Shown here: in pieces, positions 1 through 64,000 of the stretch
How the letters are laid out: each line of letters opens with the position of its first letter
Numbering within the stretch: position 1 is the first letter of the stretch
Source of the DNA: Sipunculus nudus
Lineage: Eukaryota; Annelida; Sipuncula; Golfingiida; Sipunculidae
Length of the DNA: 64,000 nt
Direction of reading: 5' to 3'
Assembly: GCA_026874595.1 (NCBI GenBank)
Contig: CM049311.1
Span: forward strand, 32,383,176 to 32,447,175
The notes under the pieces: generated by a model
Database searches by the model: none
Seen by the model: only the letters and a program-made list of their open reading frames with translations
What the model was told of the DNA's origin: nothing
Position numbers and translations under genes: made by a program

Positions 1-53
1 AATGCTTAGTCATTAGCATATTGTTAATGCCACTGATGATGATGATACAACAG

Positions 54-104
54 GTTTACGACTAACACTGCCACCACCAACACGAGTTCAGGGACTCCTG
101 AGAG
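54..104 (+). CDS. Possible small internal exon (uncertain)
   Basis: This is a 51-nt segment between an AG acceptor (ACAG ending at 53) and a GTATGT donor at 105. A branch-point-like CACTGAT lies upstream, but the polypyrimidine tract is poor. Read with incoming phase 2 it is open, rich in Thr/Asn/Ser (TNTATTNTSSGTPE), and leaves in phase 2, which is the phase required by the exon at 16959. A competing reading in another frame runs from about 16 to a TAG at 137-139 and gives a short acidic and proline-rich tail (DDDDTTGLRLTLPPP), which would be a last exon. The two readings exclude each other and neither is proven. Its position at the window edge hides the upstream context. Confidence 0.25.
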
Positions 105-613
105 GTATGTCAAGTGCCATGAGTGTGCCTACAGCTTAGATTGAATCTTCATTAACCAATCAGTTTTTATCTCTGATATTTTATCTCTAGATGTTTTATT
201 ATTTTGTAATAATGCATTTGCTGCAGTATCTTACAAAATATTACTTTTTAATCATTAGCTTGATTACTCTATCGATTCTGATTGTTTATTTTGCTTGTTA
301 TTTAGTGAGTGCAGTTTTAGTTTTTTTTTCTCTGTAGCTGTAGATACAATGAGATTAATCAACCTAGCTTTTAACCCTGCCAGCTGATCTTTCTGTGTAC
401 ACTGTTAGCTGATCGGAGTAGCTTATGACTAAACTTCAGGATATATAATGCTCTGCTGATATCTAAGGTCTCATATTATAAACCAAATGGATACAACTAA
501 GTTTTTTTGGAACTGCAGAGCAATCAGTAGGAAAAAAAGATTGTTGTTTCATTTAAATTTGTTTCATTCTTTAACGTTTTTCTGTATGAAGAGTGAGTTG
601 ACCATCCATGTGT

Positions 614-1010
614 CTCTATACTACCAAGTCTGTAGTTACGCTTTCACAGACCTTGATTCAGTGAGCCACTCTTGTATTCATTTAATGAAAAATGAACAAG
701 GCCAATGAAATAACACCATTAAGCTCCTTCTGTGGGGATGTCTGGTGCAATGTTTTGATCAAACATAGATCGAGAACATGACAAGTAAAAAAAACATATA
801 AGCCTGTACTGCTACTGGTATGTGTTTTTTATCACATGATATGTAAACCATGTATTTTTTTTTTGCATTTTGGTAACTGAATTTGATTAGAAGTTGTGAT
901 CTCAGCCCAAACACTTGCAGGCCTGTTCATAATTCATGATATATACACCAGAGCAGGTCACTGAATCAAGGTCTGTGAAAGCATTGCCACAAACTTGATA
1001 GTATGATGAT
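614..1010. repeat. Foldback inverted repeat, arms about 95 bp
   Basis: The segment at about 614-706 recurs in inverted orientation at about 918-1010, separated by about 210 bp. The best-matching core is CTTTCACAGACCTTGATTCA and its reverse complement, and imperfect matching extends on both sides. It could be a decayed foldback MITE or a locally inverted duplication. No target-site duplication is evident. The rest of 105-1501 shows nothing I can annotate. Confidence 0.6.
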
Positions 1011-1501
1011 GTTCCATGTACCTGAATTTAGCAGTAAGAGTCACTGTCAGTTGCAAATCAGATCCTACTGAAATGGCCATGATAATATGCAACATGATGG
1101 TAGCACCATCTCTAAGTGATTGTGATTACCGAAACAATCCATATAAAAATGCCACAATTGCCTTTTTGTTGCTCACACACCTTTAGGGTCAGACAGTTAA
1201 CAATCATATAAAATTGTGAATTTTGACCAAAATGTGGTAGTTGGTAAGTGCATATGGCAGGTGGTTGCTTTGCTCAAGGTACAATTCTAACCATAAAACT
1301 ATCTGTATAAGGCAAAAATGGATATTTTCAGTATCAGCAGTTGGTGGTTTGATCCCAGGGTCTCTCAAACCAGTGAACACTGTACAGCTTTTGGATAACT
1401 TGTTTGTCACACAGACTGAAAAGTATTATAGACAAAACAGTTACAGTATCTGTTCTCTGCTTGAACTATTCTTGCCTGTGTAATTATATCTGAAAGCAGT
1501 A

Positions 1502-1811
1502 AGGCCAAAAAAAAATAAAAGGTATGGTTCTCAGGCACCGCACGTGTCACTTTTAACCCCCCGCATCAAACATTTTTATTTTGATTTTTATCTTTCAAGA
1601 AGATAAAATAATGCAGTTTTGATACCATTTTCTTTGTTATGTAGTGCTTTTACCTGTTTAGCAAAACATCTCTGTTATTTTCATGCCTTTCCCTGATCAT
1701 AAGAAATGTTTATCGAAACATACAAAAAAAGGTAAAAAATAAAATACCCCCCGCCTGCAGTGATTTCTGAAAAAAGTGCCTGAGAACCTTACCTTTTGAT
1801 TTTTTTGGCCT
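1502..1811. mobile_element. MITE family A, copy 1 (long TIRs)
   Basis: A non-autonomous element of about 310 bp with terminal inverted repeats of about 36 bp. The left end AGGCCAAAAA and inner GGTATGGTTCTCAGGCAC are mirrored at the right end as GTGCCTGAGAACC and TTTTTGGCCT. There is no coding capacity. Two relatives occur in this window, at 50121-50455 (intact) and 19021-21257 (degenerate and interrupted). The target duplication is ambiguous, possibly TA or a single base. Confidence 0.8.
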
Positions 1812-1867
1812 AAGTACTGTCCCCCTGAAATAAGAGGTAGCTTTGACATTAAGGCTAACTGATTTTT

Positions 1868-3269
1868 ATGCCCCCGCCACAAAGTGGCCAGGGCATGTAG
1901 TTTTACCCATGTCCGTCCTTCCGTCATTCCGTCAATCCGAAATCAAACAGTTGTACGGACTTTTTTTCGCAAGGCCTGCAGATATTGGCCTGATTTTTGG
2001 TGTGTGGGCAGATAATGACCAGTTACAGATCCAGTTCGCGTTTCGTCCTGGTTGACCTACTTTTGACCGTTTTACGGCTCCTAAACTTAGAAAATTTCAA
2101 GAAAAATATAAATTTTCATGACAAATACACATGTACATACTTTTTTTCACAATGCCTGCAGATATTGGCCTGATTTTTGGTCTGTGTGCAGATAATGACC
2201 AGTTACAGATCAAGTTTGAGTTTCGTTATGGTGGACCTAATTTTGACTGTTTTACGGCTCCTTAACTTAGAAAATTTTTTGAAAAATAGAAATTTCATGA
2301 CAATACACATGTACGGACTTTTTTTCACAATGCCTGCAGATATTGGCCTGATTTTTGGTATGTAGGCAGATATAGACCAGTTACAGATCGAGTTCGCGTT
2401 TCCTCCCGGTTGACCTACTTTATGATTTTTTTTACCGCTCCTAAACATAGAAAATTTCAAGTAAAATATAAATTTTTAATGACAAATGTACATGTACAGC
2501 TGTTTTAGCCCTCAGCTCATAGGCTGATGGGCTATTGTCGTCACCCAAGCTGTCCATCTGTCCGTCTGTCTGTCTGTCCGTCCGGAGTCTGTCCATCCTG
2601 CGTCTGTTAACTTTTACCTTGTGAGCGGGATATATAATAATAATGTCTAAAAGGTTTCACCGTTGCAATTTTATTTCATCAGTGAATATGTATATCGATA
2701 AAATCTCAGTCAAGTTCGAAGATTGGTGACCTTGACCCATTTTTCTACATTTTAGAGCTGATTATACAAAAACACTCAAAAGCTTATATCTCAGGAACCA
2801 TATGGTGGATTGTTATGAAACATGGTACATACCTCTCCAATTTAGATTTATAACTGATTATCAGCTTTTGCTAATATCCTAGTTTTGCAATGCAGTGCTT
2901 ACAGATACTGGCCTAATGTTTGGTCTGTGGGTGCATAATGACCACTTACAGATCAAGTTCGTGTTTCATCCCAGTTGACCTATTTTTGACCATATGACAG
3001 ATCCTGAACATAGAAAAATTTCATGAAAGACAGAAATTTTTATGATTAATGCACATGTATGGACTTTTTTTCACAATGCCTGCAGATACTGGCCTGATTT
3101 TAGGTGTGTTGCTTGATAATGACCCTTTACAGATCATGATTGCATTTTGCCCTTGTTGACCTACTTTTGACCATACGACACCTCCTGAACTTAAAAAATT
3201 TTACAAAATTTAACTAATGTTTCTAATTTGCCCCAGGCGGGGGCATTCGTGTCGTTCAGACACATCTAG
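1868..3269 (+). mobile_element. HINE-like element E1 (host of nested element F)
   Basis: A non-autonomous Helentron-like element. The 5' end is a hairpin, ATGCCCCCGCCAC then AAA then GTGGCCAGGGCAT. The 3' end carries the complementary arm GGCGGGGGCAT, then a hairpin GTGTC-GTTCA-GACAC, and terminates in CTAG followed by TT. The interior consists of diverged tandem units of about 175 bp containing 'CTGCAGATATTGGCCTGATT'. There is no transposase frame. A second element (F) is inserted at 2507-2882, between T residues of a unit. Confidence 0.75.
2507..2882 (+). mobile_element. HINE-like element F nested in E1
   Basis: A 376-bp insertion interrupting an E1 unit. It starts with a hairpin AGCCCTCAGC-TCATAG-GCTGATGGGCT, has a (TCTG/TCCG)-rich stretch, and ends in CCTAG followed by host TTTT. 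Uninterrupted E1 units show that host sequence resumes as T-tract plus CAATGC, so integration was between T residues. I see no clear second copy of the 5' arm near its 3' end, unlike families B, C, D and E. Confidence 0.55.
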
Positions 3270-3351
3270 TTTTTTCAGCCCTTGATGCTTGTGTTTTTTT
3301 GTGTGAGCAGTCAATTTCACAGCTTGAGAGTAAATAAAAATTTTGTTTTTT

Positions 3352-6300
3352 AGCTCAGCTGACTGAAAGTCATCTGAGCTATAGCGATCACTCTTTGTCT
3401 GTCGTCCGTCTGTCCGTCTGTCCGTCCGTTAACCAGGCACAAATCGTAACTGCTGAACCTAGAACCTTGTAACTTGGGATTCTGAGAGGTCCATGAAAAA
3501 TCTCCTTGGAAACCAGAAATTAGGTCTCTGTTACCCATATCCTTCGAGCTATGGGGCCCCAAAGTACCCCCCAGAAAAGTCAAAAATTTCATACAAAAAC
3601 TTCAATATCTCATTAACTACTTGACTGATGGTCATGATTTTTGGCATACATATTGATCATGAGATGTTTCATCAGTTTCTGCAGACTGGTGGCGCCACCT
3701 GTATTTTTTGATTTTTTACAAATTTTTTTCTCTACTTTTGAGACCTTTAAAAATGTGAACATCTGTTAACAAGGCACAAATTGTAAAGCCTAGACCTAGA
3801 ATCTTAATTCTTGATACACTGAGTGGTCCATGAAAAATCTCCTTGGAAACCAGAAATTAGGTCTCTGTTACCCATATCCTTCGAGCTATGGGGCCCCAAA
3901 GTACCCCCCAGAATAGTAAAAAATTTCATACAAAAACTTCAATATCTCAATAACTACAACACTGATGGTCATGATTTTTTGCATACATATTGATCATGAG
4001 ATGTTCCATAAGTTCCTGCAGACTGGTGGCGCCAACTGTATTTTTCGATTTTTTTACAAATTTTTCCTCTATTTTTGAGACGTTTAAAGATGCTGTCATC
4101 TGTTAACCTGGCACAAATCGTAACCGCTGGACCTAGAATCTTCATTCTCGACACACTGAGAAACCTATTAAAAGTCTCCGTGGAAACCATAAATTAGATC
4201 TCTGTTACCCATATCCTTCGAGCTATAGGGCCCCAAAGTACCCCCCAGAAAAGTAAAAAATTTCATACAAAAACTTCAATATCTCATTAACTACTTGACT
4301 GATGGTCATGATTTTTGGCATACGTATTGATCATGAGATGTTCCATCACTTCCTGCAGACTGGTGGCGCCACCTGAATTTTTCGATTTTTTACAAATTTA
4401 AAAATGTGAACAGCTGTTAACAGGGCACAAATCATAAAGACTGGACCTAGAATCTTCATTCTTGACACACTGAGAGGTCCATAAAAAGTCTGCATGGAAA
4501 CCTGAAATAAAGTCTCTGTTACCCATATCCTTTGAGCTATGGGGGGCTCCCAATAACCCCCCAGAATAATGGAAAATTTGATAAAAACAAACTGCAACAT
4601 CTCAATAACTACAACACTGATGGTCATGATTTTTGGCATACATATTGATCAAGAGGTGTTTCATCAGTTTCTGCAGACTGGTGGTGCCACCTGTATTTTT
4701 TTAAATTTTCACATTTTTTTTCTCTATTTTCGAGACCTTTCAGGATGTAGTTATCTGTCAACAGGGTACAAATCGTAAGGACTGGACCTAGAATCTTCAT
4801 TGTTGACACACAGGGAGACCCATGATAAGTCTCCATGGACACCTGAAATTAGGTCTCTGTTACCCATATCCTTTGAGCTATGGCACTCCAAAGTACAGCT
4901 CAGAATAATGGAAAATTTGATACAAAAGCTGAAGTATCTGAACAACTAATGCAGAGATCACCATAATTGTTTTCATGGATATTGATCATGGAGTGTTTCA
5001 TCAGTTTCTGCAGACTGGTGGCACCACCTGTATTTGTTCGGGTCTTTTTATGAATTTTTTTCTCTATTTTTGAGACCTTTAAAGTTATGAACATCTGTTA
5101 ACAGGGCACAAATCATTAAAACTGGACCTAGAATCTTCATTCTTGACACACAGGGAGACCCATGAAAAGTCTCCATGGAAACCTGAAATTAGGTCTCTGT
5201 TACCCATATTCTTTAAGCTGTATGGCTCCAAATTACCCCCCAGAATAATGGAAAATTTGATACAAAAACTGCAGTATCTCAATAACTACAACACTGATGG
5301 TCATGATTTTCGGCATACATATTGATCATGACCTGTTCCATCAGTTTCTGCAGACTGGGTGCGCCACCTCTATTTTTTTCAAATTTTTACAATTTTTTTT
5401 CTCTTTTTTGATACCTTTAAAGATGTGGTTATCTGTCAACAGGGTACAAATCGCAACAACTGGACCTAGAATCTTCATTCTTGTCATGCAAGAAGGCCCA
5501 TGAAAAGTGCCTGTGGAAACTTAAAATTAGGTCTCTGTTACCCATATTCTTCAAGCTATAGGACTCTGAAGTATCCCTCAGAATAATGGACAAATTTGAT
5601 ACAAAAGCTGAAGTATCTGAACAACTAATGGGGAGATCACCATGATTCTTTGCATGGATATTGATGTTTGTAAGTGTTTTTATTAGTTTCTGCAGACTGG
5701 TGGAGCCCTCTGTATTTTTGTACCCGCCATAACGAAGTTTTGTGGATACTGTGTTTTTGACCGGGTTCCTCCGCCGTTGCCGCGTTCGTTTCCAGAGAGC
5801 TCCTCTGGGACTTGATTTTATCAGCTTTCCAAGCTCATATCTCGGGAACCGTTTGACTGATCAGGAAATAAAATTTATACTAATGTAGCCCTCGGATAGC
5901 TTTATAACATACACAAAAAATGGTGGCGCCACCTGTAACCATGTTTGCACAGTGTCCATCTGTTCACCTGCCTTTGGATAAAATCACTCATATCTCTGCA
6001 GTGAATTGACTAATTCATCTGAAATTCGGCATGCGTATACATCCTGGATAGCTTTCTTGATTTTATGACAGGTGGCGCCACCTACATTCTCATTCACGCT
6101 GATGACATCCAAGCTCATATTTCGGGAACCGTTTGACCGATGGGGCCAAAATTTTGCATGTATATAGATCTAACATAGCTCTTTATCATACGCTAAACTG
6201 GTGGCGCCACCTGCAACCATTTTTGCACAGCGTTTGTCTGTTTGTCTGCCGTGCAATAATGTCACTCATATCTCGGCAGTGGTTTGACATATCTGCCTAA

Positions 6301-7233
6301 AATTTTGCAGTTTTATACATCCTGGATAGCTTTCTTGATTTTATTACAGGTGGTGCCACCTTTATTCTAGTTTATGCTGCAGACATCCAAGCTCATATCT
6401 CAGGAACCGTTTGAACGATTGGGCCAAAATTTTGCATGTGTATAGATCTCACATAGGTCTTTATCATACACAAAACTGGAGGGGCCACCTGCAACCATTT
6501 TTGCACATTTTGCACAGCGTCTGTCTGTTGGTCTGACGTGGCCTAAAAGCACTCATTTCTCTGTAGTGGTTTGACATAACTGCCTAAAATTTTTGCAGGT
6601 TTATACATCCTGGATAGCTTTCTTGATTTTATGACAGGTGGCGCCACCTACATTCTAGTTAACGCTGCACACATCCAAGCTAATATCTCAGGAACCATTT
6701 GACCGATTGGGCCAAAATTGTGCTTGTGTTTAGATCTCACATAGGTCTTTATCATACACAAAACTGCAACCATTTTTGCACAGCGTCTGTCTGTTTGTCT
6801 GCCGTGGGCTAAAATCACTCATATCCATGTAGTGGTTTGACTTTTCTGCCTAAAATTTTGCATATGTATACAACTTGGACAGCTTTCTGGATTTGTGGTA
6901 GGTTGCACAACCTACATACACATTTAGGCTGCAGACATCCATGCTAATATGCAACATACCTCACTCTGTTTCCCCTTGCCACTCAATCCATGCCTCACTT
7001 CACTCTGATTTTGGCAGATACACGTAGTCACTTGTCGGCTACCCGTATTCTAGTTTTTAAAGTTTACACATTTTTTCTCTATTTTTCAGATATATAAATA
7101 CAGACTAAATCTTGGCCTGTTGGTTAATCTGTTTGATGCTTCAGTTGAATGGGTATCTACCATTCTGATGATAAAATTTCCTTTTGTGAATCTCTTCCCA
7201 GTCAGCTGAGCGTCATGACCCATGGGTCACTTG
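3352..7233 (+). mobile_element. HINE-like element D1 with tandem core (host of B1)
   Basis: It starts with the imperfect hairpin AGCTCAGCTGACTG/AAGTCATCTGAGCT. It then has a TCCG-rich stretch and about seven tandem units of roughly 335 bp (unit starts near 3428, 3766, 4102, 4416, 4757, 5098 and 5437). The 3' end has the complementary arm GTCAGCTGAGC, the palindrome TGACCCATGGGTCA and a CTTG end followed by TT. Several units contain GGTGGCGCCACC after CTGCAGACT. Short open frames here are by-products of the repeats. Element B1 interrupts it at 5720-7053. D2 (7710-9588) is an uninterrupted relative. Confidence 0.8.
5720..7053 (+). mobile_element. HINE-like element B1 nested in D1
   Basis: A diverged family B copy. 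The 5' hairpin arm is GTACCCGCC, related to GTATCCGCC in B2 and B3. The interior has tandem units of about 280 bp made of two diverged halves. Each half ends near GGTGGCGCCACC and contains 'CTCATATCTC' and 'AAAATTTTGCA' blocks. The 3' end has GGCAGATACA, a hairpin around GTAGTC/GGCTAC, and CTAG followed by TTTTT. Flanking D1 sequence continues in register with the uninterrupted D2 copy, so both borders are defined. Confidence 0.8.
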
Positions 7234-7709
7234 TTTTTTCATTAAAGTTAATTTTCAGTGATCCTAATATTGTAGTTTAATTTTAATTAAGCTTGTAAAT
7301 GAATGAGCTGTTGTTTCACTGCTTTCAGGTTTATCAGTTTCAAAAAATTATGTAGATTCATAATATACCATATACATTAGTGCCTGCTTCTTATGTTGTA
7401 TAGCAGTATAGCTTGAATTAGTAAAAACTCTCAATTCAGGGACTTACTTTTTTATTTGATTGAAAGCTGCAGGTACAAAAATATAAGTCCTTGAGCTGCA
7501 ATTATCTGAATCTCCAGAGACAGGATCCAACTTTTATAAATTAAATAGCTTGGATTGCATACCTGGCAAAAAAGTGTATGTCTTAAATCAGTCCAGAAAA
7601 CTCATACATTCTACACATAAGGCAGGTAAAAAGCAGGCTTTAAGGTATACATTATGTGGAGCATTATGTTGTGCAACCTACTCCCTTGTGTGTGGCTTGC
7701 TATGTTTTT
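7234..7709. other. Unannotated spacer between D1 and D2
   Basis: 476 bp of AT-rich sequence with no convincing exon, RNA gene or repeat match within the window. Confidence 0.5.
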
Positions 7710-9588
7710 AGCTCAGCTGACTGTAAGTCATCTGGGCTATAGCGATCACCCTTTGTCCGTCGTCCGTCTGTCGTGCCGTCCGTCCGTCCGTTAACCTGGC
7801 ACAAATCGTAACTGCTGGACCTAGAAACTTGTAACTTGACATTCTGAGAGGTCCATGAAAAATCTCCTTGGAAACCAGAAATGAGGTCTCTGTTACCCAT
7901 ATCCTTTGAGCTATGGGGCCCCAAAGTACCCCCCAGAATAGTCAAAAATTTCATACAAAAACTTCAATATCTCATTAACTACACCACTGATGGTCATGAT
8001 TTTTTGCATACATATTAATCATGAGATGTTCCATTAGTTCCTGCAGACTGGTGGCGCCACCTGTATTTTTAGATTTTTTACGAATTTTTTTTTCTATTTT
8101 TGAGATCTTTAAATATGTGAACATCTGTTAACAAGGCACAAATTGTAAAGACTGGATCTAGAATCTTCATTCTTTACACACTGAGAGACCTATGAAAAGT
8201 CTCCATGGAAACCAGAAATGAGGTCTCTGTTACCCATATCCTTTGAGCTATGGAGCCCCAAAGTACCCCCCAGAATAGTAAAAACTTTCATACAAAAACT
8301 TCAGTATCTCATTAACTATATCACTGATGGTCAAGATTTTTGGCATACATATTGATCATGAGATGTTTCATCAGTTTCTGCAGACTGGTGGCGCCACCTG
8401 TATTTTTTTATTCTTTACGAATTGTTTTCTCTATTCTTGAGACCTTTAAAAATGTGAACATCTGTTTGGGGCACAAATCGTAAAGACTGGACCTAGAATC
8501 TTCATTCTTGACACAGTGAGAGACCTATGAAAAGTCTCCATGGGAACCTGAAATTAGGTCTCTGTTACCCATATCCTTTGAGCTTTGGCACTCCAAAGTA
8601 CAGCTCAGAATAATGGAAAATTTGATACAAAAGCTGAAGTATCTGAACAACTAATGCAGAGATCACCATAATTGTTTGCATGGATATTGATCATGGAGTG
8701 TTTCATCAGTTTCTGCAGACTGGTGGCACAACCTGTACTTGTTCAGGTTTTTTTACGAATTTTTTTCTCTATTTTTTAGACCTTCAAAGATATGAACATT
8801 TGTTAACAGGGCACAAATCATAACAACTGGACCTAGAATCTTCATTCTTGACACACAGGGAGACCCATGAAAAAGTCTCCATGGAAACCTGAAATTAGGT
8901 CTCTGTTACCCATATCCTTTAAGCTGTATGCCTCCAAAATACCCTTCAGAATAATAGAAAATTTGATACAAAAACCGCAGTATCTCAATAACTACAACAC
9001 TGATGGTCATGATTTTTCGCATACATATTGATCATGAGGTGTTCCATCAGTTTCTGCAGACTGGGTGCGCCACCTCTATTTTTTTCAAATTTTTACGAAT
9101 CTTTTTCTCTATTTTTGAGTTATCTGTCAACAGGGTACAAATAGTAACAACTGGACCTAGAATCTTCATTTTTGTCATGCAAGGAGGCCCATGAAAAGTG
9201 TCTGTGGAAACCTGAATTTAGGTCTCTGTTTCCCATATCCTTCAAGCTATAGGACTCCGAAGTTTCCCTCACAATAATGGAAAATTTGATACAAAAGCTG
9301 AAGTATCTGAACAACTAATGCAGAGATCACCATGATTCTTTGCATGTATATTGACCATTAAGTGTTTTTATTAGTTTCTGCAGACTGGTGGAGCCACCTG
9401 TATTTTTTTTAAGTTTACGCTTTTTTCTCTATTTTTGAAATATATATAAATGCAGGCACAATCTTGGCCTGTTGGTTAATCTGTTTGATGCTTCAGTTGA
9501 ATGGGTATATACTACCATTCAGATGATAAAATTTCCTTTTTCGAATCTCTTCCCAGTCAGCCAAGTGTCATGACCCATGGGTCACTTG
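7710..9588 (+). mobile_element. HINE-like element D2 with tandem core
   Basis: It has the same ends as D1: the AGCTCAGCTGACTG hairpin at the start and TGACCCATGGGTCA then CTTG at the end. It carries about five tandem units of roughly 335 bp, several with GGTGGCGCCACC. The 3' arm is mutated (GTCAGCCAAG). Its last unit reads through an uninterrupted T-tract (CTGTA followed by eight T, then AAGTTTAC), which serves as the empty site for B1 in D1. No protein-coding capacity. Confidence 0.8.
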
Positions 9589-12500
9589 TTTATTCCTGTG
9601 ACCAATAATATTCAGATCAGAGTTTGTTCCTAGTAGGTATGGGACCCACAGTGTAACCTGTGTGAAGTGTTTTGGGAAAACATGTCCACCTAGTACTCCT
9701 ATCAGATCATATCTAGTATGGTTCCAAATGTAGTAAATTTTTGATAAAATCTTTTGAGAATCAGTGATGAGTTATGGTTCATCATATCACTACCAGATGG
9801 CAGCACTGATCAAAGTGGAAAAATACATCATATGATTGGGCAAATAATGTCACTTAGAGATAACTTGATATCCTCATCAGATGTTTATTTTGTCTGTTCA
9901 CACACACATTCCATATTAGATACCATCAACATAACATTGGAAAAAACAAGAAAGATGCAATGTATTGATGCATTCATTGCATAGAAGAGTTTGCATGAAG
10001 GACTACAATAACAACATTTCAAGCCTGGATCCTATATAGTTATTGTCATGAATCTCTGAATAACAGTAAGTTACCAGTACTTTAATTATCCCAACTAATT
10101 AGTAGAGTCATTATACTACAGTTGAAAGGGAGGATATTTAAAACATTGGAAATTTCATATTATCATATAGAGTATAAAATGTTCTTTCAGCAAGCAATAA
10201 TTTAGTCATAGGATCCTAAAATGGTAATAAGGAGGTCTTATTGAAGGTGCAGTCTTAAACCATTTCCATCTTCTGGGTTTAAATATTTAGAGGTGTGACT
10301 GATTTTCTCAAGAATGTACCTAGTACATGATATTAACAATTGTATTCCATGAATATATGTCAGGTGTCAATTAAGATGGATATGTGAAGTACTGTTGCTC
10401 ACTCAGGTGAATAGATTTAAACACAATTCAGTCATGTTTAATGTGCTATGTGTACCTTCATTAACGAGTACACTATACACTGTGACACATGCACACAGGT
10501 ATAATCACTGGTGCTATAACCAGGAAGACAACCTCAGTCTGTTACAGTCACACAACCCAAGTTTCAGTTTTACTTTTAATTGCATGGATCTTACTTGAGT
10601 ATCATTTTCATAACAAGATTTTTTGGATCATACAGCTTGACACAGAATAATTGTTACTTTCACGGATGAAGCCCTGGCTTCACAGGTAAGTAGAGATGCT
10701 GATGGAATATTTAATTGAGGCAATTAAGATATTAAAGCTATAGAAGCATTCGTGGACTCATTATGTCATATGGTTGTCAGACAAATTAACTGTTTGCTCT
10801 AAAAGTCTGAAGTGAACCTATGTTTTCTCACAGAAAAATTTGGGTTCCATGCCTAATACCCTTCTTCTATATCATCTAAATAATGTACTTTTAATTATAA
10901 TGAAATTTGTGAAAGTGTTAGAAAATTTACGGCCTATGAAATTCTGAATTTATTTCATGATTATTGTACATATCAGGTTAAATGGGTGATAAGTAGGATT
11001 AACATGAGTTCACCATAAATATAGAGCTTGATATTCACTTATAGCAAATTGTTATTAATCAACCTCTAAATATTATTAATATAAGACACATAATCAAAAT
11101 ATGGGTTAAGCCACATTCTGCAACTACTTAGGCCATATTTAATGCAGTCTCTTTGTTGATAATCACTTCAGATAAATAGTAGATATGATCAAGAATGAAA
11201 TAAATTTATAAGTGGCATGTTTTAATCCAACATTTGTGGGTTATACATAAAGATATTATTTATACAATATTTTTTTAGGCCCCCTCCCCCACAAATTTTT
11301 TAGAGGCTTTTGTATTTTAGACAAGTGGCCTTTTAGTGTTCCAAGAAAAAGGCAAAAGATCAAGTCTGAGGCTTTAAGTCTGATATCACTGACCATGACT
11401 GACTTTTACTTTGCCCCCCTGTTATTTGGGCATGTACATTCTTGTTGCGATTCTCAGAGCCCCCCCCCTCCCACTTCCAGAGGAGTATACACCCATAACT
11501 CACCACAACAGGTGCTATAACATAATTTTGTCCTGTTTTGCTTGTACCCATGACCAGTAAATATTCACTCTTTGGTAGAGAGGGCGTACCCTTGTGGTTA
11601 AGACCTTTGACATTTGGAAGATAGTTCAACTGAAACACAGACTTGCCTTCTCAAGTTCGGCATCACTGATATAATAGTCTTTATATGATATACACCTGTA
11701 TACACTTTGTATTCTCTTTCTCTATTTAAATATATCAATATATGCCTTTTAATCATGCAGGACTCCCACCAGGCTAACAAGGAAATAAAGGAATTTTATA
11801 GGAGGACTTGAAACAAAAATAATGAAGTTTATAGGAATTTTCAATCAAAATATAGAAAAACATAGGAGTTATTGCTGCACAATCATGGTGTGCACCGGAA
11901 ATTAACACGACCATTCATCCTTCAAGCTTCTTCTAAACGTCTATTTAATTGGTTAAGGTGGCTGCACTTTTATGACTATCTCTTACATGGACAGTTCTAC
12001 AACAGATCTGCATGTTTTCAATAATGATAGATTTATTTAACAATAATCATTTAACTTTTATATTGGAAACAAAATTGTGCAGTGAAAAAATATAGCAGGT
12101 TACAGTCTAAATCCTGGTTCATATAGGAAATAATAGGAGACAATTTTTTCATAGGAAAATATAGGAAATAGTTGACAAATATAGGACTCTATGGGAGCTG
12201 ATTATGACTTCCAATAGAAATAAAATTGAACCTGTTCAATATAACAAAAAGAAATAACAAGTGTTTGGCTCCTTAAGAGAGTTTTTTATTAATTTCTGTG
12301 TGAATACAAATGTTTCCATTCCTGTTTAAAAAAAAATAACAATTTTTTAATATAAAAATAGTCTATTATTGCAGCTGCATCCTGTTGAAGCAATGGCATG
12401 TATGGTGCTGACACCTACTTGCAGTTGAGGATACTATACCTAGCTTGTATATTGTGTTTTACTTCCTTGTTTGAGTTGCTTTCTGTTGTTTGATTGATGT

Positions 12501-13048
12501 TCTGACTGAATTATATTTTGCTGTTTTTAATTTTCCATTATTTTTTCTAAATATGTATAGTTCTGTTTTACTACTCTTTCATCAAGATGACATTGAATGA
12601 TACATTGTAAAAGTTGCATTTTGCTTATAGTCTGGAGTCATGTCAGCCACACAAATGCAGTTGGCTGGGACAAAAAGAGGGCTGATCAAAGTAGTAAGCC
12701 TAGTTTTGTGGCTGGACTTGGCTTGCAAAATGCTTGCTGGCTTAAAGCGACATAAAAACCTATTCATTAGAAAATGTTACATTTGTTTAAACAAGTTATC
12801 TATGTTATGTGTGACGTATTCCAAACATTTAACTAGTTTGTGATTAAATATCCGGTATAGTTAATCCTGGTGGTTTCATAAGCCAACACTTTCTTAATAA
12901 AACAATCACACTGTTTCCTTTCAGCGACAAGAAAACAAAAAATAACAAACCTGAACATTTTTTTTCGAGCAATTTTAATTATATAAGATTTATCGGTTTT
13001 GTATTAATTTTTATCTTCAGTGCCTCCTGATAAACAAACTCACGGAGT
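9589..13048. other. Intron-like or intergenic AT-rich DNA
   Basis: No exon with both good splice sites and a sensible frame was found. A 76-codon frame near 9754-9984 lacks splice support and recognisable motifs. I see no clear repeats shared with the rest of the window. Confidence 0.5.
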
Positions 13049-13560
13049 TAAAATTTCACAATTTTCACCTTTTCATTGTTTCACAAAGATTCTATTTTCA
13101 CATTCTCATCATACAAAAAACCTACACAGAGTATAACCATTATTATATCAATTTATGATATCAAATAATATGTGGGTAAAATATTAACAATAGCATGGGG
13201 ACCAAAGAGAACAACAACCGAGTGGAAATTATTGTTCATTACTGGCAGATAATTTTGACTTTTCCTTAAACAAAACCTTAACAGCTTTAAAAGTCAGGGT
13301 GCGACTTGTATTAAGGATGCGACTTCTACAACAACTTTTACAGCATAATATGTCATTTATAATAGCATTCGTTGAACATGAAAAGTCTATTATTATTCAT
13401 AATATCAGCCTTTTAGCTTTCTACTTGCTTCCAGTGATGTGACCTTTTATTAACAGAATTTTTTTTTTCACAATAATTCTCCCTACATATATTTTGCCAA
13501 TTTGAAACCCATGTGTTCAAAAATGCAACCACAGTATTTTCCATGGATTGTTCGAGCAGC
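13049..13560. repeat. Dispersed repeat H, copy 1
   Basis: Diverged similarity to 39888-40300 in the same orientation. Shared blocks in order include AAAAAACCTA/GAAAAACCTA with ACAGA, then a 'GGAAAT...ATTATTCATTA' block with GGCAGATAAT, then CACAATAATT/CGCAATAATT, and finally ACAGTATT. No terminal repeats or coding capacity are visible. The class is unknown. Confidence 0.5.
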
Positions 13561-14044
13561 TATAGTAACTAATATGAGGCACTTTCCATTGCTTTGATGC
13601 TGGCAAATTATAATCTGTAGTCTTTTGTGTTGTTTTGTAGTCAGTTCCCAGTGTTAAAGCATTCTGCTCAGTATAAAATAATCTAAGAACTCCAAGGAGT
13701 CGTCATTTTAAATATGTGAGATTTTCAAAATGTGGGAAATCATCTTATAGACCTTTTGACCTGCTCCATTGACATCTGTTGGTAGTGACTGACACTATTT
13801 GTTCAGGTCTGTAATACTGAAAAGGAAGATTATATCTATTTTTTTTTCTAAAATAATTAAAGTAAACAAAAGTCTCTTATCCTTTAACATGTTTCAGTCT
13901 CTGACAGGTATTTGTTTCATATAATAAAACCTGAAATTCTGGCTCACTGGACCCAAACATGGGAGATGTTTGGGGAGATGACTGTGACATGCCATGTGCA
14001 TATAATATGGAAAAGGTGTATATTCAGACAATTTATTTTTAAAT

Positions 14045-14222
14045 TACAGTGGAACCTGTCTCAAAGATCACCCGTCCAGTAAGACCACCTGTCAACCAAG
14101 ACCACCCTTGAGTGAACCAAAAGCATTCATTTCATTATAACTGACCTGATTAATAAGATCACCAGTGGAGTAAGACTTTTGGCCAGTCCCATGGGTGGTC
14201 TTATAACACATATTTCACTGTA
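14045..14222. mobile_element. Mariner-type MITE, copy 1
   Basis: About 178 bp with short inverted ends, TACAGTGGAACCTG at the left and TTTCACTGTA at the right, flanked by TA as for Tc1/mariner insertions. The interior repeats 'AAGACCACC'-like blocks. A second copy lies at 60350-60529. Confidence 0.7.
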
Positions 14223-14280
14223 TCTTAAAAGAATAATGTTTATCAGCATCATTTAACTGCACAGTACATAAATAATTTTT

Positions 14281-16946
14281 AGCTCAGCTGACTATAAGTC
14301 ATCTGAGCTATAGTCGTGGTCCATTGTCCGTCGTCCGTCCGTCTGTCCGTCCGTCCGTCCGTCCGTCCGTCCGTCCGTCCGTCCGTCCGTAGATGTGGCA
14401 CGTTTTGAAACCATAAGACCTAGGAATCCAAAATTCGGCATAATGTTAGATGTCCCCAAGATCTCCTCCCAAGCCGAAAACTGGGTCTTTGCGACTTTGT
14501 TCCTTTGAGAAATTAAAGAAAAACCTCAATTTTTTATTAAAAACCTATTTTTACACTTCAGGACTGCCTAATATAAAAACCACTCATCTGTTTTTCCTCA
14601 TACTTACCATAGTTATTCCTCTATATAGTTCCTATGTACATGCCAGAAATTATGTCTGTATTATAAAAATTTAAAAAGTTATGGGCCCAAACATAATGCA
14701 TTGTGTAAAAAATCAGGAAAGATATTTGATCACTTAACACAAAATATGTTAAAGCTATAAACTTTTTTTCCAGTAATATAACTTTAATTAATCAAAATTA
14801 AATTGTATACCCAAAATTAGATCAAAATCTTTTAAATTTTTTAATATATTAACAAAAATAAAAAATTGGTACCTTAAATTTTGCCCAACTTTGACCATGG
14901 CACGTTTTTTTCCTGTAAGTACTGTGGATTTAATTTTCACAGCATGTTTTTTTTAGCATTTTGTCTGTAAACACCAAAAATTTGAAACCAGTTGATCAAA
15001 AACTGTAGATTTTATTCAAGCTTTCAAGCACCATGTAACATATTGTTTACATCAAACTAGTGTCATGCAGTTTGCAAGTGCTCAGCTCCCCAACTTCAGC
15101 TCTCAGTTCCTAAAATTTGGCATACAATTAGATGTCTCAAAAATCCCCTACCATGCCAAGAATTTGATCACTAGGACTTAATACCTTCGAGATATTAATA
15201 AAAAACTTCATTTTTCCATTAAAAACCCATTGTTACACTTCAAGACAGCCTAATATCAAAACCACTGATCTGACTTTAATCATATATAATATACATATTT
15301 TTCTATATATTCTCTATGCACATGCCAGAAATGATGTCAGTATTGCGTAATTGTTTTAAGTTATGGGCCCAAACATAATGCACTTTGTAAAAAATCAAGA
15401 AATATATTTACTCCCTTAACAAGAGGATTGCTGAAGCTAGAGATTTTTTGTCAGGGATGTAACATTATTTAATCAGGATTCAATTGAATACCCAAAATTA
15501 GTTCTGAATTTTTCAAATTGTATAAGTTATTAGTATAAATATAAAATTAGTACCTTAAATTTTGCCCAACTTTGACCATGGCATGTTTGTTTCCTGTGAG
15601 TACTGTTGATATAATTTTCATATCATGCACACATAAAGATTTCAGCTTTTTAGTTTGAAAAGCTGAAAGAAATTGGCCAAAAATTGTAGCTTTTATTGAT
15701 GTTTTTATGAGACCATGTCAGACCTTGGCTCTCTGTAGCACCTCTTGAGTCACCTGTATGTTGACCTGGTTGAACTTTCAGCAAATTATGCATGCTTGAG
15801 GCGAGACATAAACTGGGGCGTCCAGGCAGCTTATTATATAATGGCCAGCCACAGTTGATCTAGGTGTCCAACCCAACTCATCTAGTAGTTTTAACCAACA
15901 ACATAACAATAAACAATAAATTAATAAATTTTTATTGGTTTTTAATAACAAATTAAAGAAAAATAGAAAAGGAATTTGTTAGTTGATAATAACAGGAAAT
16001 TAACTTGCAGTTACCGATGATATAAGTATCTTGTATCGATGGATAGAATGTCATGTATTCCAAATAACACCATGCAGTCACCTATGGTATTTTTCAGTTC
16101 AATTTTAATGATAAAAAATTAAATCATATTATTCATTACTAATCATTAGGGATCATATGAAGGAAATTAATGATAGACAAAGATGCAGTTGATAATATTA
16201 ATCTAGATTCCCACTGTGTCTAGTTTGTACATTGATGTGAAATTAGTCCAAAATAAATATATTACATTTTTTTTTTAATATAAATAAAAGCCATAAATCC
16301 AGGTACTTATGATCATTATTTAAATGTGTGAATTTTGTATATTCTGGATTCTCAACATCATTGTTTGGTGAAAACTGAATAAATACCAGACATGGTGCGA
16401 ATACTTTGCAATTGTATTTAAACACGAATATGAATATGTACTCCATTATAAAATTTCTTTCATAAGAATGGGAATTCAGGTAAAAATGAAAGTATATGAA
16501 TACCAGTGCAAATATTTTCAAAATGTATTAATGAATGCATTCATGAATATATTCTTTAATATTATTTTAATAATCATTTCAGTCATATTTTATTTGAAAA
16601 AATCATACTATTCTCTTATTATTTTTAATAAAAATTATATTTAGGACAATATTTGTAATTTTTCTAATAAATAGTTAAACTCTTATATTATATGTTCTGC
16701 TTATATTAGTTATATGGCCAAGTCAAAATCTGTGTGACAATCCCACTCCATTTGTTAATGAAATAAATGAAATTAATCCTCTTTCCTGTCTCCAAAGGTA
16801 CTTTCAAAATCATACATAAGCTAAACAACAACAACTCATAATACAGCTTATTTTTATTACCATATAAAACCAGCATGTGCCTCATTTCTAAATCATATTT
16901 TTTTATCATATATATCAGCTGAGCACCGTGACCCATAGGTCCCTTG
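14281..16946 (+). mobile_element. HINE-like element D3 (long AT-rich interior)
   Basis: It has D-family termini: the 5' hairpin AGCTCAGCTGACT/AGTCATCTGAGCT, a (TCCG)n stretch, a 3' arm CAGCTGAGC, then GTGACCCATAGGTC and the end CTTG followed by TT. The interior differs from D1 and D2. It consists of two diverged units of roughly 690 bp (first with 'AAGATCTCCTCCCAAGCC', second with 'AAAATCCCCTACCATGCC') plus about 1 kb of AT-rich sequence, and has no GGTGGCGCCACC motif. It is closely related to D4 and D5. Its 3' end lies 12 nt before the exon at 16959. Confidence 0.8.
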
Positions 16947-16958
16947 TTCGTATTTCAG

Positions 16959-17254
16959 CCAAGAGACTGATTTGGACACTGACAATGATGTGTTCCGTAG
17001 TGGGTCAGAATCCCCAGGGTACCACCTGGAGATCGAATCTAAACACCGGAGAGCCACAGTGAGCGGAGGATCACCAACACTGCAGCGCCCCCACATAGAG
17101 ATCAACGATCTGACTGTCGCTGGAAGACCTAAGTCTTACACAATTAGCCTGGGGTCACCAAGTTCAGAATCTGAAGGTCACAGCCTGGGGTCACCAGGGT
17201 CAGAGGGGCTGGCATCACCAGATACAGATTTCAAATGGATACCACAAAAATCTG
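16959..17254 (+). CDS. Internal coding exon, Ser/Pro/Glu-rich segment of unknown protein
   Basis: Acceptor TATTTCAG ends at 16958 and donor GTATGT starts at 17255. The 296-nt exon enters in phase 2 and leaves in phase 1, encoding 98 full codons. It is clearly higher in GC than its surroundings and reads as a soluble, low-complexity regulatory segment: an acidic start (QETDLDTDND), a basic patch (ESKHRRATVSGG), 'RPHIEINDLTVAGRPKSYT', and an internal duplication SLGSPSSESEG/SLGSPGSEG that is rich in possible phosphorylation sites. It ends DTDFKWIPQKS. There is no catalytic domain, membrane span or signal peptide, and I do not recognise the family. The open frame extending past 17254 is intron read-through. 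The acceptor lies directly downstream of element D3. Its outgoing phase is incompatible with the phase-0 exon at 58897, so another exon must follow. Confidence 0.75.
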
Positions 17255-18124
17255 GTATGTGTAACTCACAGAAATCAGCGCTAAATAAAATCACTTACAT
17301 AAGCTTACATACTTACATGCATTCTTACAGAACTGGCATAATATGCAACATTTCAAATGGCTACTACACACATTTTATATGTTTCAGTCACTGAAATCTG
17401 CAAGATATAAACAAATTAAGAATTACTTACTCACACTCTTGCTTACTTAACAGATAAAAATGCAGCATCACCATTAAATACAATTTAACCTAAGAATCGA
17501 TGAACCTGTAACAAAAATGTGCCAGTGATTCATGATAGCATATATAATTAGATAAGCATCTTAACATCTTGTAATCAGTGTGCAATTTTAAGCTTTATCT
17601 CTTCACTTCTGTGTCTGCTAAAGGCCTAATAGCCATACACTCATTAGCTGTCATCTTCGGGCAGGGCTTCGGGCAGAGGTCATGAGGTGTGCTTGATTTT
17701 AGCTATGCAGTTGATATTTGGTGGTTTTGAAAGATGACAGCTTATGTCTATATATATTAATACACTTTTTGTTTGAAATATTTGTCAAATAGTGAGCAAC
17801 TATGAAAATTGACATGTTATACCTGGAAGAATGCACCGTGTTGAGCACATATGTATATTTTGAAAAAGCATTATTACCTTTAAAAACTATAATGGTATGG
17901 TATTTTTCAGCCATTGTTGATGTGTAGGTATAGATGAAATGTGACATCTTTAAGAAAGACTTATTTATTACCACACAAGCTCTATTATCACACAGTGATA
18001 AAACACACATACACACACACATATATATATTTGTACATAGCCATAATTTTTTATGCAAAAACTGATTTATACATATATTTTGTATATTATATATTATACA
18101 TTTTTTTAATATTATATATTATAC

Positions 18125-18127
<3 letters not shown>
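17255..18127. other. Intron-like DNA, no gene seen
   Basis: AT-rich, with short CA/TA runs near 18001-18030. No supported exon. A 119-codon minus-strand frame at 17699-18058 has low-complexity composition and no splice or start context. Confidence 0.5.

Positions 18128-18184
<57 letters not shown>
18128..18184. repeat. (TA)n microsatellite
   Basis: About 57 bp of nearly perfect TA dinucleotides, preceded by two TATTATATATTATACAT-like segments. Confidence 0.95.
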
Positions 18185-18189
<5 letters not shown>

Positions 18190-18203
18190 ATCATATTCTA
18201 TAA

Positions 18204-18452
18204 GTAGTTCAACAATATTCATTCTTTAAGAATGTCCAGCTAAGTTTGGTCCTTGAGTTTCATGACAGTTTGTATTTTTACATTGTTAATGCACATGAAC
18301 CGGAGTTACCTCGTGGTCATAAGTGCAATGAGTGGTATTACATATCATGGCTGCTCATGCATATTCAACATGTTTATGACCACTATGAGACACCTTACAA
18401 GGAGGATTTATCACAGGATCCTGAATCTGTCATGAAAAAATTCTGTAAATAG
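18204..18452 (+). CDS. Orphan coding-like fragment ending in TAG (uncertain)
   Basis: An open frame runs from after TAA at 18201 to TAG at 18450. Its last about 50 residues have a protein-like composition with Trp, His, Cys and charged residues well mixed: HEPELPRGHKCNEW, then HIQHVYDHYETPYKEDL, ending MKKFCK. Possible acceptors are CCAG ending at 18239 (phase 0) and ACAG ending at 18268 (phase 2). Neither matches the phase-1 exit of the 16959 exon. No AATAAA follows closely. It could be a terminal exon of another isoform, a decayed gene or element fragment, or chance. I do not recognise it. Confidence 0.25.
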   Translation, partial: VVQQYSFFKNVQLSLVLEFHDSLYFYIVNAHEPELPRGHKCNEWYYISWLLMHIQHVYDHYETPYKEDLSQDPESVMKKFCK

Positions 18453-19020
18453 ACCAGGCTGTTGTTATTGCTTCCTTATAAGTGTCAGTGTGCATATTGT
18501 GATTACTAAACATGCAGGCAAGGAGACCTGACAAATTTTCATACAAACACATCCTAGTACAGATACATTAGTTGCCAGTAGTGTTGGGAAACAGTTCTAA
18601 TTTCTTGATAGATCATGGGTAAAAACCATTCACCCTCTATCAACTGATAATCAAAATTAATGAGTCATTTAGGAGTATGAAAGTTCTCACTGTATAAAAA
18701 CCTTAACAGCCTATCAATTAATATAGAGGTCTACAAGTGTGCTAATATATGTAATAATTCTTTAGCTTATGTGTGTGTAATAACCTTGGGTATGAAGATA
18801 TTATAAACACAGACTTTTATAGAGTTTTCTTGCATGAATTAAATGAAAGCCTATATTCCACATCACAAAGCCTATGAGAGCCTATATTTCTCCTATAAAG
18901 ACTTTGTAATCAAATAGGGCACTGCTAGATTGCTAATCAGATGGTTTTGCACTGAGAGACTAATTATGGATTATAATTGATCATGGGCCCATCTCTACTT
19001 GCCAATACTACATCCTAATA
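18453..19020. other. Intron-like DNA, no gene seen
   Basis: No exon, repeat or RNA gene recognised. Confidence 0.5.
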
Positions 19021-21257
19021 ATGATTGGAAAAAACTGCATGTGTCAATTTTGACAACCCGCACCCCCCACATTATGGTTGTTACATTGAATATCAGTAGT
19101 TTTTACAAAATTTAACTTTCTTAAAAAAAAGTAGAATAATAGTTAAACCTTGATAATGTGGTCCCCTTGGGACTGAGTTAATCTACCCCCTTTTGCAGGC
19201 GCCCACTATATGGAAGTAGTTCTTGTAACATAGATTATAAGGAGGAGGAGTAATAATGGGACTGTAAAAATTTGCTCACTATTTAGAGGTGATACCTTTA
19301 TGGAGGTGTCCACTAGGATAGGTTCCAATGACAATTGGGTAAAATTTAATTTTGTTTTGATGTGCTTTTACCTGTTTAGCAAAACAATTCTGTAATTGTA
19401 TCCCCAGACAAAGTCGGGGGATACTATGTTTTCATACCGCCGCCGCCGCCGCATATAAATCTTGTTGGCGCGATAACCCAAAAAATATATCACGGAACTT
19501 TACCAAACTTGGTATATGTATAGATATGGGTAAGAGGACGACGCCTATTTAAAATGAGGTCATGACCTTTACTAGGAGAGTGTCCTTGACCTTGAATAGG
19601 TTCAATTTTGGGGAAAATCACACAAATTCTTTAATATTTCAAGAAATCTTGCATGGATTTATCCAAAAATCAAGTTGATGGAAGATCATGGATAGGGTTG
19701 TCATGTTCCAGATACTGGTGGCGCCACCTATTATTCTTTACTTGTTTTCGTGCTGTTTAATACCCCCAAAATTGCCACCTTACAGTACTGTGAGCATTAT
19801 AAGTCAAAAACTAATGGACAGATTTCTTTTATATTATGCATATACATAGGTATGGGTTATGGGATGATGTTTATTTAAATTGGGGTCATGACCTTTCCTA
19901 TGATAGTGGCCTTGACCTTGAATATTGCCATATATGGTGAAAATCACACACCTAGCTCTTATGATATCTCCAGTGTTGATAGCCATATGGATTTCAAACA
20001 TGACTTATGTATGGCCCACCACTAAAGTAAGAACCCTATAGGTTCTAGGGTCATGAGGTCAAAGGTCAAGGTCACTGGACTGGCATTTTAAAAGATACTG
20101 TGGATGCATTTTAAGCCAAACTTTCATCCTAGGTCTTCCATCTTGAATATATAGCTCACTTGCCAATAGTGGATGATCCATATAAATTTTGGGGTCACAA
20201 GGTCAAAGGTCAAGGCCACAGGAGCTATCTGTCCAAAAATTAGTTTCTGGATGATAATTCCTGCTTTTATTGATGTATGGATTTCAAACTTGACTTATAT
20301 ATGTCCCATTGGAAAAGCAAGACCCAAATTGATTTTGGGGTCATGAGGTCAAAGGGCTAGGGCACAGGACACATCTTTAAAAAGATTGTGGATGCATTTT
20401 CAGCCAAACATTTAATCTCAGACCTTTCATCATACACATATAAGTCATCTGCCAATAGAGGAAGAACCCTATCAGTTTTGAGGTCACAAGGTCAAAGGTG
20501 AAGGTCACAGGAGCCATCTGTCCAAAAATTAGTTCCTGGATGATAATTCCTGCTTTTATTGATGTATGGATTTCAAACTTGACTTGTATTTGACCCATTG
20601 GAAAAGCAAGACTGGAATTGATTTCAGGGTCATGAGGTCAAAGGTCAAGGTCACAGGAAACCTCTTTAAAAAGATTGTGGATGAATTTTCAGCCAAACAA
20701 TTCATCTCAGATCTTTCATCATGCACATATAGTTCTCCTGCCAAGAGAGGAAGAACACTATCAATTTTGAGGTCACAAGGTCAAAGGTGAAGGTCACAGG
20801 AGACATCTGTCCGAAAATTAGTTTCTGGATGATAATTCCTGCTTTATTGATGTATAGATTTCAAACTTGACTTGCATATGTCCCATTGGAAAAGCAAGAC
20901 CCGAATTGATTTTGGGGTCATGAGGTCAAAGGTCAAGGTCACAGGACACATCTTTAAAAAGATCAAGGTCACAGGACCAACATCTTCAACAAGATTGTGG
21001 ATTGTTAGATGGAAGAAACAATAAATATGCCAAGTGTCAGTATATGTTGCTAAAAATGGGGGTCTATTCTTAAAGGGGGGGCCTACTATGTCTGGGGATA
21101 CTCTGGCACCTGCGGTGCCAAGAAATGTCTAGTTATCTTTTTGTCCCCCTGACTGTAAGAAATTTTTTGGAAGTTAAATATAAAAAAGTTTTAAAAGTAA
21201 TTGCCTTCCTGCACTGATTACTGAAAAAAAGTGCCTGAAAACCTACATCTTTGGGTG
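19021..21257. mobile_element. Degenerate MITE family A, copy 3, interrupted by C1
   Basis: The left part matches family A after its TIR (CATGTGTCAATTTTGACAACC, then CCCGCACCCCCC). It continues to GTGCTTTTACCTGTTTAGC, is interrupted at 19398 by C1, resumes after 21132 with a TTATCTTTTTGTCCCCCTG-like stretch, and ends in GTGCCTGAAAACCTACA. A further segment of about 190 bp at roughly 19150-19345, absent from the other copies, may be another old insertion. Outer TIRs are poorly preserved. Confidence 0.55.
19398..21132 (+). mobile_element. HINE-like element C1 with about 145-bp units carrying DR1 motifs
   Basis: The 5' hairpin is GTATCCCCAGAC-AAA-GTCGGGGGATAC. The 3' end has the arm GTCTGGGGATAC (21090-21101), a perfect hairpin TGGCACC-TGC-GGTGCCA (21104-21120) and the end CTAG followed by TT. 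It carries one GGTGGCGCCACC near 19720. From about 20040 there are seven tandem units of 143-146 bp, each with AGGTCAAAGGTCA or a near variant (20056, 20200, 20346, 20489, 20635, 20778, 20923). Neighbouring units alternate between TGAGGTC and ACAAGGTC contexts, giving a dimer period of about 290 bp. No coding capacity. It is inserted in MITE A copy 3. Confidence 0.8.
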
Positions 21258-21274
21258 AATTTTCGTGATAACTT

Positions 21275-22290
21275 GAACACTTTAGGGAGTCCAATAAACA
21301 GAAGGCTTAGCAGGCTCTTACCTCTGTGATATAGGTAACTCAGACACTTTAGGTAATCCAATGAACAGAAGGCTTTGCAGGCTCTTACCTCTGTGATTTA
21401 GGTAACTCAGACACTTTAGGTGATCCAATGAACAGAAGGCTTTGCAGGCTCTAACCTCTGTGATATAGGTAACTCAGACACTTTAGGTAATCCAATGAAC
21501 AGAAGGCTTTGCAGGCTCTTACCTCTGTGATTTAGGTAACTGAGACACTTTAGGTGATCCAATGAACAGAAGGCTTTGCAGGCTCTTACCTCTGTGATAT
21601 AGGTAAGTAAGACACTTTAGGTAATCCAATGAACAGAAGGCTTTGCAGGCTCTTACCTCTGTGATTTAGGTAACTGAGACACTTTAGGTGATCCAATGAA
21701 CAGAAGGCTTTGCAGGCTCTTATCTCTGTGATATAGGTAACTCAGACACTTTAGGTAATCCAATGAACATATGGCTCTTATATCAGTAACTAAGACACTG
21801 TATTTATTCCTATGAACAGTAGGCTTAGCAGGCTGTTTTCATGTTTTATAGGTAACTCAAGCACTTTAGGAGGTCTATTAAACAGGAGGCATAGCAGGCT
21901 GTTACTGTTGTTATAAAGTTAACTCAGACACTTTAGTTGGTCCAATGAACAGATTGCCTAGCAGGCTGTTATCTCTGTTATATAGGTAAGTAAGACACTT
22001 TAGATGGCCCTATGAACAGTTGGCTTAGCAGGCTGTTTTCATGTTATATAGGTAACTCAAACACTTTAGTTGATACAATGAACATTAGGCTTCGCAATAG
22101 ATAACTAAGACACTTTAGATGGTCCAATGAACAGAAGGATTAGCAAGCTGTTACCTCTTTAATACAGGCAAGTAAGACACTTGAGATGGTCCAATGAACA
22201 TAAGGATTACCAATATGTTACCTCTGTTATATAGGTAACTAAGACATTTTAGGTGGTCATATTAACAGTAGGCTTAACAGGCTGTAATAA
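21275..22290. repeat. 67-bp tandem satellite S1
   Basis: About 15 units of 67 bp based on 'GACACTTTAGGTAATCCAAT', 'GAACAGAAGGC' and 'GCAGGCTCTTACCTCTGTGA'. Between about 21330 and 21760 two subtypes alternate (GATATAGG...GGTAATCC and GATTTAGG...GGTGATCC), giving a 134-bp higher-order unit. Units decay progressively to the right. Confidence 0.9.
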
Positions 22291-23118
22291 AGGTATCTCT
22301 TTACACAGGCTAGACCCTCCATCCTAGCTGCCATAATATATATAAAGATGGTTCGACTGTGTTATGTCACATCCACTCTCAGGCAGTCAATTGCAAAATA
22401 TTGCTGTAAAATATTTCTTCTTATATATCAATTTAAATTTATAATTTGAATTTCACACATAGTGCAATATTACTCCTGAAAAAAAAAATTATATATGTCA
22501 AGAAAACATAGACATGCATCCCACTATAACTTGAAAATTTGGGTGTGGTCCAAAAAAAGTGTTTTTCTGTTTTAATACACATAACCTTGCTATAAATTCT
22601 ATCCGTAGCTGGATTCTTACTTGGACAATTTCTTTTGAGTACTTTTGTGTCACATCCCGGCACCCTTATCAAACCCTGACAGGTTTATTTCTCCAGTTTC
22701 CCAAACTGCTCATGATGGCTGCCATTTTGCATTCACTCTAAAACCCAGATGTCAAAGGTTGAAAATTATTGAAATAAAGCGGGTGAGTATAACAGTATAG
22801 AGTATAGAGAATGTGACCTGTTTCTAGCATTCCTCTGTGGTTTAAGTTTAGGTTTTTATTAACTGTAATACAAACACATGTTAAACCTCTTTAGGTATTG
22901 ATTTTTCAGTGAAAGCTAAGTCAATATCCTGGTACCCTGGATTGTATTGTGTCTCAGGCCTCCCATGATCATATAAGGTGGAGAATAAACAGCCTGCAGC
23001 CAGTGTGGTAAATTATATGTATAGCAGTCTTATTGATTTATTTTGTAAGACATACAAGGTTTATTACATATTATTGCACATTTATGTGAATTAAAAAAAA
23101 TATTGATTTTATTGTCAG
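22291..23118. other. Intron-like DNA, no gene seen
   Basis: A GTGAGT donor-like site near 22783 and a GCTGCCATTTTG box (YY1-like) near 22716 are present, but no coherent exon or promoter can be drawn. Confidence 0.4.
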
Positions 23119-23262
23119 GACTCTCAAGATGTACAGGCAAATTTGCTGTACATAACAATACATTCTGGTACTGTGGTACAATTGTTTAGACACAAAGGTC
23201 AAGGAGCAGTGTACACAGGTAGAGGATTTAGTACAGGTGCTATGAATGTTATTGTGCTGCAG
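23119..23262 (+). CDS. Weak candidate exon
   Basis: Acceptor TTTTATTGTCAG ends at 23118. Donor options are GTAGAG at 23219 and GTATTA at 23263. In phase 0 the segment is open (DSQDVQANLLYITIHSGT, then VVQLFRHKGQGAVYT). The longer form is 144 nt and keeps the frame; the shorter exits in phase 1. Neither matches the 16959 exon, and no motif is recognised. It may be a chance frame in unique DNA. Confidence 0.15.
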
Positions 23263-23391
23263 GTATTAAGCGTCTACTGTCAGCAGGAGAGGTTATGCAA
23301 CATGGAGGTAATCTGGGTTAATGTTAGCCAGGGATAAAGAGTATGCATGCCAAGAATAGGATTATGGGAACAGAGGCTTGGGCAACTGGTC

Positions 23392-23411
23392 GGGGGGGGG
23401 GGGGGGGGGGG
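23392..23411 (+). repeat. Poly(G) tract
   Basis: Twenty consecutive G residues on the + strand in otherwise AT-rich sequence. Confidence 0.9.
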
Positions 23412-23989
23412 TCGGAATTGGGTCAAAATCATGCTTTAGGCTTCATGCATACTGTTACTGTACCTTTAGCTTACACTGTAACAAGCTTTGGTGCTGAGGA
23501 GGGACATGTAGTTCACTGCATGACAGTTACTGATCTTTGATACTGTGGATATTTGTGGTGAACATGACTTGGGTTTATTATATTAGTGAAGGTAGCAAGT
23601 CCATGGATGTATATACTAAATGGATGAAGTGACCAGTCATCATGTGTCATTTGATTCCAGTGGCCTGTCCATATATGCATAGAGAGGTAACTTTGAAAAT
23701 TCAGGCACTCAGTCAGTCAGACTTACCTGTACCTGCTAATATAAGGTGTTGTGTTACATGTAAATGGGAAACACGGAATTCTGTTCATTTATTCAGCAGG
23801 GCTGTATTTATGTAATTTACCAAGAGTTTAAGGTATTTTTGAATATGACATGTTTGATAAGTTATCACAAAATGAGTGGTAAAATTTTGTACTGTACTGG
23901 CAGAGTAATGAAATTAGGTTATTTTGACATGTTCAAGTTTTTGGATTATTTTCAAGGTGTATATGCATGTGCTAAATTAGAAATTCTTG

Positions 23990-24131
23990 GACTGATGATT
24001 GATTGATCGACTGACGGATTGATTGCCTGATTGATTTGTTAAATGATTGATTGATTCCTTCCTCCCCATCTTTATTTCTTCCTTCCTTCATTCTTTGATT
24101 AATTAATTCATTCATTCATTCTTTGTTGTGA

Positions 24132-24167
<36 letters not shown>

Positions 24168-24352
24168 CATTCATTCATTCATTCAATCATTTACTGATTG
24201 ATTTATGGATGGATGGATTGATTGATTCATTGGTTGGTTCTTTGTTTGTTCATTCATTCATTTATTCATTCATTCATCCATTCATTCATTCATTTATTTT
24301 ATCTATTCATTCATTCATTCATTTATTCATTCATTCAGAATCAATACATTAA
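23990..24352. repeat. Tetranucleotide repeat (ATTG/ATTC)n
   Basis: Imperfect GATT/TTGA repeats to about 24165, then ATTC/TTCA repeats to about 24335. The open frame inside is low complexity and not a gene. Confidence 0.9.
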
Positions 24353-27300
24353 CATGATTCTAGTCTGTAAAGTAAGTATAGCATGACCTTAAGTTTGTGA
24401 ACTAAGATCCTATAAAGTTGTGATGGTCTTGTACTTAAATGTCAGCTCTCATATTGTTGTTTAGATAAGCTCATATAATAGGTTATTTGTCCTCTGCTGG
24501 CCCTTGTCTAACTTCATAAGTAACAATGGACCCGACCAAGGTTATAATTCAGAGTATGCTAGATTTATGATCATCCCTGGTTTATTCATACTCCAAGCAA
24601 GTGTGTGGGTGACTTGGTCAGGGCAAGGGTTTGGATGAGCTACTTCTCTTCAGCTGGTGAGCTTGAGAACTCTTCTTGAATGTTGACAATGGTTGATAAC
24701 TGCTATCAGTAAACAAAGTTAAGATGTTCCTAGCTGGATGGTTCTTGATCCAAATATACGGATCTCCTTTATAGAAATATAAGCATGTTTCTTACTGACT
24801 ATGGTTCTAGAAAGTTCCCTAAAGATGGTTTCCTCCACACTACTCTCTGTGTCTCACTGTCTTTCCTGCTGTCTGCTTGTCTCCTCCGTCTACTCACAGT
24901 CTACCTACAGTCTCTGATGATTTGACCCACCGACACATACTCTGCCTATTTGACTGTTTCTATCATATAAATGCCCTCTTAGTTTGCAAGACTATGATGT
25001 TTTATGCGAACATACAACATAAGTTTTGGATCTGTAAATTTAAATTAATCCTTGACCTAGCGATTGACCTAGATGATACATTATTGGTTTTTATTTGTAT
25101 TATTAAATTATTTTTCAGTGTCTGATTATGTAAGTTTGATATATCTGTGTATAATTTTACTTCTGTATGGTTGGGCGATTTTGGCCCCACACTGTTCTTG
25201 GGCAGCTTCTTGTCCCCTTTTTCTTGAATTAAATTTATTAATAAAATTTGTTCATACGGCCTTTTGGCCCGTATTCACCAATACATTGTTATACTCCTTT
25301 GTGTGTTGGAAAGTGTGTGTGAGCATAAATGCACATACTTGACCAACACTCACAAAGATCCTATTGGTACACTTTAAACAAATAATAATTAAATCCTAAA
25401 AGCTGCCTTTGGGATATCTGATGAACTAACTCGCTCTACTTGTAAAACAAAGACCAGTGAGCTAATTAAAAAAACTTAATTGCTGATGGCCAGACATGTC
25501 ATCACATGTTTGAAAGAGCATGACATGATTGTGACCTCAGTTTACACTTTGTGACCATACTCTCATCAGTTGTAGTAAAAGATCAGCGCACAGTAATTAA
25601 ACTACACATTGATGAGTTCTTTCTCTGAATAAACTGTGTATCATAGAAACTATTCTGTTGTAGACTACTGGGTAATCGGATAAAGTTGTATGCTGGGGCA
25701 TATCCAGAGGGGTGCTACAAAGCGCCCCCCCCCCCCCACACACACATACAAACATCTGACTTTGCATGTAATATTCAGGAAAAACTTACCAGATGCTAGG
25801 AAAGTTATGGTATGAAAACAATTATAGAACATTAAATATTAGTCCAGTTTCACTGCTGTACAATTTATCTGCAACAATTTATACATAGAGATTTCTCCCA
25901 GGTACATTATTTCTGAATCTGTCATGAGATAACTAAGAATATGGAGATAAGGAATCATGTATGCATCCCAAACTATTGATTAATACGTTGCTTGTAGGAA
26001 TTCACTCTTTTTTTCAGCCATTCTCAGTTTTCATTACTGCTCCAGCAACTGTTTTTCTTGTTTTGAGTATTAAAAATGTTGCTAGAATATTGAAATTCTA
26101 GGGTGCTTCTTTGCAGAATCTAAAATTATCTTGGATTATGCCTGAAAATTTCAATCTCGCCTGTCTCGTACAATTTTTACAGTTTTTGGTCACACATATA
26201 TCATCACACACACACACACATATATATATGTTATGCCAAAAAGTGAAATTGCCTAATCCATGAAATGGGCAAAATTGGCTTCCCAATTCATGAAATGGGC
26301 GTATTTAAAACTGAGAATTTCTGCTTGATTCTGGTCATGCATAAATGGCATTATTATCAATATCAGCCATATCAACATGGTTATACATGCAAACATAATA
26401 CTATTTTTTATCAAATAAAGAAAAAAAATTGATTATCTCAATTTATATTTTATTTTTTTTTAGTCACAATGGGGATTAATCCGTGAGAATTTTTATTAAA
26501 TTTTCCCTTATAATTGTAAGGAATATAATAAGGAAGATCTTGGGTTCTTTATTTAGAATACTTAATGACCAGCCAGAGTCTCACAATATATGTTTTAGCG
26601 TAAATATTTCAGTCGTTTAATGTCGATCGAGTTCTTCACACTTGGTGTACAGTAGTATCTTAACAGTCCTGTTTATCTAAGATATTTGTCAGTACTAAGA
26701 AAAAAAAAAGAAATTATAAAAATAAAGTATATTTCAATGATATGTTTAATTTGTAATATATATTAAACAAGTTGAAGAAATTTATGCTCACAATATGTAA
26801 TATGTTATTATATTTTATATGGTTAAATTAAACTTTATTTGATAAGAAATGTGCTCAAAAATGTGTATAAAAATCACAGTCATACAAGAATATTTGCACT
26901 CTTTTTCTGTACCTTGAGCAAAATATTTATATACATGTTAATAAATACTACCAAAATATTGATAGGTATGTTATTTAGTTTGTAAATGGTAAATATAGTG
27001 TACTTTAAATAAATGGCAGAAACAAACGACAAACAAAATGTGTACATAGTACTAACTTTCAGTTTAGATTGAGTAGGTTATTTGATGGTTAAATCAACTG
27101 AGTGAACAGATTCATAGTTTTTAGATATGAAACTGACAGAAACCAGTAACTTAAAATATATGTTTCTTAAAAAATAAAATGTAACTAATTAAAATAGAAC
27201 TGTGATATATATCTTAATAATATATAATAATATATACCTAAAAAATGTTTGATAAAGTATAAATATCTGATTCAAAACTAAATACAAAATTTAAAATCTG

Positions 27301-28108
27301 ACATTATAGAGAGTGCTTAATACATGGATTGTTTAATATTTTCAGAAATAAACACATTATTTTAAGAAACATACAAATTTGTACTTAAACTGCATAATAT
27401 ATACCGGTACAGACTTTTTGGTCATTTGTTCAATCATGCTTGACTTTTATATACTATTTTGCATGTGCTGTTTTAAAGTATAACACTTTTGACATGCACA
27501 TGGAACCATGCATCAATATTAATTCATGCTCTTGAAAGGGTAGGGAATGATTTATAAATAATTTCACATTTGGGGTTTATCATATATACATTTATATGCA
27601 TGTGTGTAGACCCTTTGCCCAGAGGTATTTCTGCAGCCAACCCCCCCCCCCCCCCTTCTTTTGTAAATCCTGTCCATGGTATTAGCTAATGCAAATTAAG
27701 TGGATAAAATGTGTGAGATATTATATCAAATTATATTGTTCCACAAATATTACATGACATTGCAGGTTAATGCAATATGTGGTCATCAAATTATGTTATC
27801 TGAGTACACAGTTTTAGCGTGATATTGTGATACAAACATTTTGTATTAAGTGATTAAATTGTATTAGTACTGGTTTATTGTGATGTATTTCTGATTTTAT
27901 CTGTCCGTCAGTATAAAATTAGTTATCTGAAAAGAACCAATGAACATAGTGTGAGTATAAAGTATACCAGATGTTATTGTATTATACCAGTCCATAGATA
28001 TAAATTAAATCATATTATCTCACACATTGCTCAGAGGTTTTCTTAATGAATAATGAAAGGGACGTTATGAGGATAAACATTGAGTTAGTATGAATACAAA
28101 TGGTAATT
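24353..28108. other. AT-rich intron-like DNA, no gene seen
   Basis: Contains poly(C) runs at 25725-25737 and 27641-27655, a short CA/TA run near 26205-26230, and two nearby copies of a CATGAAATGGGC motif at about 26260-26300. No supported exon. Confidence 0.5.
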
Positions 28109-31100
28109 GGATCCACAGACTATACTATGGTTTCATGATGGTCCCTGACCGCTGTTGCAGATAACATTTATTAGATCCCAAGACTATACTATGGTTTAAG
28201 GACAGTCCCTGACCGCTGCTGCAGTTAACAGTTATTGGATCCCCAGACTATACTATGGTTTCATGACGGTCTCTGACTGCTGTTGCAGATAACAGTTATT
28301 GGATCCCCAGACTATACTATGGTTTCATGACTGTCCTTGACCACTGTTGCAGACAACAGTTATTGGATCCCCAGACTATACTATGGTTTAAGGACAGTCC
28401 CTGACCACTGTTGCAGATAACAGTTATTGGATCCCAAGACTATACTATGGTTTAAGGACAGTCCCTGACTGCTGTTGCAGATAACAGTTATTGGATCCCA
28501 AGACTATACTATGGTTTCATGATGGTCCCTGACCGCTGCTGCAGATAATAGTTATTGGATCCCCAGACTATACTATGGTTTCATGACGGTCTCTGACCAC
28601 TGTTGCAGATAACAGTTATTGTATCCACAGACTATACTATGGTTTAATGATGGTCCCTGACCGCTGCTGCAGATAACAGTTATTGGATCCCCAGACTATA
28701 CTATGGTTTCATGACGGTCTCTGACCACTGTTGCAGATAACAGTTATTGGATCCCCAGACTATACTATGGTTTAATGATGGTCCCTGACCGCTGCTGCAG
28801 ATAACAGTTATTGGATCCCCAGACTATACGATGGTTTAATGATGGTCTCTGACTGCTGTTGCAGATAACAGTTATTGGATCCCAAGACTATACTATGGTT
28901 TCATGATGGTCCCTGACGGCTGCTGCAGATAACAGTTATTGGATCCCCAGACTATACTATGGTTTCATGACTGTCTCTGACCACTGTTGCAGATAACAGT
29001 TATTTGATCCCCAGACTATACTATGGTTTCATGACGGTCTCTGACCACTGTTGCAGATAACAGTTATTGGATCCCCAGACTATACTATGGTTTCATGATG
29101 GTCCCTGACCACTGCTGAAGATAACAGTTATTGGATCCCCAGACTATACTATGGTTTAATGACGGTCTCTGACTGCTGTTACAGATAACAGTTATTGGAT
29201 CCCCAGACTATACTATGGTTTCATGACGGTCTCTGACCACTGTTGCAGATCAGTTATAGGATCCCCAGACTATACTATGGTTTAATGACGGTCCCTGACC
29301 GCTGTTGCAGATAACAGTTATTGGATCCCCAGACTATACTATGGTTTCATGACGGTCTCTGACTGCTGTTGCAGATAACAGTTATTGGGGTCCCAGACTA
29401 TACTATGGTTTAATGACGGTCTCTGACTGCTGTTGCAGATAACAGTTATTGGATCCCCAGACTATACTATGGTTTAATGATGGTCCCTGACCGCTGCTGC
29501 AGATAACAGTTATTGGATCCCCAGACTATACTTTGGTTTCATGACGGTCTCTGACCACTGTTGCAGATAACAGTTATTGGATCCCCAGACTATACTATGG
29601 TTTCATGACGGTCTCTGACCACTGTTGCAGATAACAGTTATTGGATCCCCAGACTATTCTATGGTTTCATGACGGTCTCTGACTGCTGTTGCAGATAACA
29701 GTTATTGGGGTCCCAGACTATACTATGGTTTAATGACGGTCTCTGACTGCTGTTGCAGATAACAGTTATTGGGTCCCTAGACTATACTATGGTTTCATGA
29801 TGGTCCCTGACTGCTGCTGAAGATAACAGTTATTGGATCCCCAGACTATACTATGGTTTAATGACGGTCTCTGACTGCTGTTGCAGATAACAGTTATTGG
29901 ATCCCCAGACTATACTATGGTTTAATGACGGTCTCTGACTGCTGCTGCAGATAACAGTTATTGGATCCCCAGACCATACTATGGTTTAATGACGGTCCCT
30001 GACTGCTGCTGCAGGTAACAGTTATTGGATCCCCAGACTATACTATGGTTTAATGACGGTCCCTGACTGCTGCTGCAGGTAACAGTTATTGGATCCCCAG
30101 ACTATACTATGGTTTAATGACGGTCTCTGACTGCTGCTGCAGGTAACAGTTATTGGATCCCCAGACTATACTATGGTTTCATGACGGTCTCTGACTGCTG
30201 CTGCAGATAACAGTTATTGGAACCCCAGACTATACTATGGTTTAATGACAGTCCCTGACCGCTGTTGCAGATAACAGTTATTGGATCCCCAGACTATACT
30301 ATGGTTTCATGACGGTCTCTGACCACTGTTGCAGATAACAGTTATTGGATCCCCAGACTATACTATGGTTTAATGACGGTCTCTGACCACTGTTGCAGAT
30401 AACAGTTATTGGATCCCCAGACTATACTATGGTTTCATGACGGTCTCTGACCACTGTTGCAGATTACAGTTATTGGATCCCCAGACTATACTATGGTTTA
30501 ATGACGGTCTCTGACCACTGTTGCAGATAACAGTTATTGGGGTCCCAGACTATACTATGGTTTAATGACGGTCTCTGACTGCTGTTGCAGATAACAGTTA
30601 TTGGGTCCCTAGACTATACTATGGTTTCATGATGGTCCCTGACTGCTGCTGAAGATAACAGTTATTGGATCCCCAGACTATACTATGGTTTAATGACGGT
30701 CTCTGACTGCTGTTGCAGATAACAGTTATTGGATCCCCAGACTATACTATGGTTTAATGACGGTCTCTGACTGCTGCTGCAGATAACAGTTATTGGATCC
30801 CCAGACCATACTATGGTTTAATGACGGTCCCTGACTGCTGCTGCAGGTAACAGTTATTGGATCCCCAGACTATACTATGGTTTAATGACGGTCCCTGACT
30901 GCTGCTGCAGGTAACAGTTATTGGATCCCCAGACTATACTATGGTTTAATGACGGTCTCTGACTGCTGCTGCAGGTAACAGTTATTGGATCCCCAGACTA
31001 TACTATGGTTTCATGACGGTCTCTGACTGCTGCTGCAGATAACAGTTATTGGAACCCCAGACTATACTATGGTTTAATGACAGTCCCTGACCGCTGTTGC

Positions 31101-32944
31101 AGATAACAGTTATTGGATCCCCAGACTATACTATGGTTTCATGACGGTCTCTGACCACTGTTGCAGATAACAGTTATTGGATCCCCAGACTATACTATGG
31201 TTTAATGACGGTCTCTGACCACTGTTGCAGATAACAGTTATTGGATCCCCAGACTATACTATGGTTTCATGACGGTCTCTGACCACTGTTGCAGATTACA
31301 GTTATTGGATCCCCAGACTATACTATGGTTTAATGACGGTCTCTGACCACTGTTGCAGATAACAGTTATTTGATCCCCAGACTCTACTATGGTTTCATGA
31401 CGGTCTCTGACCACTGTTGCAGATAACAGTTATTGGATCCCCAGACTATACTATGGTTTCATGATGGTCCCTGACCACTGCTGAAGATAACAGTTATTGG
31501 ATCCCCAGACTATACTATGGTTTAATGACGGTCTCTGACTGCTGTTACAGATAACAGTTATTGGATCCCCAGACTATACTATGGTTTCATGACGGTCTCT
31601 GACCACTGTTGCAGATAACAGTTATAGGATCCCCAGACTATACTATGGTTTAATGACGGTCCCTGACCGCTGTTGCAGATAACAGTTATTGGATCCCCAG
31701 ACTATACTATGGTTTCATGACGGTCTCTGACTGCTGTTGCAGATAACAGTTATTGGGGTCCCAGACTATACTATGGTTTAATGACGGTCTCTGACTGCTG
31801 TTGCAGATAACAGTTATTGGATCCCCAGACTATACTATGGTTTAATAATGGTCCCTGACCGCTGCTGCAGATAACAGTTATTGGATCCCCAGACTATACT
31901 TTGGTTTCATGACGGTCTCTGACCACTGTTGCAGATAACAGTTATTGGATCCCCAGACTATACTATGGTTTCATGACGGTCTCTGACCACTGTTGCAGAT
32001 AACAGTTATTGGATCCCCAGACTATACTATGGTTTCATGACGGTCTCTGACTGCTGTTGTAGATAACAGTTATTGGGGTCCCAGACTATACTATGGTTTA
32101 ATGACGGTCTCTGACTGCTGTTGCAGATAACAGTTATTGGATCCCCAGACTATACTTTGGTTTCATGATGGTCCCTGACCGCTGCTGAAGATAACAGTTA
32201 TTGGATCCCCAGACTATACTATGGTTTAATGACGGTCTCTGACTGCTGTTGCAGATAACAGTTATTGGATCCCCAGACTATACTATGGTTTAATGACGGT
32301 CTCTGACTGCTGTTGCAGATAACAGTTATTGGATCCCCAGACCATACTATGGTTTAATGACGGTCTCTGACTGCTGCTGCAGGTAACAGTTATTGGATCC
32401 CCAGACTATACTATGGTTTAATGACGGTCCCTGACTGCTGCTGCAGGTAACAGTTATTGGATCCCCAGACTATACTATGGTTTAATGACGGTCTCTGACT
32501 GCTGCTGCAGGTAACAGTTATTGGATCCCCAGACTATACTATGGTTTAATGACGGTCTCTGACTGCTGCTGCAGGTAACAGTTATTGGATCCCCAGACTA
32601 TACTATGGTTTAATGACGGTCTCTGACTGCTGCTGCAGATAACAGTTATTGGATCCCCAGACTATACTATGGTTTAATGACAGTCCCTGACCGCTGTTGC
32701 AGATAACAGTTATTGGATCCCCAGACTATACTATGGTTTCATGACGGTCTCTGACCACTGTTGCAGATAACAGTTATTGGATCCCCAGACTATACTATGG
32801 TTTAATGACGGTCTCTGGCCGCTGCTGCAGGTAACAGTTATTGGATCCCCAGACTAAACTATGGTTTAATGATGGTCTCTGGCCGCTGCTGCAGGTAACA
32901 GTTATTGGATCCCCAGACTAAACTATGGTTTAATGACGGTCCCT
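28109..32944. repeat. 64-bp BamHI-type satellite S2, about 76 units
   Basis: Units of 64 bp begin with GGATCC in most cases, followed by CCAGACTATACTATGG, then TTTCATGACGGTCTCTGACC (or variants) and TTGCAGATAACAGTTATT. Variant markers (GGGGTCCC, AGACCATA, CTTTGG, TATAGG, GCAGGTAACAG) recur at exact multiples of 64: 832, 1536 and 2368 bp. This shows block duplication within the array. No open frame of note. It lies between the exons at 16959 and 34244, so it is intronic if they belong to one gene. Confidence 0.95.
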
Positions 32945-33185
32945 CAGGAGATATTTCTCAGGAGGAATTTGTTATATCAGCCTTAAATTTCACATAATTA
33001 TTCATATTGGATGGCTTTGTTGTATACAAGGCTGATGGCGCTATCTACAATAATTTTTGCACAGTGTATGTCCTTGCTTATTTCTCCGGAGGGGTTTGAT
33101 ATATCAACCTTAAATAGAGCATATGTATAGATCCTTGATAGCTTCATGGTATACAATACTTATGGCGCCACCTACCTTCATTTTG
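32945..33185. repeat. Degenerate HINE-like tandem half-units flanking S2
   Basis: Two or so diverged units resemble the half-units of family B: 'TGATGGCGCTATCTAC' and 'TTATGGCGCCACCTACC' at unit ends, TTTGATATATC, and 'GTATAGATCCTTGATAGCTT'. There are no element termini. The satellite runs directly into this sequence. Confidence 0.6.
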
Positions 33186-34177
33186 TATTGTGTGCACCTA
33201 TGCCAGTATTTCAGCAGTGATATTTTAGTAATTGGTACAAAATGTGTGTTGGTACAAAAAAATTTAATGCATGAATACACAGAACAGTGTGATTTTTGGA
33301 TGTTTGCTAACTGACTTGTTTTGTCTAGGTATTCCAGATTACATTGTTAGAAATGAAAGAAGATTAATTTTAAATTAATATAAATGCAGAATGCTGATAA
33401 ACCCCAATAATAAGGGCCAAGTCCATCCATTTATAAATCTGACACAACTAAAAGTGGATTTAAATTTGGACCAGAGATTTTGTTGCATCTTTGATCATTA
33501 TTTGTGACTTATATTAAATTACTTTGACCCACCAGAATTACCATAATCTTTATGGTATCATGTGATTTTATTTATTAAAACTAAGTGCTAAGCACTAGAA
33601 ATGATAACCACTGTTAAAACATCTAAACAAGTCAGAATTTATATTAATAAAATATTAGCTTTTCAAGCTGTCGCCCAAGCTTCAGTCCATAGATTTAAAC
33701 AAATAGACAAATGTTTGTTCACATACTTTCCTGTAAAAGTTAATTGGTGTAAAACCACCTCAAGATAGGCATAAACTGTGACTACAGTGTCAGTTTTGGC
33801 TTTAGTTCAAGGATAGGTTAGTTGTGTATAAAGCTATAGATTATGAAAAAAAAACACTCTATAACCTATCATGGATGATCGATATAACTGCTTTGGAATT
33901 AACTGTTGATGTGACCAAAATACTGAACAGAAGCAGAACATGATTCCAAGCTTTAATAAACATAAATCATTTGATGCAGAGGCAGACCCATGCAGGTACT
34001 TAACGCACCGTCATAAGTAAACCACAGAGTACCATGTTGTACAATAACCACACAGGGAGCACATAGTGATCATGGAGGCGGCATATGTTACGAGACACTT
34101 GACTTGTGTGTTAATGTGTTTGTTGCTAAGTAGAAAATTATCCAGTGCCAAGTGCATTGTTTGATCTAATGAAGCAG
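33186..34177. other. Unique DNA upstream of the 34244 exon
   Basis: No repeats recognised. A short upstream frame starts at ATG 34072 and ends at TGA 34162-34164. It would be an upstream ORF only if transcription begins before it. Confidence 0.4.
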
Positions 34178-34186
34178 TATATGTAT
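34178..34186 (+). promoter_or_regulatory. TATA-like element for the 34244 first exon
   Basis: TATATGTAT lies about 58-66 bp before the ATG. A start of transcription near 34210 would give a leader of about 35 nt. This is inference from spacing only. Confidence 0.3.
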
Positions 34187-34243
34187 TTTTGGTAGTGCAG
34201 CAAACACACTCATTTGTGGATTTAATTGACTGAAAACCTGGAA

Positions 34244-34540
34244 ATGCTTCGCCGTTTGCTGAAGATGCCTTGCTGTTTTACAGGGGTGGATATTAAAACA
34301 TCGTCTCCTATAAACATTACGACGACATCACAGACTCACCTGCCGACACCTTCAGTGTTTACACCAAACCCGCCGGTTATCGAGCTCCATGTTAATTCAG
34401 AGCCGGAGGAATCTCCAAAAAGACGGAGAGCGAGCGAAGCTGCATCCATGGAAATCCCCGGTCACACTGACCAGGGCACCCCACAGCTGGTCCGAGTGAG
34501 ACGACTCAATTCTAATGGCTGCCCTGAAACATCTGATGAT
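34244..34540 (+). CDS. Candidate alternative first coding exon 1a (99 codons)
   Basis: The first ATG after in-frame TAA 34223 is at 34244, and the exon ends at a strong GTGAGT donor (34541) in phase 0. The N-terminus is basic and cysteine-containing (MLRRLLKMPCCFTG; C10 and C11 could be lipid-modified). A Thr/Pro-rich linker follows, then IELHVNSEPEESPKRRRAS with a possible basophilic kinase site at S64, and RRLNS at 86-90. The composition is that of a disordered regulatory N-terminus. No domain or signal peptide is present and I do not recognise the protein. The phase fits the exon at 58897. Local GC is higher than the flanks. The call rests on the open frame, composition, donor and phase agreement with two further first exons. 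Confidence 0.65.
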
Positions 34541-36616
34541 GTGAGTATATTATTTACTTCAGCAATATTATAGATAATACCTTGATGTTTTAATCTTTGT
34601 CATGGAAGGGCTATAGGTACATTGAGTTTTTGAACATTTTGTTGCACATTAAGTACAGTATAAAATTTTTGTTTAATGTTCATACATCGACAGAAAAGGT
34701 TGAAAACATATTGGACTAGAGGTCTGCAGTTGCAAAAACCTCCCCGTTTTTGTTACATGGGTAAAAAAATAAATATCAGGCCCAAATGTGTCTCCTGTGA
34801 CTATTATGCTCACCAAATATTGCATGGTTTTGGAAAATCAGTATTGTTATGATCTTGGTCCAATATGGGCGGAAGGGAAATAATAAAATCAAGAACAAAA
34901 GTTTCATTGATGGTTTTACAGTCCAGAGGACCTAAGACCCCCCCCCCAAAAAAAAAAAAACAAAAAAACTGATCAGGACCCAATTAATGCTTTTGAAATA
35001 CTCTTCAACCCCTATAACCTCATATACAAGAACCAGAGATGAAGTGTCACGTCATACATAATTACAATGCATAAGGAAGTGTTTTGTATTTAAGTTTAAT
35101 ATTAGCTTTTAGCACAGGAGACTTTTGTTATGCTTTGTTTTAGACTCTTGTGTGAACTGATCATGAAGTGTGATAGCTGTTAACCTACTATCACATAGGA
35201 TGATTTGTTTTACTCTAGTCGGTCTTAATGACTCAGCGAGATGTCCTCAACCATTAACTCTATGTATTCAACTTAAACTACAACAACTTCACAGTTGTAC
35301 GACACAGTTGAATGTTTCACCTGGAGTTGCACAAATCTGGTAGAGGTTCATGGTGAACATTTATGTTACACATACCAGTTGAACATCAAAGTGCCATCTT
35401 CTGGTTGATCATATTAATGACCTATTCATATTAAACCATATTAAACATAACAGTGTTGGGAGCAGCACTGGGCCCTAATAACACCATAACATTTACTGAC
35501 ATTTACTTTTCCTTGATGAATTGGTCACTGGATGTGCCATATTTTTGTAATCATTCCTATCAAAAACTTACTTGCCATTAAATAGTCATCAAATCAACTG
35601 TGTAACTGCAGGTTATTGTTTCTTCCATTCCTCACACTACAGGACAAATTCATGTTCACCCTTAAATTAGAACTCAAGTAAGGGTAATAAACCAGTACAG
35701 AAATGCCTGATTTAGAATTATTTTGTTAATTAGTCTGTTGGTCGCACAAATCATCCTCATATATCAGTCATGTAGGTTCAGAGGTACCTTGTTTGTCAGA
35801 TGTCCTCAAAATTTCTCAAAAAGTTCCAAATTGATGTGGCAAATTCTGCCGGATCCTGGTCCACATTTTTATTTCACTGATGAATAGACCCAAATTGTAG
35901 TTCTTCCTCTTTGGCCCATGGCCCAAAATTTCATCAAAATGCTTTAAGATGATCAAGAGAAAATAGGGGGGACAAACATACAAACACACAAACCCTACTT
36001 ATCACATAACTCTTAGCCACCTTCCAAGGTGGAAGTTACTAGTTACTTGAGCAGGCAAGTTAAGTGGGTCATTATCTTGAGTGGTTATACTGCAATCCTT
36101 GATCAAGGTTTCAGCCTCAAGTGTTCTCCTATCTAGTGACCAGTAAAGTCATCCATTAAGTGTTCTTTTTCAATAGCAGGCCCTTAGGATATGGGGTCTC
36201 CTGATTCGCCCAACTCATTGGTTAGGTATATCAGATTCCACTAGAGGGCATCACGATTCGTGATTGGTACCTGGCATGAAACACCCACTCAATTTTTAAG
36301 CCGGATTAGCATCAGTTGATAAATTTATAATCAACTGTTATATATATTTATGCAGTGTTATGACATATAATATAACTACTTTAAATTTACATAAACATTT
36401 GAATTATATCTCACTGTATTAATTCCTTTTGGCTGAATACAAAAGTTTCAGTGCAAAACTGTCCTAGCACATAGACTTACGTACTATCTATAGTTCACCT
36501 GTTTTATATATTTTCTTATTAATTTGTATGTGAGTACACACATCCAGGTGCGTCTGTTTACCATAAGAAAACTGCATAACCATCAGAGGTTCAACCTTCC
36601 AAATCTGTGACAAATC
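34541..36616. other. Intron-like DNA, no gene seen
   Basis: Contains a C-run and A-run near 34940-34966. No supported exons or element ends. Confidence 0.5.
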
Positions 36617-37092
36617 TTAAAGAGGCCCAATCACCTATATGAGTATTATAAAGTTTATAAAGGTAATCCCTTGGAGCATTCATAAAAATAGGCTAGAAAA
36701 TGTGGATATCACCCCACACAGGCTGCTTGTATTGTTTATATCAAAGAGTTTAAAATATGTGGGGGCCCGCCAAAATAATCAAAACAAATTCAACAAGGGC
36801 ATTTGGCAGCAGATCAGATAAGCCAGAGCTTCACAAATGGCGTTTTGCAACAAGTGACCTTTCTACCTCTGCATATATGCAAAGTACCACCTTATATTTC
36901 ATGTTTTCCCATTTGTCAACATTGCTGTGTTTACAAACATGTTGTTTATAAACATGTTGACACATCCTTCACAAAGGCCTTATATGAACTATTCACAACC
37001 ACAATTTCCTTTAGATCATTTATATATACACACAGGAGGCCAGAAATCATATAAATTCTTTATTCAAAAGGTAGGTGATTGAGCACCTTTAA
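36617..37092. mobile_element. MITE with TTAA at both ends
   Basis: About 476 bp with inverted ends: TTAAAGAGGCCCAATCACC at the left and GGTGATTGAGCACCTTTAA at the right. TTAA flanking is the hallmark of piggyBac-type insertions, so a non-autonomous piggyBac-like element is plausible. A similar end, TTAAAGGTGCCCATGCACC, occurs alone at about 37154. The small ORFs inside are not genes. Confidence 0.65.
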
Positions 37093-37149
37093 ACAAGGAG
37101 AAGAAGCATGAAGGAAGAAATGCAATAGAAACACAGATTGAAGCTTGAA

Positions 37150-37455
37150 AAATCTTAAAGGTGCCCATGCACCTACCTTTTGATCTGGGCCTGTCCAGAT
37201 TACAATGCTGTAATGAAAACTTCAGGATTTAAATCTGGTCTGGACTGATTTTAAACTGGGCCAGCCAAGATTAGAATTTTGATCTGGACTGGTCAAGTTT
37301 ACAATCCTCTGGTGGACTGATTTTTAACTGGGCTTTCCCAGACCAGAATCCTAATCTAATCTTAGGCTAGCTTGATTTTATCATCTTAAATCATCTAAAA
37401 CCACAGGATTGTAATCTTGACTAGCCTAGATCAAAATTTTAATCTGGGCCGGTCA
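37150..37455. repeat. Degenerate 'ATCTGGNCTGG' motif cluster
   Basis: It begins with a solitary MITE-like end and then carries many related short motifs in both orientations (ATCTGGGCC, ATCTGGTCTGGAC, CTGGGCCAGCC, GATCTGGACTGGTC, AATCTGGGCCGGTC). The pattern suggests decayed short tandem units of about 35 bp or internal fold-back sequence of an element. Confidence 0.45.
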
Positions 37456-37461
37456 GTTATT

Positions 37462-37580
37462 GTATCCCCAGACAAAGTCCTGGGGTACTATGTTTTCATA
37501 CCGGTCCCCCCGCCGCTGCCACATATAATTCTTGTTGGCGCAATAACTCAAAAAATATTTCACAGATCTTTACCAAACTT
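37462..37580 (+). mobile_element. 5' fragment of a family C element (C2)
   Basis: It matches the first about 120 bp of C1: the hairpin GTATCCCCAGAC/GTC..GGGGTAC, then ATGTTTTCATACCG, then CTTGTTGGCGCAATAAC and TTTACCAAACTT. It is truncated; the rest of family C is not found nearby. B2 begins 12 bp later. Confidence 0.75.
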
Positions 37581-37591
37581 AAACGCTTATT

Positions 37592-38763
37592 GTATCCGCC
37601 AAAACAGAGTTTTGCGGATACTATGTTTTCAGCTGCACACCGCTGCCGCTGCTGCTGCCGCCGCCGCCGCGTAGGTGTCCGGAGAACTCCTCCGTAACCC
37701 GGGATTATGTTCGGGTCACATGTGAACTGCTGCGCCCCGATTTTGTTTTGACCTCTTACCTTTCCTCTACGCTCTGCGTCCGTTTGTGCGTCTGTTTCCA
37801 CACATAAACCGACTTATCTCGGGAACCGTTTGACCGATCAGGAAATTTTTTTGCACAAATGTAACCCTTGGAGAGCTTTATAACATACACAAAAAATGGT
37901 GGCGCCACCTGCAACCATGTTTGCACAGTGTCCATCTGTTTGTCTGCCTTGGGTAAAAATTACTCATATCTCTGCAGTGACTTGACTAATTCACCTAAAA
38001 TTGGGCATGCATATACATCCTGGATAGCTTTTCTGATTTTATGACAGGTGGCGCCATCTACATTCACGTTTACGCTGCAGACATCCAAGCTCATATCTCG
38101 GGAACCGTTTGACCGATTGGGCCAAAATTTTGCATGTGTATAGATCTCACATAGCTCTTTATCATACTCAAAACTGGTGGCGCCACCTACAGCCATTTTT
38201 GCACAGCTCCTGTTTGTTTGTCTGCCATGGGATAAAATCACTCCTATCTCGGCAGTGGTTTGACATATCTGCTTAAAATTTTGCAGGTTTATACATCCCC
38301 GACAGCTCTCTTGATTTTATGACAGGTGGCGCCACCTGCATTCTAGTTTATGCAGCAGACATCCAAGCTCATATCTTGGGAACCGTTTGACCGATTGGGC
38401 CAAAATTTTGCATGTGTATAGTTCTCACATAGCTCTTTATCATACGCAAAACTGGTGGCGTCACCTGCAGCCATTTTTGCTCAGCGTCCATCTATTTGTC
38501 TGCCACGGGCTAAAATCACTCATAAACATATAGTGGTTTGACTTATCTGCCTCAAATTTTGCATATGTATACAACTTGGACGGCTTTCTGGATTTTGTGG
38601 TAGGTGGCGCAACCTACATACACCATTTGGCTGCAGACATCCATGCTAATATGCAACACTTCACTCTTTTTTCCCCTTGCCACTCAATCCATGCCTCACT
38701 TCACCTGTTCCACTCTGATTTAGGCGGATACACGTGGTCTCTTGTCGACTACCCGTATTCTAG
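37592..38763 (+). mobile_element. HINE-like element B2
   Basis: A well-preserved family B copy. The 5' hairpin is GTATCCGCCAAAAC-AGA-GTTTTGCGGATAC, followed by a (GCC)n stretch. Diverged half-units of about 140 bp pair into units of about 280 bp, with GGTGGCGCCACC or one-base variants at most junctions. The 3' arm is GGCGGATACA (38723-38732), followed by a hairpin GTGGTC/GACTAC and the end CTAG then TT. The ORFs inside are spurious. Confidence 0.85.
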
Positions 38764-39887
38764 TTCTCAAATGATGTTAATGCAATAACCTGCAAAGAAT
38801 TTGATGAACAACCAAATTCGTTTCTGCATAATAACTCCCCTAACATGGATGGATAAGATTAAAACATGTATCACCCATGGCCTAAGGGAGAAGCTTATTG
38901 ATATTTGGGTCAGATGGAAAAAAAAAGTAATACACAGTTTGGTGTTCAGTTGCTGGTGTCTCCTTCAGCAGGCCAGAAATGGATGAATTTTTTTCGAGTC
39001 ACTTGTGTACAGCGGCATTACATTTTCACAGCATATTTTGTACAGACAATTTGAAGATTCCCCAGAAAAGGATACACTGGCCCAACGCACCACAGTGGCT
39101 CTCATTAAGACCATGTTTGGACAAATCTATCTCCACTTCTAACATCTCAAGGAATTTGGACCTATTATAGTGACCATCAACAAATTTACATTGATTTTCA
39201 TATGTAACCATTCTACACATCACAGCGCATCTGTAGACCCAAGTCCAAGAACAGCTGAATCTCAGTTCAAGAGAATGACCATTTTATCACTACTAACCAA
39301 CAGCTGACTCTCTCTAATACTACAAGGTTCATGTACAGACTCAAGCCTCACATATAATAAGGCCAATTCAGCATACAAATACTGGAAAAATATTTGACAC
39401 AGCCCAGCCAAGACTTCAACCAAGAATAATTGGCTCAGGTAATACAGAAATACAGAAACTCAAAATGCATGCAGTTCTTTTATATCATTATTTTGATAGC
39501 TTTGAACATTTTCACTTTACCATATCTTTTCTTCCAGTTTATACATGTCAGCTGTTCTTTACAGGTTCTTTAATTTTCAAATATTACTCTTTCAGCCCAT
39601 GCTACCAAAGTACACCAAATTCACAGTACTTCAATTAATAATGACTGTATCTTTTGCGGGGCCCATACTGACCTGTCAGTTTTCTAGTTTCTCTAATTTT
39701 ATGTTGTTTATTACTGTTGATGAATAACATGTGACCAATATAACTCAAAAACTGATGGCATGAATTCTGTGAAATTTGGTATGAGCAGAAATCTGGCTGG
39801 AGTCTAATGTTGGATATAGCTATATGTATGTAAAGAAAAGACTTAGAGCATGTCAGTATACCTTGATTGGCTTCATGTTCAGTAGGT
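38764..39887. other. Unique DNA, no gene seen
   Basis: Several short frames but none with splice support or recognisable motif. Confidence 0.45.
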
Positions 39888-40300
39888 TAAAATTTTGTGA
39901 TTTTTACTTTTTTCAGTGGTTTGCTAGGGTTCCATTTTTGCAATATCACTGTATGAAAAACCTATACAGATTGAAACCATATTCTTTTTTATTACTTATA
40001 TTACAAAATAAGTGGACAAAATCTTAATAATTTCATGGAGATCGAAGGAAACATGGAAATAATTAATTGATTTTGGAAATCATTATTCATTAATGGCAGA
40101 TAATTTGAAAGATCTGATATCATTTATAATAAAAATCTTAGAACATACAAGATATATTATTACTTATTATAATATAACATTTTTTAACTTGTCTTCAACG
40201 ATGGGACCACATTCATGAAGGCTTTATTTTCGCAATAATTAGCCTTTCCAAAAATAGCGAATATGAAACCGCTGCACACAAAAAGGTAAATACAGTATTA
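39888..40300. repeat. Dispersed repeat H, copy 2
   Basis: Diverged copy of 13049-13560 in the same orientation, sharing the GAAAAACCTA, CATTATTCATTA, GGCAGATAAT and GCAATAATT blocks in order. Confidence 0.5.
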
Positions 40301-40312
40301 TTCTTCAGGACT

Positions 40313-40333
40313 GGGGGGGGGGGGGGGGGGGGG
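40313..40333 (+). repeat. Poly(G) tract
   Basis: Twenty-one consecutive G residues on the + strand at the border of repeat H copy 2. Confidence 0.9.
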
Positions 40334-40851
40334 CAGTGTATAGGGTAAAAAGCTTTTCATATTATATTACATCTAAATATACTCTAGTATTCCTAGTGCC
40401 TCAGGTCACAGCAAATTGTATATTGCTGCAGAGTTATTAGTGGCTACAACAAGGAAGTTCTGAACAGTCACTTTGTGTGCACAAACACTTCTTGACCTTG
40501 CATGCCTCTTAAGGCAAAATATATGATCGTAAGCCTCATTCTGTTAAACACATTCTAACACTGTTCAGCCAAGTGTAGATGGCTTATATCATATGACTGT
40601 CTTACGAAAGGAACACCGAACTTGATTCATGTGGTTTTAACATCACAATAAATTTGGAGCTTCTGATGGAAGGGTTGCTTGTTTTGTTGTGTTTCTTCCT
40701 AGAAAATTAAGGGCAAGGTTGAACATGTAAAGATGACTTCTCACCTACAACACCATTTGTCTGCCTGTAACTTTATGTATTAAGATATTTCTTATATCCT
40801 TCTATAATTGGAGAATGTGGGTATGGTAAAAAAATTGCATAGGCAGTACTA

Positions 40852-41794
40852 TGCCACACATTACTTGGCTTGGCCACCTGTACAGTTGTTTCACTGTGCC
40901 ACACATTACCTGGCTTGGCCACCTGTACAGTTGTTTTACTGTGCCACACATTACCTGGCTTGGCCACCTGTACAGTTGTTTTACTGTGCCACACATTACC
41001 TGGCTTTGCCACCTGTACAGTTGTTTTACTGTGCCACACATTACCTGGCTTTGCCACCTGTACAGTTGTTTTACTGTGCCACACATTACCAGGCTTTGCT
41101 ACCTGTAAAGCTGTTATACTGAGCTACACATTACCTGGCTTGGCCACCTGTACAGTTGTTTTACTGTGCCACACATTACCTGGCTTTGCCACCTGTACAG
41201 TTGTTTTACTGTGCCATACATTACATGGCTTTGCCACCTGTACAGTTGTTTTACTGTGCCACACATTACCTGGCTTTGCCACCTGTACAGTTGTTTTACT
41301 GTGCCACACATTACCTGGCTTTGCCACCTGTACAGTTGTTTTACTGTGCCACACATTACCTGGCTTTGCCACCTGTACAGTTGTTTTACTGTGCCACACA
41401 TTACCTGGCTTGGCCACCTGTACAGTTGTTTTACTGTGAAACACATTACCAGGCTTTGCTACCTGTAAAGCTGTTATACTGAGCTACACATTACCTGGCT
41501 TTGCCACCTGTACAGTTGTTTTACTGTGCCACACATTACCTGGCTTGGCCACCTGTACAGTTGTTTTACTGTGCCACACATTACCTGGCTTTGCCACCTG
41601 TACAGTTGTTTTACTGTGCCACACATTACCTGGCTTTGCTACCTGTAAAGCTGTTATACTTAGCTACACATTACCTGGTTTTGCCACATGTACAACTGTT
41701 ATACCTAGCTACACATTACCTGGCTTTGCCACCTGCACAACTGTTATACCTAGCTACACATTACCTGGCTTGGCCACCTGTACAGCTGTTTTAT
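40852..41794. repeat. 45-bp minisatellite S3, about 21 units
   Basis: Units of 45 bp contain CACACATTACCTGGCTTTGC, CACCTGTACAGTTGTT and TTACTGTGC. A variant unit (CTGTAAAGCTGTTATACTGA) recurs at 41104, 41464 and 41644. Because 45 is divisible by three, frames stay open across the array in several frames on both strands. This accounts for open frames of up to 189 codons. They lack start context and would encode a 15-residue repeat in every case. Confidence 0.95.
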
Positions 41795-42199
41795 TTTTAA
41801 GATTTTTTTGGTGGAGGAACTGCCTCCATTTTTTAATGCTTTGCTTAGCTTAGTATATATGTACATCTGCAGAGTTCCATTTCGGTTTTGGACTAAGTTA
41901 CAGGGGCTTATATCCTGTTTTCCTTGTGTAAACCAGGTTTGGTATACCACTCCTGATGGCCCTGGATGTGTGGCATTCCCATTACTGGGTCATAACAAGG
42001 AGGAACCCCCATAAGGCGCACTTGTTTGTGAGTGCTATATGATTGATGGGCACAGCCTCCCCATTAAGCCTGCAGAGCACTCACCCTGGCTGGGTTGGGG
42101 GGGGGGACCATGAAAAATCTCTTCGCCTAGGCTGAGATTCGAACTCACAATCTCTCATCTTTGAGTCCTGCGCTGTACCCCTTAGCACAGAAGCCAGTA
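41795..42199 (-). mobile_element. tRNA-derived SINE inserted in S3
   Basis: On the minus strand the head reads GGCTTCTGTGCTAAGGGG, resembling an A box, and later GAGTTCGAATCTCAGC, matching the RNA polymerase III B box. The tRNA-like head spans roughly 42110-42197, and a T/A-rich tail lies near 41795-41815 (+ strand TTTTATTTTTAAGATTTTTTT). S3 units resume immediately on the right. No protein is encoded. Confidence 0.65.
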
Positions 42200-42330
42200 C
42201 CTGTACAGCTGTTATACTGAGCTGCACATTACCTGGCTTGGCCACCTGTACAGTTATTTTACTGTGCCACACATTTCCTGGCTTGGCCACCTGTACAGCT
42301 GTTATACTGAGCAGCACTTTACCTGGCTTA
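42200..42330. repeat. S3 remnant right of the SINE
   Basis: About three diverged 45-bp units (ACCTGTACAGCTGTTATACT, TTACCTGGCTTGGCC) continue the array interrupted by the SINE. Confidence 0.85.
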
Positions 42331-42810
42331 GTGAACTAAGTGAACTATTTCCACCCAACAAAACCTGTTAATTAAAGGATATAAGCCTATGATTAACTGT
42401 TCATTTGGAGACAAAAGTTCAATTTTACAAAAAATGAAGGAATAATTGGTGTGCTTCCCTCATATTGCTTACCTCATATTGTTTAAAAAAAATTATTTTT
42501 AACCAGATGACTCTATTCCAAAACCTGGAATAGGTCTTCTCTGATAGTGAACCAGCTGATATGATTACTATGATTATGATTAGCTCATTTAAGTTCAGTC
42601 AGTGCTGTGTGTTAGAGATGACTTATGGAGGATGACCATTATGAACTACCAAAAATTCATTCATGTGAGAGTGAGCGAGTCTGGATCGAGTCACTCAACC
42701 GTAGTGTTATTGTCGGGTAGTACGGAGTAGTTACAGTCATGCAGTACCCGCTTGTACCATTGTGGTACTCATGGGGTTGTTAAGCCTCAGTGATGCTATG
42801 AACGTTGCAG
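42331..42810. other. Unique DNA upstream of the 42939 exon
   Basis: No repeat or exon recognised. This is a likely promoter region by position. Confidence 0.4.
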
Positions 42811-42820
42811 TATATACATA
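42811..42820 (+). promoter_or_regulatory. TATA-like element for the 42939 first exon
   Basis: TATATACATA lies about 120 bp before the ATG. A start near 42842 would give a leader of about 97 nt. A strong acceptor-like TTTATTTCCTCCAG a few tens of bases downstream leaves open that this is instead an internal exon start. Confidence 0.3.
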
Positions 42821-42938
42821 GACAACAAAGAGCTGAAGCTAGAAATTCACTTTATTTCCTCCAGGATATAGGCCTGAGGTTTGGTTACTGGGACTTAATC
42901 GTGTGTAAGGGGCTCTGTTGACGCTGTTTTATGCAGAT

Positions 42939-43025
42939 ATGATTGACTTGGAAGGGTTACCGAGGAAAGATTGTCAGATGTCAACCTCAGCTGGGACAGA
43001 GCCTGTCTTGTGCCAAGAGTCTCTG
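42939..43025 (+). CDS. Candidate alternative first coding exon 1b (29 codons)
   Basis: ATG 42939 is the first Met after in-frame TAA 42906. The 29 codons read MIDLEGLPRKDCQMSTSAGT and then EPVLCQESL, a balanced hydrophilic sequence unlike random AT-rich translation. The donor CTG|GTAATT (43026) gives phase 0, the same exit phase as the exons ending at 34540 and 58801. Reading past the donor meets a stop within three codons. The segment is too short for domain recognition. The main doubt is its length and the non-optimal donor. Confidence 0.5.
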
Positions 43026-44170
43026 GTAATTTAATTTTTTAATATGGAGTGTTCACTAAACGGACATAACATCTCATCTTGTTTCATATCTGATCTGATT
43101 TTTACTCATGTCATTCTGGTACTTGTTAAAGAAATTAAATCAGAATGGTTCAGTTTGATGTAATTTATGACCTTTTCATGATGTTTCTGCATTTCTTTGC
43201 ATGTCAAAATAATGGATGTACCAATAGTTCAGGTAATTTTTATTTCACTTGGTTCTTGATCTTTCAGCAGGTTTGTGTCTCAGGATTTCAGAATATTCAT
43301 ATACACTTTAAAGGGAAAGGATAAGTGTCATGGTGCCTTGGCAGAGATGCTCTCATTTGTGTGAAGAAATATCATAAAAGTTTTGCCTGAATAAGGATAA
43401 TAAATATATCATATAACCCCCCCCCCCCCACTTTCAATCTCTGAGATCCAGCTGTCGATAAGTGTGTTACAGTGTTTGATTTGTTATAGTCAAATTAAAT
43501 CCTGCAAATCACTTAAATGGCCATAAACCATATTGTAACAAATTCCAATGTAAGTGTGTCAGTTAAGTTATAAATAACCTTGAAAAGAGCTAGTGCACTT
43601 GTACTGGCACAGTAACCAGTGGTAGCTAAAAGTCACGAGGTAATTCTATATATGTTGAAGTAGTGAGAAAATGTAGAGAACAATAAGTCGAATATGGGAC
43701 TGAGAATAAAAATTACCACAACTACTGTATCACAAAGACTGTATATCTGCTTAATTTGGCTTGGCAATTGACTATACCAGCTTCACTTTGTAAATTTGAA
43801 TTAAATTAATTCAGTAAGTATTCATCATACCAACCTGATGTAATTGACGTTCCATCTGAACATATAAATAATGATGGATCCTTTGTAATGATGAATCCTT
43901 TTAATATAAGACAGTTTCATGAATGTAACCTATCCAATTATACTATACAAATCAAATTTTCTCTTGGTCCCTCTATGATTAATTAAATCAAACATTGTGG
44001 CACCAGAAATGTAAACGTGCAACTTTGTAAAGTCTTCAGAGGTTTACTCTGTTCATAACATAAATTCTTCTTCCACCAACCCACCATGCAGATTTAAGGT
44101 TCATTTTAACATAAGTGGAAGGCACAATAATTGTTTCATTTGTTCTGTATCTTTATATTGAAATGTAATT
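43026..44170. other. Intron-like DNA, no gene seen
   Basis: Contains a poly(C) run near 43418-43430. No supported exon. Confidence 0.5.
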
Positions 44171-47100
44171 GTATCCGCCAAAACAGAGTTTTGCGGATAC
44201 TATGTTTTCAGCCCACCGCCGCTGCCGCCGCGTAGGTGTCCGGAGAACTCTGTAACCGCTGGGTGGAATTTTACTAAACCAGGGATTATGTTCGGGTCAC
44301 ATGTGAACTGCTGCGCCACCATTTTGTTTTGACCTCTGACCTGTGCTCTGCGTCCGTTTGTGCGTCTGTTTCCACACATAAACCCACATATCTCGGGAAC
44401 CGTTTGACCGATCAGGAAATTTTTTTTGCACAAATGTAGCCCTTGGAGAGCTTTATAACATACACAAAAATGGTGGCGCCACCTGCAACCATGTTTGTAC
44501 ATGTTCATCTGTTCATCTGCCTTGGGTTTAAATCACTCATATCTCTGCAGTGGTATGACTAATTCACCTGAAATTTGGCATGCGTATACATCCTGGATAG
44601 CTTTTCTGATTTTATGACAGGTGGCGCCACCTACATTCACGTTTATGCTGCAGACATCCAAGCTCATATCTTGGGAACGGTTTGACCGATTGGGCCAAAA
44701 TTTTGCATGTGTATAGATTTCACATAGCTCTTTATCATACGCAAAACTGGTGCGCCACTTGCAGCCATTTTTAGCTCAGCTGACTATAAGTCATCTGAGC
44801 TATAGTCGTGGTCCATTGTCCGTCGTCCGTCCGTCTGTCCGTCCGTCCGTCCGTCCGTCCGTCCGTAGATGTGGCACGTTTTGAAACCGTAAGACCTAGG
44901 AATCCAAAATTCAGCATAATGTTAGATGTCCCAAAGATCTCCTATCAAGCCGAAAACTGGGTCTTTGCGACTTTGTTCCTTTGAGAAATTAAGGAAAAAC
45001 CTCAATTTTTTATTAAAAACCTATTTTCACACTTTAGGACTGCCTAATATCAAAACCACTCATCTGTTTTTCCTCATATTTACCATAAATATTCCTCTAT
45101 ATAGTTCCTATGTACATGCCAGAAATTATGTCTGTATTATTTAATTTAAAAAAGTTCTGGGCCCAAACATAATGCATTTTGAAAAAAATAAGGAAAGATA
45201 TTTGATCACTTAACACAAAAAATGTTAAAGCTGTGGACCTTTTTTCCAGTAATATAACTTTAATTAATCAAAATTAAATTGTATACCCAAAATTAGATGA
45301 AAATCTTTAAAATTTTTTAAAATATTAATAAACATAAAAAATTGGAACCTTAAATTTTGCCCAACTTTGACCATGGCACGTTTTTTTCCTGTAAGTACTG
45401 TGGATTTAATTTTCACAGCATGTTTTTGTCAGCATTTCAACTGTTAACACCAAAAATTTGAAACCAGTTGATCAAAAACTGTAGATTTTAATCAAGTTTC
45501 AAGCACCTTGTAACATATTGTTTACATCAAGCTAGTGTTATGCAGTTTGCAAAAGATCAGCTCCCCAGCTTCAGCTCTAAGTTCCTTAAATTCAGCATAC
45601 AGTTAGATGTCTCCAAAATCCCCCACCATGCCAAGAATTTGGTCACTAGGACTTAATACCTTCGAGATATTAATGAAAAACTTCATTTTTCCATTAAAAA
45701 CCCATTGTTACACTTCAAGACTGCCTAATATCAAAACCACTGATCTGACTTTAATCATAAACAATATACATATTTTTCGTTCTCTATGCACATCCCAGAA
45801 TGATGTCAGTATTGCGTAATTGTTTTAAGTTATGGGCCCAAACATAATGCACTTTGAAAGAAATATATTTACTCCCTTAACAAGGGCATTGCTAGAGATT
45901 TTTTTGTCAGGGATGTAACATTATTTAATCAAGATTCAATTGAATACCAAAAATTAGTTCTGAATTTTTCACATTTTATAAGTTATTAGTATAAATATAA
46001 AATTAGTACCTTAAATTTTGCCCAACTGTGACCATGGCACGTTTGTTTCCCGTGAGCACTGTTGATATAATTTTCATATCATGCACACATAAGGATTTCA
46101 GCTTTTTAGTTTAGAAAGCTGAAAGAAATTGGCCAAAAATTGTAGCTTTTATTAATGTTTTTTATGAGACCCTGTCAGACTTTGGCTCTCTCCAGCCCCT
46201 CTTGAGTCACCAGTATGTTGACCTTGTTGACCTTTCATCAAATTATGCACGCTTGAGGCGAGGCATACAGGAATCCAGGCAGCTTATGGCCAGCCACAGT
46301 TGATCCAGGTGTCCAACCCAACTCATCTAGTAGTTTTAACCAACAACATAACAATAAACAACAAATTAATAAATTTTTATTGGTTTTTAATAAATTAAAG
46401 AAAAATAGAAAAGGAATTTGTTAGTTTAAAATAACAGGAAATTATCTTGCAGTTACTGATGATATAAGAATCTTGTATCGATGGGTAGAATGTCGCATAT
46501 TCCAAATAACACCATGCAGTCACCTATGGCATTTTTCAGTTCAATTTTAATGATAAAGAAGTAAATCATATTATTCATTACTAATCATTAGGGATCATAT
46601 GAAGGAAATTAATGATAGACAAAGATGCAGTTGATAATATTAATCTAGATTCCTACTGTGTCTAGTGTGTACATTGATGTGAAATTAGTCCAAAATGAAT
46701 TTTTTACAGTTATTTTTTAATATAAATAAAAGCCATAAAACCAGGTACTTATGATCATTATTTAAATGTGTGAATTTTGTATATTCTGGATTCTCAACAT
46801 CATTGTTTGGTGAAAATTGAATAAATACCAGACATGGTGCGAATACTTTGTAATTGTATTTAAATACGAATATGATTATGTACTCCATCATAAAAATTCT
46901 TGCATAAAGAATGGGAATTCAGGTAAAAATGAAAGTATATGAATACTGGTGCAAATACTTTCAAAATGTATTCATGAATGCATTCATGAATATACTCTTT
47001 AATATTATTTTAATAATCATATCAGTTATATTTCATTTTTAAAAAATCATATGATTCTCTTATTATTTTTAATAAAAATTATATTTGGGACAATATTTGT

Positions 47101-48231
47101 AATTTTTTTTAATAAATAGTTCAACTCTTATATTACATGTTCTGCTTATAAGTTATATGGCCAAGTCAAAATCTGTGTGACAATAGTACTCCAATTGTTA
47201 ATAAAATAAATGAAATCAATCCTCTTCCCTGTCTCCAAAGGTACTATTAAAATCATACATAAGCTAAACAACAACAACTCATAATACAGCTTATATTTAT
47301 TACCACACAAAACCAGCATGTGCCTTATTTCTAAATAATATTTTTTTATCATATATAACAGCTGAGCGTCGTGACCCATAGGTCCCTTGTTGCACAGCTC
47401 CCGTCTGTTTGTCTGCCATGGGATAAAATCACTCATATCTCAGCAGTGGTTTGACATATCTGCCTAAAATTTTGCAGGATTATACATCCTGGACAGCTCT
47501 CTTGATTTTATGACAGGTGGCGCCACCTACTTTCTAGTTTACGCTGCAGATATCCAAGCTCCTATCTCAGGAACTGTTTGACTGATTGGGCCAAAATTTT
47601 GCATGTGTATAGTTTTCACATAGCTCTTTATCATACGCAAAACTGGTGGCGCCATCTGCAACCATTTTTGCACAGCATTCGTCTGTTTGTCTGCCACGGG
47701 ATAAAATCACTCATATCTGGGCAGTGGTTTGACATATCTGCCTAAAATTTTGCAGGTTTATACATCCTGGACAGCTCTCTTGATTTTATGACAGGTGGCG
47801 CCACCTACATTCTTGTTTATGCTGCAGACATCCAAGCTCATAACTCAGGAACCGTTTGACTGATTGGGCCAAAGTTTTGCATGTGTATAGTTCTCACATA
47901 GCTCTTTATCATACGCAAAACTGGTGGCACCACCTGCAACCATTTTTGCACAGCATCCATCTGTTTGTCTGCCACGGGCTAAAATCACTCATATACATGT
48001 AGTGGTTTGACTTATCTGCCTTAAATTTTGCATATATATACAACTTGGACAGCTTTCTGGATTTTGTGGTAGGTGGCGCAACCTACATACACATTTTGGC
48101 TGCAGACATCCATGCTAATATACAACACTTCCCTCTATTTCCCCTTGCCATTCAATCCATGCCTCACTTCACCAGTTCCACTCTGATTTAGGCGGATACA
48201 CGTAGTCACTTGTCGATTACCCGTATTCTAG
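44171..48231 (+). mobile_element. HINE-like element B3 (host of D4)
   Basis: It starts with the family B hairpin GTATCCGCCAAAAC/GTTTTGCGGATAC and ends with the arm GGCGGATACA (48191-48200), a hairpin GTAGTC/GATTAC and CTAG then TT. It has units of about 280 bp with GGTGGCGCCACC at several junctions. D4 (44773-47389) interrupts it in the T-tract of 'GCAGCCATTTTTGCACAGC', intact at the same place in B2. Without D4 it is about 1.44 kb. Confidence 0.85.
44773..47389 (+). mobile_element. HINE-like element D4 nested in B3
   Basis: A near relative of D3 along its whole length: AGCTCAGCTGACT hairpin, (TCCG)n, two diverged units, AT-rich interior, 3' CAGCTGAGC, GTGACCCATAGGTC and CTTG then TT. Small indels distinguish it from D3. 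The shared ORFs at its left end (for example a 72-codon frame from 44926) occur in D3 and D5 too and reflect the common unit, not a protein. Confidence 0.85.
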
Positions 48232-49608
48232 TTAGTGAATCAAAATTATCATGGATCTTTGTTTTAATTCATATAGGCCCCACTTACTTCTAGACAGAAG
48301 CATGTGACATATTTTTGAGAATATAAAGACACATACATACTTACTAATACAATAAAAAGAAAATTTATCTGCTTATCCAGGAATTATTGCTTCTTTAGAG
48401 AAAACTTATGTTGTGTTGAGCATTATCCTTGACAACTTGTTCATTGGTCTTATAGTCATGAGCTCATGAGGTTTATGAATCAGTTGCAGTCAAAGTTGAG
48501 TACAAACTGTTGACTTCTTTCATACTGATTTTATTCTGTTTTACAGTAAGGGAGTGCTCATTGGTCTAAGTCATGAGGTCTTGGTTTCTGAATCAGTTAC
48601 GTTCAAGCTTAGGTTCAGTGAAAAATTTATCCTGACTGAATAAAAACATGTGTCCTGAAGTCTGACTATTATACCTTGTGGAATTCTGCTGTTTCCATTG
48701 AAGACTTAAGTCCACCAGATGACTTACCATAATTTCCAAAAATTTTTCCTCCAGCTTCTACTATGAAGATACTTGTCTAATGGCCACCAAACTCTCTCCA
48801 CCGATAAATTCCCACCTTAAGACTGCCCTCAGATAATGTACTTTCCTGTGGTATTTCACTCTCAAAAAATTCAAAATTTCAATGGGGGCACCCATTTGCA
48901 TACAAACTAATATGCAGATATGTTGCAAGAAACATTGCATGATGGAATTAGGGGTACACCACCAGCATTGATTACATATTTCTGTTATCTTCATATGCTT
49001 GCAGTAGACAGTGCAACCTACAGTGCATGGTGCTAACTTCAAAGGAAGAAATGGTATTTATATTCAATTATACCTTGGGATATAAAACTGGACCAAACAT
49101 AGCAAAACATGGCAAAGCACTGCAGTATTGCTGTCATTTCCATAAGTGAAATTGATATAATAATCTTCACAGTCTGAAGAAACTGTGCTGCCACACAGCT
49201 GCTGTCTATTACTGGTAGCAGCCGGGTGTTGGCCTCAGTTTAGCAAGACCTTAGAGTGATATATAAGGCAGCATTATTATAACTAAAAATATTGCTCATT
49301 TTGGTATTGGAATGTCAGCTAGAACAACTCCTGTCTGAGGTCTGAGATTGTACATCAGCAGAAAAACAAGGGCAGCTCAATGAGCCATGGTACGTCATAA
49401 TTCTTAATCAATATCTTTTAATTAAACAACAGGGTTCACTCTTGGTTTTCAGGGTACATTTTTTCTGAGTGTTTGACATTTGCTTATATGTGGCATTGAT
49501 TAAACGATGTATGGGCAAGTGCAGTCCCACAATACATGGTGAAATACTTATTAATACATTCATATCAGGCATGAATTTTCATGACTGTTTCCTGTAATAT
49601 GGTGGAAG
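48232..49608. other. Unique DNA, no gene seen
   Basis: No supported exon or repeat. A 93-codon minus-strand frame at 48761-49042 has no splice or family support. Confidence 0.45.
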
Positions 49609-49792
49609 TATATATACCAGTACGATCCACAACTCTCAAGGTATTGTCCTGGCCGGTGTGTTTTGGTGTGTATGCTGCTGATGATGATTCAGGGGCTTTT
49701 TCCTAGGCAAGGTTTAACACTGGATATTCTGTAGCTGGTTCTTGTCTCTTTCTGTGGTACTGCAAAAGCGATTTTAGCAGAATTATTTCTTG
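49609..49792 (+). other. Possible non-coding first exon with TATA box
   Basis: TATATATA at 49609-49616 and a strong GTAAGT donor at 49793 bracket about 150 bp of potential transcript. The ATGs in it hit stops before the donor. It could be another untranslated first exon of the same gene. There is no other support. Confidence 0.2.
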
Positions 49793-50120
49793 GTAAGTGA
49801 CAGTTATCATCATTGTTATATTCAATATAAAATTATTTTAGTCATTGATAAATCACACTTTAGATTGAAGTAAATCTTAATATATGTGGCTAACATGAGA
49901 AAATAATTGGCACTTCCAGCAGTTGATTGGTTTAAATGATTTTGGGATATGACTTTAGTAAAACTCTCTATTCAGGGACATACATTGTTCAGAGCTTATG
50001 TTATGGAATGTCCAGGGACAGGATCCAACATACATAATTTTATCTCTAGACATGATTATTGATGGTCTTGAAAATTTCTTTAATAAGTAAAGAGTCATCA
50101 TGAACAAATGATGACTATTT

Positions 50121-50455
50121 AGGCCAAAAAAAATGAAAGGTATGGTTCTCAGGCACCGCCCGCATCAATTTTAAACCCCCGCATCAAAAATTTTTACTTT
50201 GATTTTCAATAAAAACTTTCCAATTTTGAGCTGCTGCCGCTCCGACATTTCTTTAAAGAAGGTAAAACCATACAATTTCCTTTATGTAGTGCTTTTACTT
50301 ATTTAGCAAAATAAAACTGTTATTTTCATGCTTTTCCCTTATCATTTGACATTTTTATCGAAACATACCAAAAAATTTAAAATAAAAAAAGCGCCCGCCC
50401 GCATTGATTTCTGAAAAAAAGTGCCTGAGAACCATACCTTTTTTTATTTTGGCCT
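50121..50455. mobile_element. MITE family A, copy 2
   Basis: About 335 bp with TIRs AGGCCAAAAA and GGTATGGTTCTCAGGCAC at the left, mirrored by GTGCCTGAGAACCATACC and TTTTGGCCT at the right. The interior matches copy 1 (CCCCCGCATC, GTGCTTTTAC, TGTTATTTTCATGC). No coding capacity. Confidence 0.85.
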
Positions 50456-51749
50456 TATTACTAAATATTTGTTTTGCAAAACAGCCATTACCCTCTGAAG
50501 TTATATCTCTTAGGGCTGTGTATCGGCGCTAATTTCACCTTGTCCACTTACAGTGTCCATTGAATGAGGATGAAGGTGACCTTATGATGAGAACGGCATG
50601 TTGTTATTGAGCTTTTAGGATTTCAGGTTTTTATGAACAGGACTAAAATTAATCCAGAAATTATAATGTGTTGTTTAGACATTAGAGCAAAATATATATA
50701 TCTGAGATTATATCAAGGTTTCACCTCTTTAATTAAGTCATTCAAATATAAGATATTATTCATTGTTAATTCAGTTTCTGAAAAACATCAGACATACCTA
50801 TTTAAACAATTAAAACAAATCTATATAAACCTCTGCTTCATGTTTTCTGCAGGATGTCAAGGACAGTGGTTCTAATTGGTTGGTAAATCATGTTCAGTGA
50901 TAAAACAAAAATTAACGACTAATGGTCATTCATTAATCGATTTTATTTTATGATATTTTATGTACCCTCTATATTGCCATGAAATCAGATGCATAGAATT
51001 ATATCTAAAATATGTTAATTATTCTGACTTGTTCATCATGCTGAGAGGTAACTGTAACAGCCTGGTTATTGACACTGTTGCAAAAGGTTCCATTAAAATG
51101 CTGTTCGCTTTGTGTCCTATCTTTCTAATTTTTCTGACAGGTTTAGATTTTTGTGGATTTTGCATTCTTGGAATGCCCTGAGACTTTCATGAGATTCTGT
51201 TCATGATCATTAGATTTATGTTGTATACAGACAAACACACAAACGGGGAGGAATACATACCCTCCTGGCAGAGGCAACAAATGGCTAAACATAATATGGT
51301 GCATATTATATAATAGCCAAAGTTTTGCTTGATCTGGTTGTGAAGATAAAATTGAGACTAAAAGAACTGTGTTTTGAGTCTTAGTCTTAAGAATTATATT
51401 GCTGCTAAAATGTCCCAAAAAGTTCGGTTCCTCAGTTCAAAAATGGGCCCACATATAGATGGCAACCCCTAAAGTGGCACCTGTCTGTAAGGCACAGCCT
51501 TCCCATTTGCCTCAAAATGTCCTCTACTCACTGGATATTTAAACATTTTCATAATGTAAGAGGGACACCCCCTCCATACCCTCCCCCATTTACCTATATA
51601 TAATTGACTGTAAACAACAAGGCTCTGGCTCATATAATCTAAGAAGAAATAAAATTACAAAATTTATATTTTGAAAAGGCTGAATCTATTATGTAAAAAT
51701 TAAAGGTAGGGCAATATGATATATTGCATTATTGATATACTATAGGCAC

Positions 51750-51806
<57 letters not shown>

Positions 51807-52044
51807 TAAATAAAATATAAATAAAATTTTCCTAAAAAAATTAATGCTTGCACAGTTTAAGAACTCATAATACCCATTCACCACCAACTACAATTCCTGA
51901 ATTTCTGGATCCATCACTGGAAAACCACAGATTTCAAACCACACAAGTGTTACATGTAAATATGTGTTTCATCCTAACCAGAAATCACACTTAATATTGC
52001 TCAAAGTGAACTTAATACCCCCAGATCTCTTTCTAACAATCACA

Positions 52045-52101
<57 letters not shown>

Positions 52102-52103
52102 TG
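50456..52103. other. AT-rich DNA with two (TA)n microsatellites
   Basis: (TA)n runs lie at 51752-51802 and 52048-52098; the latter directly abuts D5. No supported exon. The 80- and 73-codon frames at 50633 and 50960 are AT-rich and have no splice support. Confidence 0.6.
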
Positions 52104-54773
52104 AGCTCAGCTGACTATAAGTCATCTGAGCAATAGTCGTGGTCCATTGTCAGTCGTCCGTCCGTCTGTCTGTCCATCTGTCCGTCCATCTGTCTGTCCG
52201 GATGTCCGTTCGTAAGACTGGCACTTTTCGACACCATTGGACCTACGAATCTGAAATTCGCCATACAGTTAGATGTCCCCAAAATCTCCTACCATGCCGA
52301 AAATTGGGTCAATAGGACTTTGTTCCTTTGAGATATTAAGGAAAAACCTCAATTTTTTATTAGAAATCTATTTTCACACTTCAGGACTGCCTAATATCAA
52401 AACCACTCATCTGGTTTTCTTCATATTTACCATAAATATTCCTCTATATAGTTCCTATGTACATGTCTGAAATTAAGTCAGTATTATTTAATTTAAAAAA
52501 GTTATGGGCCCAAACATAATGGACTTTGTAAAAAAATCAGGAAAGATATTTGGTCACTTAAGACCATAAGTGTTAAAGGTAGGGACTTTTTTTCAGTAAT
52601 ACAACTTTAATTGATCAAAATTTAATTGTATACCAAAAATTAGATCAAAATCTGTTAATTTTTTTTAAATATTGGCAAAAATATAAAATTGGTACCTTAA
52701 ATTTTGCCCAAGTTTGACCATGGCACGTTTTTTTTCTGTAAGTACTGTGGATTTAATTTTCACAGCATGTTTTTGTTAGCATATTGTCTGTTAACACCAA
52801 AAATTTGAAACCAGTTGATCAAAAACTGTAGATTTTATTCAAGTTTTCAAGCACCATGTCACATCAGGTTTACATCAAGCTAGTGTTATGCAGTTTGCTA
52901 GACCTCAGCTCCCCAGCTTCAGCTCTAAGTTCCTTAAATTTAGCATACAGTTGGATGTCTCCAAAATGCCCTACCATGCCAAGAATTTGATCACTAGGAC
53001 TTAATTCCTTCAAAATATTAATGAAAAACTTCATTTTTCCTTTAAAACCCCATTGTTCCACTGTAAGACTGCCTAATATCAAAACCACTGATCTGACTTT
53101 GATCATATATAATATACATATTTTTCTTTACATTCGCTATGCACATGCCAGAAATGATGTCAGTATTGCCTAATTGTTTTAAGTTATGGGCCCAAACACT
53201 TTTTTAAATATCAAGAAATATATTTACTCCATTAACAAGAGGATTGCTTAAGCTAGAGATTCTTTGTCAGGGATGTAACATTATTTAATCAAGATTCAAT
53301 TGAATACCAAAAATTAGTTCTGAATTTTTCAAATTTTAAATTTATTAGTATAAATATAAAATTAGTACCTTAAATTTTGCCAAACTTTGACCATGGCACG
53401 TTTGTTTCCTGAGAGCACTGTTGATATAATTTTCATATTATGCACACATAAGGATTTCATCTTTGTAGTTTAGAAAGCTGAAAGAAATTGGCCAAATATT
53501 GTAGCTTTTATTAATGTTTTTATGAAACCATGTCAGACCCAGGCTTAATCTAGCCCCTCTTCAGTCACCTGTATGTTGACCTTGTTGACCTTTCATCAGA
53601 TTATGCATGCTTGAGCGAAGCATACACTGGGGCAGCCAGGCAGCTAATGCCCAGCCACAGTTGATCCAGGTGTCCAACCCAACTCATCTAGTAGTTGTTT
53701 TGAAAAACAACATAACAATTAACAATAAATTAATAAATTTGTATTGTTTTTTTTATAACAAATTAAAGAAAAATTTATAGAAAAGGAATTTGTTAGTTGA
53801 TGAGTAACAGAAAATTAACTTGCAGTTACTGATGATGTAAGAATCTTGAATGGATGGATAGAATGTCAATGTCAATGTTAATCCAAATAACACCATGCAG
53901 TCACCTATGGTATTTTTCAGTGAAATTTTAATGATAAAAAAATAAATCATATTAATCATTCCTAATCATTAGGGATCATATGAAGGAAATTAATGATAGA
54001 CAAAGATGCAGTTGATAATATTAATCTAGATTCCTACTGTGTCTAGTGTGTTGATTGATGTGAAAGTAGTCCAAAGTGAATATATTACATTTATTTTTTA
54101 ACATAAATAAAAGCCATAAAACCAGGTACTTATGATCATTATTTAAATTTGTGAATTTTGTATATTCTTGATTCTCAACATCATTGTTTGGCTAAAACTG
54201 AATAAATACTAGACATGGTGCAAATGCTTTGCAAATGTATTTGAATACGAATATGAATATGTACTGCATTAAAAAATTTTATTGCATAAGAATGGGAATT
54301 CAGGTAAAAATGAAAGTATTTGAATACCAGTGCAGATACTTTCAAAATGTATTCATGAATGCATTCATGAATATATTCTATAATATTATTTCAATAATCA
54401 TTTCAGTTATATTTTATTTTAAAAAATCATATGATTTTCTTTTTATTTTTTTTTTAAATAAAAATTATATTGGCACAATATTTGTTATTAAATTTTAATA
54501 AATAGTTAAACTCTTTTATTATATGTGCTGCTTATAAGTTATATGGCCAAGTCAAAATCTGTGTGACAATAGCACTCCATTTGTAAATAAAATAAGTGAA
54601 ATCAGTCCTCTTCCCTGTCTCCAAAGATACTATCAAAATCATACATAAGCTAAACACCAACAACTCATAATAAAGCTTATATTTATAACCACACAGACAA
54701 GCATGTGCCTCTTTCCCAAATCATGTTTTTTATTATATAGAACAGCTGAGCGCCGTGACCCATGGGTCCCTTG
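52104..54773 (+). mobile_element. HINE-like element D5
   Basis: Same subfamily as D3 and D4: hairpin AGCTCAGCTGACT/AGTCATCTGAGC at the left, variable TCCG/TCTG stretch, two diverged units, AT-rich interior, and 3' CAGCTGAGC, GTGACCCATGGGTC and CTTG then TT. It is slightly more diverged than D3 and D4 are from each other. It begins 5 bp after a (TA)n run. Confidence 0.8.
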
Positions 54774-55415
54774 TTATGAAAAAGCTGACATTTTAGCTGA
54801 CCTGATTTTTGTGCCAGCCATTTGGGGACAAAACCAAGCACCCATACATGTAGCTTAATATAATAATGTAAGCTACATGGAAGCATGCAGTGAAACTTTT
54901 GACATTTGGTTAGCAGCACTCTTTGCTTGCATTATTGGTATGTTGCATAAGATAATTAATTAAGCTTGCTGTTTCATATGAACGCATGGAGGGCCCTCTA
55001 GGTTGTTAGCTACAACATAAAATTTATAACTAAACAAATCAAATATATCCTTTATAACCTTTGCAGCATGGTTTGCTGTATTAATGAAATTGCCCATGAA
55101 TAAAAAGATGTATCTTTTAATATATGATTAAGTTATGAATGCTGGATGTTTTAATGTTAAAATGTTTAGAATACCACCGACTGTGAAATAAATTAAAAAA
55201 ACCTTGCACATTTTATCATGTAGACAAATGTTAGCTGTTGTACAAAATGCTGTCATTTCAACCTCTTCAATTTAATCCTGCCATAATTTTGTGTTCTAGT
55301 TTTCCTCATGCAATTTCCATAAAACATATTATTTATTTGATACATTTATCTCCTACAAGCTGGCATCTATCAATATTATATCCTAATTCTGTATTTTTGA
55401 GGGAAAAAAATTTTT
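54774..55415. other. Unique DNA, no gene seen
   Basis: No exon or repeat recognised. Confidence 0.45.
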
Positions 55416-56370
55416 CTTAGTGCTGTGACCTTGACCTATGCTCACAAGGTCAAGTACGTCACAGTAAATTCTGGGCATTGCTTGAACGTTATCACTATAG
55501 CTACTAGGGTTATGACTGGAATTAGTTCCAATTTAGTGGAAGGCATCGACTTATAATTCTCTCAAACTAATTAACTTTTGGTTGACCTTGACCCATATTT
55601 GCGCAATTTATATACACATTTGCATTTTCACCAATGACTAAATATCATCAAAAAGTCTTTTTTTTATATCATCATTCTGTAATATTGAGGCAGAAAGATT
55701 TTTCCTGGTGCTGTGACCTTGACTTGCTCTCAAGGTCAAGTAACAGTAGACTTATGGCACCGTTTGTTTGTTTGCACAATAGCAACCAAAGGTTTTGATT
55801 GGATTTTGTTTTAATTTAGTGGAAGGCATTGACTGATGATTCTCTCGAATTAAATAACTTTTAATAAATTTGTGCAATTTATTAGCACTTTCGCATTTTT
55901 TCCTATGACTTAATATCATCAAAAAGATGTTTTAGGCATATCTCAGGCATATTGTCAAATATTCTTATGTATCAGTATTGTATCATTCTGTTTTCAAAGT
56001 TTTCTAAAATTAGGTGATTTTGGCCTAATTTAGCCATAAAACTTGATCAGACAGGATACCTTTATCAATGCTATTAGCTCCTCTCTTATTCATCAGAATT
56101 GGACCAAACCATGCATTATTCATCAGTTTGCATTATAGTACCCATTTTGCTCATGACCTTGACACATGCTTTCAAGGTCAAGTCACAGTAGACTTTGAGC
56201 ATCATTTATATGTAAATGCAATAGTGCCAAGGGTTTGAATGAATTTTGTTCTAATTTAGTGGAAGGCATCAACTACTAACTCTCCTAGACTGATAAACTT
56301 TACGTTGACCTTGACTTATATTTGTGCAATATAATAACAGTTTTGCATTTTCACCAATGACTCAAATTCA
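55416..56370. repeat. Diverged tandem repeat G, three units
   Basis: Three imperfect units (starting near 55418, 55705 and 56150) share GTGACCTTGAC, CTCACAAGGTCAAG or CTCTCAAGGTCAAG, 'TTTAGTGGAAGGCATC', and (in two) GTTGACCTTGAC, ending near 'TTTTCACCAATGACT'. Spacing is uneven (about 285 and 445 bp). The terminal features of families B-F were not found, so it may be the remnant of the core of another HINE-like element. Confidence 0.6.
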
Positions 56371-58529
56371 CTTAATATCATTTAAAAGAGAAATTATATG
56401 ACCATGGAGAGCACTTGATTTATTTGCATGAAAATACAGCTCGATTAGTAATATTTAAAAATTAAACATTTTAAACTACGCAAAAGTGTATGACAGCATA
56501 AAGAACCAAACCAAACCCAGAATAAATTCAGAAACAGGTTAATATTTTATGATTTTTTTTTTCAGAACCTGATTAATACTATCTAGATGCTTGCAATTGC
56601 TGAAAACCACAAGGTTCCCTAGTCTACATAAAACATAAACCCCCTCGCCCCTATTATTTCCCCCATGTAAAACCCTTGAAATTATGTCAAGGTCAGCAAT
56701 ATATATCAGGTACAAATCTGTCACTTATATATATGACTATAACTGTGTCCAAAGATCAACTGGAAAATCAGTAATATTGGAGATTTGTTCAATTATGAAA
56801 ACCAGAAAGGAAAAAAAAGGAAAAAAATTAAAATTTATGATTTTGCACTTGAGGACCTTAGAAAGGATATCCCTATTAAAAATATTTTTATTACAAAAAA
56901 ATGAAATATTGACATTTAAATAACCCAGACTTCCCTTAATATCAACCTCATAAACCTCAATCCCCTCCTTCAGGATTACTGGTGGGGGGGGAGGCTTATA
57001 TAAGGATACTAATGTACCTGGCATCATAGTATAATGTTTACTTAGTAGAATACCTGTCCAGTACACTGTTATCAGGTGTACCCATCAACAGAGTGTTATG
57101 TAATACAGTCACCATGACCAGCGGTGATTATACAGTGACATGTGTGATTGACTCTCAGCCAGTTTATCATGACTCTTAACCTGGTGTTCTATTATGCTAA
57201 CTACTTCATAATTTAGCCACTTAACCCAATAGTTTATAATTAAACACTCAGGCCAAAACCTCTCCAACTTTGAAAAGGCTCATGAGCTTCAGCTGATTAA
57301 TAATATTGAAATTTATGTAAGAAAATTATTGTTGATAAGTATCTCCTTCCTGTCCCTGTATAATTGTTCTAAATTACTTAAATATAATTATCACTAATTA
57401 AACATTTTTATGAAAGCCACTTAATAATATGTGTTTCCTTCTTTGATTTGTTAATTATGGTATTATTTTCCCCATCTCTCTGAAATATAATTCTAATTAA
57501 GTGTCCCGGCGTTTCCTGTATTTGTTACTTTCTGATAACATCTTCATAGACTGGATGATCATTGATTTAATTGACAAATTTAATTGAAAGTTCTTTGAAG
57601 GATAACTTAATATTAACATATACATAATATAAAACAATAAACCTTTCATATTCTTATTCTTTTTTATACATTCTTGTTAAAAAATCTTATTAAACATTCT
57701 AATTATTAAAAAAGGTATTAAAATATACAAAATCTTTAACCATTTGACATGATGACAGTACAACTATGAAAGAAATATCATGCAAGAAAACAGTATGCAT
57801 ATAAGAAAGTTCAGTTATAAAATTGTTTTTATCTTTATCTTAACTCTTTATCTTAATTAAATAAAACATGATCTAATAAATACATACATGCTATATGGTC
57901 CTGCCATGTTCTATAGCATCTTTCATTAAATATTAACAGTGACCAAAATTTTAATATTGAATGGTAGTTTAAACAATTAAGCAATGGCTATATAGTACAT
58001 TTCATTTTTGGTATTTTATCATTACTAGCAGGATCTAAGGATACATAGAAAACTTATTATTTGACAAAATAAAAAAATACCATATTTCTTCAAGTTACCC
58101 CTTTTCTCAAATGTCCAGACAACCTAAATGTTCATTTGTTCTATCCAACATGGTGTGAAATTGGGGTGTTGTTTGTGTCATTTGAACAGTTGGTGATTGG
58201 ATGTTTGTGCAGGTAAACTGATGTCATGCTGATCAGGTGTATAAACCTTCCGGTCTGCAAACAGAGACCTGTAAACAGGGCAGAGTGTCAGTGAGATAAA
58301 TTTCATTAATGTGTTGATTACACTGATCTTCCCAGAGCTCACAGGTGTTACATAACACAGGTCAGGCATTGTGGGTAGCATACATGTTGTAATAGGGATC
58401 ACTCAGGTGTAACAACAGGTATCAGGCAGGTGCCCTAAGGATGTGAATTAAATGTCCCTAATTCCCCCTGCCCGGGCCTGCAGCAGGTAACCAATTAACC
58501 ATAACAACAACATCTTAGATCCCCAGGTG
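56371..58529. other. Unique DNA upstream of the 58616 exon
   Basis: No repeats recognised. The last about 350 bp (58180-58520) is less AT-rich than its surroundings and contains several CAGGTGT/CAGGTA motifs (E-box-like CAGGTG). It is a plausible proximal promoter by position. Confidence 0.4.
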
Positions 58530-58537
58530 TATATAAA
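58530..58537 (+). promoter_or_regulatory. TATA box for the 58616 first exon
   Basis: TATATAAA is a consensus TATA box. A start about 30 bp downstream (near 58562) would make ATG 58616 the first in-frame start and place all of the exon within about 240 nt of the start site. Confidence 0.5.
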
Positions 58538-58615
58538 TGGACTGTGACCCATGTCTGGTTAATACTCCTGTACACACTGTGGCACAGAGGGCAGATACAC
58601 CTTCAAGGAATTCTT

Positions 58616-58801
58616 ATGAATCTTCAGTCCAACTGGAAAGCTGCACACATGCACACACTCTTGGATTTACCAGCTTTCAACTTCCTGTATCTCAGAGTAT
58701 TGACTCGTTGCTTGAAAGAAATGACTGGTAAAAACTTCCTCCCCAAGTCCCCGGCTGTGATGAGTGTACATAAACTGTTTACCAGACATCGGCTCAAACA
58801 G
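58616..58801 (+). CDS. Candidate alternative first coding exon 1c (62 codons)
   Basis: In-frame ATGs are at 58616 and 58721. The longer start gives 62 codons, the shorter 27. The part best resembling coding sequence is the C-terminal stretch MTGKNFLPKSPAVMSV then HKLFTRHRLKQ, strongly basic and ending exactly at CAG|GTAAGT, a consensus donor, in phase 0. If transcription starts near 58562, the 58616 ATG is the first available. The segment before M36 (for example LLDLPAFNFLYLRVLTRC) is hydrophobic and may be 5' UTR instead. An overlapping frame from 58537 stops at 58731 and is a by-product. The exon is only 95 bp from the next exon, which supports the pair as real. Product not recognised. Confidence 0.6.
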
Positions 58802-58896
58802 GTAAGTTGTGTTTACCTGTTGTGCTGGTTGTTTGTACATGATACTGCCAGTGTCACTACTTATATGTGTAATGTCTGTTTTGATTTTCATTGCAG

Positions 58897-58940
58897 GAGT
58901 CTTCTACTGACAAGAAAGAGGACCCAGCTGCCAGGAAAAG
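58897..58940 (+). CDS. Common internal exon (44 nt)
   Basis: Acceptor TTTTCATTGCAG ends at 58896 with a good pyrimidine tract, and donor GTAGGA starts at 58941. Entered in phase 0 it reads ESSTDKKEDPAARK and leaves in phase 2. It accepts all three candidate first exons in frame. The peptide is charged and lysine-rich, a linker rather than a domain. The following exon is beyond 64000 or not recognisable, so the protein cannot be named. Confidence 0.65.
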
Positions 58941-60349
58941 GTAGGATTCATATTTAATTTGTACTGAAATAATACAATATATTAATCCCATATTTGACTC
59001 TGTTGCATATACTATGTTCACCCTTATTTGTGAGTTATTTCTGGAGAAATGTTATCTGGTAGAACCTGTGCTTGTACTTTGCATCCTAATCAGGTCTCCT
59101 GACATAAAGAATGAACATATTTATGACACAGTATTTCAACTGATGCACCAGAGTCATATATAATAACAAGTGAACAAGAATTTCTGTATACTCTTTTCTT
59201 TCTGAACTTGATCATAATTAAGTATATAACTTAAATATTAAAATTATGTTCTTATGTGCCATTTCAAGAAATATCAAACATTTGCATGCTTTCTACAAGT
59301 GGAAAAATTCAAAATTTCAAAAATAAATCATAAAATAAAAATAATTTCAAAATGGAAAAAAATATAGTTGGCATTTATTTATTTATTTATTTTACCAATA
59401 TTTAAAAGTGCCAGTATCCACAGTTAGTATATTTGCTCAGTGGCACTGATACAATATACAGAAATAAGTTTTGTTACAAAGTTGATAAAAATGCAATGGT
59501 TACATATAAAACCAATTAGATGATTAAGAAGACCCTAATATCATTATAACATCACTCACAAGGATGATAAAGAAAATAAAGTTAATAACATACCAAGATA
59601 CAATAGAAATTGGAAAGGTTAAAATTCATTTAAAATTAAAAATCAAATTGGAACAAAGTTATTTGGAATTTATGAAAACTAAGCATAGAATGTAAAAATC
59701 TTATTTATTTGCACAAAATATATTTACGTTGGAAATACAGGAAAGTTATTAAAATGTTTTTTTTTTTGTAATCTTGAACTTGAAAAACCATAATTGAAAT
59801 GTAATATGATATGTACTTTCATGTAGAGTGCATTCTCAGCTTTCAGAATATGTATATGCCAAGGGGGCCTAGAAAAGTAATTTGTAAAAGTTAAAGGAAA
59901 AATTAAAACAGTTCTAACACATGTTCATGAGACAGTTTTAAGACCTCATGCTCTCTTATCACAAAAATGTTCTAATGCTTGCTGAGGAATTTCCACAGTC
60001 TTGTATGTCTTGTCAGGGCTACATCCAGGACAATATATACATAAACATATATCGTGAAGGTTCCAAAAAAAATTGTCTGGGCCCTTGCGAACACTTATGA
60101 AGTTGAGTGACACTGCTGTTACCTTGTCAGGAAAACACCTCACACCTTTATGTCAGTCAAAGGCCACACATAAAAAATAAGTGGTTCCATGTATTCTCCG
60201 ACCAAAAAATGAACACGGTGCATTTGTTTCTCTTTTATGGAAATTTTACTGCTTACAGGAATCACACAGGATTCATTTCTTGAAACAATATATATTTAAA
60301 ATATATTTAAAAAAAAAAATTTTCATGAATCTTGTTAATATATTTATTA
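58941..60349. other. Intron-like DNA, no gene seen
   Basis: AT-rich with a short (ATTT)n run near 59375. No supported exon. Confidence 0.5.
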
Positions 60350-60529
60350 TACAGTGGAACCTGTTTGAAAGACCATCTGTCTTATAAAACCACCTGTGTG
60401 TTAAGACCACATTTTAGTGAACCAAAATCATTGACATTGCTTATAACTGACATGTTTAATAAGACCACCTGTGAAGACCACTTTTGGCCAGTCCCATAAG
60501 GGCGGTCTCATAACAAAGGTTTCATTGTA
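60350..60529. mobile_element. Mariner-type MITE, copy 2
   Basis: 180 bp with TACAGTGGAACCTG at the left and TTTCATTGTA at the right, TA-flanked. Internal AAGACCACC-like blocks match copy 1 at 14045-14222. The 103-codon frame starting at 60471 partly overlaps it and is not supported. Confidence 0.7.
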
Positions 60530-63500
60530 TGTGCTTTTAAGGGTTCCTTATGATCTCTGTAAAGAGCAACAGTTTTATAGAACCAGATATTGCTTGTGGC
60601 CTCATGTGTATTATCATTTATCAATTGAGCCTCGTAGGATCCGACAACAAGAAGGAACTGACAGGGATACAAGTGTGGGAATTAAATTCCAATGCTACAT
60701 ATTTATCATGCACTTGAGCAGTGTTTGCATAAATGGTTGTTTGATAAATGTTTGCAGGCTAGTAAAAGAGGATACATACTAAATATTATTAAAACATATG
60801 TGGATATTTGTGTTGATATGTACTTAAATGAACATTATAGAAACTGCTTAGTAAAAAATATTGCACAAGTACACAAAGTTAAACTTTCAATGCATATCTT
60901 TATATTTCAAGTACATTATGTAAATCAAACACAGGATGAGCAAATAATTAGAGGAATACATACACATTAGAATAGATATATGTACATAAATTAATTTTTA
61001 GCTAACAATATGTCAGAATGGAATATTAACTCGTTATAATATAAGCCTACATTTGAAGACAGTGGTCATAGAGATAAGCATTTGTAACTATAAATGCAAT
61101 ACTCAAACAGTATGTAATTATTGTTTTGTTATACAGATTGTAAAATTTAATTCATTAAACACAGAATTACTTTACTGATATTGATTAAAAGGATTTTTGG
61201 AGAAATAATTTTAGGTAATGATGAATGCAGGATTATGGTAATACAAAATTAAAAAATGATTTTTTGTGTATATTCTGCAGTTTAATCAGATCTTGTCTAT
61301 TTGATAAATCAAATATTTCAGACATGATTATGATTTCAAAATGACATGCTGAATACTATTTTAATATATGGTGTATATTTATCTTAAAATGATTGTCACA
61401 TCAATGATTAAATGATAGTTGTTTTAAAATAGGATTAGGTAGAATTTATAATTTTGTCAGGTTGGATTCATATTCATGTAATAAAATTGTAACATCAAAA
61501 GTAAGAAGAAATTGTCCATATTAAAATTACTTAAAATATAAAATATACCTTTCACAGGTATTTGCTTATCAGTCTCGGTTATTAATTTGTAATTCTAGTA
61601 AAATTTCAGTATACTGCAATCAGTGAACTGCTTCATTTGAAATGACACCATAATTCCATAAACCCTTGCTTTGGTTGAATTAAAAAACATTTTTATGGAA
61701 GGATTAAGAAATATACAGGGTTACCTCGGGGACCTCAAAAGTCTAATTTATATATGCACTTTTAAGGCCTTGAAAATGCCTTAAAAATGCTAGGAATCCT
61801 GACATAGGTCTGAAATTTAATTTCACCCATCTTGATATAATGAATGAGCATAACCATCCAGTGATCGAAGTATGCTTGCGACAGTTTTGGAGATGTTGCT
61901 GTGGTAACTTGTCAAAGAAAGATCTCCATAGATTCTCAGGACTCCTCCGCTAATAAATGAAGGCTCCAAAAACGTCAGGAGTATTAGTCTCTCCAACAGA
62001 TGCCAGATAGGGATTGTCAGTAGTTTTAATGCAAGGAAGGCCCATTAAAGAATTCTATGTATAAAGGGGTCTTAAATTTTCTGTCACTTGGTCTTGAAAA
62101 TCTTAAATTTGCTTTTTGCAGAGAGATGCAGGAACCCTGATATAGAGATATTGAGAAATGTTTATTTTCAGATGATAATATGACTATGATGAATAGAGTT
62201 TAAAATTAAACTTCAGAATCGTGACGTGAAACATTTATCAAGGATGTATATCAGACCTGTCAGTTAATTGCTCAGTGGTGGCTCTGTGTCATTGTTGTGC
62301 CACTACATTATCATATTTCATATACAGTCAAGAGTACAGGAAGCTTAAATATCATGATCGTACAGCTGCATGTCACATACACACATTTCTTGTTATCTTA
62401 CACACATCATGTCACATCGAGCATGATTTATGAAAGAAACATTGTTATAAATTATTCATTGTTATTGTTACAACTAATACTCTGTTATTATTAATTATTC
62501 ATTATTATTATTGATACAATTATTATTGTTTTTATTATTATTATTATTATTATTATTTACTTGTTGTCTGATGTCTGATGTTCTGAATAATAATAAAAAA
62601 CACTTATTGTTATTAGGAATTATAAAAAACAATGATTTGCATTCCATAGATTGTTATTAATTCAAAGAGGAAAAAAAAACATTTGGGGAGATTCGTGATA
62701 ATTATTTCACACAAACTTCTAGTGACCTTTCTTATCAGTTGACAAAATTAAACTGGATTGCTGTAGACTTAATAAGCATATAATTTATATAATGATGAAG
62801 ATTTAGCAGGTTCTACATTTTTCAGGCATGGTTTAATTCATGTATGTACTTTGCACACTCATTACATAATTAATTCACGAGTTTAAATTTTGGTCCTGAT
62901 GAAATTATTTTTTATTTGATTTGGTCAACACAATCTGTAAACATAAATCATTTTTTCATATTTATTACCAGCAAAGCTATATGTTTTTTATGAGTTTCCC
63001 GTGTTTTCCTAACCATTCAAATTCCCAGCTAAATATATATTTATTATAGAATGCAGTGTATCTGTGATAGAACGCATGACCGCTTTTCAGTTTATATAAT
63101 CTCCCAGGGTAAATAGTCTTAATTACACAACAACACTTACTAGGTACATTATCATAATTAGAGAGAGGATAACCATCTGAATTGTTTAATAATTTAAACT
63201 CCAGAATACGGTCAGAGATCATAGTGAACCTGCTCATTATAAAAACAAGGAAGTTAAACATGACTGTTGACATGAAATAAGCAAAGACGGCCATGTGCGT
63301 TTTTCATGGTTTGAGTCATGTCAAGGAAACTTAAGGGCATATATACATGACTTCAAATTCTTCTGTGAAAATGATTAGCATTCACATGCTGTCTCATTAT
63401 AGTTGTGTATGAGTAAAGGTGAAAAGATTTTGCTGACATATGAGAAATACTGGAAAGTGGATGGTAAGTCCAGATGATGTATTCGTCTTAAGAATGGCGG

Positions 63501-64000
63501 CTTACTCATTTATACCAATAAATTTGATATGATTGGTTTTACATAGGAAATCTTGACAGTACAGTCTCATTCGAAAATACCAAAAATCATGTCAGTGTTT
63601 TTTCAAATATTTAACATGTTGAAGTTCTTAAGTATAACCAAAGAACATCTTTTTGTTTCAAAATTTAGTTGTGTCAGTCTTGGGTTGGTCTGTCAAGTTA
63701 TGACACAGTTTACTTTATATATAAATGGATATTAACCAGTTCATTCAATACCCATTGAGCATATGACAGCTTATCTTATATATAACTGGATATTAACCAG
63801 TTTATTCAGTACCCATTGAGCATATGACAGCTTAGATATTTTTCCTCAGCTCCTAAAACAAAGCCCGAATTTTACCCCCAAAGGCTGTTGTTTTAATATG
63901 TCTAGTTAATATCTTGAAAATCAAAGACAATTCTTATTTGGTAGTATGACTATTATAAAAGGACTATTTTTAGTGTGACTAACAGGTAACAGGTTTCTCT
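60530..64000. other. Intron-like DNA to the window edge
   Basis: AT-rich. It contains an (ATT)n microsatellite at about 62519-62558 and a local tandem duplication of about 65 bp at 63709-63835 (ATATAAATGGATATTAACCAG and related, then CCCATTGAGCATATGACAGC twice). A 105-codon minus-strand frame at 62977-63294 has no splice or family support. No exon continuing the 58940 donor was identified. Confidence 0.5.

Follow-up and report, generated by a model that had tools for sequence, protein, structure and literature searches.

Families B to F of the DNA analysed here very probably represent several non-autonomous Helitron2/Helentron families (HINEs), moved in trans by RepHel through single-stranded rolling-circle transposition. 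The window (the whole 64,000-nucleotide stretch of the Sipunculus nudus genome, whose positions are used below) had been assigned to this class in the initial annotation, and the assignment is supported by asymmetric arms, a 5′ hairpin, insertion into T-runs, and genomic C copies ending in CTAG or CTTG followed by T. This design of the ends was known before, as the HINE/Helitron2 plan with asymmetric terminal inverted repeats set out in passages of Bao and Jurka 2013 (PMC3627910) and Thomas et al. 2014 (PMC4067079).

Elements of the window

Boundaries were mapped for 11 copies and one fragment, all on the + strand, and include an element, F, beyond families B to E. HINE E (1868..3269; 180-bp repeats, 5′ hairpin ATGCCCCCGCCACAAAGTGGCCAGGGCAT, 3′ arm GGCGGGGGCAT at 3236-3246, palindrome GTGTCGTTCAGACAC, then CTAG followed by TT) is interrupted by HINE F (2507..2882), a 376 bp element with a 5′ hairpin AGCCCTCAGCTCATAGGCTGATGGGCT, a GTCC-type microsatellite and CTAG followed by TT; when its flanks are joined, three E repeat units run across the junction. 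HINE D1a (3352..7233; 337-bp repeats, arms GCTCAGCTGACTG / CAGTCAGCTGAGC, palindrome TGACCCATGGGTCA, CTTG followed by TT) contains, inserted in one of its repeats, HINE B3 (5720..7053), whose arms have decayed and whose empty site is found at 9359-9465 and in other D1 units. HINE D1b lies at 7710..9588, and HINE D2a at 14281..16946, its 3′ end being 12 bp upstream of a putative splice acceptor of a + strand exon. HINE C1 (19398..21132; arm GTATCCCCAGACA, 289-bp repeats, hairpin TGGCACCTGCGGTGCCA, CTAG followed by TT) sits in a MITE copy, with an empty site at 1633-1729.

A satellite of about 75 copies of a 64-bp unit occupies 28106..32941 (+ strand), and its unit corresponds in sequence to the 5′ terminus found in a subfamily of C (L012, L017), TTATT flank included. 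C2 (37462..37580) is a 5′-end fragment of family C in which no 3′ end was found. It is followed by HINE B1 (37592..38763; arms GTATCCGCC / GGCGGATAC, 278-bp repeats, a weak 3′ stem GTGGTC/GACTAC, CTAG followed by TT). Nesting of B1 in C2 was considered and dropped: C homology does not resume past B1, which was therefore not used as an empty site. HINE B2 (44171..48231) is interrupted by HINE D2b (44773..47389), placed within a B2 repeat unit: 10 matches to B units free of the insertion run across the site. HINE D2c lies at 52104..54773.

The elements have no coding capacity, the sole open reading frame of at least 150 aa with a start codon lying in a 45-bp tandem repeat outside them. Ten window frames compared to Pfam gave a best E value of 0.044, a PDB search with the exon at 16939-17259 gave no match, and neither Rfam families nor tRNAs were detected in the window. 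That the families are unrelated in sequence, as initially annotated, is true only in part, and was overstated because B has the same 5′ end as C, because D1, D2 and F likewise have one in common, and because central-repeat sequence of D1 recurs in B and in C.

A common terminal plan with a second, local complement

In B, C, D and E the 5′ arm lies at a TT boundary, its complement is found 22-32 bp before the 3′ end, and the 3′ terminus consists of a short palindrome, then CTAG or CTTG, then TT. These arms, palindromes and ends were present where the initial annotation had placed them, and above chance. Exact arm matches in the window numbered 4 for B and 2 for E, compared to 0.09 and 0.02 in shuffles, and with at most 1 mismatch 64 for C (mostly from the 64-bp array) and 11 for D, compared to 0.11 and 0.39. 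When the last 60 bases of each element were shuffled 1000 times, the observed complementarity between 5′ arm and 3′ end was reached by at most 3 shuffles in 9 of the 10 elements whose 3′ end was mapped, the exception being B3 (919/1000). For F, tested without shuffles, no far 3′ arm was found. The published HINE arrangement, with a 5′ arm 0-2 bp from the end and a subterminal complement upstream of the 3′ palindrome, is likewise found in 9 of 10 mapped copies, the exceptions being B3 and additionally F. A strict de novo scan of the window retrieved D1a and C1 on the + strand, together with one spurious pair, but missed the other copies, and it retrieved nothing on the − strand; shuffled sequence, scanned by strand 80 times, gave 4 hits as background.

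The arm had been described as having a single copy near the 3′ end. The far complement is indeed there, but it is not single, as a second complement adjoins the 5′ end. In 11 of the 12 copies, no more than 4 of 300 shuffles folded as stably as the resulting 5′ hairpin (B3, again the exception, 241/300). The hairpins announced at the 3′ ends exist as palindromes, but were strong by folding in C1 (2/300) and D1b (5/300) only, 2 of 11; E and F gave 29/300 and 34/300, and the remaining seven 64/300 to 300/300, those of B, D1a and D2 being no better than shuffles (the E and B3 stretches were folded one base out of place). In all 10 copies tested the calculated stability of the far pairing exceeds that of the local 5′ pairing, with energies that leave out the entropic penalty of closing a 1-4 kb loop and come from longer windows than those used for the local pairings. 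In every family the local 5′ hairpin contains a mismatch, bulge, loop or wobble through which the far pairing runs; perfection of the arms is partly a matter of definition, because they were first chosen for matching.

Insertion into T-runs and genome-wide copies

All four elements with empty sites (D2b, B3, F and C1) had inserted in T-runs. The net gain was 2 Ts for D2b, 2 for B3, 1 for F and 0 for C1, a TT duplication being indistinguishable here from Ts brought by the element, and the F junction in E having a few more extra bases. No regular target-site duplication beyond T was found in these four elements. Among genomic C copies, 18 of 20 start directly after TT, and the 3′ end is CTAG or CTTG followed by T in all 16 printed in element orientation (20 were picked). 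The copies looked at showed neither ends stopping elsewhere nor regular target-site duplications.

Genome-wide, the C arm was found at 8,972 sites (51 in the reversed control), and exact D 3′ ends at 15,319 (0 in the reversed control). Together with the empty sites, these counts refute chance palindromes in AT-rich DNA, an explanation to which the seven 3′ hairpins folding no better than shuffles might lend some credit, and which retains practically no probability. A TIR/DDE transposon (MITE) is ruled out by the asymmetric arms and by the four elements devoid of regular duplications beyond T. Canonical Helitrons (Helitron1; 5′ TC, 3′ CTRR, A/T insertion, no 5′ hairpin) are ruled out as well: the elements start with A or G, have 5′ hairpins, insert between two Ts and may end in CTTG, and CTAG alone fits CTRR. 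Exact-pattern scans for D, B, C and E ends in a viral contig collection, and for D ends in a genome contig collection, gave 0 matches, and a literature search with sequence strings gave no transposon paper by title among the matches listed.

Copies are co-oriented across families

Copies of different families share orientation over tens to hundreds of kb, and coherence extends over about 0.1-1 Mb. C copies lie on the same strand as the nearest D in 12/12 cases, and D neighbours agree in 59/67; of the first 43 D copies, spread over 1.1 Mb, 42 are on one strand. As a control, a MITE (whose first search pattern, with 127 sites, was too sparse and was replaced by another) agreed with the nearest C copy in 8 of 16 cases on contig C1. 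Around the window, in the C6 stretch, MITE copies are all + (7/7). No report of such co-orientation was found in the literature searched. Such a pattern suggests either targeting directed by strand or selection.

Target availability was rejected as the cause. In masked DNA T-runs are commoner than A-runs at lengths of at least 3 (1188 vs 972), not at lengths of at least 5 (122 vs 141), a difference too small for a 12 to 0 ratio; the T-A skew shows only a small change from the minus part of C6 (-0.036) to the plus part (0.015).

Selection after insertion, by which copies antisense to a host transcript would be removed and sense copies tolerated, is a possibility that we rate somewhat below even. 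It draws on the C6 stretch, where the copies switch strand between -39.6 and -15.7 kb and exon-like frames, chosen by eye, switch there too (a minus-strand frame at -35.7 kb whose ankyrin match falls short of the threshold, E 0.0066, and a plus-strand SAM exon at -18.4 kb, E 9e-7), and where the MITE copies share the strand as well. The MITE on contig C1 argues against it, as do the 42 of 43 D copies over 1.1 Mb, which exceed expectation from intron selection. Poly(A) hexamers also speak against it, being unbiased by strand in D2a (17 vs 17), although element C1 has 1 vs 7, the largest difference, those elsewhere being small. Insertion into the lagging-strand template, as in IS200/IS605, so that orientation would map fork direction, is rather doubtful. 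Rep chemistry acts on single strands (PMC4778049, in part), the bacterial precedent exists and the Helitron question is stated as open (passages of PMC5371812 and PMC4778049), and the coherence over 0.1-1 Mb is common to C and D and absent from the MITE on contig C1. However, the single switch looked at is accounted for just as well by local gene strand, and the MITE copies of that region lie on the common strand too. A broader reading, which we rate somewhat below even, is that whichever strand is locally single-stranded (lagging template or transcribed non-template) dictates the insertion orientation of different rolling-circle families.

Rep-bearing loci share the plan, not the arms

PF14214 had 143 matches listed in the genome, several in open frames longer than 2,200 aa; a 2,229-aa open frame leaves room for the endonuclease domain that, fused to RepHel, marks Helentrons in the strict sense. 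The initial annotation called for an autonomous Rep element with matching ends. Two of the 143 matches were examined, on C4 and C8 (in the sequence on either side of their central 6 kb), and both loci have the plan of B-E, with common ends, TT followed by GCTTGCCGGAA and, on the other side, TTCCGGCAAGC..GTCTAG followed by TT. In three 3′ ends of this family, both sides of the stem change at two pairs (GCCC/GGGC, AACC/GGTT, GACC/GGTC). The plan was thus found at Rep loci, but neither of the two carries the arms of any family from B to F, GCTTGCCGGAA matching none of them, so that the single replicative machinery initially suggested is not established.

We lean towards each arm family having its own autonomous partner, the shared plan then reflecting common descent of Helitron2 ends with no shared machinery. 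Besides the distinct arm of the two Rep-bearing loci, the part of Thomas et al. that defines published families by identical arms (PMC4067079) argues in this direction, and the 143 Rep matches are numerous enough for many partners to exist. On the other side stand the common orientation of C and D and the fact that one Rep family was examined. This orientation fits targeting of C and D by one common rule, though a single protein need not be behind it.

Proposed mechanism and significance

Rep would nick at the boundary between TT and the 5′ end, and the local 5′ hairpin would form during strand displacement. The emerging 3′ arm could then pair with the 5′ arm, ousting the hairpin, and replication would end at CTAG/CTTG, as in the endpoint model of Bao and Jurka (PMC3627910). 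The product would enter a T-rich single strand. As neighbouring C and D copies share a strand, the choice of target strand would depend on the local setting, such as the direction of transcription or of the fork, and not on the family.

If the locally single-stranded strand does dictate orientation, HINE copies would keep a record of the direction of replication or transcription across domains of about 0.1-1 Mb, and this would be the eukaryotic counterpart of the IS200/IS605 lagging-strand bias. The nuclease family of IS200/IS605 differs from the Rep of these elements. The shared direction of nearby copies may help in understanding how such transposons locate their insertion sites. Where the single-stranded DNA used in Helitron transposition comes from is described as an open question in part of PMC4778049; with more than 15,000 exact D ends and the C/D orientation domains, it becomes testable via gene strand and fork direction. 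One genome also offers HINEs beside Rep-bearing elements of the same end plan, as well as a satellite derived from the terminus of a HINE.

Comparison with known systems

As far as the passages on the plan in PMC3627910 and PMC4067079 go, the elements resemble HINE/Helitron2 by their terminal 5′ arm and 5′ hairpin, 3′ arm upstream of the palindrome, TT insertion, absence of a clear longer duplication and lack of coding capacity. They differ in that D ends in CTTG, and in an imperfect local 5′ hairpin with far pairing through it, which these passages do not discuss. The RepHel of the two Rep-bearing loci is antisense to the element, as in the entries for Helitron-2_CRe and Helitron-1_DR (PMC3627910), but the elements here are about 21-24 kb by end coordinates, with large internal tandem repeats. 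With IS200/IS605 of bacteria, as portrayed in sections of PMC5371812, they would share a single-stranded element oriented according to the strand context at the site, which here may be that of the fork or of a transcript. A likeness in plan is also seen with Cg_HINE of Crassostrea gigas, which according to excerpts of Vojvoda Zeljko et al. 2020 (PMC7492417) has an 11-12 bp subTIR with a local inverted repeat, a GTCY/GTCC microsatellite, central satellite-like repeats, a 3′ palindrome and T-rich sites, some families sharing flanks around unrelated repeats, with no autonomous partner linked. Compared to those excerpts, a satellite built from the 5′ terminus and orientation domains, both found here, set the S. 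nudus elements apart.

The elements and their termini

Twelve insertions of six element types were found in the window (C6:32383176-32447175, in an assembly of 1.43 Gb that is eukaryotic in size and exon-intron structure), every one on the + strand and three nested inside others: E, F, D1a, D1b, D2a, D2b, D2c, B1, B2, B3, C1 and a 5′ fragment, C2. All 11 complete elements were preceded by a T-run or TT, with an intervening G in D2c. Their last bases, always with TT behind them, were CTTG in D and CTAG in B, C, E and F, which for B to E is as the initial annotation had described. The single far complement of the 5′ arm that it had reported does exist ahead of the 3′ palindrome, but a second complement, which it left unnamed, adjoins the 5′ end and forms a 5′ hairpin. 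In 11 of the 12 copies, 4 or fewer of 300 shuffles folded as stably as this hairpin; the decayed B3 did no better than shuffles in this folding test. For far complementarity, 3 or fewer of 1000 shuffles did as well in 9 of the 10 mapped copies, B3 being again the exception; no far arm was found in F, examined without shuffles. The 3′ hairpin is weaker evidence: equally stable shuffles numbered 2/300 for C1, 5/300 for D1b, 29/300 for E, 34/300 for F, and 64/300 to 300/300 for the remaining seven.

Joined flanks of four elements were compared with uninterrupted paralogues inside the window. Insertion of D2b in B repeats turned 5 Ts into 7, and that of B3 in D1 repeats 8 Ts into 10, plus one A (10 spanning matches each); F in E repeats gave 8 Ts for 7, about 5 more bases near the junction having no counterpart (3 matches), and copy C1 in a MITE copy 4 for 4 (1 match, 76% identity). 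Regular longer target duplications, which would have spoken against the initial annotation, were not seen at these four elements. Terminal Ts are equally ambiguous in the sections consulted of Thomas et al. (PMC4067079).

D2a ends 12 bp upstream of the inferred 3′ splice site (TTCGTATTTCAG; 16947-16958) of a + strand exon, so that D2a itself would supply the branch-point region; the exon frame (16939-17259, +) matches CNK2/3 at E 0.16 only. A 45-bp tandem array at 40847-41793 is open in several frames.

Kinship and pairing of the ends

The families had been described as unrelated, which stands for E, sharing only a GTCC-type microsatellite with the others, but not for the rest. With 200 shuffles per comparison, the 5′ ends of B and C aligned with a score of 62 (top shuffle 23), as did, partly through microsatellite, those of D1, D2 and F (D1-D2, 100 against a best shuffle of 38; D2-F, 68 against 40; D1-F, 55 against 42). 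The resemblance of D1 and D2 extends to their last 32 bp (44 against 25). A stretch of about 110 bp that surrounds the palindrome GGTGGCGCCACC is common to the central repeats (B-D1, 64 against 42; D1-C, 53 against 39), B-C being barely above shuffles (38 against 36); the palindrome occurs centrally in B, C and D1 (3686-9400, 19715, 37896-38467, 44470-47936). Searched for in its 16-bp form with 3 mismatches allowed, it was matched 56 times against 0.11 expected, most places scoring on each strand. B and C keep a common 5′ end and the inner half of the arm is altered at all three places, as a pairing constraint predicts; the parts consulted of Bao and Jurka (PMC3627910) report a compensatory arm change of the same kind.

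The local 5′ hairpin is defective in the best copies of all six types, by a mismatch (C1, D1, D2), a bulge (B, F) or a 2x2 loop (E), and the Rep-bearing type described below has a G.T there, as read by eye. Far pairing continues through the defect position in the 9 copies with a far arm. By computed duplex energy, with far windows longer than local ones and loop entropy left uncounted, the far arm was the more stable partner in all 10 copies (E, -18.2 vs -13.4; D1a, -18.8 vs -12.8; B1 and B2, -14.9 vs -14.0; B3, -5.7 vs -3.9); these arms were selected for matching, and copies share descent from masters. In the endpoint model of Bao and Jurka, as outlined in the sections consulted (PMC3627910), pairing of the 5′ and 3′ arms destroys the 5′ hairpin. 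The stronger far pairing computed here suggests agreement with that model: more stable than the defective hairpin, it would undo the latter and so mark the replication endpoint.

Copies elsewhere in the genome

Arm GTATCCCCAGAC has 8,972 genome sites against 51 for a reversed control, and the D 3′ end, as a 33-place pattern, 15,319 copies (7,765 + and 7,554 −; control 0). Twenty C arm pairs 1-5 kb apart were picked among 100 C-arm matches listed. Their ends did stop at the positions first proposed: TT preceded the arm in 18 of 20 pairs, and CTAG or CTTG then T closed all 16 loci printed in element orientation, 3 of which had lost the intact 3′ hairpin. Judged by arm spacing, five C elements stand in a tandem row at about 2.7 kb spacing (C1:1407723-1422081), and the two fetched (L004, L005) are without the 3′ hairpin. 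B copies with both ends also occur beyond the window (one in the contig C4 sample); E was met just once. A HINE end, and not the central repeats, is the apparent source of the 64-bp satellite at 28106-32941 (about 75 units): about 50 bp of its unit, including the TTATT ahead of the element, align to the 5′ terminus of a C subfamily as found in two C copies (L012, score 49; L017, 56; top of 200 shuffles, 25).

Strand-coherent domains

C and D copies lie in common domains, tens to hundreds of kb long, within which one strand prevails. Around the window, within a stretch of 164 kb (C6:32333176-32497175), ends at -41.3 and -39.6 kb from the window start lie on − and all those from -15.7 to +107 kb on +, excluding minus matches of the self-complementary D hairpin. 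In 20-kb samples, copies were all − on contigs C4 and C5; contig C2 had one − copy, contig C7 one weak + match, and contig C3 one C and one D copy on + plus a 16-bp minus match. Among the matches listed, the first 100 D 3′ ends of contig C1 (C1:64036-4723852, 0.06-4.72 Mb) switched strand 16 times in 99 steps (34.3 expected; minimum 20 in 20,000 shuffles); 42 of the leading 43 lay on −, and neighbours 1-50 kb apart agreed in 59 of 67 cases. All 12 C copies of known strand in that region agreed with the nearest D within 100 kb (10 fetched and 2 added after 4 duplicates were dropped, three being from one tandem row), and 15 of 18 adjacent C copies less than 100 kb apart shared a strand, tandem rows counted.

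The control was a fold-back MITE (TIR GGCCAAAA..GGTATGGTTCTCAGGCAC; 2,820 exact sites), present in the window at 1502-1838, 50121-50462 and about 19351-21230, the last interrupted by copy C1. Unlike the HINEs, it showed no such domains on contig C1, with the same strand in 13/21 cases with itself, 8/16 with C and 1/2 with D. In the contig C6 stretch, however, all 7 recognised MITE copies were +, the HINE orientation, and one copy each on contigs C3 and C2 shared the strand of local HINEs; a second, unclassified repeat was 3/3 +, and yet another was mixed.

Fork-directed or transcript-linked insertion may set the copy strand, or selection may remove antisense copies. Gene strand and copy strand agree at the one switch inspected, on contig C6. 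There a minus frame at -35.7 kb (sub-threshold ankyrin match, 0.0066) is followed by a plus SAM exon at -18.4 kb (9e-7) and by further + exon-like frames at -1.1, 16.9, 34.2 and 113.5 kb, and − frames on contigs C4 and C5 agree with the − HINEs there; these frames were selected visually out of many lying on either strand, Pfam confirming the SAM exon only. T-runs are too evenly available on the two strands to account for the co-orientation. Among the papers listed by the literature searches, and in the sections seen of PMC5371812, PMC4778049 and PMC13286980, such domains were not reported for Helitrons.

Rep-bearing loci and classification

Pfam PF14214 has at least 143 genome matches; open frames of 2,229-2,426 aa hold several of them. 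We read the surroundings, central 6 kb excluded, of two Rep-encoding Helitron2-type loci lying between matching ends, C4:36163192-36187215 (about 24.0 kb) and C8:80128783-80149625 (about 20.8 kb). In both, TT is followed at the 5′ boundary by GCTTGCCGGAA, with a 5′ hairpin and a GTCTGTTTGTC microsatellite. At the other end the arm is TTCCGGCAAGC, and a short hairpin stands between it and the closing GTCTAG, which has TT behind it; the mutual homology of the two copies stops at this 3′ end. The Rep frame is antisense to the element in both. Among three 3′ ends of this type, two stem pairs are changed on both sides (GCCC/GGGC, AACC/GGTT, GACC/GGTC). The contig C8 locus has an extra 5′ end and an extra 3′ end of the same type close by. 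Several large tandem arrays lie within the two loci.

The terminal plan is common to these loci and families B-F. The arms of the two loci, out of at least 143 Rep matches, are absent from all of B-F, so that the single machinery first suggested for many ends stays a conjecture.

The Helentron/HINE plan put forward by the initial annotation is supported by the arms, 5′ hairpins, T-run sites and genomic C ends. As far as could be told the families are new, and their local co-orientation across C and D is a new property, potentially of importance. The elements themselves are of a known kind, HINE/Helitron2, and the parts consulted of the Cg_HINE paper describe the same design in the oyster.
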